Source of the DNA: Gordonia sp. KTR9
GTDB lineage: Bacteria; Actinomycetota; Actinomycetes; Mycobacteriales; Mycobacteriaceae
Direction: 5' to 3'
DNA: 64,000 bases
Assembly: GCF_000143885.2 (NCBI RefSeq)
Contig: NC_018581.1
Location: 558,001 to 622,000 of the forward strand
Shown here: positions 1 through 64,000 of the stretch, one piece after another
Layout of the letters: the number at the start of each line of letters is the position of its first letter
Numbering within the stretch: position 1 is the stretch's first letter
Program-made: the position numbers and the translations under genes
The notes under the pieces: model-generated
The model's input: the letters and a program-made list of their open reading frames with translations, nothing else
The model's database searches: none
Told to the model about the DNA's origin: nothing

Positions 1-254
1 CCGGCGTCGACGAAACCGGCGGCGCGGCGGAGGGTGGCGGCGCGGAACTCGGCGTAGGTGAGCGTGCGCGGACCGTCGGTGGAGGCATCGGTCACCGCGG
101 GAACATCGGGGGAGCGCTCGGCGGCGAGGTCGAGGGCCGCGAACAGCGGGCGGTCGAGGAAGACACCCGCATCCCGGTACTTCTGTGCCTGGGCGTCGGC
201 GTAAGGGGTGAAACCGTCGAGCAGATCGGGCACGTGGTCGAGGTGCGTCGGCAT
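1..254 (-). CDS. Aryl acid-AMP ligase, N-terminal part (cut by window edge)
   Basis: Only the first 84 or so codons are present, reading leftward from the ATG at 254; the rest lies outside the window. The visible protein begins MPTHLDHVPDLLDGFTPYAD and continues with a RDAGVFLDRPLFAAL segment and a TYAEFRAAT segment. This is how the N-terminus of stand-alone EntE/DhbE/MbtA-type aryl-AMP ligases looks. These enzymes adenylate salicylate or 2,3-dihydroxybenzoate and load it on an aryl carrier protein. The divergent neighbour is a salicylate synthase, so salicylate is the inferred substrate, and the tandem carrier domains of the NRPS at 16-20 kb are the likely acceptors. It shares an intergenic region with two iron boxes. 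Confidence 0.75.
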   Translation of the reverse strand, partial: MPTHLDHVPDLLDGFTPYADAQAQKYRDAGVFLDRPLFAALDLAAERSPDVPAVTDASTDGPRTLTYAEFRAATLRRAAGFVDA

Positions 255-277
255 GAGTTCATTCAAACACAGCCAGG

Positions 278-296
278 ATAGGGTAACCTTACCGGT
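278..296. promoter_or_regulatory. IdeR/DtxR-like iron box
   Basis: The sequence ATAGGGTAACCTTACCGGT resembles the 19-bp DtxR/IdeR consensus TTAGGTTAGCCTAACCTAA. It lies about 25 bp upstream of the aryl-AMP ligase start (254, minus strand), so it probably represses that gene when iron is sufficient. Identification is by eye. Confidence 0.6.
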
Positions 297-343
297 CGAT
301 ACGGGACGGTGAACCGGCTCTCGACCCGCGGGGGGTTGTTTGA

Positions 344-362
344 TTAGGCTGCCCTAAGATTC
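344..362. promoter_or_regulatory. IdeR/DtxR-like iron box upstream of mbtI
   Basis: TTAGGCTGCCCTAAGATTC matches the IdeR consensus well in both half-sites. A further CCCTAAGAT half-site follows at 362-370, suggesting two adjacent repressor dimers. The box is about 50 bp upstream of the mbtI start codon (412). Confidence 0.65.
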
Positions 363-411
363 CCTAAGATCATCGGTGCTCGAGTGCATCACGACCGGAG
401 GAACGAAGGAC

Positions 412-1752
412 ATGTCGCTGACAACCGAATCGCACGCCGCGCAGTTCGTCGACCTGCTCGCGCCTGCCTCGCCGCTGAGCGAGTCCGATGCCGCACGGAT
501 CACGGCGGCCTGGGCGGGCTCCGGGGAGTTCGGCGACCACGTCGTCTACGAGCGTGACCGGCGCTGGACGTTCGCGGCCGGTGTCCGTGCTCGGGTGGTC
601 GTCACGCGGAGCGAGGTCATCGTCGACGACCAGGGTGATCGGACGACGACGTCCTGGCACGGCGACCCGGCCGACGCGCTCGCCGCCGCCACCGCGTCGC
701 TGTCGATTCCGGACTGGCGCGTCTACGGCTGGGTCGGTTTCGACTTCTGCGCGCCCTACCACGGCATCCTCGACCGTGTCCCCGAGGGCACCGTCCTCGC
801 GCACCTCATCGTCCCCGAGTTCGAGGCGACCGTCGATGCCGGCGGAGTCGACACCGGGTCCGTCGACGCCGACCGCGCCCACCGTCTTCTCGAGATAGCC
901 TCGCAGGCAACCGTTTCGGCGGAGTCGCGACCGGTCGATGTCCAGTCCGACCCCGACGACTACCGCGGCCGGGTGGCGACCGCTGTCGCCGAGATAGAAG
1001 CCGGCCGGTACCAGAAGGTGATCCTCTCGCGCGCCGTCGACATCCCGTTCGACGTGGACATCCCCGCGACCTACGCCCGCGGCCGTGCCGACAACAACCC
1101 CGCCCGCAGTTACCTGCTCTCGCTCGGCGACCTGCAGGCCGCCGGGTTCAGTCCCGAACTCGTCGTCGCGGTGCACGACGACCGGACCGTGGTCACCGAA
1201 CCGCTGGCCGGCACAAGGGCTTTCGGGATCTCGCCCGAGCAGGACGCCGCGGCCCGCGCCGACCTGCTGTCCGATGCCAAGGAGATCGCCGAGCACGCCA
1301 TGTCGGTGCGGGCCTGCTTCGACGAGATCTCCTCGATCGCCGTTGCCGGCACGACGGTGGTGAGCGAGTTCATGGAGGTCCGCGAACGCGGCAGTGTCCA
1401 GCACCTGGCATCGACCGTGCGCGGAACCCTCCTCGACCACGAAACACCCTGGCGCGCACTCGAGGTCGTGTTTCCGTCGATCACCGCTTCGGGGATTCCC
1501 AAGACCCCGGCCGTGGAGGCGATCGACCGTCTGGAGCCCCGTCGTCGTGGTCTCTACTCCGGCGCGATCCTCACCGCGGCGTCGACCGGCGAGCTCGAGG
1601 CGACCCTCGCGCTGCGCACCATCTTCGCCTCTGGAGACGGTGCGTGGCTGCGTGCTGGTGCCGGGATCGTCGCGCAGTCCACGCCGGAGCGCGAGTTCAC
1701 CGAGACCTGCGAGAAGCTCGGCAGCGTCGCCCCGTACGTGGTCCCGCGCTGA
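412..1752 (+). CDS. mbtI: Salicylate synthase (MbtI/Irp9 type)
   Basis: Chorismate-utilising enzyme of 446 aa that converts chorismate through isochorismate to salicylate, the aryl starter of mycobactin-like siderophores. The segment around GRYQKVILSRAV carries the conserved Lys (residue 202, equivalent to Lys205 of M. tuberculosis MbtI as I remember it). The motifs VTEPLAGTRA, RERGSVQHL, FPSITASGIPK and WLRAGAGI are close to MbtI rather than to EntC or MenF, whose last motifs differ. The start at ATG 412 is chosen because a GGAGG lies about 11 bp upstream; the frame stays open to a GTG at 376. First gene of a rightward run with the ACP and dehydrogenase, behind an iron box. A DhbC/EntC-type isochorismate synthase is the less likely alternative. 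Confidence 0.88.
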   Translation: MSLTTESHAAQFVDLLAPASPLSESDAARITAAWAGSGEFGDHVVYERDRRWTFAAGVRARVVVTRSEVIVDDQGDRTTTSWHGDPADALAAATASLSIPDWRVYGWVGFDFCAPYHGILDRVPEGTVLAHLIVPEFEATVDAGGVDTGSVDADRAHRLLEIASQATVSAESRPVDVQSDPDDYRGRVATAVAEIEAGRYQKVILSRAVDIPFDVDIPATYARGRADNNPARSYLLSLGDLQAAGFSPELVVAVHDDRTVVTEPLAGTRAFGISPEQDAAARADLLSDAKEIAEHAMSVRACFDEISSIAVAGTTVVSEFMEVRERGSVQHLASTVRGTLLDHETPWRALEVVFPSITASGIPKTPAVEAIDRLEPRRRGLYSGAILTAASTGELEATLALRTIFASGDGAWLRAGAGIVAQSTPEREFTETCEKLGSVAPYVVPR

Positions 1753-1798
1753 TCACCCGATACTTTCGACCGAACACCCCCATCTCAGGAGTCACCAC

Positions 1799-2047
1799 AT
1801 GTCCGACCACATCACCGAAGCCCTGCGCGGCATCCTCGAAGAAGACCTCGACCTCGCGCTCGGCGACGTCAGCCGCGACTCGAAGCTGATCGACGACCTG
1901 GGGCTGGACTCGGTGGCGTTCGCCATCGGCGTGGTGGCGATCGAGGAACGTCTCGGGGTGAAGCTCTCGGAGCGGGAGCTCTTCGAGTCCAAGACCGTCG
2001 GCGATCTGGAGGACCTCATCCGGTCGAAGGCCGGCACCCCGGCCTGA
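1799..2047 (+). CDS. Stand-alone acyl carrier protein, MbtL-like
   Basis: An 82-aa carrier protein with the phosphopantetheine attachment motif DLGLDSVAF near residue 40 and the usual four-helix pattern, rich in Asp and Glu. A CAGGAG ribosome-binding site ends 8 bp before the ATG. It is followed 17 bp later by an acyl dehydrogenase. In mycobactin clusters the equivalent pair (MbtL and MbtN) prepares an alpha,beta-unsaturated fatty acyl-ACP that is transferred to an N-hydroxylated amine. The same job is inferred here, with the fatty acyl-AMP ligase at 20.3 kb as loader. Confidence 0.85.
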
Positions 2048-2064
2048 GAGGACGCAGAGCCGAC

Positions 2065-3246
2065 ATGAGTGTGGACACGCCAGTGCAGACGTACGCCGAA
2101 CTGCTCGACGCCGCGTTCGACGATCGGGTGACGTCGTGGACGGCGCAGGCCGAACGGGATCACCGGTTTCCCCGGCCCCTTCTCGAACATCTCGGTGCCG
2201 AAGGTGTCTTCGTCCGGAAGTGGGAGGACCGCAAGTTCACCGACCTGCACGACCACTTCGCGCTCGGTGCCCACCTCGGTGCTCTCGGTTCCGCGGCGAT
2301 CGGGGTGGGGGTCAGCCTGCACGACTCCGCCATCGCCATCCTCCGCCGCTTCGGCCGCAACGACTACCTCAAAGACCTGGCCCAGCGTGCGCTGACCGCC
2401 GAGACCGTGCTGTGTATCGGCGCCTCCGAGGAGCAGGGCGGCTCGGATCTGCAGAACTCCGAGACCCGGATCCATCCGGAGACCGGCGGCTTCCGCGTCG
2501 TCGGACACAAGAAGTTCGTGTCGCTCTCACCGATCGCGGACCACGTCTTCGTGGTCTGCCGTGGCGCCGACGACGGTCCTGATGTCGGTGGCAACGTGGC
2601 CCTGGCCGCGGTGCCCATCGAGTCGGTGACGGTCGGCGAGCCGTACCAGAAGCTCGGCGCCGGGCCCCTCGACACCGCTCCGGTCACGATCGACGCCTGG
2701 ATTCCGGAAGAGGCGCTGATCGCCCGACCGGGAACCGGCCTGGCGATCATCAGCTGGGGACTGGCGCACGAGCGGTACTCGGTGGCCGCCCAGATCGCCG
2801 CCGCGTGCGAGGTGATGATCGGCGTGACGCTCGCGCGGATGATGGATCGCACCCAGTTCGGCAAGAAACTCTACGACCACCAGGCGCTGCGCCTGCGCGT
2901 CGCCGATCTGCAGGCCAGGGTCGACGTCCTGCGGTACTCGCTCGCCGGTGTCGCGGCCGAGGGCAAGATCAACCTGCGCACCGCCGCGGCGCTGAAGGCG
3001 ACGGCCGCCAATCTCGGTGAGGAGGTCGCGTCGGAGTGCCTGCACATCTTCGGCGGGATCGGCTACCTCGAGACCGAGACCCCGATCGGCCGTTGGTGGC
3101 GGGACATGAAACTGGCCCGCGTCGGCGGCGGCACCGACGAGGTGCTGTGGGAACTCGTCGCCGCGGCGATGAAACCCGACACCGAGCGATACCAGGCCAT
3201 GTTCGCCGACTCGGAACTCCTCGGCGCCCGCTCGCCCGCGTCCTGA
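2065..3246 (+). CDS. Acyl-CoA/acyl-ACP dehydrogenase, MbtN (FadE14)-like
   Basis: A 393-aa flavoprotein of the acyl-CoA dehydrogenase family, with the central [13 protein letters not shown] flavin/substrate loop and the C-terminal [15 protein letters not shown] region. Next to the carrier protein it most probably oxidises the ACP-bound fatty acid to the 2-enoyl form. By eye the two positions where family members carry the catalytic Glu are both Gly: the MCAD-type site lies in RVGGGTDEV and the LCAD-type site in IGVTLARMM. The base may therefore lie elsewhere, as could be true of other siderophore members. ATG 2065 follows shortly after the ACP stop, so the genes are probably cotranscribed. 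Confidence 0.8.
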
Positions 3247-3285
3247 AGCACTTCGAGACATCCCTCCCACCCAGGCGGTCCCCAC

Positions 3286-4593
3286 ATGAACAGCCCAGCC
3301 AGTCAGGCACCGGTCGACGCGCGCGTGACCGAACTCGCGCCTCCCGATCACACCTACCTGCACATGGACAAGGCCAGTGCGCCGATGCACTGGTCGATGA
3401 TCCTGCAGCTCGAGGGGGACGGCGACCTGCTCGGCCTCGACGAGGTGCGGGCGCGCGTGCGAGAGCGGGCCGGGCTGTTCGAGATCTTCCGGCTGGGAAT
3501 CCGCAACGGCCGCTGGCGCAAGCCCGAGGTGGTCCTCGCGGACGACAGCTGGGACGCGGGCGAACACGTGACCGAGTTCGGGTTCACCGATCGAGCGCAC
3601 CTGCGACGACGGGTGACGAAGCTCCTGGAGTCGCCCCTGCCGCGCCCGCGCCCGTTCTGGGACATCACGCTGTTCACCCCGTCGGCCGGTGCCGAGGGCG
3701 TCGGACAGTGGGTGCTGCTGCGAGTGCACCACAGCGTCTCCGACGGGATAGCGGGAGCGGCGTTCGCCGCGCTTCTCGCCGACGGTGAGCCCGAGGACCT
3801 GGCGGAGTTCGAGCGATTCGCCACCAGCCCTCGTTTCCGGATCAGCGGCATCGACCCCGACGAACTCGCCGAGGCGAAGGCCGCCTACGGCGATCAGCAT
3901 GCAGCGGGTGGCGGCAAGAAGCGGGCGTGGCCGGCGCTGACCAAGTCGGGCACGCGTGAGTACGCCCTGCACACCGCGTCGACCCGGACCCTGCGCAAGG
4001 CGGCCAAGCGCAACGACGCGACGGTCCACGAGTTCCTACTCGCCGCCATCGGCCGAGCACTCAGCCTCAACCCGCCGGCGGACTCGCAGGCCGACGTCAT
4101 CCGCGTGACGCTGCCCGTGACCCTCGACGACGAGTTCCGGCACACCGGCAACGCGGTGTCCGTCGCGCTGCTGAACCTCCACGGCAACGAGCCCGACCTC
4201 GCGCGCCAGATCGAGCGTGCGCGAAGCGAACTCGAGACGATCGCGAAACGCAAGCCGCAGTTGTATCTGGCCGCCGCCGACGATCTGCCGCGCGCTCCGC
4301 TGTGGGGTCTGCAGCGCGCGATCGTGAACGCGTCGATGGCACACATGCACCCCGACATCCACATCGGCATCAACCCCGGATTCTCACGGGTCAGGTCGGT
4401 GCTGGGGAAGTCGATCGTCACCCTGACGCCGCTGTCGCCGCTGGCGGGCTACTCGTTGTCGGTGACCACATTGATCCTCGGACACACCACCACGTTCGGC
4501 ATCGTCGCCGACGCGCAGGCGCTACCCGGCTACACCGATCGGTTCGTGGCAGCGCTCGACGACGTGCTTCGGGAGGCCCACCCGTCGACCTGA
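3286..4593 (+). CDS. WS/DGAT-like acyltransferase
   Basis: A 435-aa protein of the wax ester synthase/diacylglycerol acyltransferase family, which belongs to the condensation-domain superfamily. The signature HHSVSDG (HHxxxDG, about residues 147-153) supplies the catalytic His. Near the C-terminus are INPGFSRVRS and the SPLAGYSLSV segment expected for the second domain. Family enzymes move a fatty acyl group from CoA or ACP to an alcohol or amine. In this locus the donor may be the unsaturated acyl-ACP and the acceptor the siderophore, but it could also make storage lipid. It follows the dehydrogenase by 39 bp and probably ends the operon, because an iron box with a new promoter comes next. 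Confidence 0.75.
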   Translation: MNSPASQAPVDARVTELAPPDHTYLHMDKASAPMHWSMILQLEGDGDLLGLDEVRARVRERAGLFEIFRLGIRNGRWRKPEVVLADDSWDAGEHVTEFGFTDRAHLRRRVTKLLESPLPRPRPFWDITLFTPSAGAEGVGQWVLLRVHHSVSDGIAGAAFAALLADGEPEDLAEFERFATSPRFRISGIDPDELAEAKAAYGDQHAAGGGKKRAWPALTKSGTREYALHTASTRTLRKAAKRNDATVHEFLLAAIGRALSLNPPADSQADVIRVTLPVTLDDEFRHTGNAVSVALLNLHGNEPDLARQIERARSELETIAKRKPQLYLAAADDLPRAPLWGLQRAIVNASMAHMHPDIHIGINPGFSRVRSVLGKSIVTLTPLSPLAGYSLSVTTLILGHTTTFGIVADAQALPGYTDRFVAALDDVLREAHPST

Positions 4594-4606
4594 CGGGAGG
4601 GCGAGC

Positions 4607-4625
4607 TTAGGCTTGCCTTGTAATC
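4607..4625. promoter_or_regulatory. IdeR/DtxR-like iron box
   Basis: TTAGGCTTGCCTTGTAATC is a degenerate match to the IdeR consensus, with a strong left half. It lies about 77 bp upstream of the MTB12-like gene (4702), in a 108-bp intergenic gap, and suggests iron control of that gene and perhaps of the binding protein behind it. Confidence 0.5.
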
Positions 4626-4701
4626 CGGTGTCCGGGGCCTGCAATATACAGGGTGGCCGTCGGCTCGGCGGGGGCGAAGACATACACGGAGAAAGATCAA
4701 C

Positions 4702-5559
4702 ATGAGCAACGACGTCAACTACCAGGACCCGTCCGGGGTCGATTACCAGTCGGGGGTCGACTACAGCGAGCCGGCCGCGGAGTCCTCGCGCCGATCGGGC
4801 GGGGTCAGCATCCCGACCGTGCTGGCGTCGGCAGGCGTCGCCGCCATCATCTCCGCGATCGTGGTCACGATCGGCGTGGTGGGCATCGTCGTGAGTGAGC
4901 GTGGTGACTCCACGAGCGCCGCGCAGCCGACCGTCGTCAACCTCGGTGCCGCGCAGACCGCGCTCCCGCAGCAGGGCATCGCGGGTCAGCAACCGGGTGC
5001 CGTTCCCGGCCAGCCCGCCCCCGCCGGGGCGCCGGCCGGAGCGCCGGCGGCGGCCCCGACCGAGAACGTGCCCGAGGGTGGCGGCGCGATCGGCGGACCG
5101 GTCGGTCCGCCCGGCGAGGGCGCCGCACCCGCACCGGCACCGGGTCAGGCCCCGGCACCGGCGCCGGGCACCACTGTGGCGCCACAGCAGCCCGTCGCCG
5201 CCGCGCCGACTGCGCTCACCCCGGGCCAGCTCAACACCAAGGTCCGGATCGTCATGAACGCCAACGGCAGCCGCGCCGCGCGTGCCGCCGAACTCGAAGG
5301 CGGCGAGCGTGCGCTTCGCCAGATCGACCTCGTCTCCCGCGCGATCACGACCTACGGCAACGTCGGGCTCAGCTACCAGATGGTCGGACCCGTCCAGGTC
5401 AGTGGCACGACCCTGACCGCACCGCTCCAGATCAGCGTGGTCGGCCGCGGTAGCCAGAACCGCTCGATGACCTTCGTGTGGAGCGGCAACAAGTGGAAGC
5501 TGTCCAACCGAAGCGTCTGCGCCATCGCGGGATTCGTCCTGCTGCCCTGCTCGCTCTGA
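4702..5559 (+). CDS. Membrane-anchored protein with MTB12-like C-terminal domain
   Basis: 285 aa. An N-terminal cytoplasmic tail of about 32 residues is followed by one membrane segment (about 34-67, Val/Ile/Ala-rich). A Pro/Ala/Gly-rich linker (about 85-175) then leads to a globular outer domain with [20 protein letters not shown]. That last part resembles the low-molecular-weight antigen MTB12 domain of mycolic-acid bacteria. Only two Cys occur, both in the last 15 residues. The function is unknown. Its position behind an iron box and just before a siderophore-binding lipoprotein suggests a role in the envelope during iron limitation. The AGAAAGATCAAC leader gives only a modest ribosome-binding site. 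Confidence 0.7.
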   Translation: MSNDVNYQDPSGVDYQSGVDYSEPAAESSRRSGGVSIPTVLASAGVAAIISAIVVTIGVVGIVVSERGDSTSAAQPTVVNLGAAQTALPQQGIAGQQPGAVPGQPAPAGAPAGAPAAAPTENVPEGGGAIGGPVGPPGEGAAPAPAPGQAPAPAPGTTVAPQQPVAAAPTALTPGQLNTKVRIVMNANGSRAARAAELEGGERALRQIDLVSRAITTYGNVGLSYQMVGPVQVSGTTLTAPLQISVVGRGSQNRSMTFVWSGNKWKLSNRSVCAIAGFVLLPCSL

Positions 5560-5624
5560 CAGCACCGTCGAACGACGGTCCGGTCCGCCGGACGACACCG
5601 ACAACCCAATGGGGGGATCTTCAC

Positions 5625-6599
5625 GTGACTTCACGACTTCGCCTGGGTGCACTCGTCGCGAGTGCGCTCCTGTTCGCGGGCCTGCTGGCCGGTTGCTCGA
5701 GCTCGGATGACGAATCCGCCGGCGGCACCGTCCAACTCAACCTGCCGGACGGCCGTCAGGTCACGATCCCGGACACCCCGGAGCGGATCGTCACGCTGGG
5801 CGACCAGTGGACCGACGTCGTGCTGTCGTTCGGCGAGACCCCGGTCGGCTACTACGACTACTCGAAGTCGGCGACCGGCGAGATGCAGCCCTGGTACGGC
5901 GAGAAACTGGCCGACGCCACGTTCATCGACCCCACCAAGGGCGACGACGCGACCACCATCGCCAAGCTCGATCCGGATCTCATCTTCGCGCCGGGCTTCG
6001 CGTCGGACAGCCCGGAGTTCCAGCAGATCTCCAAGCTGGCGCCGACGGTGAACGCCATCAGCGACCAGGAGATCGATCCCTGGCAGGACATGGTCACCGT
6101 GATGGGCACGGTGCTGCACGATCCGGACAAGGCGAAGTCGATCATCGACGACACCAACGCCAAGATCGCCGCGGTGACCGAGGAGTACCCGGGCCTGAAG
6201 GGCAAGACCTACGCCTTCGCCTTCATGTACGGCCCCGATCAGCTGTCCGTCCTCGGTGACGAGAACGACGGCGCCGCAAAACTGTTCACCTCGCTCGGCA
6301 TGAAGATGGCACCCAAGCTGGTCGCCGAGTACCGGCGGACCGGCCAGCCGCGTTTCGGACTGAGCACCGAGAACATCCCGATGCTCGACGCCGATGTGCT
6401 CGTCGTGGCCACCGCCACGCCCGAGCAGGCGGAGACCCTGAAGTCGCTGCCCGGGTACAAGAACCTGAAGGCGGTCAAGGACAACGCCGTCACCTTCATG
6501 ACCCAGTCGCAGATCACCGGTCTGAACGCACCGACGCCGAACTCGATCCCGTACGTGCTCGACCTGCTCAAGCCGTCCTTCGCCGCGGCGTCCAGCTGA
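5625..6599 (+). CDS. Iron-siderophore ABC transporter substrate-binding lipoprotein
   Basis: 324 aa, FecB/FepB-type periplasmic-binding fold. The signal peptide ends in the lipobox LLAGC (Cys near residue 24), so the mature protein is lipid-anchored to the outer face of the membrane. Conserved features are IPDTPERIVTLGDQWTDVVLSFGE in the N-lobe (quoted here only as a location, about residues 45-70) and the long linking helix typical of class III binding proteins. The GTG at 5625 is chosen because it places the signal peptide correctly and follows GGGGGA. No permease or ATPase gene is in the window, so it must work with a transporter encoded elsewhere. A strong hairpin follows the stop codon. 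Confidence 0.85.
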   Translation: MTSRLRLGALVASALLFAGLLAGCSSSDDESAGGTVQLNLPDGRQVTIPDTPERIVTLGDQWTDVVLSFGETPVGYYDYSKSATGEMQPWYGEKLADATFIDPTKGDDATTIAKLDPDLIFAPGFASDSPEFQQISKLAPTVNAISDQEIDPWQDMVTVMGTVLHDPDKAKSIIDDTNAKIAAVTEEYPGLKGKTYAFAFMYGPDQLSVLGDENDGAAKLFTSLGMKMAPKLVAEYRRTGQPRFGLSTENIPMLDADVLVVATATPEQAETLKSLPGYKNLKAVKDNAVTFMTQSQITGLNAPTPNSIPYVLDLLKPSFAAASS

Positions 6600-6616
6600 T
6601 CCGAGCGGTGTCATCC

Positions 6617-6651
6617 GAACTCGCCCTCCGCGATATGCGGAGGGCGAGTTC
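6617..6651 (+). terminator. Rho-independent terminator after the binding-protein gene
   Basis: A perfect 15-bp inverted repeat (arms 6617-6631 and 6637-6651, loop GATAT) is followed directly by GTTTTC. It starts 18 bp after the stop codon at 6599. Confidence 0.85.
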
Positions 6652-6678
6652 GTTTTCTGGGTCACCGGACCCTTCGTG

Positions 6679-7012
6679 GCTCGTCGCTATCGCTCCTCGC
6701 ACCTCAGGGAGCAGAGGGGTGCTCGCGGCTATCGCTCCTCGCACCTCAGGGAGCAGAGGGGGGCTCGCGGCTATCGCTCCTCGCACCTCAGGGAGCAGAG
6801 GGGGGCTCGCGGCTTTCGCTCCTCGCACCTCAGGGAGCAGAGCGAAGCGAGTCCGCCCGCTCCCTGAGGTGCGAGCGAAGCGAGCCTCGAAGGGTCCTGG
6901 TGAGATGAGTCGCCAAACCCTTCGTGGCTCGTCGCTTGCGCTCCTCGCACCTCAGGGAGCGGAGGGGTGCTCGCGGCTTTCGCTCCTCGCACCTCAGGGA
7001 GCAGTGGCTCAG
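6679..7012. repeat. 42-bp tandem repeat array with inverted and partial copies
   Basis: The gap 6600-7041 between two convergent genes holds about four head-to-tail copies of a 42-bp unit starting at 6679, 6721, 6763 and 6805. Each contains CTCGCACCTCAGGGAGCAGA and differs by a few bases. An inverted copy of the core (GCTCCCTGAGGTGCGAG) begins near 6859. Two more direct partial copies occur at about 6917-7012. Because 42 is divisible by three the array stays open in several frames, but the translations are Ser/Arg-rich and low-complexity, so I do not call a gene. The array looks like an intergenic repeat family able to form long hairpins. Confidence 0.85.
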
Positions 7013-7041
7013 CAGGTCTCGGCCGTGGGGCAGGACTCGGG

Positions 7042-8361
7042 CTAGGGCGCGACGATGTCGTCGTCGTCGGAGGCGCCGAAACTGGTGAACGCGGTGTGCT
7101 TGGGCAGGCGGTAGGCCTCGCGGCCCAGCACGGTGTTGAGGATGCGTGCGTTGCGGACAGCGCCGATGTCGAGGTTCGGGGCCGAGACGCCGTGTGCGTG
7201 CTCCTCGGCGTTGGCGACGAAGATCCGGTTGGTCAGGGGATCGTCGGTCTCGATCTCGTGGTTGGCGCCGATGACGAGGCGCCCCCGCGAATCGCGGTGC
7301 AACGCAGACTCGATCGGGGCGAGGAAGTCTGCCTTGCGCGCCTGATAGCCCGTGCTGGCGATGACCATGTCGGTGGTGTGGGCCAGCTCGGAACCGGTGT
7401 CGAGGTGCCGGCCGCGAACCCGCAACCTGCCGTCGGCGAGCGTGTCGAGACCCTCGACCTCGACCGAGATCCGCAGCTGCACCGGGTTGAGCTTGTCCTG
7501 CAGCTGGCGTCGGTACAGCAGGTCGTGCAGCCGCTCGAGGGAATCGGTGGAGATGCCCTTGTGGAACTGCCAGTGCTGCGGGCGAACGCGGTCACGCGCG
7601 GCCTCGGGGAGGCTGTGGAAGTAGTCCATGTAGGCCGGTGTGGTCATCTCCAGCGACAGCTTCGTGAAGTCCAGCGGGGCGAACCACGGTGTGCGCGTCC
7701 ACCATCGGACGGCGGGTCCCCCGCGCAGGTTGGCCTCGAGGAGATCGATGACGATCTCGGCGCCCGACTGACCAGAACCGATCACCGTCACGGTGTCGGC
7801 GGCGAGGGCCTTCTCCTGGTTGAACAGGTAGTCGGAGCTGTGGACCACCGCCGGCGAATCCGACGAGAGTGCCTGCGGGACGAAGGGTTCGGTCCCGATG
7901 CCGACCACCACGTGGCGTGCGATGACCGTCGAGGAGCCCGTCGGAGTGTGCACGGTCACCCGGAACGCGTCGGCCTCGGCGTCCCATGTCACCTCGTCGA
8001 CCGTGGTGCTCCATCTCAGCGAGTCGAGCCGGGACACACACCAGAGGAGGTACGCCTCGTACTCGATGCGGGTCGGGAAGAAGTCCTCGCGCACCAGGAA
8101 CCGGTACATCCGGTCGATGTCGGCCATGTAGTTCAGGAACGACAGCGGATGGGTCGGGTCGACGAGCGTCACCAGGTCGGACAGAAAGCTCACCTGCAGG
8201 GTGGCGTCGTCGAACATCAGGCCCGGGTGCCAGCGGAACTCGTCACGCGAGTCGACGACGAGGAGATCCACGTCGTCGAGCGTCGAGGCCAGCGCGGCGA
8301 GACCCAGATTGAAAGGGCCGCAGCCGATCGCCAGTACGTCTACGTTCTCTACAGGGGTCAT
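7042..8361 (-). CDS. Amine/lysine N-hydroxylase (DesB/RhbE/IucD family)
   Basis: 439-aa flavin-dependent N-monooxygenase. The FAD motif GCGPFNLGLA is at residues 13-22, the NADPH motif VIGSGQSGAE near residue 192 and the ASTGYQ motif of the C-terminal half near residue 345. The family hydroxylates the terminal amine of lysine, ornithine, cadaverine, putrescine or diaminopropane, giving the N-OH that later becomes a hydroxamate. Its start codon overlaps the decarboxylase stop (ATGA), so the decarboxylated diamine is the likely substrate, as in desferrioxamine and rhizobactin synthesis. It is the last gene of the long leftward operon. MbtG-like lysine hydroxylation is the alternative. Confidence 0.85.
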   Translation of the reverse strand: MTPVENVDVLAIGCGPFNLGLAALASTLDDVDLLVVDSRDEFRWHPGLMFDDATLQVSFLSDLVTLVDPTHPLSFLNYMADIDRMYRFLVREDFFPTRIEYEAYLLWCVSRLDSLRWSTTVDEVTWDAEADAFRVTVHTPTGSSTVIARHVVVGIGTEPFVPQALSSDSPAVVHSSDYLFNQEKALAADTVTVIGSGQSGAEIVIDLLEANLRGGPAVRWWTRTPWFAPLDFTKLSLEMTTPAYMDYFHSLPEAARDRVRPQHWQFHKGISTDSLERLHDLLYRRQLQDKLNPVQLRISVEVEGLDTLADGRLRVRGRHLDTGSELAHTTDMVIASTGYQARKADFLAPIESALHRDSRGRLVIGANHEIETDDPLTNRIFVANAEEHAHGVSAPNLDIGAVRNARILNTVLGREAYRLPKHTAFTSFGASDDDDIVAP

Positions 8362-9956
8362 TCGGACACTCTCACCATTTCTTCACTGTGTGTTTCCGCG
8401 CCGGGCGCGGCGGTGCCTTCGGACTCCACCTCGAGGGCGACTCGCAGGAGCTCGTCGAACAGCTCGTCGATGTCGCTCTCCGCGGTCTCCGGGTTGAGGA
8501 GCGTCAGCTTCAGGCAGGTCTGCGGCTCGTCCTCGCCCGGCACCCGCACCTGGGTACGGCCGATGAGGGCCTTGCCGTCGGCGATCAGCCGACGCCGCAG
8601 TTCCCCGTTGACCGTATCGAGATCGGTGCAGCGGTAGCGGAACACGACGGTGGTCAGCGTGACCGGCGCGATGAGTTCGAGCTGCAGCTCGGTGGCGACT
8701 CGCTGCTCGGCGTACACCGCGAGATCGTTGCACCGGTCGAGCATCTCTCCCAGGGTGCGGCGCCCGTAGGCGAGCAGGGTCGTCGCGACCTTGAGAACAT
8801 CGGGACGTCGGGTCGTCTGCAAGGTCTGACCGAGGAGGCCGCTGTATCCGGCCTCCACGTCGTCGTCGGGGTTGAGGTAGGCCACCGACCGGTTCAGGGA
8901 CACGAAGCGATCCGCGTCGGACAGGAGCATGAGGCTCGCGGCGGCCGGCTGCCAGCCGACCTTGTGCAGGTCCAGGGTGACCGAGTCGGCGCGCTCGACA
9001 CCGGTGAGCAGACCGGCGAGGCGATCGGAGAACAGCGAACCGAATCCGTAGGCGGCGTCGACGTGCAACCAGATCTCGTGACGCTCGGCGATGTCGGCGA
9101 TCTCGCCGAGCGGGTCGACGGTGCCGAAGTCGGTGGTGCCCGCGGTGGCGACGATCGCCAGCGGGGTGGCCGCGCCGGACTCCCGGATCGCCGCCTCGAG
9201 GGCCTCCGGGATCATCCGGTGCTGCGAGTCGACCTCGACCGGGATCACCGCGGTCTCGCCCAGTCCCAGTGCCGCACAAGCACGGTGGACCGAGAAGTGA
9301 GCCACACGCGAGCAGAAGACGACCGGACGCTGCAACGCCCCGACTCCGTCGTGACGCACGTCGACACCTCGGCGTGCGGCAGTGTGATCGCGCGCGATCA
9401 TCAGCGCCAGCAGGTTCGAGATCGACCCGCCGGGGCTGAAGACACCGCCGGCGTGTTCACCGAAACCGGCCAGACGCGCCAGGGACTGCACGGTCCACGT
9501 CTCGAGCGCGAGCGTGGCCGGACCCGAATCATAGGTGTCGAGTGAGGCATTGGTCGCCGATGCCAGCGCGTCGGCGGCGACCGCCACCGACAGGGGAGCG
9601 GGTTGCAGGTGCGCGGCGGCCATCGGGTGGGTGAGGTCGAGGCCGAACTCGGCCACCAGGCGAGCGAGTCGGGTCAGCGCCTCCGATTCGCCGATCCCGT
9701 TCTCCGGGATTCCGTGCGGACCGAGCAGTGCTGTCACCCCGCCCAGCACCGCGACGGGATCACCGCTGGGCAGCGGGGCGCCGTGGTGGTGGTCGCTGAC
9801 CGCGGCGGCGATCTCGGCCAGGCCGCGTCCGACGTCGGCCCACCCGTCGCCGGGACGGGCGAATCGCGAGACACCCCAACTGGATCGGCGATCTTCGGAC
9901 ACTGGGTTCCCCCTTGTTGACTCTGGCGCTCGGTGGCGCGGCGGCACGCCGGTCAT
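8358..9956 (-). CDS. PLP-dependent amino acid decarboxylase (DesA/RhbB type)
   Basis: Up to 532 aa, group II decarboxylase fold. The PLP-binding Lys is in LDLHKVGWQP, the Asp contacting the pyridine ring in WLHVDAAYG, and a TAGTTDFGTVDP segment precedes it. Homologues decarboxylate lysine to cadaverine (DesA) or diaminobutyrate to diaminopropane (RhbB). No diaminobutyrate aminotransferase is in the window, so lysine is the simpler guess. The ATG at 9956 overlaps the previous stop (ATGA). A GTG at 9901 has a better ribosome-binding site (AAGGGGGA) and may be the true start, because the 18 residues between them are Arg/Pro-rich and look unconserved. Confidence 0.83.
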   Translation of the reverse strand: MTGVPPRHRAPESTRGNPVSEDRRSSWGVSRFARPGDGWADVGRGLAEIAAAVSDHHHGAPLPSGDPVAVLGGVTALLGPHGIPENGIGESEALTRLARLVAEFGLDLTHPMAAAHLQPAPLSVAVAADALASATNASLDTYDSGPATLALETWTVQSLARLAGFGEHAGGVFSPGGSISNLLALMIARDHTAARRGVDVRHDGVGALQRPVVFCSRVAHFSVHRACAALGLGETAVIPVEVDSQHRMIPEALEAAIRESGAATPLAIVATAGTTDFGTVDPLGEIADIAERHEIWLHVDAAYGFGSLFSDRLAGLLTGVERADSVTLDLHKVGWQPAAASLMLLSDADRFVSLNRSVAYLNPDDDVEAGYSGLLGQTLQTTRRPDVLKVATTLLAYGRRTLGEMLDRCNDLAVYAEQRVATELQLELIAPVTLTTVVFRYRCTDLDTVNGELRRRLIADGKALIGRTQVRVPGEDEPQTCLKLTLLNPETAESDIDELFDELLRVALEVESEGTAAPGAETHSEEMVRVSE

Positions 9957-11419
9957 CCGGCGCTGCCCTTCTGCGGAGCGCGCTCGTCGAGGACCTCGAG
10001 GAGCGCGGAGACGGAGTGGTGCAACGACGTCGGGATCAGGTCGACGAGCGCGGTGAGTACCGCGGTGGCCCGGTCGGCCACCGCGTCGGGAACGATCCCC
10101 GGCTGATGATCCACCTCGACATGGGTGCTGTCGTCGTCGGCCTCGAAGGCGATGGAGAGCGGGTAGTTGGCGATCCCGTTGAAGACCGAGTGGCAGGTGA
10201 CCGGTGCGTCGGCTGGTTGCGGGATCCCGCGCAGGGGCGCGGGCCGGACCGAGGCCATGATCTCGATGACGGGGAATCGACCACCCTGCTGCCGCAACGC
10301 GGTGAGGATCGGCCCGAAATCGGTGCCGGAGTGTTCCATTGCCCGGTAGATCACCGAACCCGCATCGCGGAGGGCCTGTTCGACGGTGTCGTCGGGGTCG
10401 ATGCGGAATCGCATCGGGATGATGTTGCCGCAGTAGCCGACATCCTGCGGTGACTGTGCCCGTCGCCGGTTGTCGGCCGGTACCACGAGGACGTGGTCGG
10501 CCGCGCCGGTCAGCGCGAACGCCGCCAGTGAGCAGACCCCGATCAGCAATGCATTGGGTGTCGCCCCGACGATCTGGGCGACCCGCCCGAAAGCGGTCAG
10601 CGAGTCGGCCGCGACCGGGGCGGCGACCTTGATGCCGTAGCGGTCGTGCATCGGCGACAGCCAGCTGTCGGCGGCGCTCTCCGTGGGCAGCTCACCCGTG
10701 AGCGGGTAGCGGACGTCCTCGGCGGCCCAGGTCGCGAGTGCATGTCGGACCGCGTTGTCCGTCGCATCCGCCGCGGCAGTGGGATCGGTTGTCTCCGGGC
10801 GGGTTTCGGCGGTGATGTCTCCGGGCCAGGAACCCGACACCAGGGTGCCGAGGAGCAGTGGCCACGAGGTGTCGTCGACCGCCAGGTGGTGGACCACCAG
10901 GATCATCGTGACGTCTCCGTCCGACCCCGAGACGCGCAGCCGGAGTGGCACTTCCGAGCGAAGATCGAACGGCGTCCGCGTCAGGGCGGTCGCCGCGGCA
11001 TCGGCATCGGCACCGGTGCCGATGCCGCTCGCAGCCGTCTCCGAGAGTCCCCAGGTCCACACCGTTCCCGATGCGTCCCACGATCCCGAGCGCGACACGG
11101 CGCGTCGACTCGGTGTGCCCGCGTCGTCGGTCTCGACCACGGAGCTCAGCACCCGGAACCGTTCGACGAGTAGTTCGGCGGAGGCGACGACCGAACTCAG
11201 CGTCCGGCTCCCGCCGAACCCCAGCACGAGTCCGATGTTGTGCGACACCGAGTCCGGGTCCAGCTCGTAGATCCGCCACATCCGACGCTCGGCGATCCCG
11301 AACTCGCCGAACGGTACGGCTGTGTCCGGTGCGTCGGCGGAGCGAGCGGGACTGATGTCACCCGCCTGCGCGATCCGACGGCGCAGCAGTGTGAGTCGCT
11401 CTTCGGTCAACGCGGGCAT
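9953..11419 (-). CDS. Stand-alone NRPS-type condensation domain protein
   Basis: 488 aa, a single condensation domain without carrier or adenylation parts. The active-site motif reads HHLAVDD (His177, His178, Asp182), so the usual HHxxxDG is kept except that Gly is Asp. Further family marks are [19 protein letters not shown] at the N-terminus (residues about 34-52) and the solvent-channel segment DNRRRAQSP. Free-standing condensation domains such as VibH join a carrier-bound aryl group to a soluble amine. Here it may release the salicyl-heterocycle from the NRPS onto the diamine or hydroxamate, since the NRPS has no thioesterase. It overlaps the acylase stop by 13 bp and the decarboxylase start by 4 bp. 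Confidence 0.8.
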
Positions 11420-13743
11420 GGTTCCCTCTCGGTCGACGGGGCGGCGGACGGCGTCGACGCCGCTGCGGACATGGCGTGCAATGTGTCCCAGTCGCGGACG
11501 ACCTCGACCAGTTGGCCCGCCGCCCACCGCGGCGCCTGGTCCTGGAAATGATCGGAACTGGGGTCGCCGCTCACGCCCAGCGGGACGATCCAGCGGCTCG
11601 CGTTCCGGTCGGCGAGGTCCCACACATAGCGGGCCGCGGCACCGGTGATGCACAGGTGCGTGCCGACCGCCGCGGCGTTGGCGAAAACGCTCTCGGCGTC
11701 GCCGGCCAGCGGGAGCGGCGTCGGACGCAGGGTCGCGAACAGGTCCGGATACTGCGGCGATGCGCCGACCAGGTCGAATCCGTGGATCGGTGCCAGCCGG
11801 TGGACGCTGCCCCAGGTGGGTGTGGCACCGAAGGTGGCGACCCGGGCCACCACGGCGTCGAGGGCGGCGACCGCCACGGCCTCGATGTCGATGCCGATCC
11901 CCGCCGTGTTGGCGACGACCGAGGTCAGTGCGGTGGCGAGGCGCGGTTCGGGAACGAACCACGGCTGGAACACCGCCGGGAAGCCGTGCGGCCCGCGCAG
12001 CGGGGCGAGGATGTCGGTGTTCGCCACACCGAGGACCAACTGGGTGCGGAACTCGGCGTACAGGTAGGCGTCGGTGCTCTCGGCCTCCATGGAGCGGTCC
12101 CAGGCGACCAGTCGCTGCCGGACCTTCTCGGCCTCGTCGCTGTCGGCTCGCACGCGAGACAGCAACTCCTGGACCACTTTCGCCTGCTCGAGCCGCACGT
12201 CGGAGTGGATGTCGGCACAGTCCGCCGGACTCACGGACGTGAGCTCGTCGAGCAGTACCGCGATGCGGTCGGCGCGGAACGGCTCCACACACTCGCTCGT
12301 GAGCGGTTGTAGCGCAGGCACATCCGACATGCGCTGGTTGGCGGTGACGGTGATCGGGTCCCGGAGTGTCGCGTCGAAGTCGGGATCGCCGAGTGAACCC
12401 CGCTCGTATCCGCGCCACTGGTAGCGCTCGTCCCAGCCGGGTACCGGCAGCCAGTAGTTCTCGGGTGCACGGACCGGCACCCGGCCGGCCACGTGGGTGG
12501 CGACGGTGCCGTCGGCATGGCCGATGACTGCCCGGTTGACCGGTTCGACCCAGTTGGCCAGCGCCACTTCGACATCGGCGACGGTCCGCACGAAGAGCAG
12601 ATCGAGCGGCGCGTCGAAGGTGACCTCCTCGGAGAGCAGCGGAGACCGCATGCTCATCGCGAACGTGTCCTCGGGACCGCCGAAGACGACGGCACCGTTC
12701 GGAGTGGTGATCACCTGCACCGCCACGGGTTCGGCGTCCCGGACCAGGATCGTCTCGGTGCTGACCCCGGCCGGCACCCGGTTCCCGCCCGGCACCTCGA
12801 CCAGGAGCGTGCCGGCATCGTCGCGCGTCAACCGCTCGAGGTACAGATCCTGATAGTCACCCATCGCGTTCGTGATGCCCCAGGCGATGTCGTCGCCCTG
12901 GCAGAAGTGGGGGACCCCGGGAACGCCGGCGAAGGCGAAACCGGCCATGTCGAATGCGTCCGAAGGACCGGTCGAGGCGAGATGGAACTGCTGGTAGATG
13001 CCCGGAAGTTCGAGAAAGCGATGCGGGTCGCCGGCGACGATCGGCGCACCGGTCGAGCTGCGCTCCGCGGAGACTCCCCACGCGTTGCTGCCCGACATCG
13101 GGTCACCGAGGTCGACCGCGGGGGATGGCTCCTCCGGGGACGCCGGCCGGGTGATCGCCAGGATCTCGTCCAGGAATGCCTCGTCGGGCATCGCGGGCAT
13201 CGTGGGATCGGTCTCCCGTGTCTCGAAGTCCCAGAATCGCAGGGCATCCAGACCGAGCGTGCGGCAGGCGTGCAGGCGGAACAGCTTGGTGGTGAACCGT
13301 CCGAACAGTACGTGGTGCATGATGAACACCGAGATCGGTGTCCACGGACGCCACGGTTGTGGCCGATGCGCTAGTGCCTCGAGTTCCGGTGCGGCAGCGG
13401 ATTTCTCGGGGTCGTCGAGCGTGCAGTTCACCCCGGCGGCGTAGGCGGCGACGAGATCGCGGGTGCGGGTCGACGATGCCTCGAAGATCCGTTTGGCCGC
13501 GGCGTCGAGCTGGGCTCGGCGGGCGAAGGTGTCCCACTCGATGCACGAGGCTCCGAAGACCTCGGCGGTGCGTCCCTCGGCGCGCAGCCGCATGAACTCG
13601 ATCTGCCAGCGTCGGTCCTCGCCACATGCCCGGCCCTGACCGTACAGCGCGCCCGCCGGCGTCGTCGCGCGGACGTGCGGGATGCCGTGCCCGTCTCGCA
13701 GGATCTCCACGTCCGGGTGCCCGCTCGTGTGGGTTGCGGTCAT
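11407..13743 (-). CDS. Penicillin acylase-family Ntn hydrolase
   Basis: 778 aa. The HGIPHVRA segment near the N-terminus and the motif MSGSNAWGV are diagnostic of penicillin/cephalosporin acylases. Cleavage before Ser219 would give an alpha chain of about 218 residues and a beta chain of about 560 with Ser219 as the N-terminal nucleophile. No signal peptide is visible ([15 protein letters not shown]), so unlike Pseudomonas PvdQ, which deacylates pyoverdine in the periplasm, it should act in the cytoplasm. Its place inside the siderophore operon suggests removal or transfer of an acyl group on an intermediate. The true start at 13743 is 5 bp after the IucA/IucC stop; the frame upstream is open but lies inside that gene. 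Confidence 0.85.
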
Positions 13744-13748
13744 GTCGG

Positions 13749-15566
13749 TCACCGGTCCCTGTGCGATGCAACCGGATTGGCGAGCCGGTGACCGGCGTCG
13801 ATCAGTGAGGCATAGGAGTCCTCGATGTCGACCATGCGCTTGTTGTTGCGCAACTGCAGACCGTTCATGTGCACCGCTCCGAACTCCGGTGCGAACAGGT
13901 CCCAACGGGTGAGACGGTCCTCCAGTTCGGGATGGGCGGCCACGAACTCGCGCAGGCTCTCGCCGACAAGTGACCAGAACTCGTCGTCGTCGACGATGCC
14001 GTGTGTGTGCAGGACCTCGGCGAGCGGGCGCAGGAAGTCGTCGAAGACATCCGACAGGACACCCAGGTTGCGGATCTCGTCCGGCTCGGTGGTCCGGACA
14101 CGGGCGCAGCTCTCGGGGAGTCCCTCCGCCTTCCCGAACACCGACACCTCCTCGCCGATGTCCTTCAGGATGGCGCGCACCGGAATGCCGTCGGCGAGAA
14201 CCAGGATGAGGTTCTCGCCGTGCGGGGAGAACTTCAGCTCGTACCGGTAGAGCAGGTAGGCGATGGGATGCAGATAGGTCCGCAGGTAGCGGCGGACCCA
14301 CTCGGTCGCCGGGACTCCCGAACGTTCGATGAACGCGCCCACCAACGGCTCGCCCAGGTGATCGACGTGCAGCAGCGCGGCCATGGTCGACAATTGCTCG
14401 TCGGCGGCGGTCAACGGCACCGGACTCTGGCGCCACAGCGCCGACAGGATCTTGCGGTACTCCGATCCCGGCTGGGTGATCGGCGTGAAGGTCGGGCTGC
14501 GGTAACCGATCGCGGCGACCTCGAAGATCATCTCGAAACCGATCGCCGCGAGGTACTGGTCGTCGGCGACGAGTCTGCGGACCCAGTTGTTGATGAGCGG
14601 TGTCGTACGCATGTAGTCGGCCGACATCCCGCGTGTGAACCCCATGTTCACGATGGACAGCGCGACCTTGACGTAATTGCGGGTCGGCGTGGTGGCGTTG
14701 AACACCGTACGGATCGACTGCTGGGCCTGGTAGAGGTCAGGACTCGTCCCCACCTCGACGATGCGCCGACCGGCGATGTCGGCGGAGTACAGCTTCTGTA
14801 CCTTCTCGACCCACTGCCAGGGGTGGACCGGCAGGTACCGGTAATCCGCAGGGTCGCAACCGGCTTCGACGAGCGCGGCGTCGAAACCCGCCAGGGTCTC
14901 CGCGCCCAGCTCGTCGAGGAGCAACGCGTCGTAGTCGACATCGTCGACGGTGGCGACGTCACAGTCCTCGCGACGGGCGGCCAGCCAGACGAGGCGGAAG
15001 TGGTTGCCGACCTCGGGCGCATACCGCTCGATGTCCTCGGCACTGAATCCGAGACGGCCGGCGTTGGCGACGATGCACGGATGCCCCTCGGTCATCGTCG
15101 CCTCGATGGTCTGGAAGTCGGCGTGCGCGAGATCTGCTGCCGCGATGCGGCGTACGTCCGGGCGCTCGGCGCTGATGGCCAGGGTGTTGATGAACTCCTC
15201 GAGGTACTCCGGCAGCGCCTGGGGTCCGATGCCCACCAACGGTGCGAGGTCGACGATCATGGCGATCGCGTCGATCGGGAGTTCGGCGCCGTCCTGTACA
15301 CGACGCAACGACGACTCGTCGATCGCCCAGCTGTCCAGGGCGAGACGATCGGCGCGGAAGTGGTATTCGGTGCGGCCGTCGGCGGAGGAGACGAGATAGC
15401 CGCCGTCTCCGGTCGCCACCGGATCGAGCGCCCGCTCGTGGGAGAACTCGGCGAGGATCTTCTTCGCGATCCTGGTGTGATACGTCTGGCGATGGCTTCG
15501 CGCACCCGACCCCCCGGCCGTGCGCACCGCGAACCCCTGCGTGGTCTCGATGTCCTGGAGAGTCAA
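13749..15566 (-). CDS. IucA/IucC family siderophore synthetase (NIS)
   Basis: 605 aa, ATP-dependent amide synthetase of NRPS-independent siderophore pathways. Visible motifs are [17 protein letters not shown] (about residue 160), [25 protein letters not shown], the [11 protein letters not shown] nucleotide-binding segment and [13 protein letters not shown] near the end. Members couple citrate, a citrate monoamide, a dicarboxylate monoamide or 2-oxoglutarate to an amine. The substrate class cannot be told by eye. Translation probably starts at TTG 15566, 4 bp after the acetyltransferase stop and behind GGGGGCG; no ATG fits. A TTG start and tight spacing indicate translational coupling. It would join the N-hydroxy-N-acyl diamine to a carboxylate. 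Confidence 0.87.
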
Positions 15567-15570
15567 CGAT

Positions 15571-16179
15571 CTACGCCCCCAGGTCCGTGACCTCGACCGG
15601 TCCGACAGACCTGCCGTTGTCGGTCACCGCGAGGAAATCGGCTCGGGTGCAGTAGCTCAGGTGCGCGGTCTTGTTCCCGACGGGGTAGTCCCCGTCGACC
15701 CGGAATCCCACGCTCGCGTTCAGGCGGTGCACGGCCTTGTTGCGGACGTCCGGCTCGACGACGACGCGGGCGGCGCCGACCTCGAGGATCGCGGTGCGCA
15801 TGATGTGCAGCATCACCGCGCCGGTGAAGCCGGGAAGCGACTGTTCGGCGTGGGCGACCAGCAGATGCATGCCGATGTCGCCGTCGGCGGGCACGTAACC
15901 GCTGGCGGGGTCGGCGAGTTCACTGGTGGCCGGGTCGTAGAGCTCGAACAGGAACTGCGGGTGCCCGTCGTGGTAGCCCAGGCGCATTCCATAAGGCGTA
16001 CCGGCCGTGGCCTCCGCCGACTCGCGAATCATCTTCTCCACGTCGGCGACCGAGCTGTCGAGCATGTCCCAGTACTTGGCCTTGGGATGGGTGAGCCATC
16101 CGTGGACGGTCGCGGCGTGCGACACGTCGTCGAGATCGACCGAGTTCAGGTCGTAGGTCGGTGCGGAGGAAATGGTCAT
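15571..16179 (-). CDS. Siderophore GNAT acyltransferase (IucB/RhbD/MbtK-like)
   Basis: 202 aa, GNAT fold of the siderophore acetyltransferase family. [12 protein letters not shown] at about residues 26-37 matches the family start and [18 protein letters not shown] precedes the acyl-CoA site. The C-terminal strand has [19 protein letters not shown]. These enzymes acylate the N-hydroxylated amine: acetyl or succinyl in aerobactin and desferrioxamine, long-chain acyl in mycobactin (MbtK). Given the ACP, dehydrogenase and fatty acyl-AMP ligase in the same locus, a fatty or 2-enoyl donor is plausible. It lies 57 bp after the NRPS stop and 4 bp before iucA/C. Confidence 0.85.
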
Positions 16180-16236
16180 GATGCCTTTGCTCTGGGAGAT
16201 GGTCTGGCGTTGTGGCCGGAGGTGTGCCGGATGCGG

Positions 16237-19200
16237 TCAACTGCTCGCGATCTCGGCCTCCACCTGTTCGTCGGTGAGGTGCATGACGTCGAGGAAGGTC
16301 TGCGCCACGAAGGCCGCCCGTTCCCCGTCGAGTTCGGTCAGACGCCTCGCGAGACCGGCGATGGTTCGCTCGGTGAAGATGTCGGCGACCGAGAGCGCGG
16401 GCGCGTCGAGCCACTGGCGCGAGAGCGCTACCACCCGGGTGGCCTGGACCGAATCGCCGCCCAGGGAGATGAAGTCCTCGGTGACACTCACCGGCGGGGT
16501 GGGCAGGACTTCGCCGAAGATCAGCGTGAGTGCCTCCTCAACGGGGCCGCGCGGCGCGACCGCCTCGATCGGGTCGTCGTCGGTACGGGTGCCCGCGGCG
16601 ATGGCCTTGCGATCGTGTTTGCCGTTCGGCGTCAGCGGGAACCGGTCCAGAACCGTGATGGATCGCGGGACCATGTGCGGCGGAAGGGTTTCCGACAACC
16701 GGGCGCGGAGGTCGGCGTCGTCGTCGGTCGATCCGGCGGTGAGCACGACCGCGGCGCGGAGGTCGCGGCCGTCGGACCAGGCGACCGCCGAGCCCACACC
16801 GGACAGACCCAGGAGGCCGGCCTCGACCTCGCCGAGTTCGACACGGTAGCCACGGATCTTGACCATGTGGTCGGCGCGACCCAGGAAATCGAGGAAGCCA
16901 CCGGGCAGGTAGCGCGCGAGATCGCCGGTGCGGTACCAGCGTTGGCCCTCGTGTTCGACGAATCGGTCGGCCGTGCGGTCCGGATCGCCCCGGTACCCGT
17001 CGGCCACTCCGGCTCCGCCGATCCACAGTTCGCCGGGGACGAGGTCGGGACGATCGCGGCCGGCGTCGTCGACGACTCGGCAGCGCACGCCGCGCAACGG
17101 TATCCCGTACGGCACGAACGCCATTCCCGCCGGGACGGCGTCCGCTTCGCAGATCGTGGAGTGGATGGCCGTCTCGGTGGTGCCGCCGAGGCCCGCGACC
17201 CGGCAGTCGGGCAGTTGCGCGGCGACGCGCTCGAGTAGTGACACGTCGACCTTGTCGCCGCCCATGATGACCATCCGCAGTGATGCGGGCAGGGGCGCGA
17301 GGTCCAGGAGCATGCCGAGGATGGACGGCACGCAGTTGAGGACACTCACCGAGTGCTGGGTGAGCAGTCGCTCCCAGTCGTCGACCTTGGTCTGCTCGTC
17401 GTCTCCCGGTACGACGACGGCACCGCCGACGGCGAGCAGACCGAAGATGTCGAAGACGGAGAGGTCGAATTCCAGCGACGACACCTGCAGGCTGCGATCG
17501 TCGGCTCCGATGGCGAACCGGTCGACGAGGTCGGTGATGGTCGCGACCGCGGCGCGATGCGGAACCTGCACCCCCTTGGGCAGTCCGGTCGAGCCGGAGG
17601 TGAACAGGACGTAGGCGAGGTCGTCGGCGGTCACCGCGACCGGCTCGATCGGCTCGGCGAGCCGGGCGTCGTCGAGCGCGAGTACGACGCTGTCGGTGGA
17701 TGCCCAGCCGGCGGGGTCGGTGGTGAGAACCGCGGCCGGCGTGGCCACGTCGACGATCCGCTCGCGTCGCGCCCGGGGCTGCGTGGGGGCGATCGGGACG
17801 TAGGCTGCGCCGGCGGCGAGAACTCCGAGTGCCGCGACGACCTGATCCCCGCCCTTGGGCAGATGGACGACGACCGTGTCGCCGGGCCCGACGCCGGCCG
17901 CGACGAGTGCTGCCGCGATGCGTCGTGCCTCGTCGGCCAGTTCGGCGTGGGTCCACGAACGTGCGTCGGACACGACAGCCGGTGCGTCGCCCCGTTCGGC
18001 GGCCCGGGTGAAGAAGGTGCTGTGCAGGGTGCCGTCGAAGGTGTCGGTGACCGGCAGCGGGTTCTCCACCGAAAGTCGCTGGGCGCGAACCTCGGCGGTG
18101 ATCGGATCCGGTGCCCGCACATCCCATTCGCCGTCGACGAGCAGCCCGAGGAGGCGGACGTAGTGGTCGAACATCGAACGTGCGGTGGTGAGTTCGAGGT
18201 CGGAGGCGCGGACGTCCCAGTTGAGGAGGAGACCGCCGGCCACCTCGGTCACCTGGGCGTCGAGGAGGACCTGCGGACCCTGCGAGACGATCCAGGACGG
18301 ATCGCCCAGCACGTCGGTCGCCTGCTGGGAGAACAGGTCGCCCAGTCCCAATGCGCTGGTGAACACGATCGGGGAGACGACCGGCTCGCCGCGGTGGCGG
18401 CTCAACTCGCGCAGCACGTCCAGTCCGCTCATCGAACCGTGGGCGGCGGCCTCGTGCATCGACGACCGCATCGACCGCGCTCGCTCGGCGAGCGTGGCCG
18501 GCTCGCTCAGGTCGACGCCCACGAGGATCGACGAGGTGAAGTCGCCAACCACCTGCTCGACGTCCGGATGGATCTGGGGGCGGTCGAACAAGGGCACGGT
18601 GAGCAGGAATCGCGATGTGGCCGAATGCGTTCCGACGGCCTCGGCGAACACCGCGGCGACGGCGGCCGCGGGGGTGACCCCGCGACGGTGCGCGTGCTCC
18701 TCGAGCCGCTTCCAGTCCGAGGCGGACACGGAGTGATGGAGGCGGACACTGTGCGGCTCGACCTCGCCCCGTGCCGCGCGTTCGTCGAGCGGGAGCTCGG
18801 GCGGCCCGGGCAGCGTGGGAATGCGTTCGCGCCACCACGTCACGTCGTCGTCGAGGGTCTCGCGGGAGGTGCGGTCCGCGGTGATCGTCGCGAAGGTGAC
18901 CCCGAGCTCGGGCAGCGTCTCGCCGCGGTACAGGCGAGCGAAGTCATCGACGAGGACGCGGTAGCTCATCGCGTCCGCGGCGATCATGTCCACGTCGAGG
19001 TGAACACGGGTCGAATTGCCCGGCAGGAGACTCAGTTCGGCGCGGATGACCGCCCCTTCGTCGACCGGCAGCGTGCGGTGTGTTCCGTCGGTGCGCTTCG
19101 CCGCCAGGATCTGTTCGACCATCTCCGTCGAGTGGTTTCGGAGGTCGTGTACGGCAATGGCTTCGGGGTGCGCCGGCCCGATCTCCTGGGTGCCGTCGGG

Positions 19201-19956
19201 GTGCACGCGGACACGCAGCATCGGGTGGCGTTCCATCAGCGCGGACATGGCCGAGGCAAAGCGTTCGGGGTCGACGTCGGAACCGTCGAATTCGATGTAG
19301 AGGTGGGCGGCGACGTTGCCGAAGGCGTGGCTGTCCGATCGCCCGATCCAGTAGGCGTGCTGCATCGGAGCGAGCGGGAACGGGCCCGCGGTCGTTTCGG
19401 GCAGCGGCGTCGCGGTGTCGTCGACTGCCGGCGTCGAGGCGCCGCCCAGAAGTTCTGTCCAGGCGGTGATGGTCGGTTGTGCGGCCAGGCGGGCGAAGTC
19501 GATGTCGATGCCGCGTTTGCGCCAGGTGCCGGCCAGTCGCATCATCCGCAGTGAATCGAGTCCCTGGGCGATGAGATCCTGCTCCGGGTCGATCGACTCG
19601 GGGGACACACCGAGCGCGGCGCCCACCTCGCCGCGGATGTCGGGTGCCGTGGCCGCGTCGGACGCGGACGGGCGGTCACCGGATGTGGTCGCATCACCGG
19701 CGCGAGCAGTCGATGCGCGCAGTAGTTCTGTCCAGGCGGTGATGGTCGGTTGCGCGGCCAGGCGGGCGAAGTCGATGTCGATGCCGCGTTTGCGCCAGGT
19801 GCCGGCCAGTCGCATCATCCGCAGTGAATCGAGTCCCTGGGCGATGAGATCCTGCTCCGGGTCGATCGACTCGGGCGTCAGGCCGAGGGCCTGGGCCACC
19901 TCGGCGACGACGTCGGCCGCGGTGGTGAGGTCCGTGGTCTGGGAATTCGTGGCCAT
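16237..19956 (-). CDS. NRPS: ArCP-ArCP-cyclization-adenylation-PCP
   Basis: 1239 aa. Two aryl carrier domains (about 14-80 and 105-171; Ser44 and Ser135 in GLDSLRMM) precede a heterocyclization domain (about 190-620) with PLAPMQHAYWIGR and the DxxxxDxxS motif D323-MIAA-D328-AM-S331. The adenylation domain (about 650-1130) has FTSGSTGLPKG and FDLSVFDIF (Asp831), and a PCP (Ser1169 in LGGDSVQA) ends the protein. No thioesterase is present. The layout matches MbtB apart from the duplicated ArCP and missing TE. It should make a hydroxyphenyl-oxazoline or -thiazoline from salicylate and Ser, Thr or Cys. By eye the specificity residues read D-L-F-N-I-G-L-I-H, between the known Cys and Thr codes. 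First gene of the leftward operon, behind iron boxes. Confidence 0.9.
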   Translation of the reverse strand: MATNSQTTDLTTAADVVAEVAQALGLTPESIDPEQDLIAQGLDSLRMMRLAGTWRKRGIDIDFARLAAQPTITAWTELLRASTARAGDATTSGDRPSASDAATAPDIRGEVGAALGVSPESIDPEQDLIAQGLDSLRMMRLAGTWRKRGIDIDFARLAAQPTITAWTELLGGASTPAVDDTATPLPETTAGPFPLAPMQHAYWIGRSDSHAFGNVAAHLYIEFDGSDVDPERFASAMSALMERHPMLRVRVHPDGTQEIGPAHPEAIAVHDLRNHSTEMVEQILAAKRTDGTHRTLPVDEGAVIRAELSLLPGNSTRVHLDVDMIAADAMSYRVLVDDFARLYRGETLPELGVTFATITADRTSRETLDDDVTWWRERIPTLPGPPELPLDERAARGEVEPHSVRLHHSVSASDWKRLEEHAHRRGVTPAAAVAAVFAEAVGTHSATSRFLLTVPLFDRPQIHPDVEQVVGDFTSSILVGVDLSEPATLAERARSMRSSMHEAAAHGSMSGLDVLRELSRHRGEPVVSPIVFTSALGLGDLFSQQATDVLGDPSWIVSQGPQVLLDAQVTEVAGGLLLNWDVRASDLELTTARSMFDHYVRLLGLLVDGEWDVRAPDPITAEVRAQRLSVENPLPVTDTFDGTLHSTFFTRAAERGDAPAVVSDARSWTHAELADEARRIAAALVAAGVGPGDTVVVHLPKGGDQVVAALGVLAAGAAYVPIAPTQPRARRERIVDVATPAAVLTTDPAGWASTDSVVLALDDARLAEPIEPVAVTADDLAYVLFTSGSTGLPKGVQVPHRAAVATITDLVDRFAIGADDRSLQVSSLEFDLSVFDIFGLLAVGGAVVVPGDDEQTKVDDWERLLTQHSVSVLNCVPSILGMLLDLAPLPASLRMVIMGGDKVDVSLLERVAAQLPDCRVAGLGGTTETAIHSTICEADAVPAGMAFVPYGIPLRGVRCRVVDDAGRDRPDLVPGELWIGGAGVADGYRGDPDRTADRFVEHEGQRWYRTGDLARYLPGGFLDFLGRADHMVKIRGYRVELGEVEAGLLGLSGVGSAVAWSDGRDLRAAVVLTAGSTDDDADLRARLSETLPPHMVPRSITVLDRFPLTPNGKHDRKAIAAGTRTDDDPIEAVAPRGPVEEALTLIFGEVLPTPPVSVTEDFISLGGDSVQATRVVALSRQWLDAPALSVADIFTERTIAGLARRLTELDGERAAFVAQTFLDVMHLTDEQVEAEIASS
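19451..19602. repeat. Direct repeat, copy 1 (encodes ArCP2)
   Basis: 152-bp copy identical to 19724-19875 except for one base (T19490 versus C19763). The offset of 273 bp (91 codons) keeps frame. It encodes the second aryl carrier domain of the NRPS. The third-position identity shows a recent duplication or gene conversion. Confidence 0.95.
19724..19875. repeat. Direct repeat, copy 2 (encodes ArCP1)
   Basis: Partner of the repeat at 19451-19602, encoding the first aryl carrier domain. Identity stops sharply at both ends, while the flanking linker and N-terminal carrier residues differ between the two domains (for example LGLTPESID against LGVSPESID). Confidence 0.95.
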
Positions 19957-20020
19957 CAGCCGGCGTGCCTCTCGCAGTTCGGTGACATGGTTACTCAGGC
20001 TGGGGGAACCCGCATTTAGG

Positions 20021-20039
20021 GTAGGTTATACTAACTAAC
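20021..20039. promoter_or_regulatory. IdeR/DtxR-like iron box upstream of the NRPS
   Basis: GTAGGTTATACTAACTAAC is a near-palindromic match to the IdeR consensus, 65 bp upstream of the NRPS start (19956, minus strand). It is the likely operator of the seven-gene leftward operon. Confidence 0.7.
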
Positions 20040-20092
20040 CGCTCTGCCCAATCCCTGGGCATGCCGGCGAGAGCCCCCCGAGCCGACGCGAA

Positions 20093-20111
20093 TTAGGTTA
20101 GCCTAAGTTCG
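20093..20111. promoter_or_regulatory. Strong IdeR/DtxR iron box in divergent promoter
   Basis: TTAGGTTAGCCTAAGTTCG matches the first 14 bases of the IdeR consensus exactly. It sits in the middle of the 379-bp gap 19957-20335 between the NRPS and the acyl-AMP ligase and may serve both directions. Confidence 0.8.
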
Positions 20112-20185
20112 GCTCGGTCGTCCCATCGGATGATGCGGATCACGCTGTGACATCGACGGGATCTGGGTCTTGTGTCCGACAAAGA

Positions 20186-20204
20186 TTAGGCTACCCTACC
20201 CAAA
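20186..20204. promoter_or_regulatory. IdeR/DtxR-like iron box upstream of fatty acyl-AMP ligase
   Basis: TTAGGCTACCCTACCCAAA is a third box in the same gap, 132 bp upstream of the acyl-AMP ligase start (20336). The rest of the gap 19957-20335 shows no gene. Confidence 0.65.
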
Positions 20205-20335
20205 TGGCGCGAACGTTCGTGTTCGCCATGACCAGCGGTCGGGGACGACACGCGGTATGACCACTCGGTCGCTCACCCGACCGGAAGACGATCACAAGGA
20301 CCGACGCCACGTGTTGGCGAGAACGGGAAACGAGA

Positions 20336-21985
20336 ATGTCGCAGAACAGTGTGATCCTGGAAGAATCGGGCTCGACCAATGCGTTGGCCGCCACCGTTCG
20401 TGAGGCGATGCTGGCGGGAGACACGAGTCTGTCCGTCCTCGACTCCGACACCGGTGAATGGGTGACGACCCCGTGGCGTGAGGTCCATGCCCGCGCCGAG
20501 CAGATCTCCGTGCAACTGCTCGCCGACAGCGAACTGCACGAGCCGCAGGCCCTCGGTCTGATCGGAGACCCCACGGTGGATCTGATCGCCGCCATCCAGG
20601 GTGCATGGCTCGCCGGCGTGCCGGTCAGCATCTTGCCGGGGCCGATCCGAGGGGCCGACGAGGAGCGCTGGGCGCAGAACACCTACCAGCGTTTCGTGTC
20701 GATCGGCGTCGGCACCGTCCTCGGCAGCGGCGCGCAGCTCGACCTCCTGTCGAAGGTCGAAGGCAGGCTGCACATCGCGCGAGTGGGCGAGTACGGCCTC
20801 GGGGCCGACACCACGGGCTTCGTCGCGCGCAACGTCAACGGCAACACGATCGCCGTCCTGCAGGGCACCGCCGGCTCGACCGGTGACCCGAAGACCGCGG
20901 TCCTGCCCGCCTCGGCGGTCTACTCCAACGCGATCGAACTCGTCAGCCGGCTCGGCCTCCACCGCACGCGCGACACCGGTTTCAGCTGGCTTCCGCTCTA
21001 CCACGACATGGGCCTGATGTTCCTGCTCGCGGGGATGACCACCGGGATCTCGGCCTACATCGTGCCGAACACGGCCTTCGCCGCTGCTCCTTTCAAGTGG
21101 ATGCAGTGGCTCACCGAGACCAAGACGACGGTCACCGCGGCGCCGAACTTCGCCTACGACATCCTCGGCCGGTACGGCAAACTGCTGCGCGACGTCGATC
21201 TCTCGCACCTGCGCGTCGCGATCAGCGGCGGCGAGCCGATCGACGCCGACGCCTTCGACAAGTTCCTCGAGGCGACCGCCCCGTTCGGCTTCGATCCGTC
21301 CGCTGCCGCGCCCGCCTACGGCATGGCCGAGTCCGCGTGCGCGGTCACGATGCCCGCTGTCGGCGAGGGTGCGCACTACGACGAGGTCACCGTGACCCCG
21401 CCCGGCGGGGGCGAGCCGATTCGTCGTCGCTACGCGATCCTGGGTAAACCGCTGGGCGGCATGCAGGTTCGCATCGTGGAGCCGAACGTGGACGTCCCGA
21501 TGATCGACGGGCGCAACGTCGGGCACGTGGAGATCCGCGGCGCATCGATGATGCGCGGGTACCTCGGGGACGCCGATCTCGGTGCGGGTGAATGGTTCTC
21601 GACCGGAGACCTCGGCTACCTCGTCGACGACCGGTTGGTGATCTGCGGCCGGGCCAAAGAAGTCATCATCGTCGCCGGCCGCAATCTGTTCCCGATCGAG
21701 ATCGAGCGGGCCGCCGCCGAGGTGGCCGGGGTCCGTCGCGGCGGTGTCGTGGCGATGGCGCGGGGCGAGGGGTCGGCACGCCCGGGCCTGGTGATCCTCG
21801 CCGAGTACAAGGGTTCCGACCCCGACAAGGCGCGCGCCGAGGTCAACTCCGAAGTCGCGTCGGCGTGCGGGATCATGCCCGCCGAGGTGATCTTCGTCGC
21901 GCCGGACTCGGTGCCCCGCACCACGTCCGGCAAGATCCGCCGCCTCGAGACCCGCCAGATGGTCGAAGACGGCACGTTCGAGTAG
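20336..21985 (+). CDS. Fatty acyl-AMP ligase, MbtM (FadD33)-like
   Basis: 549-aa adenylate-forming enzyme. Core motifs are LQGTAGSTGDPKTAVLP (about residues 176-192, P-loop like), SWLPLYHDMGL, APAYGMAESA and the C-terminal TTSGKIRR with the catalytic Lys. The WLPLYHDMGL segment is typical of fatty acyl-AMP ligases that load carrier proteins rather than CoA. Its role is inferred as loading the acyl chain on the ACP at 1.8 kb for later transfer to the N-hydroxy amine, as MbtM does in mycobactin synthesis. It is transcribed divergently from the NRPS behind strong iron boxes and precedes the siderophore reductase. Confidence 0.83.
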   Translation: MSQNSVILEESGSTNALAATVREAMLAGDTSLSVLDSDTGEWVTTPWREVHARAEQISVQLLADSELHEPQALGLIGDPTVDLIAAIQGAWLAGVPVSILPGPIRGADEERWAQNTYQRFVSIGVGTVLGSGAQLDLLSKVEGRLHIARVGEYGLGADTTGFVARNVNGNTIAVLQGTAGSTGDPKTAVLPASAVYSNAIELVSRLGLHRTRDTGFSWLPLYHDMGLMFLLAGMTTGISAYIVPNTAFAAAPFKWMQWLTETKTTVTAAPNFAYDILGRYGKLLRDVDLSHLRVAISGGEPIDADAFDKFLEATAPFGFDPSAAAPAYGMAESACAVTMPAVGEGAHYDEVTVTPPGGGEPIRRRYAILGKPLGGMQVRIVEPNVDVPMIDGRNVGHVEIRGASMMRGYLGDADLGAGEWFSTGDLGYLVDDRLVICGRAKEVIIVAGRNLFPIEIERAAAEVAGVRRGGVVAMARGEGSARPGLVILAEYKGSDPDKARAEVNSEVASACGIMPAEVIFVAPDSVPRTTSGKIRRLETRQMVEDGTFE

Positions 21986-22033
21986 GTCCGATTTTCCGTG
22001 ATGCGTCGTGTCATGCCGACGGTCACGAGAATG

Positions 22034-22076
22034 ACAGTGTCTCTCCGGCTCGATCACCGGGCCGGAGAGACACTGT
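22034..22076 (+). terminator. Long perfect hairpin between acyl-AMP ligase and SIP genes
   Basis: Arms 22034-22049 and 22061-22076 are a perfect 16-bp inverted repeat with an 11-nt loop and no T-run. The right arm ends 15 bp before the SIP start codon and abuts its AGAGAGG ribosome-binding site. It could be a tail-less terminator, an attenuator, or mRNA structure reducing SIP expression. Confidence 0.6.
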
Positions 22077-22091
22077 AGAGAGGTTCTCCAC

Positions 22092-22838
22092 ATGAGCGAG
22101 GTATCGACCAAGGGGCGCGGCTGGCAAGGCGCGGTCATGAAGATCCTGGGCGGTGACGACTACACCTTCACCCTCACCGCGAAGGAATCGGTGACCGATC
22201 ACTACCTGCGTCTGCGCTTTCATGGGGGTGGGCTCCTCGCCGACGCCACGATCCACCCGACCATGTGGGTACGGCTGTGGTTCGCCGACGGCGGCAAGCT
22301 GCATCAGCGTGGCTACACGCTCGTCGATCCCGACCCGGCCACGGACACCTTCGACATCGAGTTCGCCATCCACGACGGCACCGCCGCACGGTGGGCCCAG
22401 GAAGCGCAGGTGGGAGAGACCATCGGCGCCACCTTGATGGGCTCCAAGTTCGCCATCCCCGATCCGGCGCCGGCGGGCTGGCTCATCGCCGGCGACACCG
22501 CCTCACTCCCCGCGATCAACTCGTTGCTCGACACGCTCGGCGAGTCCGGGGCGGGCGCGACGATCTGGTTCGAGTACCAGCACGAGAGTGACAGGTCGCT
22601 GCCGCTGCGGGTCCGTGACCAGGACACGGTCCACTGGATCCCGCGCGGACGCGACGGTTCGGACCTCGTCGACGCGGTTCGGTCCGCCGCCTTCGACGCC
22701 TCCGATCATTTCGGCTGGGTCGCACTCGATTCCACGAGCACTCGCGCAGTCGCGGGACTGTTCCGGGCCGAGTACGGGCTGACCAAGAAATCGGTGAAAT
22801 CCCAGGCCTACTGGATCGTCGGCAAGTCGTTCGCCTGA
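22092..22838 (+). CDS. Siderophore-interacting protein (ferric-siderophore reductase)
   Basis: 248-aa flavoprotein of the SIP/ViuB family. The N-terminal FAD-binding barrel has HYLRLRF, and RGYTLVDPD about residues 75-83 is the RxYT-type FAD motif. A C-terminal NAD(P)H-like domain includes WLIAGDTASLPAI (about 128-140) and ends KSQAYWIVGKSFA, the family signature end. SIP enzymes use NAD(P)H or ferredoxin to reduce ferric siderophore in the cytoplasm and free the iron. It is last in the siderophore locus. No iron box stands directly upstream, so it may depend on read-through from the acyl-AMP ligase promoter past the hairpin at 22034-22076. Confidence 0.87.
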   Translation: MSEVSTKGRGWQGAVMKILGGDDYTFTLTAKESVTDHYLRLRFHGGGLLADATIHPTMWVRLWFADGGKLHQRGYTLVDPDPATDTFDIEFAIHDGTAARWAQEAQVGETIGATLMGSKFAIPDPAPAGWLIAGDTASLPAINSLLDTLGESGAGATIWFEYQHESDRSLPLRVRDQDTVHWIPRGRDGSDLVDAVRSAAFDASDHFGWVALDSTSTRAVAGLFRAEYGLTKKSVKSQAYWIVGKSFA

Positions 22839-22849
22839 CCGGCCTGACC

Positions 22850-22906
22850 GGCCGGGCGCGCTGACGCTCCGTCGTCGACGGACTGCCTCGAGGCCGCGCG
22901 CCCGGG
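22850..22906. terminator. Possible bidirectional terminator between SIP and ohr
   Basis: CCGGGCGCGC at about 22852-22861 pairs with GCGCGCCCGG near 22896-22905 across a loop of about 35 nt, in the gap between the convergent SIP and ohr genes. No T-run follows. Confidence 0.35.
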
Positions 22907-22911
22907 CGGGC

Positions 22912-23334
22912 TCAGTCGTCGGTGACTGTGATGGTGACGTCGATGTTGCCGCGCGTGGCGTTGGAGTAGGGGCACACCTCGTGCGCCTTGTCCGCGAGTT
23001 CCTGGGCCTGGTCGTGATCGAGGTGGGGCAGTGTCACCTCGAGGTTCACGGCGAGTCCGAAAGCTCCTCCGTCGAGGGCCCCGATGCTCACCTGCGCGCC
23101 CACCGACGAGTCTTCGACGTTGGCGCCGGCCTGCTTGGACACCAGGCGCAGGGCCGAGTGGAAACAGGCGGCATACCCGATTGCGAAGAGCTGCTCGGGG
23201 TTCGTCCCCTGGCCGGACCCGCCGAGGGCCGGCGGGGTGGCGAGGGCGACGTCGACCTGGCCGTCGCTGGTGCGGCCGTGTCCGTTACGGCCGTCGCCGG
23301 TGGCGATTGCTTCGGCGGTGTAGATCGCTTTCAT
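22912..23334 (-). CDS. ohr: Organic hydroperoxide resistance protein Ohr (OsmC/Ohr family)
   Basis: 140 aa, usual Ohr length. Both reactive cysteines are present in AACFHSAL (about residue 57) and HEVCPYSNATRGN (about residue 120), with the GGSGQGTNPEQLFAIGYAACF pattern between about residues 38 and 58 and the active-site Arg in ATRGN. It reduces organic and fatty acid hydroperoxides in the cytoplasm through a dithiol cycle. The gene follows its regulator ohrR by 24 bp in the same direction, so the pair is an operon induced by peroxide through OhrR. Confidence 0.95.
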   Translation of the reverse strand: MKAIYTAEAIATGDGRNGHGRTSDGQVDVALATPPALGGSGQGTNPEQLFAIGYAACFHSALRLVSKQAGANVEDSSVGAQVSIGALDGGAFGLAVNLEVTLPHLDHDQAQELADKAHEVCPYSNATRGNIDVTITVTDD

Positions 23335-23358
23335 GGTGTTCTCCTTGTGTGACGTGGT

Positions 23359-23790
23359 TCAGGTCCACTGATTGAGTTGCGCGGTGAGGGCGTCGAGACT
23401 CGAACGCAAGTCGTCGATCGCCTCCGGGGACAGATCCGTGCACGAGGTGAGACGCCGGGGAATCGGAAGCGCGCGTGCGCGCAGCGCCTTGCCGGCCGGT
23501 GTGAGGTGGATGGCGACCCGACGTTCGTCTCCGCGCGAACGGCGACGCTCGATCAGATCCTGCGCCTCGAGCCGTTTGAGGAGAGGAGACAGTGTGCCGC
23601 TGTCCAGTTCGAGCAGGTCGCTCAACTCGCTCACGTATCGGCCGTCGTGGTCCCACAGTGCCAGCATCACCAGATATTGCGGATAGGTGATCCCCAGTTC
23701 GGTGAGGAGTGGCCGATAGACCGCGGTCGCTGCGCGAGACGCCTTGTACAGGGCGAAGCACAGCTGCTGATCCAGGGACAACTCGTTCAC
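23359..23790 (-). CDS. ohrR: MarR-family organic peroxide sensor OhrR
   Basis: 143 aa, winged-helix MarR fold. The single conserved sensing Cys lies in QQLCFALYKASRA (about residue 11), and the winged-helix part carries LDSGTLSPLLKRLEAQDLIERRRS. Oxidation of that Cys by organic peroxides releases OhrR from DNA. Start is the GTG at 23790; no good ribosome-binding site is visible, so the mRNA may be leaderless. A palindromic OhrR-like operator is found just upstream. Confidence 0.93.
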   Translation of the reverse strand: MNELSLDQQLCFALYKASRAATAVYRPLLTELGITYPQYLVMLALWDHDGRYVSELSDLLELDSGTLSPLLKRLEAQDLIERRRSRGDERRVAIHLTPAGKALRARALPIPRRLTSCTDLSPEAIDDLRSSLDALTAQLNQWT

Positions 23791-23806
23791 ATCTGAAAAG
23801 TATCAC

Positions 23807-23821
23807 GCAATTGAATTGTGC
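23807..23821. promoter_or_regulatory. OhrR operator
   Basis: GCAATTGAATTGTGC is an inverted repeat of the AATT-AATT type recognised by OhrR proteins (consensus core CAATTnAATTG). It lies 17 bp upstream of the ohrR start, giving autoregulation of ohrR-ohr. Confidence 0.75.
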
Positions 23822-23872
23822 ACAACCTAAAGCACGATGTTCAGCGGTGCGGTTACGTGGGAGTCCGGGTGC

Positions 23873-24661
23873 TCAGTCGAGGATGTCGAAGACCACCGGC
23901 GCGTGGTCGCTGGCGCTCTTGGCCTTTCGGGCGTCGCGGTCCACCCGCGCGCCCACGATCCGGGTGTCCAGGGCCGGGGAGCAGAAGGCATAGTCGATGC
24001 GCATGCCCTCGTTGCGCGGGAAACGTAGTTGGGTGTAGTCCCAGAAGGTGTAACCGGGTGCGTACGGCAGCGCGGAGTCGACGAGGCCGTCATCCAGGAA
24101 TCCTTGCACCGCAGCACGTTCGGGTGGCGTGACATGGGTCCGGCCGTCGAAATACGCCCGGTCCCAGACGTCGTCGTCGGTCTGTGCGACGTTCCAGTCG
24201 CCCGCGAGCATCATCTCCGCGGCCGGATCATGCGCCAACCGCAGCGCGATGTGCGCACGGAGGGACTCGAGCCACGCGAGCTTGTAGTCGTAGTGCGGGT
24301 CCGCGGGGGTGCGGCCGTTGGGTACGTACAGACTCCACACGCGAATTCCCTTGCAGCGTGCCGAGATCGCCCGTGCTTCGCGGATCGGCTGGCCGTCGAC
24401 GGGGTGTGTCGGGACTCCGTCGAAGGCGATCTCCACCTCGTCGAGCCCGACGCGGGAGGCGATCGCCACGCCGTTGTAGGCGCCCTGACCGATGTGGGCG
24501 ACGTCGTACCCGGCGGCGAGGAAACTCATCAGCGGGAACGCGTCGTCGTGGCATTTGGTCTCCTGCAGGGCCAGGACGTCGACGTCGGTGCTCTCCGCCC
24601 ACGCCACGACGGACTCCGACCGGGCGCGGATCGAGTTCACGTTCCAGGTGGCGATCCTCAT
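23873..24661 (-). CDS. xth: Exodeoxyribonuclease III
   Basis: 262 aa, ExoIII/AP endonuclease family. Motifs run in order: RIATWNVNSIRAR at the start, LQETKCHD with the metal-binding Glu, SLYVPNG, GDWNVAQTDDD and the terminal SDHAPVVFD with the catalytic Asp-His pair. It cleaves abasic sites and degrades 3-prime ends in DNA repair. The start at 24661 is fixed by the conserved MRIATWNVNS. It overlaps the upstream GNAT gene by 4 bp. This gene and the next ones match the order Rv0427c-Rv0429c in M. tuberculosis (from memory). Confidence 0.95.
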   Translation of the reverse strand: MRIATWNVNSIRARSESVVAWAESTDVDVLALQETKCHDDAFPLMSFLAAGYDVAHIGQGAYNGVAIASRVGLDEVEIAFDGVPTHPVDGQPIREARAISARCKGIRVWSLYVPNGRTPADPHYDYKLAWLESLRAHIALRLAHDPAAEMMLAGDWNVAQTDDDVWDRAYFDGRTHVTPPERAAVQGFLDDGLVDSALPYAPGYTFWDYTQLRFPRNEGMRIDYAFCSPALDTRIVGARVDRDARKAKSASDHAPVVFDILD

Positions 24662-25653
24662 CGGATGCTCCCCGGTGACCCGGGCATGTCCGGGGTGAGG
24701 TAGCGGTAGGTGTGGTGCAGCCCGAAACCCAGGCGGCGGTACCACGATCCGGCCTGCCGGTTTCCGGACTCGACCTGCAGGTAGACCGAGTCGGCGCCGT
24801 GGCCGATGCCCCAGGCCGTCAGGGCGACGACGACGGACGCGGCCAGTCCGCCTCCGCGCCGGCCCGGGTCGGTCCACAGTGCGGTCAATCCCAGCCACCG
24901 GCGTCCGTCCGGCGACTCGGTCACCGAGCCCCGTCCGATCGCCGCCGCGTCACCGATGGACGCGAAGGCCAGCGGGCCGTCCCCGGCGGTCACCACACCG
25001 GCGGCGGCCTCGGGCCGACCAGACGCGCGCCCACCGGTATATGCGCCCAACCACCGGGTGTCCGGGACGGTCTCGAGTCGTACTGTGTGCGAGGGAGTTC
25101 CGCCGATGCGCGCGTGCAGCTCCGATAGGTCGGCGGTCAGCATCTGTACCTCGACCCCTGGTTCCCCGGCGACGGCGGTCGGCGGGATGAGTCGTTCCGG
25201 AAAGGCGAGCAGAACGGGGAGGTCGCGATCGGCGTACCACTCGCCGATGCGTCGTAGTGACGATGCGTCCGGACGCGCGTGCCGCTCGAGGGGCACCGCC
25301 GAGTTCGCGCGTCTGGTGAATCCGTGGCCGGCGCGCAGGAGCCAACCGTCGATCCACTCGGAGTCGACGCCGGGCCAGGCGGCGGCGGCAGCGTGCTCGA
25401 GGATGCGGATCTCACTGTTGCGCACGGGTTTCGCGGACAACAGGCGCACCGAGGTGATCGCGTCGAACGGGATGGACAATTCCTCGTCGTCGCGTCGGAT
25501 CCGCAGGGGGCCGGTGTCGTCGAGCAGGACGCCGGTCACATCCGACTGGGCGGCCGCAGGATCACCCCGCCAGTCGGCGGGGGTGGAATCGCCCAGCAGA
25601 TATCGGACGACCACCCGGTCGCCGACGACCGCACCCGACCTCGAGACCTCCAC
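24658..25653 (-). CDS. GNAT acetyltransferase, Rv0428c-like
   Basis: About 331 aa. The N-terminal 75 residues (GDRVVVRYLLGD onwards) look like a small SH3-like beta domain. A second part has WPGVDSEWIDGWLLRAG and TRRANSAVPL. The C-terminal GNAT core has LWTDPGRRGGGLAASVV, the acetyl-CoA pyrophosphate loop, and NRQAGSWYRRLGFGLHHTYRY. The substrate is unknown. The start is uncertain: GTG 25653 lies just after the def stop (25668), but the frame is open further into def. The 4-bp overlap with xth indicates cotranscription. Confidence 0.8.
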   Translation of the reverse strand: MEVSRSGAVVGDRVVVRYLLGDSTPADWRGDPAAAQSDVTGVLLDDTGPLRIRRDDEELSIPFDAITSVRLLSAKPVRNSEIRILEHAAAAAWPGVDSEWIDGWLLRAGHGFTRRANSAVPLERHARPDASSLRRIGEWYADRDLPVLLAFPERLIPPTAVAGEPGVEVQMLTADLSELHARIGGTPSHTVRLETVPDTRWLGAYTGGRASGRPEAAAGVVTAGDGPLAFASIGDAAAIGRGSVTESPDGRRWLGLTALWTDPGRRGGGLAASVVVALTAWGIGHGADSVYLQVESGNRQAGSWYRRLGFGLHHTYRYLTPDMPGSPGSIR

Positions 25654-25667
25654 GCGCGGAAGCGAGA

Positions 25668-26279
25668 TCAGTCGTCGTCGTGGCCGAATGGGTCGGCGAC
25701 CTCGCCGGGCGTCCACGTCAACCCGGGCACGCCCCACTGGTTCCGCTTGATCGCCTTCTTCGCGGCTCGGGCGTTGCGCCCCATGAGGACATCGACGTAG
25801 AGGAAGCCATCGAGGTGACCGACCTCGTGCTGGAGCATCCGCGCGAAGAACCCGGTGCCCTCGATGGTCACCTCCGCGCCGGTCCGGTCGACGCCGGTGA
25901 CGCGCGCCCAGTCGGCGCGACCGGTGGGGAACTGCTCCCCCGGCACCGACAGGCAGCCTTCGTCGTTGTCGTCGGGATCCGGCATGGTCTCGGGGATCTC
26001 GGACGTCTCCAGCACGGGGTTGATGACCTCGCCGCGGCGTCGTTGCGCGGTGCGGTCGCCGTCGGGACAGTCGTAGACGAACATCCGGGACCCGACCCCG
26101 ACCTGGTTGGCGGCCAGCCCCACGCCGTGCGCGGCGTCCATCGTCTCGTACATGTCGTCGAGAAGCGCGATGACCTCATCCGACGGACGGCCGTCGGCGT
26201 CGAGAGGGACCGGTGTGGTCGGCTGGTGCAGGACCGGCTCGCCCACGATGCAGATCGGGAGAATCGCCATGGCGCTCAC
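25668..26279 (-). CDS. def: Peptide deformylase
   Basis: 203 aa. All three deformylase motifs are present: [10 protein letters not shown] (motif 1), EGCLSVPGE (motif 2, metal-binding Cys) and QHEVGHLDG (motif 3, HExxH). The enzyme removes the N-formyl group from nascent proteins. The C-terminal extension [20 protein letters not shown] is typical of actinobacterial forms. An internal ATG four codons in ([12 protein letters not shown]) is an equally plausible start. It heads a leftward run def-GNAT-xth. Confidence 0.96.
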
Positions 26280-26290
26280 CTTAGCGCTGC

Positions 26291-27142
26291 TCAGGGCGCA
26301 GGAACGACGCCGGGTACGGCGTCGCGGATGGCGTCACCGGCGGGACCGGGAATGCCCGGGAACAGCGTCGACTGCCAGTCGAAACTGTCGACCGGCTCGG
26401 TCACCACCGTGCCGGCGCACGCCCCCCGCAGCGAGGTCGTCACGTTGGCGATGATCGTCGGGTCACGCATCTCGATCGTGTGGTCGAAACCGGTGTTCGC
26501 GAGGGGGACCGGTGAGTAGGCACGGCACTGCGCGGTCCCGTCGAGGCGTCCGTCGGTCCATTCGCCGTCGCTCTGCACGACCGAGTAGCGGGTGGGTCCG
26601 GGGGCGTCGGGGCCGCGGTTGAGGGCGGTGATCGCGTCGGCGTACATGCAGGTGTCGTAGCCGGCGTCGCGCGGCTGCGCGCAGCCGCCGGGCGAGCCGT
26701 ACTGCGCTGTCCCGATGGCGACGTATTCGTCGACCACGGCGGACCCCCCGAGGAACTTGAGGTAGTGCCGGGCGCCGAGCCCGCCCGCGCTGTGGGTGAC
26801 GAGGCCGATCGACGATGCCGTGCCGGCGAAGGGGGCGACGGTCCGCTGGATGAGCCGGGCGTCGGACGCGACGTCGCGTCCACCGGCGTGCGCGTACACC
26901 ACGGTGTTCCCGTCGGCGCGGATCGCGTCGGCGAGCGGACGGAACGTCTCCTCGTTCTGTGCGTCACCCGCATAGAGCTGCTGACCGGGCACGATGACCA
27001 CGACGCGGTCGGCGGGCGCCGCGAGGGCGGGCGCCGGGAGTGCCGTCGCCGCCGACGAGATCGCAGCCGCCGACGCCAGCGCGGCGATGGCTCCCACCAG
27101 TGCTCGACGGGACCGTGTGGCCCCGGATTCCGATGTCGTCAT
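26291..27142 (-). CDS. Secreted lipase-like alpha/beta hydrolase
   Basis: 283 aa. A twin-Arg/hydrophobic N-terminus ([17 protein letters not shown]) ending in ALAAPA gives a secretion signal. The mature part has [13 protein letters not shown], the nucleophile elbow [12 protein letters not shown] (Ser in THSAG) and a late [10 protein letters not shown] with a likely catalytic His. Two Cys pairs may form disulfides. It resembles secreted triacylglycerol lipases/esterases of actinomycetes. ATG 27142 is chosen because GGGGG stands about 10 bp upstream; a further ATG at 27166 lacks a ribosome-binding site. The gene sits between def and the DUF3263 gene, where M. tuberculosis has none in my memory, so it may be an insertion. 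Confidence 0.8.
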
Positions 27143-27182
27143 CTGTCTGCCCCCGATCGATGGCATCCCCGGGACGGAGATG

Positions 27183-27199
27183 TAAGGGGAGCCTAACAG
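27183..27199. promoter_or_regulatory. Weak IdeR-like site upstream of the lipase gene
   Basis: TAAGGGGAGCCTAACAG matches about 12 of 15 central positions of the IdeR consensus, with a good right half (AGCCTAAC). It is 41 bp upstream of the lipase start. The left half is poor and the match could be chance. Confidence 0.3.
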
Positions 27200-27400
27200 T
27201 GGGCGCCGTCACGTGGAACCGGCGGACTGCGCACCGTGGCGAGTCACAGCGCGATCGGACCGGCCTGCCGTGGTTAGATTGTCTGCGAACCACACCGCTG
27301 TCATTCGTCGCCGTGAGGAGACGTCAGCACCCGCGTCGCGCAGCGAATCGGTGCACGTCAGCGGTGGTGTGAGGTCGTTGACTGTATCTGAGGGAGTGAG

Positions 27401-27766
27401 ATGGACGGCGCAGCTGCGCGTAGCCAGAAACAGGGCGATCAACCCACCCCCGACAAGAACGCCGGGACCGGGGCGGAGAATGCACCGCTCGACCCGCACG
27501 AGGTCGGCGCGGACGGCCTGAGCCGCCGCGAGCACGACATCCTCGCGTTCGAGCGGCAGTGGTGGAAGTACGCCGGCGCCAAGGAAGAAGCGATCAAGGA
27601 GCTGTTCGGGTTGTCGGCGACGCGCTACTACCAGGTGCTCAACGCGCTGGTGGACCGCCCCGAGGCGCTCGCGGCCGATCCGATGCTCGTCAAGCGCCTC
27701 CGGCGGCTGCGCGCGACCCGTCAGAAGGCCCGTGCGGCTCGTCGTCTCGGCTTCGAGATCACCTGA
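27401..27766 (+). CDS. DUF3263 family protein (Rv0430-like)
   Basis: 121 aa. The N-terminal 35 residues are polar and low-complexity. The conserved part LSRREHDILAFERQWWKYAGAKEEAIKEL (located about residues 40-68) and RYYQVLNALVDRPEALAADP forms a compact helical, HTH-like domain. The C-terminus is rich in Arg. The function is unknown; the domain suggests nucleic acid binding. A GGGAG site stands before ATG 27401. It is the first of four rightward genes with the order of Rv0430-Rv0433. Confidence 0.9.
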   Translation: MDGAAARSQKQGDQPTPDKNAGTGAENAPLDPHEVGADGLSRREHDILAFERQWWKYAGAKEEAIKELFGLSATRYYQVLNALVDRPEALAADPMLVKRLRRLRATRQKARAARRLGFEIT

Positions 27767-27813
27767 CACGCTGAACCCGGACGCCCTCGCGCGGTGCGTT
27801 AAGGTCGTCGGTG

Positions 27814-28299
27814 ATGAATGCAGACCGTGAGCCCAATCGCCTGCCGCTGCGCGCGGGGGCGATGATGCTCTTCGCAGTCGCCGTCGTCTTCATCGGCCTG
27901 GGCTGGCATTCCGCGGCGACCGCGGGAAACGACTCGCCGACGACGGAGGCCGCGACGACCGTCACGTCGACACCCACCTCGACGTCGCCGTCCACGAGTG
28001 CGGCATCGACCGGCAAGCGGTTGTGCGTGATCAACGCCGGCCAGGTCGCGGGCCTGGCCTCCGATGTCACCGAACTGCTCCAGGCCAAGGGCTACCAGAT
28101 GGCCGAACCCGGCAACTACACCGCAGGCGGGTTCAGCGAGAACACGATCTTCCATGAGGACGACACGGACAAGTCCCAAGCCGACGAGGTCGCCGCTGCG
28201 CTCGGCGGGGAGGTCGCCGTCGAGGAGCGTCCGACCACGTTCACGCGCTGCCGGGGCGGTATCCCGGTGATCGTGGTGACCGCGGTCAGCGGTGCGTGA
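27814..28299 (+). CDS. LytR_C-domain membrane protein (Rv0431-like)
   Basis: 161 aa from ATG 27814 (a GTG at 27811 is directly before it). One N-terminal membrane helix (about residues 16-36) is followed by a Thr/Ser-rich stalk (about 45-67) and an outer LytR C-terminal-type domain starting KRLCVINAG. Only this accessory domain is present, without the LCP catalytic domain. Two Cys (in RLCVIN and TRCRGG) could pair outside the membrane. Location is the cell envelope; precise function is unknown. Confidence 0.85.
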   Translation: MNADREPNRLPLRAGAMMLFAVAVVFIGLGWHSAATAGNDSPTTEAATTVTSTPTSTSPSTSAASTGKRLCVINAGQVAGLASDVTELLQAKGYQMAEPGNYTAGGFSENTIFHEDDTDKSQADEVAAALGGEVAVEERPTTFTRCRGGIPVIVVTAVSGA

Positions 28300-28405
28300 C
28301 CGGTCGTGACCCGAGACCGTCGCCCGCGACAACGATGACCACACACCCTGATTCCGAAACCGCATCCCGATCCCGATAACGATGGCCCGCCAACCAAGGA
28401 GTGAC

Positions 28406-29086
28406 ATGTCCGGACGTTCCAAACTCGCCGCGCCCCGCGCCCTCGCCGCGTTGGTCTCCGCGGGACTGATCGGCGTGGCACTGGCCGGGTGTAGTCCCGA
28501 CCAGGAACCCACGGATGTCCCCGGCACCACGCCGCCCGTCGTCTCCGACGAACCCCTGCCGCCCGGCGCCGAAGACGACGTCGACAGCGAGCCGAGTGGC
28601 CAGATCGCCGTCGCCGAGATCAAGGACACCTCCGGCAAGGTCGTCGGTCAGGCCACCATCACCGCGGCCACCGAGACCGCCGAGCCGGTCACCGTCACCG
28701 TGCGCGTCACCGCCGGTGACCTGCCCGCCGGGTTCCACGGGATGCACATCCACGAGAACGGCACCTGCGACGCGGGCGCCGGCGGTTCGCAGGCGTTCAC
28801 CTCGGCGGGTGGGCACCTGCAGGTGGACGGCAACACCGATCACCCCTCGAGCGGTGACCTGGTCTCGATCAACATCCTCGAGGACCACACCGGCCGGACG
28901 GTCACCACGACCGACGCCGTGACCATCCAGCAGCTGATCGGCAAGACGATCATGATCCACGAGAAGCCGGACAACTTCGGCAACATCCCGGCCGACAAGT
29001 ACCCGGGCGGCGCGAACTCCGACACCCTGAAGACAGGCGACGCCGGCGCCCGTATCGCGTGCGGTGTCATCGAAGAGCAGAGCTAG
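28406..29086 (+). CDS. sodC: Cu/Zn superoxide dismutase lipoprotein
   Basis: 226 aa. The signal peptide ends in ALAGC (lipobox), so the enzyme is anchored outside the membrane; an acidic Pro-rich spacer follows. Copper ligands are visible in GFHGMHIHENG (two His), SAGGHLQV and IMIHEKPDNFGNIP. The zinc-loop segment HPSSGDL is short, as in M. tuberculosis SodC, which is known to work without zinc. It removes superoxide at the cell surface. ATG 28406 is preceded by AAGGAG; an upstream in-frame ATG at 28382 has no site. Confidence 0.93.
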   Translation: MSGRSKLAAPRALAALVSAGLIGVALAGCSPDQEPTDVPGTTPPVVSDEPLPPGAEDDVDSEPSGQIAVAEIKDTSGKVVGQATITAATETAEPVTVTVRVTAGDLPAGFHGMHIHENGTCDAGAGGSQAFTSAGGHLQVDGNTDHPSSGDLVSINILEDHTGRTVTTTDAVTIQQLIGKTIMIHEKPDNFGNIPADKYPGGANSDTLKTGDAGARIACGVIEEQS

Positions 29087-29118
29087 GCGTCCTGGCTCCG
29101 TCCGACGCCACCGCGCAC

Positions 29119-30246
29119 ATGACACCGATCGAGTTCGACGGGTCACCGACCCCCACCCTCGGGGTCGAATGGGAGTTCGCCCTGACCGACAAGGTGACCG
29201 GCGACCTGTCGAACTCGGCGGCGGCGCTTTTCGCCGCCGTCGGTGAGCGCCATCCCGACTTCGCCGGCAAGATCCACAAGGAGTTGCTGCGCAACACCGT
29301 CGAGCTGGTGACCGGCATCTGCCGGACCGCGGGCGAGGCGATCGCCGACCTCACCGACACGCTCGGTGTGGTGCGTGTGCTGACCGAGGAACTCGGCGTC
29401 GATCTGTACGGCGCGGGTACTCATCCGTTCGCGGAGTATTCGACGCAGCTGCTCACCGAGGGACATCGGTACGCCGAGCTGATCGAGCGCACCCAGTGGT
29501 GGGGGCGGCAGATGCTGATCTGGGGCGTGCACGTCCATGTCGGGATCAGCCACCGCGACAAGGTGTTACCGATCCTCGACGCGCTTCTGAACTACTATCC
29601 GCACCTGCTCGCGCTCTCGTCGTCGTCGCCGATGTGGGCCGGCCAGGACACCGGCTACGCGAGCAACCGCGCCATGATGTTCCAGCAACTCCCGACCGCC
29701 GGATTACCGTTCCAGTTTCAGACATGGGCGCAGTTCGAGGCTTTCGTCGCCGATCAGAAGACGACCGGGATCATCGACCATCTCAACGAGATCCGTTGGG
29801 ACATCCGACCTTCCCCGCATCTGGGCACCATCGAGGTCCGGGTCTGCGACGGCATGACCAACCTCGGCGAGCTGTCGGCGATCGTCGCGCTCATCCACTG
29901 CCTCGTCGTCGACCTGGATAGGCGGTTCTCGGCGGGGGAGACGCTGCCGACGATGGCCCCCTGGCTCGTCCAGGAGAACAAGTGGCGGGCGGCGCGATAC
30001 GGACTCGATGCCATCGTCATCCTCGACTCGGACTGCACCGAGAAACTCGTGACCGACGATCTCAGCGCTCTGCTGGAGCGCCTCGAACCCATTGCGCGCG
30101 AGCTCGATTGCGTCGACGAACTCGCGGGCGTCGACCGCATCGTCTCGCAGGGTGCCAGCTATCAGCGGCAGCGTGCGGTGCACCACCGGACGCAGTCGAT
30201 GCGCGAGGTGGTCGCGTCGGTGGTGGCCGAACTCGACTCGCCCTGA
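29119..30246 (+). CDS. Carboxylate-amine ligase, YbdK/GCS2 family
   Basis: 375 aa, glutamate-cysteine ligase type 2 fold. TLGVEWEFAL at the start holds the metal-binding Glu residues. Further motifs are HKELLRNTVELVTGIC, WGVHVHVGI, SSSSPMWAG and GTIEVRVCDG. The family joins a carboxylate to an amine with ATP; in these bacteria its physiological substrate is not established, and it is separate from mycothiol synthesis. It begins 32 bp after the sodC stop; ATG 29119 is placed at MTPIEFDGSPTPTLG, the conserved beginning. Corresponds in order to Rv0433. Confidence 0.9.
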   Translation: MTPIEFDGSPTPTLGVEWEFALTDKVTGDLSNSAAALFAAVGERHPDFAGKIHKELLRNTVELVTGICRTAGEAIADLTDTLGVVRVLTEELGVDLYGAGTHPFAEYSTQLLTEGHRYAELIERTQWWGRQMLIWGVHVHVGISHRDKVLPILDALLNYYPHLLALSSSSPMWAGQDTGYASNRAMMFQQLPTAGLPFQFQTWAQFEAFVADQKTTGIIDHLNEIRWDIRPSPHLGTIEVRVCDGMTNLGELSAIVALIHCLVVDLDRRFSAGETLPTMAPWLVQENKWRAARYGLDAIVILDSDCTEKLVTDDLSALLERLEPIARELDCVDELAGVDRIVSQGASYQRQRAVHHRTQSMREVVASVVAELDSP

Positions 30247-30279
30247 CCATCGTTCGGCAGCTTTCCGGCCGGTTCGGGC

Positions 30280-30669
30280 CTAGAGGGCAAGGCCGGCGGC
30301 GAGTACGACGAGTCCGAGCGCGGGGACCACTCCCTGCTTGAGCGCGGCCGCGATCTTGTCGGGGCTCGACACGGCCAGCACGAGTGCGGCGGCCGCCATC
30401 GAGGCGGTGCCGGTGATCACGAGCGTCGCGCCGATCGCGGTCGATCCGCCGATGACGAAGGCGATCCCGACGAACACGGTGATCGCGAGGAACAGGTTGT
30501 AGAAGCCCTGGTTGAACGCGAGCTCTCGCTGCGCGCCCGCCTGTTCCACTGTTCCGGTGCCGAACGTCGCGCGTGCGCGCTTGCTCGTCCAGGCGATCGA
30601 CTCCAGATAGAAGATGAAGACGTGGACGAGTGCCGCGACCGCGGCGAGCACGAGACCTGCGATGACCAT
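30280..30669 (-). CDS. DUF1304 membrane protein
   Basis: 129 aa with four hydrophobic helices (about residues 3-22, 57-77, 78-97, 108-128). The DUF1304 signature FYLESIAW follows the first helix and AFNQGFYNLFLA precedes the second. Function unknown. It is convergent with the carboxylate-amine ligase and separated by 61 bp from the antiporter operon, in the same direction. Confidence 0.88.
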   Translation of the reverse strand: MVIAGLVLAAVAALVHVFIFYLESIAWTSKRARATFGTGTVEQAGAQRELAFNQGFYNLFLAITVFVGIAFVIGGSTAIGATLVITGTASMAAAALVLAVSSPDKIAAALKQGVVPALGLVVLAAGLAL

Positions 30670-30730
30670 GCCCGTACCCTACGAGAAAACGCCGCCACCC
30701 GATCCGGAGGGTGCGGCGGGGGTCGGACGC

Positions 30731-31063
30731 TCAGTCGCGGTCCGGTGACTCCATGTCCCGCTGATCGATGAGACCGTCGCGGGCCCGCTGCTCCTGATAC
30801 GCCAGCCGGCCGATCCGGTGCGCCACGACGGGCGCGGTGATCAGCGCGAAAAGCCCGGCGAGCACGAGCATCCCGCTGTCCACGTTGTCGCCGAGCCGCA
30901 GCACCGCACCCAGCAGTATCAGGAGCAGGCCGAAGGTCTGCGGTTTGGTGGCTGCGTGCATGCGGCTCAGGGTGTCCGGGAACCGGACGAGTCCGATCGC
31001 GGCGGTGACCGCCATCAGACAGCCGATGAGGAGCAGCGTCGCGCTGATGATGTCGACGATCAT
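30731..31063 (-). CDS. mnhG: Na+/H+ antiporter subunit G
   Basis: 110 aa, three transmembrane helices in the first 90 residues. The family pattern VRFPDTLSRMHAATKPQTFG lies between helices 1 and 2 (about 27-46). The polar C-terminus ends MESPDRD. It is the last subunit of the Mrp/Mnh complex that exchanges sodium for protons across the membrane. Its ATG overlaps the mnhF stop (ATGA). Confidence 0.94.
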   Translation of the reverse strand: MIVDIISATLLLIGCLMAVTAAIGLVRFPDTLSRMHAATKPQTFGLLLILLGAVLRLGDNVDSGMLVLAGLFALITAPVVAHRIGRLAYQEQRARDGLIDQRDMESPDRD

Positions 31064-31323
31064 GTCTGGTCGTCCCGCACCCGGAAGCGGGCGATCGCGA
31101 CCGACCCGACGAAGCTCAGCAGCGCCAGGGCCACGATCGCGGGCACCACCGTCGAATCACGGCTGAAGGCCGCCCACGTCCCCAGGCCGCACATGCACAG
31201 CGCGATCAGCACGTCGAGCGCGACGAGGCGATCCAGCGTGGTCGGGCCGCGCAGGATGCGGACCATCGTCAGCACCGTGGCGACGAGCAGCATCGCGGCC
31301 GCGATCGGCCACACGTAGCTCAT
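31060..31323 (-). CDS. mnhF: Na+/H+ antiporter subunit F
   Basis: 87 aa with three helices and the family motif RILRGPTTLDRLVALDVL (about residues 23-40). The start ATG at 31323 overlaps the mnhE stop (ATGA). Confidence 0.93.
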   Translation of the reverse strand: MSYVWPIAAAMLLVATVLTMVRILRGPTTLDRLVALDVLIALCMCGLGTWAAFSRDSTVVPAIVALALLSFVGSVAIARFRVRDDQT

Positions 31324-32162
31324 GAGTCCCCCCGTTCCCGATCGGTCTGGGCCGGTTGCGCGTCCGGCTCGGCCTCGTCGGATGCCGGCGCGGTGTCCAC
31401 CGAGCGGTCGACGGCGCGGACGTGGTGGAAGTCCTCGTCGATGCCGTGGAACGGGCTCGGATGCCATTCGCTGTCGCGCTCGAAGGCCTTGATGAACATA
31501 CGCTCGACGTAGGCGACCTGATCGTAGAAGCCGCGGACCTTCTTCTCCGACCGCACGTCGAAGACGTGCACGTAGAGCATCCGGCGACGGTGATCGATCT
31601 CCAGGACCATCGTGCCCGGCACCAGGTTGAGGTAGTCGACCGCCAGCGTCAGCACCATGTCGGACTTGATCGCGACGCGTACGCGGACGACGGCGCCGAG
31701 CGGTGGCCGGCCGGGACGGATCGCCATCCAGCCGATCTGCACACTCGACACGAAGAAGTCGACGATCAGACGGAACACCAGCTGCAGGACCGACAGCGGA
31801 TGGATGCGACCTTCGACCGGGACCCGCGGCAACGGCAGCGCCGTCAGCACCAGGGTCGCCAGCACCACGCCGCCGATCACGTTGGCCCAGGAGATCGTGC
31901 CCCACAACAAGACCCAGACGAACGTCAGCCACGCGATGGTCCACAGCCGAACCGCGACCTCCCGGCCGTCGCTCCCCAGCCACTTCGGCAGGCGGGTGTG
32001 CGACCGCAACCACACCAGGGCGCCGATGAGGTGCCAGAAGAAGAAGAGCAGCGACACGCGCCACAGGTTGATCACGACGGACAGGACCGGGCCCTTGGTC
32101 GACACCACCGGTGCGCGGCGTCTCGTCGCGCCCGTTCCCTGTCCGCGATCCTCGGCGCTCAT
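31320..32162 (-). CDS. mnhE: Na+/H+ antiporter subunit E
   Basis: 280 aa. The MnhE domain (about 80-230) has GRIHPLSVLQLVFRLI, a cytoplasmic region with LVPGTMVLEID, and an N-terminal basic tail. The protein is longer than typical MnhE (about 160 aa), with extra hydrophobic N-terminal helices and an acidic C-terminus of about 45 residues, as seen in actinobacterial forms. It overlaps both neighbours by 4 bp. Confidence 0.92.
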   Translation of the reverse strand: MSAEDRGQGTGATRRRAPVVSTKGPVLSVVINLWRVSLLFFFWHLIGALVWLRSHTRLPKWLGSDGREVAVRLWTIAWLTFVWVLLWGTISWANVIGGVVLATLVLTALPLPRVPVEGRIHPLSVLQLVFRLIVDFFVSSVQIGWMAIRPGRPPLGAVVRVRVAIKSDMVLTLAVDYLNLVPGTMVLEIDHRRRMLYVHVFDVRSEKKVRGFYDQVAYVERMFIKAFERDSEWHPSPFHGIDEDFHHVRAVDRSVDTAPASDEAEPDAQPAQTDRERGDS

Positions 32163-33775
32163 CGGGTACCACCTTCGCCGAGGACCGCGTCGACGTAGAC
32201 CGCGCGGTCGACGACGTCGGTGGCCGCGTGGTCGGTGAAGTCGAAGATCGGTCCGGCCCACAGGGTCAGCACGAGTCCCGCGGCGACCATCGCCATCGTG
32301 GGCAGCACCATCATCACGGGCATGCGGCCGACGTCCTCACGATCGGAGAAGGCGGCGTCGTCGGTGCTCTCGTCGATGAGTGCGGAGGGGCCCTTGTCGG
32401 CGAGCTCGCCCTCGGGGGCGTCGGCGCGTGGCCGCCAGAAACCCTTGGTCCAGATGCGGGCCATGACGTAGAGGGTGAGCAGGCTGGTGATCACCGATCC
32501 GGCGACGAGGGTGAAGGCCAGCACGGAGCCGTCCTGGGTGCCCGCCTCGAGGAGGGCGACCTTGCCGATGAAACCGGAGAACGGGGGAATGCCGCCGAGG
32601 TTGAGTGCGGGCACCAGGAACAGGATGGCCAGCAGGGGACTGGCGATCAGGCCGCCGAGACGGCGCAGCGAGGCCGAGCCGGCTTGTCGTTCGATCAGTC
32701 CGACGACCAGGAAGAGCGTCGTCTGCACGAGGATGTGGTGGGCGACGTAGTAGATCGCCGCCGACATCCCGAGGTCGGAGGAGAGCGCGATGCCGAAGAT
32801 CATGTAGCCGATGTGGCTGACGAGGGTGAATGACAGCAGACGTTTGATGTCGGCCTGGGCGATCGCACCGAAGATGCCCACGAGCATCGTCAGCAGTCCG
32901 GCGACCATCAGCACCGTGTCCATCGAACCGCCGGGGAACAGCAGCGTGTGCGCGCGGACGATCGCATAGACGCCGACCTTGGTGAGCAGGCCGGCGAACA
33001 CGGCGGTGACCGGGGCCGGGGCCGTGGGATAGGAGTCGGGCAGCCAGGTCGACAGCGGGAACACCGCGGCCTTGATGCCGAACGCGACGAGGAGCACCGC
33101 GAACAGTGCGTTGCGGGTTCCGTCGGGCACGTCGTCGAGGCGCACGGCCATCTCGGCGAGGTTGAGGGTGCCGGTCGTCGCGTAGGCGAACGCGATGCCC
33201 GCGAGGAAGATCAGCGACGACACCATCGAGACCATCACGTACGAGGCGCCGGCACGGACGCGCTCGGCGCTGGCGCCCAACGTGAGCAGCACGTAACTCG
33301 CGGTCAGGAGGATCTCGAACGAGACATAGAGGTTGAACAGGTCGCCGGCGAGGAACGCGTTGCACACGCCCGCGGTCAGGATCAGGTAGGTCGGCAGGAA
33401 GATCGATGTCGGTTGCTGGGCGGTGCCGTCCCGGATGCCCTGGCCGATCGCGTAGACGACGACGCACAGCAGCACGATCGTGGACACGACCAGCATGAGC
33501 GCCGCGAGCTGATCGACGACCAGCGTGATGCCGAGCGGTCCGTTCGGGTAACCCTTGTCGCCCCAGTCGCCGATCGCGACCGCGAAGGTGCCGTGGCGAT
33601 CGGTGAGGTAGAGCATGATGCACGACGCGACGAAGGCGACCGTGATGGCGACGATCGACACGAATCGTTGGAACTTCGGACTGCGACCCAGCAGCAGAGA
33701 GACGGCGGCGGCGCCGAGCGGCACGAGTGTCGGCAGGGTGATCAGGACGGGAATCCACGACTCTTGCGGGATCAT
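32159..33775 (-). CDS. mnhD: Na+/H+ antiporter subunit D
   Basis: 538 aa, about 14 helices, related to the NuoM/NuoN proton-pumping subunits. The key Glu of the fifth helix is in LYVSFEILLTASYVLL (about residue 155). The conserved Lys of helix 7 is in FGIKAAVFPLSTWLPDSYPTAPAPVTA, which spans about 230-256. IKRLLSFTLVSHIGYM follows. It forms one of the two ion-translocating channels. Overlaps mnhC by 4 bp. Confidence 0.95.
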   Translation of the reverse strand: MIPQESWIPVLITLPTLVPLGAAAVSLLLGRSPKFQRFVSIVAITVAFVASCIMLYLTDRHGTFAVAIGDWGDKGYPNGPLGITLVVDQLAALMLVVSTIVLLCVVVYAIGQGIRDGTAQQPTSIFLPTYLILTAGVCNAFLAGDLFNLYVSFEILLTASYVLLTLGASAERVRAGASYVMVSMVSSLIFLAGIAFAYATTGTLNLAEMAVRLDDVPDGTRNALFAVLLVAFGIKAAVFPLSTWLPDSYPTAPAPVTAVFAGLLTKVGVYAIVRAHTLLFPGGSMDTVLMVAGLLTMLVGIFGAIAQADIKRLLSFTLVSHIGYMIFGIALSSDLGMSAAIYYVAHHILVQTTLFLVVGLIERQAGSASLRRLGGLIASPLLAILFLVPALNLGGIPPFSGFIGKVALLEAGTQDGSVLAFTLVAGSVITSLLTLYVMARIWTKGFWRPRADAPEGELADKGPSALIDESTDDAAFSDREDVGRMPVMMVLPTMAMVAAGLVLTLWAGPIFDFTDHAATDVVDRAVYVDAVLGEGGTR

Positions 33776-34587
33776 CGGTCACCCCCGTCCTCGTCGGCCT
33801 GCTTCTTCTCGTGGTCCGGTCGGTTCTTCTTGTCCGGCCCGACCACGTCGCGGTCGGGCATCTCGTCCTGGTCGATGACGTCGGGATCCTCGTCGTCCTC
33901 GCCGGACCCGTCGGGAGCCGAGACGGCGGCCTTGGCGCCCACCTCGTCCGGACCGAGTTCTCCCGGGCCGTACACATCCGGCCCCGCCTCACGGGAGGCG
34001 CTCTGCTGAGTGGTCTCGGGGTCCGGTTCCTCCTCGGCGCCGCCGATCTCGTCGATGACGTCGGAGTCGGTCGGCATGATGTCGGTCTCGTAGAGCGCGG
34101 CATGGCGGGCGGCGGCCTGCTCCGGCGTGAGGGGATTGCCCTTGTCGTCGAAGTAGTCGCCGGTGGGTGTGTCCGAGTGGGTCAGGGGATCGTCGCTGCG
34201 ATCGCGGTCGGGTGCCGTGCCCAGTGACCCGCTGAGGATCTTGACGTCCTCCTCGTCGTCCTCGACGTCGTCGTCGTCGCGGTTGATCACGAACAACCGG
34301 TAGACCAGGGCGAGCACGAAAGCGGCGACGCCCATCATGATGACGATCGCGGTCAGGACCATGCCCTGGGCGAGTGGGTCCGCGTCGCCCGGCCGGTTCT
34401 CCGACGTCCGGCCCATGATCGGTGGGTTCCCCATGCCGCCGGACACGACGATGATCATCAGGTTGAGCGCGTTGCCGACCAGCAGGAGACCGAACAGCAT
34501 CCGGACCAGACTGCGTTCCATCAGCAGGTACACGCCGCACGCCGCCATCGCGCCGACGACGAGCATCAGCGGGAGATTGGTGGTCAT
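33772..34587 (-). CDS. mnhC: Na+/H+ antiporter subunit C with long acidic tail
   Basis: 271 aa, whereas MnhC/NuoK proteins are usually about 110-160. Three helices occupy residues 1-100, with the family motif LLVGNALNLMI and DPLAQGMVLTAIVIMMG. From about residue 104 a hydrophilic tail of about 165 residues begins with RDDDDVEDDEEDV and stays Asp/Glu/Pro-rich to the end. The tail is presumably cytoplasmic; its role is unknown. Start ATG 34587 overlaps the mnhA/B stop. Confidence 0.93.
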   Translation of the reverse strand: MTTNLPLMLVVGAMAACGVYLLMERSLVRMLFGLLLVGNALNLMIIVVSGGMGNPPIMGRTSENRPGDADPLAQGMVLTAIVIMMGVAAFVLALVYRLFVINRDDDDVEDDEEDVKILSGSLGTAPDRDRSDDPLTHSDTPTGDYFDDKGNPLTPEQAAARHAALYETDIMPTDSDVIDEIGGAEEEPDPETTQQSASREAGPDVYGPGELGPDEVGAKAAVSAPDGSGEDDEDPDVIDQDEMPDRDVVGPDKKNRPDHEKKQADEDGGDR

Positions 34588-37500
34588 CGACTCACCTGCC
34601 CGGTGGTCGCATCCGCGTCGTCGCGGGTCGTGTCGCCGCTTCCGGAGCTGTCGGTGCCGGAGTTGCCGTTGCGGTTGTTCTCGATACGCGCAGCGGTGCG
34701 CGCGATGGTGGTCTCGACGTCGAGACGCGCGCCGAGACTGCGCAGCACGTCGAGGACGAGACCGACCACGATCAGGTAGATGCCGAGATCGAAGAACAGG
34801 GCGGTCACGAACTTGATGTCGCCGAGGACCGGGACGGTGACCTCGAAGACCGCCGACGAGAGCGCGGGCGCACCGAGGAACATCGAGACGATCGCCGTGG
34901 TCGCCGAGACGGCCAGTCCGGCGCCGAGGATGCGACCGGGCTCGATCGGCAGGGCCTCGCCGAGCTCGTAGCGTCCGCCCGCCAGGTACCGCAGCACGAG
35001 CGCGAGGCCCATGGTCAGGCCGCCCGCGAAGCCGCCGCCCGGCGCGTTGTGACCGGCGTAGAAGAAGTAGATCGACAGCACGACCATCGTCGGGAACAGC
35101 AGGCGGGTGGTCGCCTCCAGCACCATCGACCGGTGGCGCGGGTCGCGCAATCCGGAACCGAGCAGCCACGTGGTGCGGTCCGGTGGGACCTGATCGTCGT
35201 CGTCCCCGTTGTCACCGGACTGCAGGCGCGCGGCGTCGGCCACTCGCGGCGCCGCTCCGAAGCGGCGGTTGCGGAAGACCATCGACGCCACGCCGGTCGC
35301 GGCCGCGATGAGCACCGACACCTCGCCGAGGGTGTCCCAGGCGCGGATGTCGACGAGCAGGACGTTGACCGCGTTGGCGCCGTGGCCGTATTCGTAGGCG
35401 GCCTCGGGCAGGTCGACGTGGAGGGGTTCGGTCGAACGCGCGGACGCCGCGAAGAGGCCGATGAGGACGAGCATCGCGCCGAAGGCGAGTCCGATGAGGG
35501 CGCGCAGCGGCTTGAACCCGGTGGCGTGACGCTTCTCGGGTTCGGCGGGCAGCTTGCGGAGGACCAGCACGAAGATGACCAGGGTCAGCGTCTCCACCAG
35601 GAACTGGGTGAGAGCAAGGTCGGGGGCACCGTACAGCGCGAACAGCATCGCGCAGCCGTAGCCGGTGATGCCGACGACGAGGGTCGCCGCCAGGCGGTTG
35701 CGCAGCAGGACCGCCGCCAGCGACGCGGCGACGATGCAGCCGCCGATCACCACCTGTACCGGGGTGGCCGTGTAGTCGATGTTCAGCCGGTCGCGCGCAC
35801 CGAGGAACAGCACGATCGTCGGCAGCAGGATCGCGGTGCACAGGATGACGCCCTGCGTGACCGGGAGCGAACCGCGCTGGGTGTTGCGGGTCAGCAGCAG
35901 CGACACCGTGTCCGCGCCGCGCAGCGTCGCGTCGTAGATGCGGTCGGCGTTCAGCAGCGGGCGGAACCCGAAGACCCGGTCACGAACACGCCGGACCCCG
36001 TAGAACAGCAGTGCTCCGCCGACGATGACGATGATCGAGAAGACGACGGGCAGTCCGAATCCGTGCCACAGCGCGAGATGCTCGAGTTCGTGGCCGTAGC
36101 CGTCGAGGGTCTCGGCGTACGGCTCGAAGAGGTCGCCGAGCTGCGGACTGAACACGCCCGCCGCCACGCCGGCCACGGCGAGTGCCACCGGTGAGAAGTA
36201 GAACGGCCACGTCGGCGGATGCATCTTGGCGACCGCCGGACTGGGCTTGTTGCGCAGCTTGCGACCGAAGGCGCCCCACAGGAACCGGAGCGTGTACGCG
36301 CAGGTGATGATCGAGCCGACCAGCAGGACGATGTCGACGGCGTGGGCCTGCCACGAGACGAACGCCCCGGTCTCCCACACCGATGCGAAGGCGGTCTCCT
36401 TGCCGACGAAGCCGAGCGTGACCGGGATGCCGGCCATGCTGGCGCCGGCGACGGCGGCGGTGATGGCCAGGCCCGGGAGCCGATGACCGAGCCGAGCGAG
36501 TTTGCGGACGTCGCGGGTACCGGTCGAGTGGTCGATGATGCCGACGACCATGAACAGCGACGCCTTGAACAGTGCGTGGGCGACGAGCATCGCGATGCCG
36601 GCCATCGCGACGTTCGCGTCGCCGATGCCGACCAGCACCGCCATGAATCCGAGCTGGGACACGGTGCCGAACGCGAGGATGAGTTTGAGGTCGAGTTCGC
36701 GCAGTGAGCGCCAGCCGCCGAGCACCATCGTCACCATGCCCAGTCCCACCACGGCGACCTGCCAGCTGATCGTCACCGAGAATGCCGGTGCCAGCCGCGC
36801 GATGAGGTAGATACCGGCTTTGACCATCGCGGCCGCGTGCAGGTAGGCGCTGACCGGGGTGGGTGCGGCCATCGCGCCGGGCAGCCAGAAGTGGAACGGG
36901 ACGATGGCCGACTTGGTGAGGGCGCCGATGAGCAACAGGACGACCGCGATGTCGACGTAGACACCCGTCGGCGGGGCCGAGATGATCTCCGAGAGCAGGT
37001 AGGTGCCCGAACGCTCGCCGAGCATGATGATGCCCACGAGCATCGCCAGACCGCCGAAGGTGGTGACCAGCAGTGCCTGCGTGGCGGACCGTCGAGCCGT
37101 CGCGCGCACCCCGTAGAAGCCGACGAGCATGAACGAGAGCACGGTGGTGAGCTCCCAGAACACGTAGAGCACGAGCATGTTGTCGGAGATGACGAGGCCG
37201 AACATGGCCGCGGCGAAGCCGACCATCTCGCCGCCGAACACCGCGACCCGAGGGCGGGCGTCGTCGAAGTAGTGCGCGCAGTAGCAGAGCACCAGCGCAC
37301 CGACCCCGAGGATCAGCACCGACAGGATCGCCGTCAGGGTGTCGAAGCGGGTGACGATGTCCATCTGCAGCGATGGGACCCAGCTGACCGTCTCGACTCG
37401 GGCGGCGGCCGCGTCGGGCGGGGGCCAGTTGAGGACGACCCAGATCAGCGCGCCGAGCGGTGCGAGCGCGAGGACGTAGAAACCGCGGGTGCCCATCCAG

Positions 37501-37604
37501 TGGATGGCTGCGGGCGCGACGAGTGCGCACACTGCCAACGCAGCCAACACGGTGATCAAAAGGGCACTCCGTCTTCCTCCCGGCGGGGTGTCACGGGCGA
37601 ACAC
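34584..37604 (-). CDS. mnhA: Fused Na+/H+ antiporter subunits A and B
   Basis: 1006 aa. Residues about 1-780 are MnhA: NuoL-like, with VFWELTTVLSFMLVG carrying the channel Glu, KSAIVPFHFWLPGAMAAPTPVSAYLHAA around residues 220-247, and the MbhD/E-like end. Residues about 830-1006 are an MnhB domain (PTMVVLSIYFFYAGHNAPGGGF). Such A/B fusions are usual in actinobacteria. This is the first gene of mnhABCDEFG and the largest ion channel. The start is uncertain: GTG 37604 has no ribosome-binding site, and in-frame TTG/GTG codons follow about 15-20 codons later behind GGAGGA. Confidence 0.93.
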   Translation of the reverse strand: MFARDTPPGGRRSALLITVLAALAVCALVAPAAIHWMGTRGFYVLALAPLGALIWVVLNWPPPDAAAARVETVSWVPSLQMDIVTRFDTLTAILSVLILGVGALVLCYCAHYFDDARPRVAVFGGEMVGFAAAMFGLVISDNMLVLYVFWELTTVLSFMLVGFYGVRATARRSATQALLVTTFGGLAMLVGIIMLGERSGTYLLSEIISAPPTGVYVDIAVVLLLIGALTKSAIVPFHFWLPGAMAAPTPVSAYLHAAAMVKAGIYLIARLAPAFSVTISWQVAVVGLGMVTMVLGGWRSLRELDLKLILAFGTVSQLGFMAVLVGIGDANVAMAGIAMLVAHALFKASLFMVVGIIDHSTGTRDVRKLARLGHRLPGLAITAAVAGASMAGIPVTLGFVGKETAFASVWETGAFVSWQAHAVDIVLLVGSIITCAYTLRFLWGAFGRKLRNKPSPAVAKMHPPTWPFYFSPVALAVAGVAAGVFSPQLGDLFEPYAETLDGYGHELEHLALWHGFGLPVVFSIIVIVGGALLFYGVRRVRDRVFGFRPLLNADRIYDATLRGADTVSLLLTRNTQRGSLPVTQGVILCTAILLPTIVLFLGARDRLNIDYTATPVQVVIGGCIVAASLAAVLLRNRLAATLVVGITGYGCAMLFALYGAPDLALTQFLVETLTLVIFVLVLRKLPAEPEKRHATGFKPLRALIGLAFGAMLVLIGLFAASARSTEPLHVDLPEAAYEYGHGANAVNVLLVDIRAWDTLGEVSVLIAAATGVASMVFRNRRFGAAPRVADAARLQSGDNGDDDDQVPPDRTTWLLGSGLRDPRHRSMVLEATTRLLFPTMVVLSIYFFYAGHNAPGGGFAGGLTMGLALVLRYLAGGRYELGEALPIEPGRILGAGLAVSATTAIVSMFLGAPALSSAVFEVTVPVLGDIKFVTALFFDLGIYLIVVGLVLDVLRSLGARLDVETTIARTAARIENNRNGNSGTDSSGSGDTTRDDADATTGQVSR

Positions 37605-37632
37605 CCGCGGTCGCTACTTTACCGTTGCCCGT

Positions 37633-38061
37633 ATGTTCCGGTTCGACTGGCTCCGGCGTACCGCCGTCATCACCGCCGCTGCCCTGCTGGTATTCGGCCT
37701 CGTCGCGGGTTGTGCGGACGAGGAACAGGCCGGTCCGGACGGCGTCCAGTTACCGTCGGATTTCCCGGTCACGCAGGTGCCTCTCATCGACGGTCACGTG
37801 CTCTCCGCGGGCGGCAGTCGTTCCGACGGTTGGGAGGTCACGGTGCAGGGTCCGGTCAATGCCGGCAACCAGCTCGAGGCCGCGACCGAGACGCTGACCG
37901 ATGCGGGCTTCGCCGAGTCGCATCGGTCGACCGAGGGCGGCCAGTCCGTCGTCGTCATGTCCGCGACCAAGGAGGGCGCGACCTACTGGGTCCAGATCGG
38001 CGCGTCCCCGCAGGCCGCGGGCGGCGGGTCGTCGGTCTTCTATCTCGTCAACGTGGAGTAG
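37633..38061 (+). CDS. Small secreted lipoprotein of unknown function
   Basis: 142 aa. Signal peptide of about 27 residues with lipobox LVAGC; the mature part is about 115 residues, rich in Gly, Val and Thr, with a pattern of short beta strands (GWEVTVQGPV, YWVQIGASP, VFYLVNVE). No domain is recognised. It is divergent from mnhA with only 28 bp between the starts, so the two promoters overlap. It may act in the envelope alongside the antiporter, but nothing proves it. Confidence 0.75.
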   Translation: MFRFDWLRRTAVITAAALLVFGLVAGCADEEQAGPDGVQLPSDFPVTQVPLIDGHVLSAGGSRSDGWEVTVQGPVNAGNQLEAATETLTDAGFAESHRSTEGGQSVVVMSATKEGATYWVQIGASPQAAGGGSSVFYLVNVE

Positions 38062-38162
38062 TCCGCGCCGCTCCCTCGTCGTCGATCGGTCACGACCGCC
38101 CGATCCACCCCGGCTGTGCCCCCACGGGAAGCTGCGATACATCGGACACAAGATGTCAGCTG

Positions 38163-38191
38163 TTGACCTAACACCTTTCGGTTATTAAGCT
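38163..38191 (+). promoter_or_regulatory. Putative sigma-70-type promoter of the aldehyde dehydrogenase gene
   Basis: TTGACC (38163-38168) and TAAGCT (38186-38191) are separated by 17 bp, about 80 bp upstream of the gene. The spacer contains CTTTCGG, also found in the putative promoter at 39979-40007. Confidence 0.4.
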
Positions 38192-38273
38192 GCGTTGTGA
38201 CCCGCTTCACAGGCGGCGCAACGGTGTGGTCCGCGCTGGACGCCGCGTATTCCTCGAGGGAGAACTGCCTTTC

Positions 38274-39770
38274 ATGACAATCACAGAACAAGTGACCGAT
38301 CCGCTCGCCACCGTGTCCGATCGCGAGAAGGTGTTCATCGGCGGCCGCTGGGTCGAATCGACCGGCGACGAGTGGATCGAGGTCGTCGACTCGTACTTCG
38401 AACGCACCGCCGCCCGGGTCCGGGCCGCGACGGCCGAGGACATGGGGCGTGCGGTCGAGGCGGCCCGCACCTCGTTCGACAAGGGTGAGTGGGCGCGCAA
38501 GCCCATTGTCGAGCGTGCCGCGGTCATCGACACGATCGCCGACCGGCTCGAAGCCCGGACCGCCGAGCTGACGACGCTGGGCATCGTCGAGGTCGGCGTG
38601 CCCGTCCCGGTGAGCGCGATGACGCAGCAGATGACCGTCGGACTGTTCCGCGCGGTGGCCGAGGAGGCCCGCAAGGTGACACTCCGCGAGGATCGGACGC
38701 GGGCCGACGGCGGGATCTCCCGCATCCTCAAGGAGCCGAGCGGCGTGGTCGCGGCCATCATCCCGTGGAACGGCCCCATCGGGACGATCGCCTTCAAGGT
38801 GATCCCGGCCCTCGCCGCCGGGTGCTCGGTGGTACTCAAGACCTCGCCCGAGGCGCCCCTGTCGCCGTCGGTCTTCGCCGACGTGGTCGGTGAACTCGTC
38901 GACGAGGGTGTGATCCCTGAAGGCGTTCTCAGCGTGGTCGTCGCCGATCGCGAGGTGTCCGAGGCGCTCGTGACCGATCCACGGGTCGACCACATCACGT
39001 TCACCGGGAGCACCGCGACCGGCCGCCGGATCATGAACCTCGCCGGCGATCGGGTCGCGAAGGTCTCGCTGGAGCTCGGCGGCAAGTCGGCGGCCATCAT
39101 CCTCGACGACGCCGACCTGAACACGGTGATGCAGAACCTGCCGATGGCGGGATGCCTGCAATCCGGACAGGCCTGCATCGCCCTGACGCGCGTGCTGGTG
39201 TCGCGGTCCCGACACGATGAGATCGTGGAGGCGTACAAGGCCGCCCTGGGCCTGATTCCCATCGGAAACCCCTGGGAAGAAACGAATTTCCTCGGTCCGC
39301 TGACCTCCGCGCGGCAGCGGGACCGGGTGGAGGGCTACATCGAGGCGGCCAAGAAGGGCGGCGCCGAGATCGTCTACGGCGGTGAGCGCGTCGGCGATCA
39401 GGGGTTCTTCGTCCAGCCGACGATCGTCGACAACGTGCGCAACGACATGACCATCGCGCAGGAAGAGGTCTTCGGTCCGGTCATCTCGATCATCACCTAC
39501 GAGGACGAGGACGACGCGGTGGCCATCGCCAACGATTCCGAGTACGGCCTGTCGGGTGCGGTGTTCACCTCGGACGTGGAGCACGGATTCGAAGTGGCGC
39601 AACGTATCCGGACCGGAACCGTGAACGTGAACACCTCGGTCATCGACTTCACGCTGCCGTTCGGCGGGTACAAGCAGTCGGGTGTGGGTCGCGAGGGTGG
39701 CCCCGAAGGGCTCGAGGAGTTCTTCGAGCTGAAGACCGTTCATCTCCCGGCACCGTTGCCGTCCGCCTGA
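38274..39770 (+). CDS. NAD(P)-dependent aldehyde dehydrogenase
   Basis: 498 aa. Class motifs are present: IPWNGPIGTIAFK (cofactor Asn), FTGSTATGRRI, LELGGKSAAII with the general-base Glu, SGQACIALTRV with the catalytic Cys, and EVFGPVISI. The C-terminal GGYKQSGVGREGG is typical of semialdehyde/betaine-type members. It oxidises an aldehyde to an acid; the substrate is unknown but probably comes from the P450 or SDR genes just downstream. ATG 38274 is chosen from the start of similarity (MTITEQ); an in-frame GTG at 38226 has no support. Confidence 0.92.
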   Translation: MTITEQVTDPLATVSDREKVFIGGRWVESTGDEWIEVVDSYFERTAARVRAATAEDMGRAVEAARTSFDKGEWARKPIVERAAVIDTIADRLEARTAELTTLGIVEVGVPVPVSAMTQQMTVGLFRAVAEEARKVTLREDRTRADGGISRILKEPSGVVAAIIPWNGPIGTIAFKVIPALAAGCSVVLKTSPEAPLSPSVFADVVGELVDEGVIPEGVLSVVVADREVSEALVTDPRVDHITFTGSTATGRRIMNLAGDRVAKVSLELGGKSAAIILDDADLNTVMQNLPMAGCLQSGQACIALTRVLVSRSRHDEIVEAYKAALGLIPIGNPWEETNFLGPLTSARQRDRVEGYIEAAKKGGAEIVYGGERVGDQGFFVQPTIVDNVRNDMTIAQEEVFGPVISIITYEDEDDAVAIANDSEYGLSGAVFTSDVEHGFEVAQRIRTGTVNVNTSVIDFTLPFGGYKQSGVGREGGPEGLEEFFELKTVHLPAPLPSA

Positions 39771-39788
39771 CCTCCATAACCGAATAAA

Positions 39789-39832
39789 CCTGCGGGCGTG
39801 GCGATCCCACCGGGATCGCCGCGCCGGCAGGT
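39789..39832 (+). terminator. Terminator-like hairpin after aldehyde dehydrogenase
   Basis: CCTGC and GGCGATCCC pair with GGGATCGCC and GCAGG around an ACC loop; the stem is slightly interrupted and no T-run follows. It starts 18 bp after the stop codon. The rest of the 379-bp gap 39771-40149 shows only the promoter listed next. Confidence 0.5.
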
Positions 39833-39978
39833 CCGCGTACGCGACGGCGTGGCCTTCTGTCACGCCGTTTCGCCATGCCCGCATCCCGTGTCGTGCGGTC
39901 GTTGTCCGCTCGGCTCGGTGGGCGTAAGACATTGCGGCAATGCGTTTCTCGACTTCCCAAGCTGCTGACAAATATCGC

Positions 39979-40007
39979 TTGACGTCTCATGTCTTTCGGC
40001 TTACCGT
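39979..40007 (+). promoter_or_regulatory. Putative promoter of the SDR-ferredoxin-P450 operon
   Basis: TTGACG (39979-39984) and TACCGT (40002-40007) with 17-bp spacing stand about 140 bp before the SDR gene. The spacer shares CTTTCGG with the aldehyde dehydrogenase promoter, hinting at common control. Confidence 0.4.
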
Positions 40008-40149
40008 GGTGATACGGGGGTGGCGGGCGTCACAGTACGGACAGCCTCCAGCATCACCCACCACTCCGTGATCCGCGCGGTGTCGAGTTGTCCGAGAAGG
40101 CATCTCGGGCGGCATCCGCTCTCTCCATCGAATGCAAGGAATCGAACTC

Positions 40150-41019
40150 ATGAAACTCGAAGGCAAAGTTGCGCTCATCACCGGCGCGGGTTCCGGCCTC
40201 GGCAGGCAGTCGTCGCAGCTGTTCGCCGCCGAGGGTGCCAAGATCGCCATCGTCGACATCGACGGAGATCGTGCCGAGCAGAGCGCGAAGCTCGTCGAGC
40301 AGCAGGGTGGCGAAGCCATCGCCATCACCGCGGACGTCGCGAGCAAGTCCGACATCACGGCCGCGGTCGATCAGGCCGTCGCGCACTTCGGCAAGCTCGA
40401 CATCGCCTGGGCCAACGCCGGAGTGGTGTCTCGCGGCGGCGTCCCCAGCGTCGCCGGCGGCGAGCAGGTGAACTTCGAGGACCTCACCGAAGAAGACTGG
40501 AACAACGTCCTCGGTGTGAATCTCAGCGGCGTGATCTTCACCGCCCAGGCGGCGGTGCCCGCGCTCAAGCGCAACGGCGGTGGCACCATCATCGCCACCT
40601 CGTCGGCCGCATCGTTCCTCGCATACCACCAGATCGCGCTCTACTCGGCGACCAAGGCCGGGGTCAACGGCCTGGTCCGCGGCCTGAGCCTCGACCTGGG
40701 CCCCTACGGTATCCGGGTGAACGGCATCGCGCCGGTGCACGGTATGTCGCCCAACTTCCTGATGCCCGCGGGTTCGCCGGTCGTCGGGCAGTCCTACGAA
40801 GAGGTTGCGGGACCGTGGGATCCGTACGTGTCCCCGATTCCGCTGAAACTCAACCGTCCGCCGTCACTGGTCGACAACGCCAAGATCGCCCTGTTCCTCG
40901 CCTCGGACGATGCGGCCTACATGTCCGGTCAGGTCATCAGCTCGGCGGATGGCGGAACGCTTTCCCGCGTGGGTATGTGGTTCCCCGAGGACCTCGACCA
41001 GAAGAACCCGAACGCCTGA
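40150..41019 (+). CDS. Short-chain dehydrogenase/reductase
   Basis: 289 aa. The NAD(P) motif TGAGSGLGRQ (about 12-21) is followed by DIDGD, which favours NAD. The catalytic Ser is in TSSAASFL and Tyr/Lys in YSATKAG. An insert between NAG and the active-site helix (SRGGVPSVAGGEQVNFEDL) and a long substrate loop after IAPVHGMSPNFLMPAG make it longer than typical SDRs (about 250 aa). It oxidises an alcohol to a ketone or aldehyde. ATG 40150 follows AAGGAA, and it is directly upstream of the ferredoxin and P450, so it may process the P450 product. Confidence 0.88.
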   Translation: MKLEGKVALITGAGSGLGRQSSQLFAAEGAKIAIVDIDGDRAEQSAKLVEQQGGEAIAITADVASKSDITAAVDQAVAHFGKLDIAWANAGVVSRGGVPSVAGGEQVNFEDLTEEDWNNVLGVNLSGVIFTAQAAVPALKRNGGGTIIATSSAASFLAYHQIALYSATKAGVNGLVRGLSLDLGPYGIRVNGIAPVHGMSPNFLMPAGSPVVGQSYEEVAGPWDPYVSPIPLKLNRPPSLVDNAKIALFLASDDAAYMSGQVISSADGGTLSRVGMWFPEDLDQKNPNA

Positions 41020-41021
41020 CC

Positions 41022-41255
41022 ATGTCCCCTCAGCCCAGCACTCTCACCGTGGATCGCGTGGCGTGCGCCGGGCACGGCCTCTGCTACGGGGTCGCCCCTG
41101 ATCTGATCGATGCCGATGATCAGGGCGACCCCGTGGTGCCCGAACGCCCTCTCGCGCCGGGCGAAGCGGCTCTGGCCCAAGAAGCCGTCGCCATGTGTCC
41201 AGAACGCGCACTGGCGCTGCAGACCACCGAAGCCCCCACTCCCAAGGACCAGTGA
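41022..41255 (+). CDS. [3Fe-4S]-type ferredoxin, P450 partner
   Basis: 77 aa. Cluster ligands are in CAGHGLC and MCPERAL; the HGLC spacing and the missing fourth Cys (Ala or Gly in its place) are typical of actinobacterial P450 ferredoxins. It starts 2 bp after the SDR stop and overlaps the P450 start (TGATG), so it is most likely the dedicated electron donor. A ferredoxin reductase gene is not in the window. Confidence 0.92.
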   Translation: MSPQPSTLTVDRVACAGHGLCYGVAPDLIDADDQGDPVVPERPLAPGEAALAQEAVAMCPERALALQTTEAPTPKDQ

Positions 41256-42484
41256 TGACAACTACGGAACGGTCCCGCGAGGACGTCACCGTCGACTTCG
41301 ACGTATACGACCAGTCCATCGCAGCCCCGATCGATCGATTCCAGGAACTCGCAGCAGACCTCGCGGCCAAGGGCCCGGTGGTCTATTCCACCGCCCACGG
41401 CGGCCACTGGATCGTGACCCGCTACAGCGAGATCCACGAGGTTCTGCGCGACGCAGAGACCTTCTCCAGCTACCCCAACAACCTCGTGACCAACGAGGCG
41501 TTCGGCAAGTTCATCCCGATCGAGCTGGACCCGCCGGAGCACACCGGCTACCGCAAAGCACTGCAGCCGCTGTTCGGTCCCGCACGCATGAAGACGTTGT
41601 CGGACAGCATCCGGGTCGTGGTCAACGATCTACTCGACGGTTTCGCGGCCAAGGGTGAGGCCGAGTACATCTCGGAGTTCGCCCATGAACTGCCGGCGCG
41701 AATCTTCCTGGCCCTGATGGACTGGCCGATCGAGGACGCACCGCTGTTCACCGAGGCCACCGACGTCGTCCTCTTCGGCAAGCCGGGTGGCACCGAGGAG
41801 GAGTCGCTCGAGGCGCGCGGCATCGCCGGCATGCAGATGCTCGGCTACTTCCAGAAGATGGTCGACGAGCGCCGCGCGAACCCGGGTGACGACGTCACCT
41901 CGCAGCTCATCCACACCGAGGTGGAGATGGAGGACGGACTGCGCCTCCTCACCGACGAAGAGCTGAACCGGATGTTCTTCCTGCTGCTCATCGCGGGACT
42001 GCACACCGTCCAGGGCTCGCTGGCGTGGGCCATCGTCCACCTGGTGAACAACCCCGAGCAGCGACAGAACATCGTCGACGACCCGGACATGATCCCGACG
42101 GCCGTCGAGGAGATCCTGCGCATCGAGGCCGCCGTCGTTCCCGGGCGGCGTGCCACGCGCGACGTCGAACTGGGCGGGGTGACGATCGCCGAGGGTGAGC
42201 AACTCATCCTCATGCTGTGCTCGGCCAATCGGGACGGTGAGGAGTTCGATGAACCGGACGAGCTCGATCTGACCCGGAAACCGAACCGCCACCTCGCTTT
42301 CGGCGGCGGTGCGCACCGCTGTCTGGGCTCACATCTGGCCCGTATCGAGCTGACCATCGCCCTCGAGGAGATCCACCGTCGCATCCCGGACTACCAGTTG
42401 GTCGAGTCCGACCCGCCGGTCTTCCACGCAAGCCAGGTCCGGGGTTGTGTGCGGATGCCGATCCGTTTCACGCCGGAATCCTGA
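41255..42484 (+). CDS. Cytochrome P450
   Basis: 409 aa. Heme-binding motif FGGGAHRCLGSHLAR with thiolate Cys356; ExxR is EILR; the ERR-triad PxR lies in PGRRATRD. The I-helix reads AGLHT (His250-Thr251), so the usual acidic residue (AGxDT or AGxET) before the conserved Thr is His. This may change proton delivery. The enzyme should hydroxylate a hydrophobic substrate using electrons from the overlapping ferredoxin gene. Flanking SDR, aldehyde dehydrogenase and acyl-CoA ligase genes point to a degradative role. Confidence 0.93.
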   Translation: MTTTERSREDVTVDFDVYDQSIAAPIDRFQELAADLAAKGPVVYSTAHGGHWIVTRYSEIHEVLRDAETFSSYPNNLVTNEAFGKFIPIELDPPEHTGYRKALQPLFGPARMKTLSDSIRVVVNDLLDGFAAKGEAEYISEFAHELPARIFLALMDWPIEDAPLFTEATDVVLFGKPGGTEEESLEARGIAGMQMLGYFQKMVDERRANPGDDVTSQLIHTEVEMEDGLRLLTDEELNRMFFLLLIAGLHTVQGSLAWAIVHLVNNPEQRQNIVDDPDMIPTAVEEILRIEAAVVPGRRATRDVELGGVTIAEGEQLILMLCSANRDGEEFDEPDELDLTRKPNRHLAFGGGAHRCLGSHLARIELTIALEEIHRRIPDYQLVESDPPVFHASQVRGCVRMPIRFTPES

Positions 42485-42602
42485 CCGCCGGTCTCCTCGA
42501 CGAGCGGTCGTCGACCACCGGTGCGGCGGGTTGCCGTCCTCGCCCGCCGCACCGGTTTCACGTCCGCGCACGATGCGGCACCGCCCGACGGCCGATTGCT
42601 CG

Positions 42603-42627
42603 TTAAAACTTATTACTGTAGGTTTAA
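42603..42627. promoter_or_regulatory. TTAAA-type interrupted palindrome, copy A
   Basis: A 25-bp site begins TTAAAACTT and ends TAGGTTTAA, arms of an imperfect palindrome, within very AT-rich sequence for this genome. It is 68 bp upstream of the Rieske oxygenase. A similar sequence occurs at 48464-48488. Probably the operator of the TetR regulator at 45697. Confidence 0.55.
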
Positions 42628-42694
42628 GGAGTGTCGTCCCGGCCCGGGCGAGCACGCTCCCACTCGCAACAACCGCTCCATCACGGAGGGAATC

Positions 42695-43879
42695 ATGACC
42701 ACTTCGCTTCCCCGTCAGGATCGAATCCGACGTGCGCTCGAACTCTTGCGCAACGAGACGACGGACAAATTCGACGAGCTCGTGCAGTTCGAACCCGACG
42801 AATTCACCGATCCGGTGCTCGCCAAGGACGAGCGCGACCACATCTTCGGTCGCGTGCCGTCGATCGTCGCGCATGGAAGCGAGATCTCGCGTCCGAATGA
42901 CTTCGTCACCGTGCAGATGCCGCGCAACAACATCATCGTGGTGCGTCAGAAGGACGGAAGTGTCAAGTCTTTCGTGAATCTGTGCCGGCACCGCGGAGCG
43001 ATGCTGGAGCAGAGCGAGAAGGGCCGCTGCCGCATCTTCTCGTGCGGTTACCACCGGTGGTCCTACGATCCGGACGGTTCGCTGCGGACGATCACACGCG
43101 ACGCGACGTTCGGCGAGGTGGACCGAAAAGAGCACGGACTCATCGAGATCCCCACCGAAGAGCGCCACGGCTTCATCTGGGTGGTGGACAACGCCCACGC
43201 CGAGATCGACGTCGCGGCGTGGCTCGGACCCGACATCGATCCGATGCTCGCCGAGTACGAGATGGACAAACTCGTGTGTTTCCGGGCCGGTGGATTCGAC
43301 GAACCCACCAACTGGAAGATCATGCAGGACGCGTTCCTGGATGGCTACCACATCCAGTACGCCCACCCGAACACCGCCGGCAAGATCATCCACACCAACG
43401 TGATGGCGTTCGAGGACTTCGGCCGGCACTGCCGGTTCATCGCGCCGCGTAAATCGATCGACCGGTTCCTCGAAGAGGATCCCGGTGACATCCCGCTCGA
43501 CAAGTACGTCACCGAGACCCACTTCCTGTTGCCCAACAGCACCCTGTTGCGCCAGCCGGACCACTTCCAGCTCTTGACCTTCCGGCCGCATCCCACCGAC
43601 CCGACGAAGTCGCGGATGGAGCAGCGGCTCCTGGTGCCGAAGGTCGAGGACAGCGGGATGACGCCGGAGAAGTGGGACCGGATCTGGAACAAGAACTGGG
43701 AGATCCTGATCGCTGTGCTGCATCAGGAGGATTTCCCCCTGCTGCGCGACTCGCAGCGAGGCATGGGCAGCGCGGATGCCGGCGACATGCTGCTCGGTCG
43801 CAACGAGATCGCCAACCAGGTCTTCCGCCGGGAGACCAAGAAGCTCGTCGCGCAAGGCCGCGCCGAACGCAACGCCTGA
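42695..43879 (+). CDS. Rieske non-heme iron oxygenase, alpha subunit
   Basis: 394 aa. The [2Fe-2S] Rieske site is CRHRG plus CGYHRW (about residues 98-124). The mononuclear iron site is in DAFLDGYHIQYAHP (His-His pair; about residue 215), with the third carboxylate ligand further on. It oxygenates an organic substrate using electrons from a reductase not found nearby. No beta subunit gene follows, so it is a one-component-alpha type. GGAGGG precedes ATG 42695. A promoter/operator palindrome lies upstream and an acyl-CoA ligase gene follows after 128 bp. Confidence 0.92.
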   Translation: MTTSLPRQDRIRRALELLRNETTDKFDELVQFEPDEFTDPVLAKDERDHIFGRVPSIVAHGSEISRPNDFVTVQMPRNNIIVVRQKDGSVKSFVNLCRHRGAMLEQSEKGRCRIFSCGYHRWSYDPDGSLRTITRDATFGEVDRKEHGLIEIPTEERHGFIWVVDNAHAEIDVAAWLGPDIDPMLAEYEMDKLVCFRAGGFDEPTNWKIMQDAFLDGYHIQYAHPNTAGKIIHTNVMAFEDFGRHCRFIAPRKSIDRFLEEDPGDIPLDKYVTETHFLLPNSTLLRQPDHFQLLTFRPHPTDPTKSRMEQRLLVPKVEDSGMTPEKWDRIWNKNWEILIAVLHQEDFPLLRDSQRGMGSADAGDMLLGRNEIANQVFRRETKKLVAQGRAERNA

Positions 43880-44007
43880 CGATCGCGGTCGGGTCGCCGA
43901 AAAGCGTCCCGACCGCCGAACGTCGGATTTATCCTGTCCACGTCAGACGCCTCGCAGCGAATGACGATCCACCGCAGATCCCTTGGTACACAGAGGAAAG
44001 AACGAAC

Positions 44008-45528
44008 ATGACCGCAACAATCGGCAAAGCACTCGATTGGTGGGCCCGCACCAAAGGCGACACCACCGCGGTGGTGTTCTCCGGCGCGGAGCTCTCGTAC
44101 CGCGCACTGCGGGACTGGAGCAGTCGCATCGCGCGCCTCCTCGTGGAGACCAAGGGGGTCGCACCCGGCGATCGTGTCGGCCTGCTCGGTCCGAACTCGC
44201 TGGAGTGGCCGGCCGCGGCCCTCGGCGTACTCAAGTCCGGTGGCGTGCTGGTGCCGCTCAACAGCCGGTACCGTCCCGCTGAGCTGCGTAAAATCGTCGA
44301 CGATGCCGGAATCGGCGTCGTGATCGTGGCACCCGGGTTCGAGCAGCTCGCCGAGGACACCTCGGCGGTCGGCGCGCCGTTCTCGGTCGTCCCGTTCGCC
44401 GAGTTCGACGCGATGCGAACCGGTGGCGCAGATGACTTCCGGGTCGATCTCGAACCCGACGAGCCGACCACGGTCTTGTTCACCAGTGGATCGACCGGAC
44501 TGTCCAAAGGCGTCATCCTCACCAACCGCACCCTGATGTCGATCGTCCTCGAGAACACGCTGACCGAGGAGGGTTTCCGGCCGGGGACGACCACGCTGCT
44601 GGTACTCCCGCTGGCCTTCACCCCGGGGCTCGTGTACGGACTGCTGATCACCACCGTTCTGGGTGGCACGCTGATCGTCGAACCCGAGCTCAATCCGTCC
44701 AACGCCGTCACACTTCTCGAAAAGCATTCCGTACAGGCGATTTTCGGCGTCCCGCTGATCTTCGAGGCCATCTCGCGGGCTCCGGAGTTCGCCGACGCGG
44801 ATCTGAGTTCGGTCAAGACCGCCATCGTGGGCGGGGCGGCGGTACCCGGACAGCTGCTGAAGCGGTGGTCGGACAAGGGCGTACTGCTCCGCCAGATCTA
44901 CGGCATGACCGAGGCCGGGGGAGTGGCCACGGCGACCGTACGCGAGGAGGCCCTGGAGTTCCCGGACCGGTGTGGCACCGGGTCGATCTTCACCGAGGTC
45001 AAGGTGTTCAACTCCGCGGGCGAGCCGGCCGCGCCGGGCGAGGAGGGTGAGCTCGTCGTACGCGGCCCGGGTGTGACGCCCGGTTATTGGGACGATCCCG
45101 AGACCACCGCGGAGGCCATCCGGGACGGATGGTTGCACAGCGGAGATCTCGGTGTGGCGGATGAAGACGGGCGGGTCCAGTTCGTCGATCGCCTCAAGGA
45201 CCTGATCATCTCCGGCGGCATCAACATCTCACCGGTGGAACTCGAGATCGCGATCGGTGCCATCGACGGGGTCGAGGAAGTCGCCGTCATCGCCGCGCAC
45301 GACGACAGATTCGGCGAGACGCCCGCAGCGATCGTGACCGTCTCCGAGGACATGGAGGCGACGACCATCGTCGAGCACTGCAAGCAGGTGCTGGCCGACT
45401 TCAAGGTTCCGCGCTACGTGGTCATCCGGCAGGATCCGCTGCCCCGTCTGCCCAGCGGGAAGATCGCCAAGACCGTGATCCGGGACGAGTACAAGGACGT
45501 CGACACGAGGTTCGATCGCGTCCGTTGA
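44008..45528 (+). CDS. Acyl-CoA synthetase (AMP-forming)
   Basis: 506 aa, class I adenylate-forming enzyme. Motifs: LFTSGSTGLSKGVIL (about 152-166), YGMTEAGG, GWLHSGDLG, and the C-terminal LPSGKIAK with the catalytic Lys. It activates a carboxylic acid to its CoA ester. Position between the Rieske oxygenase and a TetR gene suggests that the acid is made in the same pathway. The GAGGAAAG leader supports ATG 44008. Confidence 0.9.
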   Translation: MTATIGKALDWWARTKGDTTAVVFSGAELSYRALRDWSSRIARLLVETKGVAPGDRVGLLGPNSLEWPAAALGVLKSGGVLVPLNSRYRPAELRKIVDDAGIGVVIVAPGFEQLAEDTSAVGAPFSVVPFAEFDAMRTGGADDFRVDLEPDEPTTVLFTSGSTGLSKGVILTNRTLMSIVLENTLTEEGFRPGTTTLLVLPLAFTPGLVYGLLITTVLGGTLIVEPELNPSNAVTLLEKHSVQAIFGVPLIFEAISRAPEFADADLSSVKTAIVGGAAVPGQLLKRWSDKGVLLRQIYGMTEAGGVATATVREEALEFPDRCGTGSIFTEVKVFNSAGEPAAPGEEGELVVRGPGVTPGYWDDPETTAEAIRDGWLHSGDLGVADEDGRVQFVDRLKDLIISGGINISPVELEIAIGAIDGVEEVAVIAAHDDRFGETPAAIVTVSEDMEATTIVEHCKQVLADFKVPRYVVIRQDPLPRLPSGKIAKTVIRDEYKDVDTRFDRVR

Positions 45529-45696
45529 GCCAGTCCGCGGCGGCCGGCGTCGTGGTGCACAAGCGCCACGACCCGGTCGTTTGTCGTCTCCGGCGTCGAG
45601 GCCGGCGGGTAGCATGGCACGACCGTCCCCGATTTGCGCGATACGCGGACACAGAACGCGATCTGTATCTTGTATCATTGTCCCCGGGAGGTAGAC

Positions 45697-46332
45697 GTGG
45701 CGCGAAGGAAGACGGGCAACGTCCTCAGCGAGGACGTCGACGAAGCCCGTAAACAGATCATGGTGGCCGCCGAGCGCGTGTTCCAGCGGTACGGCGTCGC
45801 GAAGACGACGATGGACGACATCGGCCGAGAGGCCGGCGTCTCACGCCCGACCGTCTACCGGTATTTCAAGGACCGCGACGCCCTCATGTCGGCCTTGATC
45901 GAGCGGCGCTCACGAACCCTGTTCGAGAAGGCGCGCAAGTATCTCCTCGAGCACGAGACGTTCTCCGACCAGCTCGTCGAGGGTCTGATCTTTCTGGTCG
46001 AGCGAGGCCGTCGCGACCCGCTCATCCGGATCCTGGTGAGTCCGGAGCACATGCAGTTGGCCGAATCCCTGGTCGGGAGTTCGGGCCTTGCGGCTCGGTT
46101 GACCGCCGAGATGTGGGACCCGATCATCGAGCGTGCGATGGACCGTGGCGAAATACGGCGGGATCTCGACAAGGAGAAGATCGCCGAGTGGATCGCGCTG
46201 GTCCAGTTCATCCTCGTCGGCCGACTGGATTTCGATCGGCCCGACGACCCTCAGCATCGGGAGATGTTGCGCAACTTCGTGCTTCCGGCGTTCATGCCGA
46301 GCGCGGTGCCCGCGGCCGAGCTGAAACGCTGA
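45697..46332 (+). CDS. TetR-family transcriptional regulator
   Basis: 211 aa. The N-terminal helix-turn-helix is TTMDDIGREAGVSRPTVYRYF (about residues 37-57), highly typical; the C-terminal ligand-binding part is all-helical. The GTG start at 45697 is supported by GGGAGG just before it. An AT-rich promoter (TATCAT at 45673-45678) with TGTATC direct repeats stands upstream. It is the best candidate for binding the TTAAA palindromes at 42603 and 48464, releasing them when a CoA ester or the substrate appears. Confidence 0.9.
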   Translation: MARRKTGNVLSEDVDEARKQIMVAAERVFQRYGVAKTTMDDIGREAGVSRPTVYRYFKDRDALMSALIERRSRTLFEKARKYLLEHETFSDQLVEGLIFLVERGRRDPLIRILVSPEHMQLAESLVGSSGLAARLTAEMWDPIIERAMDRGEIRRDLDKEKIAEWIALVQFILVGRLDFDRPDDPQHREMLRNFVLPAFMPSAVPAAELKR

Positions 46333-46384
46333 CCGCGGAAGGCATGTCGCCGGACCCGGTGGTGTCGAGTCCGGCGACCGGCGC

Positions 46385-47536
46385 CTAACCCCGGATCAGA
46401 TCCCGGTGGATGATCTCTTTCATGATCTCGTTGGTCCCGCCGTAGATCCGCTGGATACGTGCGTCGATGTACGCCTTCGCCACCGGGTACTCCATCATGT
46501 AGCCGTATCCGCCGTGGAGCTGCACGCCCGCGTCGATGACCTTGTCCTGCAGTTCGGTGGCCCACAGCTTGGCCTTGGCGGCGTCGACCGCGGTGAGGGT
46601 TCCCCGGTTGTACTCCCGCACGCACCGGTCGATGTACGCCCGGGAGACCTCGATCGCCGTGCGGAGTTCGGCGAGGGTGAACCCGAGTCCCTGGAACTCG
46701 CCGACCGGCTTGCCGAAGGCCTTGCGCTCCTTGACATACGAGAGGGTCCACTCGAAGACGGCCTCGGCCGACACCTGCGCGGCGATGCCGATTCCGAGCC
46801 GCTCCAGCGGCAGGCTCTGCATCAGGTAGGCGAACCCCGCTCCTTCCTCACCGAGCAGGCTCGTGGCGGGTACGCGTACCTCGTCGAACGACAGTTCTGC
46901 GGTGTCCTGGGCATGGAGTCCGACCTTGTCGAGTTTGCGGCCCCGCGTGAAACCCGGTGTCCCGTCCTCGACGACGAACAGGCTGAATCCGCGTGAGCCG
47001 GCATCCGCATCGGTCCTGGCGAAGACGATCACGAGATCGGCGAGGATGCCGCTGGTGATGAAGGTCTTCGAACCGTTGATGACCCAGTCGGTGCCGTCGC
47101 GTCGCGCCGTGGTGGTGATCGCGCGCAGGTCGCTGCCGGCCGCGGGCTCGGTCATCGCGATCGCGCCGATGGTGTCGCCGGTGACGAAACCCGGCACCCA
47201 GCGCTTCTTCTGCTCGTCATCGGCATGGCGGAGTAGGTAATTCAGCACGATGTCGTCATTGGTGGAGAAACCGGACTGCAGTGCAGAGGCGCCCACTCTC
47301 GCGATCTCGGTCTGGATGGCGACGCGGAAGCAGTAGTCCGTCTCGCCGGGGCCGCCGTATTCGAGCGGCACCGCGAGACCGAGGATGCCCTGCGCTCCCG
47401 CCGCACGCCATGTCTCGCGATCGATCAGGCGGTCGGCGTCCCATTTCTCCATCTTGGGGACGACATGTCTGGTCACGAAGGCGCGTACCGAATCCCGGAA
47501 CAGCTCGTGGTCGGCGTCGAACAGGTCTGTCTGCAT
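46385..47536 (-). CDS. Acyl-CoA dehydrogenase (long-chain type)
   Basis: 383 aa. FAD/substrate motifs AMTEPAAGSDLRAI (about 131-144) and FITSGILADL; the C-terminal signature is GGYGYMMEYPVAKAYIDARI with RIYGGTNEIMKEI. Gly in YGG and a Glu in VFEWTLSYVKERKAFG place it with LCAD/IVD-type enzymes, whose catalytic Glu is in that helix. It makes the 2-enoyl-CoA in beta-oxidation. It follows the SDR gene by 85 bp in one operon; that spacer holds a short CTGGTG-rich stretch. Confidence 0.92.
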   Translation of the reverse strand: MQTDLFDADHELFRDSVRAFVTRHVVPKMEKWDADRLIDRETWRAAGAQGILGLAVPLEYGGPGETDYCFRVAIQTEIARVGASALQSGFSTNDDIVLNYLLRHADDEQKKRWVPGFVTGDTIGAIAMTEPAAGSDLRAITTTARRDGTDWVINGSKTFITSGILADLVIVFARTDADAGSRGFSLFVVEDGTPGFTRGRKLDKVGLHAQDTAELSFDEVRVPATSLLGEEGAGFAYLMQSLPLERLGIGIAAQVSAEAVFEWTLSYVKERKAFGKPVGEFQGLGFTLAELRTAIEVSRAYIDRCVREYNRGTLTAVDAAKAKLWATELQDKVIDAGVQLHGGYGYMMEYPVAKAYIDARIQRIYGGTNEIMKEIIHRDLIRG

Positions 47537-47621
47537 TGTGGTTCTCCTGTGGTGCTGGTGCTGATGCTGGTGCGGTTGATGCCGGGGAAGTGCCCGGCGC
47601 CGCGGTGAAGCCGGGGAACGG

Positions 47622-48410
47622 TCAGTGTCCAGAGGTGCCGCCGTCGACGGCCAGGATCGATCCGGTGATGTACGACGCGGCCGGACTGGCGAGAAAGAGT
47701 ACGGCGGCGTCGATTTCGCGCTGTGTGCCCATCCGTCCGAGGGAGCAGCCGTGGAGGAAGTCGGCGCGAGCGCCGTCCGACATCTCGGCGATCATGTCGG
47801 TCTCGACGAAACCGGGTGCGATCGCATTGACCCGGATTCCCTTACGACCCGACCACTGGTTGGACAGGTCTCGGGTCAGGCCGACGACGCCGGCCTTGCT
47901 CGAGGAATACGCCGCCTGCGGCAGCGCGGACTTGATGAGACCGAGCATGCTGCCGACGTTGACGATGCTCGATCCGGGCTCCATCACCCGGGCGCACGAG
48001 CGCGCCATCCAGTAGGTGCCCAGGAGATTGACATCGAGCACCGCCCGGAAGTCCTCGGGGAGTTCGCGGGTGGCCGGGGCGGAGTGGGTGAGTCCGGCGT
48101 TGTTCACCAGGATGTCGACGCGCCCGAAATGCTCCATCGCGGCCCGGACCACCTCGTCGCATCGGTCCGGATCGGTGACATCGGACGGGATCTCGAGCGC
48201 GCGCCGGCCGAGCGCACGTACATCGTCGGCCGACTCGCGCAGCGGTTCGGGCCGGCGACCGGTCATGACCACGTCGGCTCCCGCTTCGGCGAGTGCACGG
48301 GCGAACCCCGCGCCGAGTCCGGAGCCCGCGCCGGTCACGATCGCCACCCGTCCGTCCAGTCGGAACAGGTCCAGCAACGGGGTTGTCGGGGCGGACGGGT
48401 GCGTGTCCAT
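47622..48410 (-). CDS. Short-chain dehydrogenase/reductase
   Basis: 262 aa, classical SDR. TGAGSGLGAGFA (about 26-37), NNAG, catalytic Ser in GSMLGL and YSSSKAG; the end SYITGSILAVDGGTSGH is of the FabG-like C-terminus. It may act as a 3-hydroxyacyl-CoA dehydrogenase or alcohol dehydrogenase. It is divergent from the enoyl-CoA hydratase genes, with the TTAAA palindrome between, and is followed by the acyl-CoA dehydrogenase. Confidence 0.9.
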   Translation of the reverse strand: MDTHPSAPTTPLLDLFRLDGRVAIVTGAGSGLGAGFARALAEAGADVVMTGRRPEPLRESADDVRALGRRALEIPSDVTDPDRCDEVVRAAMEHFGRVDILVNNAGLTHSAPATRELPEDFRAVLDVNLLGTYWMARSCARVMEPGSSIVNVGSMLGLIKSALPQAAYSSSKAGVVGLTRDLSNQWSGRKGIRVNAIAPGFVETDMIAEMSDGARADFLHGCSLGRMGTQREIDAAVLFLASPAASYITGSILAVDGGTSGH

Positions 48411-48463
48411 GGGTCTCCTCTCGTCTGAACGACCCCGCGGGCGAATGCACCGAGGTTGTCGAA

Positions 48464-48488
48464 TTTAATCTAACAGAATAAGGTTTAA
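48464..48488. promoter_or_regulatory. TTAAA-type interrupted palindrome, copy B
   Basis: Read on the minus strand this site begins TTAAACCTTATT and ends near TAGATTAAA. Together with the preceding CTCG it matches the site at 42603-42627 at about 22 of 29 positions. It lies between the divergent SDR and enoyl-CoA hydratase genes, 54 bp from the SDR start and 65 bp from the hydratase start, so one operator could control both directions. Confidence 0.55.
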
Positions 48489-48552
48489 CGAGATGCCGGG
48501 CCGTGCGACCCTCCTGTCCACGAGTGCGGATCACGAATCCAGGAGGATGCTC

Positions 48553-49365
48553 ATGACAGCAGGCGAGACCGATTCCGGGCGCGGTTCATCCGTGGTCGAC
48601 TACGAAGTGCGCGAACACATCGCGGTCATCACCCTCAACCGGCCCGAAGCGATGAACGCCGTGAACTCGGCACTCTCCGTCGGCGCCGGAGCGGCGCTGG
48701 AGCGGGCGGCGCTCGACCCGGAGGTGCGCGTCGTCGTCCTGACCGGTGCGGGACGGGCGTTCTGTGCCGGCGCCGACCTGAAAGAGATCGCGGCGGGTAA
48801 CCGTATCGACGACCCGGAACACCGTGAATGGGATTTCGCCGGCATCGTGCGACATCACATCGCGAAACCGGTGATCGCGGCGGTCAACGGTTTTGCGCTC
48901 GGCGGTGGAACCGAGATCGTGCTCGCGGCCGACCTCGCGGTGATCGACGAGGAGGCCTCGGTCGGTCTGCCCGAGGTGCGGCGGGGTCTCATCGCCGCCG
49001 CCGGCGGACTGCTGAGAATCCACCGGCAGGTCCCGCAGAAGGTCGCCGCCGAGATCGCACTCACCGGGGCGCCGATCTCCGCCCGACGGGCGTACGAACT
49101 GGGGCTGGTCAATCGGGTCGCGCCTGCGGGTACCGCCCTTGCCGTCGCACTCGAACTCGCGGCCCTGATCGCGGCCAACGCGCCCGTCGCCGTCTCGGAG
49201 AGCAAGCGGGTGATGCACGAGACGTCGAAGTCCCAGCGCGGGTGGGACGACGATTCGTGGCAGGTCAACGCCTCGGCCATCCGGACGGTGTTCTCCAGCG
49301 TCGACGCGCGGGAAGGGCCCCGCGCCTTCGCCGAGAAGCGTGCACCGAAGTGGAGCGGCCGATGA
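48553..49365 (+). CDS. Enoyl-CoA hydratase/isomerase family protein
   Basis: 270 aa, crotonase fold. The oxyanion-hole segments are GRAFCAGADLKEI and NGFALGGGTEI. The Glu in LPEVRRGLIAAAGG fits one of the two hydratase glutamates; the other position (in NGFALGGGTEIVLAAD) has Glu in GGTE. The enzyme adds water to 2-enoyl-CoA. ATG 48553 is chosen because AGGAGG stands 6 bp before it. It overlaps the next crotonase gene by 4 bp. Confidence 0.92.
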   Translation: MTAGETDSGRGSSVVDYEVREHIAVITLNRPEAMNAVNSALSVGAGAALERAALDPEVRVVVLTGAGRAFCAGADLKEIAAGNRIDDPEHREWDFAGIVRHHIAKPVIAAVNGFALGGGTEIVLAADLAVIDEEASVGLPEVRRGLIAAAGGLLRIHRQVPQKVAAEIALTGAPISARRAYELGLVNRVAPAGTALAVALELAALIAANAPVAVSESKRVMHETSKSQRGWDDDSWQVNASAIRTVFSSVDAREGPRAFAEKRAPKWSGR

Positions 49366-50207
49366 CCGGGGTGGCGCAGGTGACCGAGTCCGGTGTCGTG
49401 ATCGTCGAGCGAGTGGGCGCCGTTGCGGTCGTTCGCCTGAACCGGCCGGAACGACTGAATGCCTTCACCGAGGACATCCGCGCACAACTCATCGCGGCCT
49501 TCGACACCTGCGACGCAGACGACGACGTGCGAGCGGTCGTCCTCACCGGAACCGGCCGGGCCTTCTGCGCCGGAGCGGATCTCGCAAGCGGTGGCGACAC
49601 GTTCCTGCCCGAGGACAAGGGTGCCGACGGCTCATTCCCGGCCGACGCGGGCGGGCAGGTGGCTCTGCGCATCTACCGGTCGAAGAAGCCGGTCATCGCC
49701 GCGATCAACGGTCCCGCCGCGGGTGTGGGAGTCACCATGACCCTTCCGGCCGACGTCCGGATCGCCTCGGACACGGCGAAATTCGGATTCGTGTTCACCC
49801 GTCGCGGGCTCGTACCCGAAGCATGCTCCACCTGGTTCCTTCCTCGGGTCGTCGGTATCTCGACTGCTGCGGAATGGACCCTGGGTGGGCGCATGGTGCC
49901 GGTCGGCGAGGCCCTCGACCGCGGCCTGGTGCGCGAGGTCGTGCCTGCGGATCAGGTGCTCGCGCGAGCCCTCGAGATCGCGGAGGAGATGACCGCAGGG
50001 ACGGCGCCGGTCTCGGTTGCACTGACGCGATCGCTGCTGTGGCGCGCGCTCGGCGCCTCCGGTCCGGAAGAGGCGCACCACGCCGAGTCCGAGGTCCTGT
50101 ATCGGCGCGGCTTGTCGGCGGACGTGCAGGAGGGTGTGGAGTCCTTCCTCGCCAAACGGCCCTCGCGGTTCCCGGATCGCGTGTCGGATATCGAAGCCGA
50201 TGTGTGA
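49362..50207 (+). CDS. Enoyl-CoA hydratase/isomerase family protein, second copy
   Basis: 281 aa, crotonase fold, only distantly like its neighbour. GRAFCAGADLASGGDTF and NGPAAGVGVTMTLPAD form the oxyanion hole. In FTRRGLVPEACSTWFLPR the Glu matches one hydratase glutamate, while the other position (GVGVTM) lacks Glu, so isomerase or other crotonase chemistry is possible. An insert at about residues 70-90 (SGGDTFLPEDKGADGSF) is unusual. Coupled to the first hydratase by ATGA overlap. Confidence 0.9.
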   Translation: MTGVAQVTESGVVIVERVGAVAVVRLNRPERLNAFTEDIRAQLIAAFDTCDADDDVRAVVLTGTGRAFCAGADLASGGDTFLPEDKGADGSFPADAGGQVALRIYRSKKPVIAAINGPAAGVGVTMTLPADVRIASDTAKFGFVFTRRGLVPEACSTWFLPRVVGISTAAEWTLGGRMVPVGEALDRGLVREVVPADQVLARALEIAEEMTAGTAPVSVALTRSLLWRALGASGPEEAHHAESEVLYRRGLSADVQEGVESFLAKRPSRFPDRVSDIEADV

Positions 50208-50529
50208 CGCCGCAGGGAGGCCTGTCCTGTAACCAACGTCGTCGAGCCCTCGGGGTGGCACGCACAGTGCGGTGAGCGGCGGCCTATGACAGCACAACCG
50301 CCCTCGAAAACCGCCCGTCACAGCGGAGTCGACGACGATGTGTCGCCGACCTTCCCACGGAGGGTGCATTTCGGGGGCGGTTGTCGTATCAGCGGATTCA
50401 GTGCGCGAGCGTGACACCGCCGACTCCGCCCACGATCATCAGCGGGAAGGCCACCGTCGCGCCCCGTGCGCTTGGGTTCACGGGCCCGGACCCGTCGGAG
50501 TCGAGGGGCAAGGCACGGGCGGGCTGTGA
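50208..50529. other. Gene-free stretch before the SDR promoter
   Basis: No gene is supported between 50208 and the promoter at 50530. On the minus strand, 50398-50463 translates to ATVAFPLMIVGGVGGVTLAH followed by a stop, which looks like the hydrophobic end of a membrane protein and could be a decayed remnant. The remaining sequence shows nothing. Confidence 0.35.
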
Positions 50530-50559
50530 TTGACACCACATCCAGACACCATGTATGGT
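50530..50559 (+). promoter_or_regulatory. Promoter with TGTATGGTC element, copy 1
   Basis: TTGACA (50530-50535) and TATGGT (50554-50559), 18 bp apart, upstream of the SDR gene at 50745. The sequence from TGTGATTGACACCAC to TGTATGGTC is shared with the minus-strand promoter at 61123-61152, and the TGTATGGTC end also with 54661-54669. ACCAT-GT-ATGGT forms a small palindrome over the -10. Confidence 0.6.
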
Positions 50560-50744
50560 CCGGTGTGTCGCTCTCGAACGCCTGGTCCCCGCTGCGCTGC
50601 AATGCCGACAGTTGCTTCACGCGAACCTGTTTCGATGACGGTGCTGGGTCCGAGTGGGCGCAGATTTCGCGTTGGCCGTCCTGGCGGACACGGACTCGGG
50701 CGATCTCATGAGCGATCTCATCCTCACGAGAAAAGGACTGATAG

Positions 50745-51509
50745 ATGACAACTTTCGACAACAAATCGGTGGTCGTGACGGGTGCCGGTGGCGGGATCGG
50801 CGCGGCGATCGCCCGCAGATTCGCCGCACAGGGCGCACGGGTGCTGGTGGCCGACATCGACGGCGACGCGGCGGCCCGGGTCGCGGGAGACATCGGTGAC
50901 ACCGCTGTCGGCGCCGAGGTCGACGTCACCGATGCGGCGCAGGTCGAAGCGGTGATCGGAAGGGCCGCCGACGAATTCGGTGGCCTCGACGTCATGGTGA
51001 ACAACGCGGGCATCGCGATCCTCGCGCCCGTCACCGAACTGACCGCTGAGGACTTCGATCGGATGATCGCGGTGAATCTCAAGGGAGTCTTCCACGGGAT
51101 CAAGGCGGCGGTGCCGCATCTGGCCGCCCGCGGCGGCGGAGCCATCGTGAACACTGCGTCGTCGGCGGGCACCAACGGGATGCCCATGATCGGCGGCTAC
51201 GCCGCCACGAAGGCAGCGGTCATCAATCTGACACGGACCACGGCAGTGGAACTGCGCCCGGCGAACATCCGGGTCAACTGTGTCGCACCGGCTTTCGTCG
51301 AGACCGCGTTGTCGGACAATCTGATGGAGGCGTTCCAGGCGGCGTCCGGGGGCGTCGACGCACACGAGTTCTTCACCCAGCACCAGGGCCGCCTCGGCAG
51401 GCCGGACGACGTCGCCCGCGCGGTCACCCATCTCGCCGAGGACGCGGGCGACTGGGTCACCGGTCTGACCTACGTCCTCGACGGCGGGTTCACGTCGTCG
51501 CCGATGTGA
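50745..51509 (+). CDS. Short-chain dehydrogenase/reductase
   Basis: 254 aa, classical SDR. TGAGGGIGAAIA (about 12-23), Asp in ADIDGD suggests NAD use, NNAG is present, Ser is in TASSAG and Tyr-Lys in YAATKAA. The C-terminal WVTGLTYVLDGGF is FabG-like. AAAGGA precedes ATG 50745. It is the only gene on this transcript and is controlled by the TGTATGGTC promoter; it may oxidise a secondary alcohol ahead of the Baeyer-Villiger enzyme whose promoter it shares. Confidence 0.92.
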   Translation: MTTFDNKSVVVTGAGGGIGAAIARRFAAQGARVLVADIDGDAAARVAGDIGDTAVGAEVDVTDAAQVEAVIGRAADEFGGLDVMVNNAGIAILAPVTELTAEDFDRMIAVNLKGVFHGIKAAVPHLAARGGGAIVNTASSAGTNGMPMIGGYAATKAAVINLTRTTAVELRPANIRVNCVAPAFVETALSDNLMEAFQAASGGVDAHEFFTQHQGRLGRPDDVARAVTHLAEDAGDWVTGLTYVLDGGFTSSPM

Positions 51510-51539
51510 CGGGCCAACGAGCTCGGGGGCGTCCGCCGG

Positions 51540-52490
51540 TCAGAAGATGATGAGCGGGCGCCCCCGTACTCCGCCTGCTTCGATCATCCGATGGGCATCG
51601 GCTGCCTCGTCCGGTGTGAATCGCCCGGCAACGTCGAGGAAACCGAAGACCCCCTGGTCTGCGAGGGCGGCCAGCTGCTCGAGTCCCGCAGTGTCCGAGA
51701 GGCGTTCACGCACCCACACCTCGCGGACCCGGATGCCGCGTTCCGGTGGCGCGCCGGTGAAGGTGCGTACGCACGCCAGAACGCCGCCATCGGCGATGCA
51801 CGGGTACAGCGACGAGCCGATCAGCGCGGTGTCGAGCACCCCGTCGACGCCGCCCCCCGCGGCCGCCCGGATGCGCTGCTCGACACCGGGTCCTCGTGCT
51901 ACGACCTCGTCTGCACCGTGACTCCTGATGGTGTCCGCCTCCTCGGGACGGCCGTCGGCGATGACGCGGACACCGGCCCGTCGGGCGAGTGTCATCACGA
52001 ATGCGGCGAGATGGCCCGCCCCGCCCGTGATCGCCAGTGTGGCACCGGGTTGCAGGTCCAGGATGCTGAGTGCTTCCAGTGCGGTCAGACCGTTCATCGG
52101 CAGCATCGCCGCTTCTTCCACCGTGAGCGCCGACGGCTTGTGTACCACTGCGGCCGCGGGCGTCACGATCAGCTCGGAGTGCGCCCCGCCCTCTTGCCGA
52201 CGGGGCATCACGATCCCCATGACCTCATCGCCCACCGCGAACCGGCTCGACGACGAGCCCGGGCCGACCGACTCGATCACCCCGGCGGCATCCATACCCG
52301 CGATATAGGGGGGATCGAACTGTTCGTATGCGGCGGCCACGAGACCGCTGCGCGTTGCGATGTCGGTGGGGTTGACGGCCGCGGCCCGCACTGCGATCCG
52401 CACTTCGCCCTCGCGCGGAGGACGTACGTCGACCTCGCGGACCTCGAGGACATCCGGAGGGCCGAACCGGGGTATGACAACTGCGCGCAT
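51540..52490 (-). CDS. Zinc-free MDR, quinone oxidoreductase-like
   Basis: 316 aa, medium-chain dehydrogenase fold. GroES-like N-domain with RAAAVNPTDIATRSG and IAGMDAAGVI; cofactor motif LAITGGAGHLAAF (about 150-162) with R following, suggesting NADPH. The zinc ligands of alcohol dehydrogenases are missing. Members reduce quinones or the double bond of enones. It is the last gene of the operon SDR-double TetR-MDR, 21 bp after the regulator. Confidence 0.88.
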   Translation of the reverse strand: MRAVVIPRFGPPDVLEVREVDVRPPREGEVRIAVRAAAVNPTDIATRSGLVAAAYEQFDPPYIAGMDAAGVIESVGPGSSSSRFAVGDEVMGIVMPRRQEGGAHSELIVTPAAAVVHKPSALTVEEAAMLPMNGLTALEALSILDLQPGATLAITGGAGHLAAFVMTLARRAGVRVIADGRPEEADTIRSHGADEVVARGPGVEQRIRAAAGGGVDGVLDTALIGSSLYPCIADGGVLACVRTFTGAPPERGIRVREVWVRERLSDTAGLEQLAALADQGVFGFLDVAGRFTPDEAADAHRMIEAGGVRGRPLIIF

Positions 52491-52511
52491 GAGTGAGCCT
52501 TTCTCTGGGAT

Positions 52512-53816
52512 TCAGGGTCGTCCGTATACAGCTGTGGTCAGCAACTCTCCGAGGAAGTCGGTGACCTGGTCCAGGTCGGTGAGGTTGTCGTCACCGGCCA
52601 GTGCGCCCGCGATCGATCTCTCGATGGTCCACAGGATCACGGCGGCGAGTTCGTCGGCCGGCGGGCCGGCGACGGCGATCCCGGATCGCCGGTCAGTGGT
52701 GATCGTGTGCGCCAGATAGTCGGCCATCTGTGAGATCCCCTCCCGGTAGACCTCGCGGAGTTCGGGCCGCCTGGGCCACTCGAGCAGCGCGCTCGTCATC
52801 ACCGACGTGGTCTGGGCATCTATCCGTAGCCACTCCCGCAGCACCGTACGAACAGCGGATCTGTCGGCACGGTCGATGGTGTCGAGTGCCTTGAGTCGTT
52901 CGACCGTCGAGGCGGCCACCTCTCGGTAGAGTTCGGCGAACACCGCGTTCTTGTTGTCGAAATAGAAGTAGAACGTCGACCGGGACAGACCCGCCCGCTG
53001 CACGATTCGCGCGACGCTGAGCTTGTCGAGAGGAAGTTCCAGCAACAATTCGCGGAGCGAGTCCAGGATCGCGGTCGACCTCGTGTCGGCCTCCGCGGCG
53101 GCGGGCTGCTCGGCCTCTGGCCGGGCCCACCCGGGTGGCTCCACCGTGGGCGTTGTGATGCGATCCGCGGTCGCGCCGTCTGTCTGGTCCGGGGGACGCA
53201 GAACCGAGCGGGTGAGCCAGTCCACCGCGTCGACCGCGGACGAGAGGGCCGGGAGATGCGGATCGAGTCGGCGTGTGCAGACGTACATGACGCGTTCGAT
53301 GCCACAGACGAGCACGGTGGCGATCATCTCCGCCGGTGCGCCCTCGGGCGCGCGACCGCAATCGCGTTCGTGGCGGATCTGCTCTGCGACCCCCGTGACG
53401 AACCGGTCGAACGTGGGGCGCCACACCGTCTCGACGTCAGGGTTGGAGTGCATGTGCTCGACGACCGCACCGATGACGCCGCCGTGTGTCGCCCACATGT
53501 TCAGCGTGGGCGCGATGCTCGCCCGCATTCCGTGTGACCGGGCGCGACCCGGCGCGGTATCCCACAGTTGCGGGCCGTCGTAGGACTCGGCGAGCACGAG
53601 CTCGGCGAGGGCGACCAGCACGTCGTACTTCCCGGCGAAGTGGTGATAGAAGGCCGACCGGGAATGCGGTGTCCCGGAGATGATGTCGGCTATCGTCACG
53701 TCCTCGAACGACTTGTGCGCCAACAAGTCCTCCGTCGCGGAGAAGAACGAGGCCACGGTTGCGTCCGATGGCCTCGGCTCTCTACGACCTCGCGCCGACC
53801 CGCGAGCGACCCGCAC
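52512..53816 (-). CDS. Double TetR-family regulator (two TetR units in one chain)
   Basis: 434 aa, twice the usual TetR length. Unit 1 (about 1-210) has the HTH VTIADIISGTPHSRSAFYHHF; unit 2 (about 235-434) has the HTH LSVARIVQRAGLSRSTFYFYF. Both are followed by EthR-like helical domains and are joined by a Pro/Ala/Glu-rich linker. It should bind DNA as a pseudo-dimer from one chain, or as a dimer with four DNA-binding units. Start is GTG 53816, 3 bp after the SDR stop. It is the best candidate regulator of the TGTATGGTC promoters. Confidence 0.9.
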   Translation of the reverse strand: MRVARGSARGRREPRPSDATVASFFSATEDLLAHKSFEDVTIADIISGTPHSRSAFYHHFAGKYDVLVALAELVLAESYDGPQLWDTAPGRARSHGMRASIAPTLNMWATHGGVIGAVVEHMHSNPDVETVWRPTFDRFVTGVAEQIRHERDCGRAPEGAPAEMIATVLVCGIERVMYVCTRRLDPHLPALSSAVDAVDWLTRSVLRPPDQTDGATADRITTPTVEPPGWARPEAEQPAAAEADTRSTAILDSLRELLLELPLDKLSVARIVQRAGLSRSTFYFYFDNKNAVFAELYREVAASTVERLKALDTIDRADRSAVRTVLREWLRIDAQTTSVMTSALLEWPRRPELREVYREGISQMADYLAHTITTDRRSGIAVAGPPADELAAVILWTIERSIAGALAGDDNLTDLDQVTDFLGELLTTAVYGRP

Positions 53817-53819
53817 CGC

Positions 53820-54629
53820 TCAACTCAGCTTCGCCGAACTGCCGCATCCGACTATCCCGCCGTCGAGGGGGATCACCGAACCCGTCATGTACTTCCCGGC
53901 GGCGCTGGCGAGGAAGATGCTGAGAGCCGCGATGTCGTCGGGTTCGCCGAGGCGGCCCAAGGGGATTCCGTCGACCACCCTGTCGAGCGCCTCGGGATTC
54001 TCGGTGACGAACCGCATCATCCGGCTCTCGAACGGACCCGGTGCAATCGCGTTGACGGTGATCGATTCGGTGGCAAGCTTTTTCGCCAGATGCCTGGTGA
54101 GGTGATGGAGTCCCGCCTTGCTCGCCCCATAGCTGAAGCTGTCCATCTCCGGCACGTTGATCCCATCGGTCGAGCCGATGTTGATGATCGTGGCGCGACC
54201 GGATTCACGTGCGGCACTGCGTAGTCCGGGGAGCAGTGCGACGGTGAGGTGGAAGACGCCTTCGAGGTTGGTGTGCATCACCTTGTCCCATCCCGCGTCG
54301 GGGAACTCCTCGAGAGGAGCACCCCAGGTCACGCCCGCGTTGTTCACGACGATGTCGAGTCGTTCGTCCTCGGCCAGCACCTGCGCGGCCAGTGCGCGCG
54401 CAGATCCGGGATCGGAGACGTCGCCGACGATCCCCGTGGCCGAACCCGACTCCGACAACCGCGCCACCGCGGCATCGACGCCGGCCTGCTTGCGTGATGA
54501 CACGATGACGCGTGCGCCGGCTGCGGCGAAGCCCTCGGCGATCATCAGCCCGATTCCGCTCGTTCCGCCGGTCACGAGCGCTCGGGCGCCGGTGATGTCG
54601 AACAGTGGGTATGGCGAATTCCGGGTCAT
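53820..54629 (-). CDS. Short-chain dehydrogenase/reductase
   Basis: 269 aa. TGGTSGIGLMIA cofactor motif (about 16-27), NNAG, catalytic Ser in IGSTDG and YGASKAG. IAPGPFESRMM precedes the substrate loop; the end GKYMTGSVIPLDGGI is of the FabG type. ATG 54629 is chosen because GAGGAG stands about 6 bp upstream and because the frame-extending ATG at 54665 is part of the -10 element. First gene of an operon with the double TetR regulator and the MDR. Confidence 0.92.
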   Translation of the reverse strand: MTRNSPYPLFDITGARALVTGGTSGIGLMIAEGFAAAGARVIVSSRKQAGVDAAVARLSESGSATGIVGDVSDPGSARALAAQVLAEDERLDIVVNNAGVTWGAPLEEFPDAGWDKVMHTNLEGVFHLTVALLPGLRSAARESGRATIINIGSTDGINVPEMDSFSYGASKAGLHHLTRHLAKKLATESITVNAIAPGPFESRMMRFVTENPEALDRVVDGIPLGRLGEPDDIAALSIFLASAAGKYMTGSVIPLDGGIVGCGSSAKLS

Positions 54630-54660
54630 GGGTGCTCCTCGAACGGTCGGTGTACGGCCG

Positions 54661-54712
54661 ACCATACACCGTGTTCGGACACGTTGACTGTGTTTTGGAG
54701 CACAACTAGCGT
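54661..54712. promoter_or_regulatory. Divergent promoter region with TGTATGGTC element, copy 2
   Basis: On the minus strand TGTATGGTC (54661-54669, complement) is the likely -10 of the SDR operon and is preceded by the palindrome GTGTCCGAACAC. On the plus strand TTGACT (54684-54689) and TAGCGT (54707-54712) with 17-bp spacing fit a promoter for the MpaB gene. GTGTACGG and CCATACAC at about 54651-54669 form an imperfect inverted repeat, a possible TetR operator. Confidence 0.55.
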
Positions 54713-54799
54713 CGCAGCCAGTGCGAGGTCATAGTCCAGACCAGACCGCGCAAACCCGGCTCCCGGGCCTCAGCCGCAAGAACCGCAAGGAGGAATATC

Positions 54800-56119
54800 G
54801 TGACCGCTCAACTCATTCCGCAGATACGTGAGGGTTCGCTCGATGTGCCCGAGGGATTGCCCCGCGGCATCGACCTCGGACGCATCAACAATCGACAGGA
54901 AGCCGTGATGAAGTACGGCCGTGACTACGTGGAGCGCATGACCGATCATGCCCTCCTCGGCGACGATCACGCCTATCGCGCATTCCTGGATTTCAAGGAC
55001 AAGTCGAAGAACGCGTCCTGGAAGATGTTCGAGCAGGCCCTCGACCACGGCATCGATTCGCTCGACGATCCCTCGGACGGCCTGGTCGGATTGTTCGAAC
55101 AGCTCGACCACATCCCGGACTGGGTGGACTTCGATCAGCTGTATCGGGGTGCCGTCGCATACTGGCGTGTCGGCTCGGTGGCCGGCATGGTCCTGACGTA
55201 TTCGTCCATCGGAGCCGGCTTTTCGATGTACAGCTCGACACGGCCGGTTCTGTTCAGCGGCCGTCTGAAGGATGAGTCGGCCGTCGGTGGCAGACTGACC
55301 GAGAGCTTCCGCTACGTCGTCGCCGCGCACACCCCCGGCGGCATGCGCCGTGATCAGGACGGTTTCCGCCTGACCGCCAAGGTGCGCATGATCCACGCGG
55401 CGGTGCGGCACACGCTGAGCCATTCGCCGCATTGGGATTGGCCCAGTTGGGGACTGCCGATCAGCAACCTCGATTCGATGAACACCCAGGCGGGACAGTT
55501 CGGCACGCAGTTCGTCGACGGTGTCCGCGCCTCGGGGATCAGCATCAGCGATCGGGAAGAAGAGGACATCTTCGCGCTGTGCCGGTATGTGGGTTGGGTG
55601 ATCGGGGTGCCGGAGGCCGTGCTGCACACAAACCCCGACGACGCCCGGATGAAGGTGAATTTCCACAAGCTCATCGAGCTTCCGGCCGACGACCTCTGCC
55701 GAGACGTGGTCAAGACGATCATCGAGTACAGCACCGAGAAGCCGCCGGGCGACGTGGAGATCCTGCCCGGACCGGTGGCCGCGTTCATGACCACCGAGCG
55801 ACGGCGGCATCTGGCGTGGGCGCTGATCCGGAACTGGCAGCCCGACTACGTCAGCGAGATGCTCGACGTGGAACGCACCCCGTGGCGTTTCGCGCTGCCG
55901 ACAGTTCGCCCGCTGGTCAAGGCCTTTGACCGGGTGGCGCGAAAGCTGCCTCACGACGACGAGGCGAAGGCCTTCAGGACCCTCAGGCAGTTCACCACGG
56001 CGATCGCCACGCCGGAGGGCGGGAAGTCTGCCGAGGTCGCCGACCCGGACACGCTGACGAAAGACATCGCGGCCAACAAGGGCAAGGTCCCGAAGGCATC
56101 GATGCGATCGGCGGGCTGA
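54800..56119 (+). CDS. MpaB/DUF2236 family oxygenase-like protein
   Basis: 439 aa, alpha-helical DUF2236 protein, the family that includes latex clearing protein (Lcp) and fungal MpaB oxygenase. The Arg/His-containing helix RLTAKVRMIHAAVRHTL (about 190-206) is where family members bind heme. AGGMVLTYSSIGAGFSMY-like hydrophobic helices lie before it. No signal peptide is seen, unlike secreted Lcp, so it should be intracellular. The substrate is unknown. The GTG start follows AAGGAGGA. It is divergent from the regulator operon and followed by a ferredoxin gene. Confidence 0.85.
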   Translation: MTAQLIPQIREGSLDVPEGLPRGIDLGRINNRQEAVMKYGRDYVERMTDHALLGDDHAYRAFLDFKDKSKNASWKMFEQALDHGIDSLDDPSDGLVGLFEQLDHIPDWVDFDQLYRGAVAYWRVGSVAGMVLTYSSIGAGFSMYSSTRPVLFSGRLKDESAVGGRLTESFRYVVAAHTPGGMRRDQDGFRLTAKVRMIHAAVRHTLSHSPHWDWPSWGLPISNLDSMNTQAGQFGTQFVDGVRASGISISDREEEDIFALCRYVGWVIGVPEAVLHTNPDDARMKVNFHKLIELPADDLCRDVVKTIIEYSTEKPPGDVEILPGPVAAFMTTERRRHLAWALIRNWQPDYVSEMLDVERTPWRFALPTVRPLVKAFDRVARKLPHDDEAKAFRTLRQFTTAIATPEGGKSAEVADPDTLTKDIAANKGKVPKASMRSAG

Positions 56120-56210
56120 CGAGCGTGGTGGTGCGGGGAGTCCCAAGTCCCCGCACCCCTGCTCGGGTTCGTCCGTAGCCGTCCCGTCCCGGAGTACCGA
56201 GGTATTCGAC

Positions 56211-56405
56211 ATGAAGGTGACCATCGACCTACCGGCCTGTTTCGGTCTGGGTGCGTGTGAAGCCGCCGCGTCCTACGTGTTCGAGGTGGGTGACGACGGC
56301 AAGGTTCATCTGCTGGACCCGGGCGGACCACTCGAGGCCTACCGCGAACAGATCGAGGAGGCGGTCGACGACTGCCCGATGCGGGCGCTCCGAGTCGAGG
56401 GTTGA
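56211..56405 (+). CDS. Small [3Fe-4S]/[4Fe-4S] ferredoxin
   Basis: 64 aa. Cys ligands in ACFGLGAC and DDCPMRAL match P450-type single-cluster ferredoxins. It ends just before a broken SDR gene. A dedicated P450 is not next to it, so the electron acceptor is unknown; the upstream MpaB-type protein is a neighbour on the same strand, 91 bp away. Confidence 0.88.
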   Translation: MKVTIDLPACFGLGACEAAASYVFEVGDDGKVHLLDPGGPLEAYREQIEEAVDDCPMRALRVEG

Positions 56406-56408
56406 GGT

Positions 56409-56778
56409 CGCGCCCACCCTGGAACTCAGTGAAGAGGACAACATCTCCTCGACCGCGGGCATGGTATCCATCGTCGGGTCCCCGAATGTCGCCTACGTTG
56501 GCAGCAAGTTCGCCTCGCGCGGGATGACCAAACATGTTGCCGTGCAATACGGTCCCGACAACATCCGGGTGAACTCGGTCCATCCCGGTTATATCAAGAC
56601 CCCGATGATGGCGGCCGCGAGCGGTGCCGATGGCGGTGGAATCGTTCCGTCGATTCCCCTCCGGCGGATGGCCGAACCCGAAGAGGTGTCCAAACTGGTC
56701 CTCTTCCTGGCCTCCGATGACTCGTCATACATCAGCGGTATGGAGCACGTCATCGACGCGGGTCTGACAGCGCAGTAG
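56409..56778 (+). pseudogene. SDR gene fragment lacking its N-terminal half
   Basis: The frame encodes only the second half of a classical SDR. NISSTAGM (catalytic Ser) is followed by YVGSKFASRG (Tyr-Lys), IRVNSVHPGYIKTPMM and the C-terminal YISGMEHVIDAGLTAQ. The Rossmann nucleotide-binding half (about 130 residues) is absent, and no start codon or ribosome-binding site is suitably placed. The join near 56440 lies directly behind the ferredoxin stop codon. It reads as a deletion remnant; the intact part remains free of stops, so the loss may be recent. Confidence 0.8.
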
Positions 56779-56822
56779 ATTCCGCTCTTCCCGGTGACCC
56801 GGCGACGAGTCCGTTCGTCGGG

Positions 56823-57188
56823 TCACCGAGACGCGTCGGCACGCGACCGCGGCCTGAACCGAGGTACCGGCCTGAAGTCCGGAACCGGCGTGGTCTCCAG
56901 CCGTGCCCGGAGGTAGACACCGTCGAACCACCCATGGCATTCCGCGAACGAGAACAGTTCGCGGAGGTCGTCGTGCCATCGTCGGTCCTCGCCCAGGGAC
57001 TGCAGCCACATCGAGTTGATGTGTGCGGAGTCGCCGTCGACGTAGCCGATCCCTCGTCGACGCAACTGCTCCGAGGTCTCTGTGCCGTCCAGCGTGGTGC
57101 TGACCGACAGCGTCCGCAGGTCTGCTCGCTCGTGGACGCGAACGGTATGGGGTTCGACGCGAATTCTCATGGGGCTGTTCCAGATCAT
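56823..57188 (-). CDS. Hypothetical protein, about 121 aa
   Basis: No family is recognised. The N-terminal part (MIWNSPMRIRVEPHTVRVHE) suggests beta strands. The central SAHINSMWLQSLGEDRRWHDD and LFSFAECHGWFDGVYLRARLE look like a structured, acid-rich domain, and the C-terminus is Arg/Pro-rich. The frame is open upstream into the acyl-CoA synthetase gene. ATG 57188 is close to that gene's stop (57203), so translation may be coupled; MRIRV at 57170 is an alternative. Confidence 0.5.
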   Translation of the reverse strand: MIWNSPMRIRVEPHTVRVHERADLRTLSVSTTLDGTETSEQLRRRGIGYVDGDSAHINSMWLQSLGEDRRWHDDLRELFSFAECHGWFDGVYLRARLETTPVPDFRPVPRFRPRSRADASR

Positions 57189-57202
57189 CGAGTGCCGCGA
57201 GA

Positions 57203-59047
57203 TCAGCGGGCCGAGGATGAATAGATGTCGTCGATGATGTCTGCGTACTTCGTGGCGACGCCACGTCGCTTGAGTTTCATCGTAGGGGTGAGTTCTTCCG
57301 AATCGGGCAGCCACTCGTCGGCGAGCAGGCGATACTGCTTGATCTGCTCGACGCGCGAGAGCTGCGCGTTGGCCCGTGCGACCGCCTCGTCGATCTCGGT
57401 GCGCAGGGACGCGTTCTCGACGAGGTCTGCCGACGACGTGTCGGCAAGTCCGTGCGAAGCGGCGAAAGTGCGTGCCGCATCGGGGTCGAGCACGAGGAGG
57501 GCCACGTTGTACGGACGACGGTCACCGACCACGCACGCTTGACCGATGAGCGGCGAGGCGCTCTTCAGTTTGCTCTCGATGTTGACCGGTGACATGTTCT
57601 TGCCGGCCGCGTTGATGATGAGTTCCTTCTTGCGGTCGACGATGGTGACCCAGCCCTCGTCGTCGATCTGGGCGATGTCACCGGTGTGGAGCCAGCCGAA
57701 CTCGTCGATCGCTTCTGCGGTCTTCTCGGGGGCCTTGCGGTAGCCGCGCATGACGTGCGGGCCGCGCAGCAGGAGTTCGCCGTCGTCGGCGAGCTTGGCT
57801 TCCGTTCCCGGTTGTGCCAGGCCGACTTTGCCCACACGGATGTCGGTGGGGATGTTGGTGAACCCGAGCGCGCCGGTCTCCGACATCCCGAAACCCTCTT
57901 GCAGCGGCAGTCCGAGTGCGAGAAAGAACTCGTGTACCGCAGGTGCGATCGGCGCTGCGCCCGTCATGAGCAGCTCGACACGGTCCAGGCCGAGCTGGGC
58001 CCGCAGGCCGGCGAAGACGCGTTCGTCCGCGGCACCCACCGCATCTTCGAGGTCTGCGGGGACCGGCTCCCGGCGCTGCTGGATCTGGACGAGACGGGTC
58101 GCAGCGTCCACCGCGTCCGACGTCGCTTCACGTTGTCCGTCCGGCAGCGCCGCGAACCGCGCCATGAGACCCGCGCGGAGTTTCTCCCAGATCCGTGGAA
58201 CACCCAGGAACCAGGTGGGACGCGCCTGCGCCACTGCGGCGAACACGGTCGTCGCGTCGCGGACGGTCGTGATGGGCCAGCCCGTGACCGTCGCCAGATA
58301 GTGGGAGAAGACCCGGTCGGCGGCATGCGCGGTGGGCAGGTAGCTGATGGCGGCTCCCTCTGCGACGAACGGGAACCGGAGGTTGCACGTGTACATCACG
58401 AACATCAGGTTGGCGTGGGTGAGTTCGACGCCCTTGGGATCTCCGGTGGTGCCGGAGGTGTAGATCAGCGTGGCCAGGTCGCTCGCACCGACCGAACGCC
58501 AGGTCTTCTCGAAATCGAAGTCCGCCGTACGCCGGTCACGAAGATCGTCGAGTGAGGTGATGGTGGCGGGACCGTTGTCGTGCACCGTGGATTCGTCGGC
58601 GGGACCCGTGATCACGATGTGCTTGACGGCGGGCGCCGCGGTGCGCTGGAGGACTCCGAGGAAGGCGGGATCGGCGACGACGACGGAGTTGCCGGCGTTG
58701 TCGAACAGGTAGCTGATCTGGTCCGGCGCGGAGGTGAGGTAGATCGAGAACGGGGTCGCGCCGAGGTGCAGCACCGCCATGTCGACGATGTGGAATTCGG
58801 GACTGTTCGGCAGCATGATCGCCACCGTGTCACCGCGCCCGACGCCGATGGCGGCGAGGCCGCTCGCGACTTCCTCTACCGCCGTGCGGTATTCCGACCA
58901 GGTGAGGCTACGGTCCTCGCCGAACGCGATCAGGGCAGGCAGGTCGCGCCGGCTTGCGGCCGTCGCCTGAAACGCCTCGACCAGAGTGGTCGCCGAGATC
59001 CCCGGGGTGGCAACGGGTGCGGATGGGGCTTGGGGTGCTTGTGTCAT
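57203..59047 (-). CDS. Long-chain acyl-CoA synthetase (FadD15-like)
   Basis: 614 aa. LIYTSGTTGDPKGVELTH (about 185-202), the SYLPTAHAADR segment, a long insert MARFAALPDGQREATSD to VFAGLRAQLG, GFGMSETGALG and the C-terminal DRKKELIINAAGKNMSP are typical of the long-form actinobacterial FadD15/AcsL proteins. It makes CoA esters of fatty or other hydrophobic acids. ATG 59047 is chosen by similarity (MTQAPQAPSAP); the frame is open upstream. It follows the Baeyer-Villiger gene by 46 bp and is probably cotranscribed. Confidence 0.9.
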   Translation of the reverse strand: MTQAPQAPSAPVATPGISATTLVEAFQATAASRRDLPALIAFGEDRSLTWSEYRTAVEEVASGLAAIGVGRGDTVAIMLPNSPEFHIVDMAVLHLGATPFSIYLTSAPDQISYLFDNAGNSVVVADPAFLGVLQRTAAPAVKHIVITGPADESTVHDNGPATITSLDDLRDRRTADFDFEKTWRSVGASDLATLIYTSGTTGDPKGVELTHANLMFVMYTCNLRFPFVAEGAAISYLPTAHAADRVFSHYLATVTGWPITTVRDATTVFAAVAQARPTWFLGVPRIWEKLRAGLMARFAALPDGQREATSDAVDAATRLVQIQQRREPVPADLEDAVGAADERVFAGLRAQLGLDRVELLMTGAAPIAPAVHEFFLALGLPLQEGFGMSETGALGFTNIPTDIRVGKVGLAQPGTEAKLADDGELLLRGPHVMRGYRKAPEKTAEAIDEFGWLHTGDIAQIDDEGWVTIVDRKKELIINAAGKNMSPVNIESKLKSASPLIGQACVVGDRRPYNVALLVLDPDAARTFAASHGLADTSSADLVENASLRTEIDEAVARANAQLSRVEQIKQYRLLADEWLPDSEELTPTMKLKRRGVATKYADIIDDIYSSSAR

Positions 59048-59093
59048 CGTGTTCTGCCTCGATTGCGATGGGGAAACGGGAGGGTGACGGGAC

Positions 59094-61115
59094 TCAGTGG
59101 GTGAGCTGTTCGGCACCGTCGGAGGACGGCTCGTGCGCCGTGACCTCGGCGCGGGTCGTGACGTACTCGGACAGATCGGGCTCGTGGACCCGGCGCCAGT
59201 AATCGACGTACCGCCACGGGCTGTTGGTGACGATGCGGCCCCGCGCGTTGCGGTAGTACGTCGTGGTGCCACCGAAGTGCCACACCGTGTCCTCGAGCGC
59301 GTCGTCGAGCTCGCGGTTGTAGGCGTCGAACGCCTCGGGCCGGACCTCGACGGTCTCCAATCCCTCGTCGACCATCGCGCTGAGCAGCGCCGTCACGTAT
59401 TGGATCTGCATCTCGGTTCCGGCGATGACGGTTCCGCCGTGGCCGGTGTTGGTGTTGGGTCCGTACAGACAGAAGAAGTTGGGGAAGCCCGGCACGGTGA
59501 TGCCGAGGTGCGCCCGCCCGTCGTCGGCGCCCCAGGCCTCCCGGAGGGTCTGCCCGTTCCGGCCCCGGACCGTGATCGATCCGAGGACGTCCACCGATTT
59601 GAATCCCGTTGCGAGGACCAGTACATCGGCGTCGAAATCAACCCCGTCCTCGGTGCGGACCCCGCTCGCGGTGACGGTGTCGATCCCGGTGGTGACCAGA
59701 TCGACGTTGTCGCGGCGGATCGTCCGGAACCATCCGGCGTCGATGAGCAGGCGCTTCCCGTACGGCGGGTAGTCGGGCAGGCTCTTCTCGAGAAGATCTG
59801 GGCGACCGGCCAATTCGCTCTCGATGTACGCGGTCAACATGGCACGGAGCCGGTCGTTTCCCTTGTTGATCGCGCGCCCGAGATGCGGGTAGTCGCGATC
59901 CACCTGCAGAAGCCGCCAGACCTTGTCGCCCATGCGCCAGAACAACCGCGCCCGGTACCAGGCCAGATAGAACGGTACGTGCTTGTTGAGCCAGTGGGCG
60001 GTCTCGCCGACTGCCCGACCCTTGAGTGGGTGCGGCATCGCCCATTGCGGCGTCCGCTGGAAGACCCGTACTTGCGCTGCCTCCTCCGCGGCGGCCGGAA
60101 CGAACTGCATGGCGCTCGCACCCGTGCCCACGACGGCGACGCGCTTGCCCCGGAGGTCGACGGCCGGGTCCCACTGCGCGGTGTGCAGTACCGGCCCGTG
60201 GAAGTCCGACAGGCCCGGCAGGTCGGGGATGCTCGGCTGGTTCAGGAGCCCGACCGCGCTGACGACGGCTGTGGCGCTGAGGGTCTCGACGTCACCGGTG
60301 ACCGTCGAGCGCAGGTCGAGCGTCCAGCGGGACGCGGTGGAGTCGAACTCGGCGTGATCGACGACCGTTGCGAACCTCGTGCGGGAGAGGACGCCGTGGC
60401 GCTCGGCCAGTTCCCGCCAGTATGCGGCGAGTTCGTTCTGTGGTGCGAAGTAGCTGGACCAGTCCGGATTCTGGTCGAAGGACAGTGCGTAGAGATAGCT
60501 CGGCGTGTCGACTCCGCAACCCGGGTACACGTTTTCGTGCCAGGTACCGCCCACGTCGTCGTTCTTGTCGATGAGGACGTAGTCGATTCCCGCCTGCTGC
60601 AGACGGATCGCCATCGCGAGGCCGGAGATCCCCGCCCCGACGATGGCGACCCGGAAGTCCTGGGGCGGCGTATTCGCGGGTTCGGAATGGCGTGGGTAGA
60701 GGCCCATCTCCTCGCCCAGTAGCTGTCCGTAGTCGTCCGGCAACTTCTCGGCGAGCATCACCGACAGGATGCGCGACAGGCGTTCGGGCGCCGGCGGGGC
60801 GGCGACCTCGAGATCACCGTCGCGCCACGAGCGGAGAACCGCCGCCGCCTCGCGCCGGATGCGGTACGCGAGTTCGGCCTCGAATCCGCCGGTGTCATGG
60901 TCGCCGAGATCGGGCGGGGCGGTCGGCAGGAACGGGTCCTCGATCCAGCGGTCGTCACCGGTCAGCAGTGCCAGCGACCCCAGCAGGATGGGCAGGTTCG
61001 CCTCCTCGAGTGCTTCGGCGAGCTGGTCGTCGGTGAAGTCGGCGTCCGGACGGAACGCACCCTCGGGAGCGTCACTCCAGTCGGGGACGAGACGGGGGGA
61101 ACTGGACTCAGGCAT
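59094..61115 (-). CDS. Type I Baeyer-Villiger monooxygenase
   Basis: 673 aa flavoprotein. The first Rossmann motif is VAIVGAGISGLAMA (about 152-165), the type I fingerprint FxGxxxHxxxW[P/D] is FHGPVLHTAQWD from Phe305, and the second Rossmann motif is VAVVGTGASAMQF. An N-terminal extension of about 145 residues precedes the FAD domain, as in cyclopentadecanone- or steroid-type enzymes. It inserts oxygen next to a carbonyl, turning a ketone into an ester or lactone with NADPH and O2. The conserved promoter at 61123-61152 reads directly into it. The synthetase downstream could activate the acid released after hydrolysis. Confidence 0.93.
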   Translation of the reverse strand: MPESSSPRLVPDWSDAPEGAFRPDADFTDDQLAEALEEANLPILLGSLALLTGDDRWIEDPFLPTAPPDLGDHDTGGFEAELAYRIRREAAAVLRSWRDGDLEVAAPPAPERLSRILSVMLAEKLPDDYGQLLGEEMGLYPRHSEPANTPPQDFRVAIVGAGISGLAMAIRLQQAGIDYVLIDKNDDVGGTWHENVYPGCGVDTPSYLYALSFDQNPDWSSYFAPQNELAAYWRELAERHGVLSRTRFATVVDHAEFDSTASRWTLDLRSTVTGDVETLSATAVVSAVGLLNQPSIPDLPGLSDFHGPVLHTAQWDPAVDLRGKRVAVVGTGASAMQFVPAAAEEAAQVRVFQRTPQWAMPHPLKGRAVGETAHWLNKHVPFYLAWYRARLFWRMGDKVWRLLQVDRDYPHLGRAINKGNDRLRAMLTAYIESELAGRPDLLEKSLPDYPPYGKRLLIDAGWFRTIRRDNVDLVTTGIDTVTASGVRTEDGVDFDADVLVLATGFKSVDVLGSITVRGRNGQTLREAWGADDGRAHLGITVPGFPNFFCLYGPNTNTGHGGTVIAGTEMQIQYVTALLSAMVDEGLETVEVRPEAFDAYNRELDDALEDTVWHFGGTTTYYRNARGRIVTNSPWRYVDYWRRVHEPDLSEYVTTRAEVTAHEPSSDGAEQLTH

Positions 61116-61122
61116 ACGCTAG

Positions 61123-61152
61123 ACCATACAATCTGTTCAGACGTGGTGTCAA
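61123..61152 (-). promoter_or_regulatory. Promoter with TGTATGGTC element, copy 3
   Basis: On the minus strand TTGACA (61152-61147) and TATGGT (61128-61123) are 18 bp apart, just upstream of the Baeyer-Villiger gene. TGTGATTGACACCAC and TGTATGGTC are shared with 50525-50560. The palindrome TCTGAACAGA lies between the -35 and -10. Confidence 0.6.
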
Positions 61153-61300
61153 TCACAATTCCGGTCCGACTCCGTCGCACCCGGGACTGATTCCACCGCG
61201 CACTATCGGGGACCGGAAGACTCAGCTGCGCAGTATTTTTCGCGGCTTCTCTGCGGACAACCCATCGTCTCGACAGATCGACAGACAGGATCACTCACCA

Positions 61301-62470
61301 ATGACTTCCACTGTGAATCGTCCCGCCGCGCGTTCGGTGTACGAACCCGAGCACGAAGCATTCCGCGACAGCTTTCGTCGGTTCCTCGACGCGGAGGTCG
61401 TACCCGGCTACGAGGGATGGGAACGAGAGGGCCTCATCCCTCGCGAGCTCTTCACGCGAGCCGGCTCGCACGGCTTCCTCGGCATGTCGGTCGACGAGGA
61501 GTTCGGTGGTGGAGGCACCGACGACTTCAGGTTCAACGCGATCATCGCCGAAGAGGTCGCCGACGCCGGCGTGATGTCGTTCGGGATCAATCTGCACAAC
61601 GACATCTGCGTGCCCTACTTCGAGCGTTACGCCGATTCGGAGCAGAAGAAGCGGTGGCTGCCGGGTCTGGTTTCCGGGGAACTCATCGCGGCCATCGCGA
61701 TGACCGAGCCGGGGACCGGGTCGGACCTCGCCGGCATCTCCACCACGGCAACCCTCGACGGTGACCACTACGTGCTGAACGGCTCGAAGACCTTCATCTC
61801 CAACGGCATCAACGCCGACCTGATCATCGTCGCCGCACGGACCGAGAACGACGGTGACCGTCACGGCGGTCTGTCGCTGCTGGTCGTCGAGCGCGATACG
61901 CCCGGTTTCCGGCGGGGTCGCAACCTGGACAAGATCGGCATGCACGCACAGGACACCGCGGAGCTGTTCTTCGACGACGCACGGATCCCGAAGGAGAACC
62001 TGCTCGGTGAACGAGGAGCCGGATTCCGTGCCTTGGTCACGAACCTGCCCCAGGAACGGCTGACGATCGCGGTCGCCAGTACGGCTGCGGCAGGCCGGGC
62101 GATCGAGCTCGCGCGGGAGTACGTGTCCACGCGGACTGCCTTCGGGAAACCGCTGTCGGCCAACCAGAACACCCGGTTCACTCTGGCCGATGCGTATGTG
62201 CAGACCGAGGTCGTCCGTGCCTTCGTCGACGACTGCCTGTCACAGCACACGACCGGCGATCTGACCGCGGACCGAGCGGCGATGGCCAAACTCGCGGCGA
62301 CCGAGGTCCAGGGACGGGTCGCCGACCGGTGCCTGCAGATGTTCGGCGGTTACGGCTTCATGGCCGAGTACCCCATCGCCAAAGCCTATGTGGACGCCCG
62401 CGTTCAGCGGATCTACGGCGGCGCCAACGAGATCATGAAGGAGATCATCGGCAAGTCCCTCTTCCGCTGA
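61301..62470 (+). CDS. Acyl-CoA dehydrogenase (long-chain type)
   Basis: 389 aa. AMTEPGTGSDLAGI (about 133-146), FISNGINADL, C-terminal QMFGGYGFMAEYPIAKAYV and RIYGGANEIMKEI. Gly in YGG, with Glu in AIELAREYVSTRTAFG, gives an LCAD/IVD-type active site. It is followed after 22 bp by a second dehydrogenase. The two may act on successive intermediates or form a mixed complex. The gap to the divergent Baeyer-Villiger gene (61116-61300) holds only the promoter described. Confidence 0.92.
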   Translation: MTSTVNRPAARSVYEPEHEAFRDSFRRFLDAEVVPGYEGWEREGLIPRELFTRAGSHGFLGMSVDEEFGGGGTDDFRFNAIIAEEVADAGVMSFGINLHNDICVPYFERYADSEQKKRWLPGLVSGELIAAIAMTEPGTGSDLAGISTTATLDGDHYVLNGSKTFISNGINADLIIVAARTENDGDRHGGLSLLVVERDTPGFRRGRNLDKIGMHAQDTAELFFDDARIPKENLLGERGAGFRALVTNLPQERLTIAVASTAAAGRAIELAREYVSTRTAFGKPLSANQNTRFTLADAYVQTEVVRAFVDDCLSQHTTGDLTADRAAMAKLAATEVQGRVADRCLQMFGGYGFMAEYPIAKAYVDARVQRIYGGANEIMKEIIGKSLFR

Positions 62471-62492
62471 GGACTCCGAGGAGAACATCACC

Positions 62493-63632
62493 ATGAAACG
62501 AACCATTTTCGACACCGAACACGAGCAGTTCCGCGACACGGTACGGGCGTTCCTGCTCAAGGAGGCCGTACCGCACACGGCAAAGTGGGAAGCGGCCGGC
62601 GAGGTCGGGCGCGACTTCTGGACCGCGGCAGCGAATCAGGGCCTGGTCGGCTTCGCGGCACCCGAGGAGTACGGCGGCGCCGGCTTGCGGGACTTCCGGT
62701 TCAACGCCGTCCTGAACGAGGAGGTGGTCCGAACCGGAACCGTCGGCGACGGCTTCTCGCTGACCAACGACATCGTGTTGCCCTACTTCCTCGACATCGC
62801 CTCTTCGGAGCAGCAGGAGCGGTGGCTGCCGGGCATCGTGAGCGGTGACACGGCGATCGCGATCGCCATGTCGGAGCCGGGTACGGGCTCGGACCTGCGT
62901 GCCATCAAGTCGACCGCCGTTCGCAGAGAGGGCGGTTGGAGTCTGAGCGGGTCCAAGACCTTCATCACCCGCGGCATCCAGGCCGACCTGATCATCGTGG
63001 CGGCACGGATACCGGAGGACGACGGTGGTGGTTTCGGTCTCTTCGTGGTCTCCGCCGACCAAGACGGATTCGAACGCGGCCGGAAGCTGGAGAAGATCGG
63101 GCGCAAAGCCCAGGACACAGCCGAACTCTTCTTCGAGGACGTACTGGTCTCCGACGCAGACGTTCTCGGCGAACCGGGCAAGGGGCTGCACTACATGATG
63201 CGCAACCTCGCCCAGGAGCGGTTGTCCATGGCGGTGGTGGCCGTCGCACAGGCCGAGCACGCCGTCGAGACCGCGGTCGCCTATGCGAAGGAGCGCAAGG
63301 CTTTCGGACAGCCCATCGGCAGCTTCCAGGCAAATCGGTTCACCCTCGCGGAACTCACCACTCAGGTGTCGATCGCGCGCGTGTTCGTCGACCGGTGTAT
63401 CGAGGCACAGAATGCCGGCGAACTGACCGCGGCAGAAGCGGCGGGCGCGAAGTTCTGGACCACCGAACTCGAATTCTCCGCTCTCGACACCTGCCTGCAG
63501 ATGCACGGCGGGTACGGGTACATGGAGGAGTACGACGTCGCGCGACGCTGGCGCGACGCACGTGTGCAGCGAATCTACGGCGGCACCAACGAGATCATGC
63601 GCGAGATCGTCGGTCGATCGCTGGGCCTGTAG
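62493..63632 (+). CDS. Acyl-CoA dehydrogenase, second copy
   Basis: 379 aa, about the same size as its upstream neighbour and similar in every motif: AMSEPGTGSDLRAI, FITRGIQADL, QMHGGYGYMEEYDVARRWRDARV, RIYGGTNEIMREI. Glu in AVETAVAYAKERKAFG is the likely catalytic base. GAGGAG lies before ATG 62493. A strong hairpin ends the operon 10 bp after the stop. Confidence 0.92.
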   Translation: MKRTIFDTEHEQFRDTVRAFLLKEAVPHTAKWEAAGEVGRDFWTAAANQGLVGFAAPEEYGGAGLRDFRFNAVLNEEVVRTGTVGDGFSLTNDIVLPYFLDIASSEQQERWLPGIVSGDTAIAIAMSEPGTGSDLRAIKSTAVRREGGWSLSGSKTFITRGIQADLIIVAARIPEDDGGGFGLFVVSADQDGFERGRKLEKIGRKAQDTAELFFEDVLVSDADVLGEPGKGLHYMMRNLAQERLSMAVVAVAQAEHAVETAVAYAKERKAFGQPIGSFQANRFTLAELTTQVSIARVFVDRCIEAQNAGELTAAEAAGAKFWTTELEFSALDTCLQMHGGYGYMEEYDVARRWRDARVQRIYGGTNEIMREIVGRSLGL

Positions 63633-63642
63633 AGGAAGTGAA

Positions 63643-63684
63643 TCGGTGGTTGCCCGGGAAGGGGGTCGACCGGGCAACCACCGA
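63643..63684. terminator. Bidirectional terminator hairpin
   Basis: Arms 63643-63657 and 63670-63684 form a perfect 15-bp inverted repeat with a 12-nt loop, between the convergent acyl-CoA dehydrogenase and CoA-transferase genes (stops at 63632 and 63687). No T-run. Confidence 0.75.
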
Positions 63685-63686
63685 GA

Positions 63687-64000
63687 TCATGGGGTGGAGT
63701 CGACCACGCCGTCGGCGAGCAAGGACTCGATCCGGGTCTCGGAGTACCCGGCAGCGAGGAGCACGTCGCGCGTGTCGGCCCCCGGCGCGCGTCGCGGACG
63801 GGGAACCGTGGGTGGTTGACCGTCGAAGCGCGGAGCGGGTGCGGGCTGGACGACGTCGTCCACGGTCACAAAGGTGTTGCGCGCCTGATGATGCGGATGT
63901 TCGATGGCCTCGGACATCGTCAGGACCGGCGCGTAGCAGGTGTTCCGCCCGGCGAACGCGGAGTCCAGTTCCGCGCGGTCGTATTCCGCGACCCGCTTCT
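63687..64000 (-). CDS. CoA-transferase family III / alpha-methylacyl-CoA racemase, C-terminal part (cut by window edge)
   Basis: Only the last 103 or so codons are present. NTCYAPVLTMSEAIEHPHHQARNTF and APAPRFDGQPPTVPRPRRAPGADT (located at about 63795-63960) are the C-terminal pattern of CaiB/BaiF and alpha-methylacyl-CoA racemase proteins. These enzymes transfer CoA between acids or invert 2-methylacyl-CoA esters, needed for beta-oxidation of branched chains. Next to acyl-CoA dehydrogenases it supports a branched-chain or terpenoid-like substrate. Confidence 0.85.
   Translation of the reverse strand, partial: KRVAEYDRAELDSAFAGRNTCYAPVLTMSEAIEHPHHQARNTFVTVDDVVQPAPAPRFDGQPPTVPRPRRAPGADTRDVLLAAGYSETRIESLLADGVVDSTP

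Follow-up and report, generated by a model that had tools for sequence, protein, structure and literature searches.

A probable nocardichelin-type hybrid NRPS/NIS siderophore locus in Gordonia sp. KTR9

We analyzed a 64-kb stretch of the Gordonia sp. KTR9 genome (hereafter, the window) that carries, within one iron-boxed locus, a salicylate synthase, an aryl-AMP ligase, an NRPS, lipid genes resembling mbtL, mbtM and mbtN, a decarboxylase, an N-hydroxylase, a GNAT and an IucA/IucC synthetase. All of these had been named in an earlier note on this DNA, and profile and PDB sequence matches confirmed each one. Three further parts had not been listed there: a free-standing condensation (C) domain, an enzyme of the penicillin-amidase family and an acyltransferase of the WS/DGAT family. 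The salicylate synthase (376..1752, plus strand) is of the MbtI type (TIGR03494, 481 bits, cut-off 325); in the PDB it comes closest to other salicylate synthases (365-378 bits), and it is the only one over cut-off in the genome. The MbtA/EntE-like aryl-AMP ligase, predicted to activate salicylate, is encoded on the minus strand; its gene begins near 266 and extends past the edge of the window to -1416, with 1..266 inside (PF00501, 229 bits, matched at L024:2584-4266; TIGR02275, 558 bits, under the cut-off of 724). The NRPS (16237..19956, minus strand) has the organization ArCP-ArCP-Cy-A-PCP, with three carrier domains, a condensation-superfamily domain and a single A domain, and no further module. 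Its condensation-superfamily domain carries the motif DMIAAD, the one expected of cyclization domains. Apart from the tandem ArCP copy itself, no second ArCP-Cy-like region was found genome-wide.

The genes for an unsaturated lipid tail are also present. They comprise an MbtL-like acyl carrier protein with a GLDS phosphopantetheine site (1799..2047, plus strand; PF00550, and NF004533 over cut-off), an MbtN-like acyl-ACP dehydrogenase, predicted to give a 2-enoyl tail (2065..3246, plus strand; NF037942, 599 bits, under the cut-off of 700), and a fatty acyl-AMP ligase (FAAL) at 20336..21985 on the plus strand. We considered the last of these as a candidate aryl-AMP ligase and ruled this out, as NF004510 identifies it as MbtM-type (715 bits, cut-off 621). 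Downstream of the dehydrogenase lies the WS/DGAT-family acyltransferase (3286..4593, plus strand; PF03007, 48 bits, cut-off 23.6), with the motif HHSVSD. On the same strand follow a protein resembling WKL-family lipoproteins (4702..5559; NF053527, 50.6 bits, under cut-off), whose gene is syntenic in the Gordonia loci L055-L058, and an iron-siderophore substrate-binding protein (5478..6599, the true start probably lying further in; PF01497, 75 bits). A siderophore-interacting flavoprotein, proposed to be a ferric reductase, is found at 22092..22838 (plus strand; PF04954, PF08021). When we scanned the window for 19-mers with at most 5 mismatches to the IdeR/DtxR consensus, we obtained six iron-box-like sites, two of them overlapping each other, all in the intergenic stretches 267-375 and 19957-20335. 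Two (at 273 and 339, spanning 273..357, with 5 and 4 mismatches) lie in the gap between the aryl-AMP ligase and the salicylate synthase, and a cluster (20016, 20093 and the overlapping 20181 and 20186, spanning 20016..20204, with 4-5 mismatches) lies between the NRPS and the FAAL. Thirty Markov-1 control sequences gave a mean of 0.2 sites, and none at 4 or fewer mismatches versus the 4 observed.

The remaining genes lie on the minus strand and contain a desABCD set; those from the NIS synthetase through the N-hydroxylase overlap, as parts of an operon. The IucA/IucC synthetase with its FhuF domain (13749..15566, minus strand; family profile) is the only NIS synthetase in the genome and is of the NcdF/DesD type: its best PDB match is NcdF (9nom, 862 bits), and it scores 564 bits with DesD but 256 with IucC and 26 with IucA. 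The GNAT N-acyltransferase (15571..16179, minus strand; PF13523), for which we propose succinyl transfer, is of the NcdE/DesC type, matching NcdE (9nij) best at 252 bits, as compared with 83 for DfoC and 29 for MbtK. No second DesH-type GNAT was found over cut-off genome-wide, the only other PF13523 match being under it. The DesB/DfoA-like diamine N-hydroxylase (7042..8361, minus strand; PF13434, 344 bits) is the one strong match of its kind in the genome (the next scores 50 bits); it matches 6xbb at 320 bits, the desferrioxamine hydroxylase 5o8p at 315, a putrescine hydroxylase at 304 and MbtG at 171. The PLP-dependent decarboxylase (8358..9956, minus strand; PF00282, 199 bits) is DesA-like and would convert lysine to cadaverine; its best PDB match is the desferrioxamine decarboxylase 5o5c (237 bits), with a diaminobutyrate decarboxylase close behind (232).

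These matches bear on the nature of the core. A citrate-type core had been suggested for the product, and a citrate-based mixed siderophore, similar to rhizobactin or acinetoferrin and bearing a salicyl-oxazoline arm, would fit the IucA/IucC family membership of the synthetase; in NCBIfam, moreover, the decarboxylase is matched best by the RhbB diaminobutyrate-decarboxylase model, though at 303 of 900 bits and so far under cut-off. Since the synthetase resembles DesD and NcdF rather than IucA, and the decarboxylase is nearest, if only narrowly, to the desferrioxamine enzyme in the PDB, we give such a product almost no weight; the published nocardichelin formulae also fit succinate and do not fit citrate.

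Two of the unlisted parts lie within the same minus-strand series. The free-standing C domain (9953..11419, minus strand; PF00668, 60 bits) carries the motif HHLAVD, and its residues H177, H178 and D182 are invariant in an alignment of 15 sequences. The penicillin-amidase-family Ntn hydrolase (11407..13752, minus strand; PF01804, 482 bits) is DesG-like, with Ser222 as nucleophile. Its best PDB match is 35sz (644+255 bits), followed by glutaryl-7-ACA acylase and D-succinylase, and no signal peptide was seen when the sequence was inspected by eye.

We then used the C domain to follow the locus across the genomes of the family. A match at 1e-20 was present in 72 genomes; we took as orthologs those with at least 45% identity at the best place, found in 36 genomes (the window's own included), and left out the remaining 36 genomes, where identity did not exceed 33%. 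All 36 genomes with an ortholog have an IucA/IucC gene, about 11 kb or less away. Among the 365 family genomes lacking the C domain, 26 have any IucA/IucC gene, many of these belonging to one other genus; and within the genus, the set of genomes with the C domain and the set with the NIS synthetase are the same 20. The whole family sample was searched for the NIS family only, and 22 of the 36 genomes were used in further ortholog searches; the WS/DGAT gene has an ortholog in all 22. We had considered the GNAT and the synthetase to be missing from several loci (L071, L077, L078, L081 and L082). Whole-genome searches that covered L071, L077 and L078 showed that the two do occur there, some 11 kb away from the C domain and beyond the fetched flank, and we discarded the idea for these three.

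The NRPS and the GNAT lie within one open frame in 18 of the 33 related loci, as do the C domain and the decarboxylase in L087. On a tree of 28 NIS proteins, the fusion label requires three changes; the true number may be two, because L086 was labeled as separate though its contig starts inside the GNAT. The shared frames and the co-occurrence disfavor the view that the one locus makes two siderophores, with DesABCD yielding desferrioxamines and the NRPS and lipid genes yielding a small compound of salicyl-oxazoline or mycobactin-like type. The NRPS, moreover, has a single A domain and no further module. We therefore regard this view as very improbable, and the co-occurrence and shared frames support the single joint product that had been proposed. 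The hybrid may well be accompanied by desferrioxamines, given that a study of G. rubripertincta CWB2 reports acetyl-capped desferrioxamines from that strain (PMC12161575), a finding that speaks for the two-siderophore view.

Taken together, these data indicate that the locus is very probably a nocardichelin-type hybrid NRPS/NIS siderophore cluster. On our best reading, the product would be salicyl-(methyl)oxazoline / N-hydroxycadaverine / succinyl / N-hydroxycadaverine / 2-enoyl, and all the indirect evidence agrees with the lipidated hybrid of a salicyl-heterocycle and an N-hydroxy-N-(2-enoyl) diamine that the earlier note had envisaged. Formulae have been published for nocardichelins A and B and a third compound, which were found in a Gordonia extract. 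By our computation, the three formulae equal a salicyl-Ser oxazoline, two N-hydroxycadaverines, succinate and a C16:1, C14:1 or C18:1 acid, minus four waters; either Ser and even-numbered chains or Thr and odd-numbered ones would agree with them. Three observations count against the nocardichelin reading. The A-domain code, DLF-N-IG-L-IH, corresponds to none of the well-known codes for Ser, Thr or Cys; two of the 33 loci (L067 and L084) have no NRPS adjoining the core, with related NRPSs elsewhere in both genomes; and the decarboxylase scores nearly as high with a diaminobutyrate decarboxylase as with its desferrioxamine counterpart.

The code itself, identical or with V/L at one place, recurs in 29 of 29 NRPS matches that span the code positions, drawn from the 33 loci. 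It has D, N, I, G and H in common with the threonine code, which would favor a methyl-oxazoline relative of nocardichelin, a variant of the main reading and not exclusive of it. The same code is nevertheless present in Nocardia, to which the original nocardichelin producer belongs, and the published formulae more naturally fit Ser with even-chain fatty acids; we thus consider the threonine variant rather unlikely.

For the nocardichelin-type product, we infer the following substrates and order of steps. Salicylate from the MbtI-type enzyme would be loaded by the aryl-AMP ligase onto one of the two tandem ArCPs, and Cy-A-PCP would join it to a beta-hydroxy amino acid (Ser or Thr) and cyclize the product to an oxazoline. 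The decarboxylase would turn lysine into cadaverine, the N-hydroxylase would convert this to N-hydroxycadaverine, and the GNAT would succinylate it to N-hydroxy-N-succinylcadaverine (HSC). The FAAL, the ACP and the MbtN-like dehydrogenase would supply 2-enoyl-ACP, whose enoyl group the WS/DGAT enzyme would pass on to a second molecule of N-hydroxycadaverine. Through its free amine, the resulting enoyl hydroxamate would then be joined to the succinyl acid of HSC by the DesD/NcdF-like synthetase. This would leave one amine, onto which the free-standing C domain would release the aryl-oxazoline. Succinate is probably taken off HSC by the amidase, which would keep N-hydroxycadaverine available for enoylation.

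The WS/DGAT family is known for ester formation. Our proposal that here it, and not an MbtK-type GNAT, forms the lipid hydroxamate, while the DesG-like amidase desuccinylates HSC so that one N-hydroxycadaverine pool is split between two acyl groups, in a single hybrid assembly line, the two halves of which occupy common open frames in Nocardia and Williamsia, is a tentative one, to which we give a little short of an even chance. The locus supports the view that NRPS and NIS logic meet within one assembly line, and the comparative map over Gordonia, Nocardia, Williamsia, Dietzia and Jongsikchunia yields testable predicted roles for the three previously unlisted enzymes. The proposed pairing of a WS/DGAT-family, hydroxamate-forming enoyltransferase with a desuccinylating amidase, and the gene fusions, are possibly new in detail; the hybrid itself opens no new class.

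The locus shares with the desferrioxamine system of Streptomyces (desABCD with desG and desH) a decarboxylase, an N-hydroxylase, a GNAT, an NIS synthetase and an amidase; it differs in adding NRPS, salicylate and lipid genes, and in that the genome is without a second DesH-type GNAT over cut-off. With the mycobactin (mbt) genes of Mycobacterium it has in common MbtI, MbtL, MbtM and MbtN-like genes and an aryl-oxazoline NRPS start. Its hydroxylase is, however, nearer to diamine enzymes than to the lysine N6-hydroxylase MbtG, and its only GNAT over cut-off is of the DesC/NcdE and not the MbtK type. The lysine and caprolactam modules of MbtE and MbtF are absent from the locus, and no second salicyl-Cy region was found genome-wide, although the genome does carry other NRPSs. 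The earlier note knew of no described siderophore with this exact set; the suggestion of novelty does not hold, since nocardichelins are already such a hybrid, and the 2025 PLoS Biology paper on G. rubripertincta CWB2 assigns to them a Gordonia locus of this kind, a desferrioxamine locus with a DesG homolog, a salicylate synthase and an NRPS (PMC12161575). In most Nocardia loci the NRPS and the GNAT share one frame, whereas here they are separate genes. Nocardichelin biosynthesis has been reported by Fisk et al. (2025, ACS Chemical Biology), and the title of that report, in the words "Hybrid NRPS-NIS Siderophore Nocardichelin", names the same hybrid design for the ncd system, to which our locus is linked by two proteins, its NIS synthetase and its GNAT, nearest in the PDB to NcdF and NcdE.

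The siderophore locus lies on a 5.44-Mb contig and extends from about -1416, left of the window start, to 22838. A run of minus-strand genes from 19956 down to 7042 encodes the NRPS (16237-19956), a GNAT, the IucA/IucC-type synthetase (NIS), an amidase, a free-standing condensation (C) domain (9953-11419), a decarboxylase and an N-hydroxylase; with the gene starts we chose, the NIS/amidase, amidase/C, C/decarboxylase and decarboxylase/hydroxylase pairs overlap by 4-13 bases. The plus strand carries, at 376-6599, a salicylate synthase, an ACP, an MbtN-like dehydrogenase, a WS/DGAT acyltransferase, a lipoprotein-like protein and a substrate-binding protein, and, at 20336-22838, MbtM and a siderophore-interacting flavoprotein. 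The aryl-AMP ligase gene, also on the minus strand, begins at about 266 and reads out of the window. Iron-box-like sites (up to five mismatches to the IdeR/DtxR consensus) are confined, within the window, to the two intergenic regions.

In the PDB the best match of the NIS protein is NcdF of the nocardichelin cluster (9nom, 862 bits), ahead of DesD (564), IucC (256) and IucA (26), which argues against the citrate-type core considered in the earlier note. The GNAT is nearest to NcdE (252 bits, versus 83 for DfoC and 29 for MbtK), and the N-hydroxylase matches 6xbb (320 bits) and the desferrioxamine enzyme (315) above MbtG (171). For the decarboxylase, the desferrioxamine decarboxylase is nearest (237 bits), closely followed by a diaminobutyrate decarboxylase (232). 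Three further parts had not been listed before. The C domain, of 488 residues, has an intact HHLAVD motif, and the WS/DGAT-family acyltransferase has HHSVSD. The amidase is an Ntn hydrolase of 781 residues, and its Ser222 marks where the alignment with the PDB 35sz beta chain begins; after 35sz, its next relatives are glutaryl-7-ACA acylase and a D-succinylase. By eye, no signal peptide was seen in its first residues.

Of 401 family genomes, 36, counting the window's own, have a C-domain match of at least 45% identity. As a control we searched the same sample for IucA/IucC, which is present in 62 genomes: all 36 with the C domain versus 26 of the 365 others. Within the window's genus, 20 genomes have the C domain and exactly those 20 have IucA/IucC. 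This control strengthens the reading that the locus makes one product. The hybrid siderophore locus recognized earlier is real. NIS is close to the C domain in all 36 genomes: at most 11.0 kb in 22 for which distances were computed, and about 3 kb in each of the other 14, whose tables were compared by eye. In the same 22 genomes a PF13523 GNAT lies within 0.7 kb of the NIS domain (three have an extra GNAT elsewhere, at 74-83 bits), and all 22 hold a WS/DGAT orthologue of at least 54% identity. In 21 it lies no further than 12.4 kb from the C domain; in the last, whose assembly is fragmented, it is on a separate contig. Internal stops were reported in three WS/DGAT matches (L087, L071 and G389); in L087 the stop is at residue 419 of the 422 aligned, and none was seen in L071 on re-check. 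Among the 26 genomes with IucA/IucC and no C-domain orthologue, many of them in genus g4, many of the IucA/IucC genes sit in open frames of about 900-1500 residues, against 605 residues in the window.

Scanning for loci with two peptide patterns taken from the C domain found 33, distributed over Gordonia, Nocardia, Williamsia, Dietzia and Jongsikchunia. A single open frame covers both NRPS and GNAT in 18, of which 14 have a near full-length NRPS and four (L073-L076) an NRPS part that leaves the locus; the one gene of these four examined whole, from an N. cyriacigeorgica, is ArCP-Cy-GNAT. The two are adjacent, separate genes in six loci, the GNAT lies beyond the fetched stretch in five, and contig ends cut two (L063, L086). 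The remaining two (L067, N. otitidiscaviarum; L084, Nocardia sp. CC227C) have the core with no adjacent NRPS on the left flank; their genomes hold NRPS stretches elsewhere, up to about 60% identical among the matches listed. In N. cyriacigeorgica G144 the first NRPS (L091, 14149-16314) is only ArCP-Cy, in one frame with the GNAT, and a second, ArCP-Cy-A-PCP, adjoins the C domain. C domain and PLP decarboxylase share a frame in Williamsia herbipolensis (L087, 9596-12952). Upstream of the locus in L002, one frame (15159-17801) looks like a fusion: it matches ThiC, over only the first 334 of 420 positions, and then a ThiD kinase domain.

Within the NRPS (residues about 17-182) the pair of aryl carrier domains is a tandem duplication, with 77% identity over 83 residues; in most Nocardia relatives the alignment begins only at the second, near the frame start. 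The A-domain code, DLF-N-IG-L-IH, is identical or differs by V/L at one place in 29/29 NRPS matches spanning those positions, and fits none of the well-known codes for Ser, Thr or Cys. The window's genome has at least four further NRPS regions (1.05-1.07, 3.13-3.16, 4.18-4.27 and 4.40-4.41 Mb), whose open frames reach 13440 residues.

PMC6467163 reports three formulae, for nocardichelin A, nocardichelin B and one further compound, from an extract of Gordonia sp. Berg02-22.2. With the building blocks of nocardichelin taken as background, each formula adds up to salicyl-Ser oxazoline acid, succinate, two N-hydroxycadaverines and one fatty acid (C16:1, C14:1 or C18:1), less four waters. The arithmetic works equally well for Thr combined with odd chains; it does not work for citrate, a second point against that core. 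Assembly would need four amide bonds, and four bond-forming enzymes are available besides the Cy domain. We infer that the GNAT would make the succinyl hydroxamate, NIS the succinyl amide, WS/DGAT the enoyl hydroxamate and the free C domain the oxazoline amide. The amidase would recycle N-hydroxy-N-succinylcadaverine (HSC) to N-hydroxycadaverine, as PMC12161575 proposes for DesG, which would desuccinylate HSC. Because the locus GNAT is the single PF13523 GNAT over the cut-off in the window's genome, and resembles DesC/NcdE rather than MbtK of mycobactin, another enzyme is expected to form the second hydroxamate, unless the GNAT makes both; the best candidate for this step is the conserved WS/DGAT.

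Nocardichelin was reportedly first isolated by Schneider et al. in 2007, and its biosynthesis is said to be treated by Fisk et al. in 2025, with which our proposals may overlap. Interest now rests on the proposed enzyme roles and the gene fusions. The earlier note knew of no described siderophore with this exact set; hybrids of this kind are already described, in Gordonia too. According to PMC12161575, only one family of NIS/NRPS hybrids had been identified. In G. rubripertincta CWB2, by the same account, the DFO genes are accompanied by a desG homologue and by salicylate synthase and NRPS genes of mycobactin-like type, a set consistent with nocardichelins.
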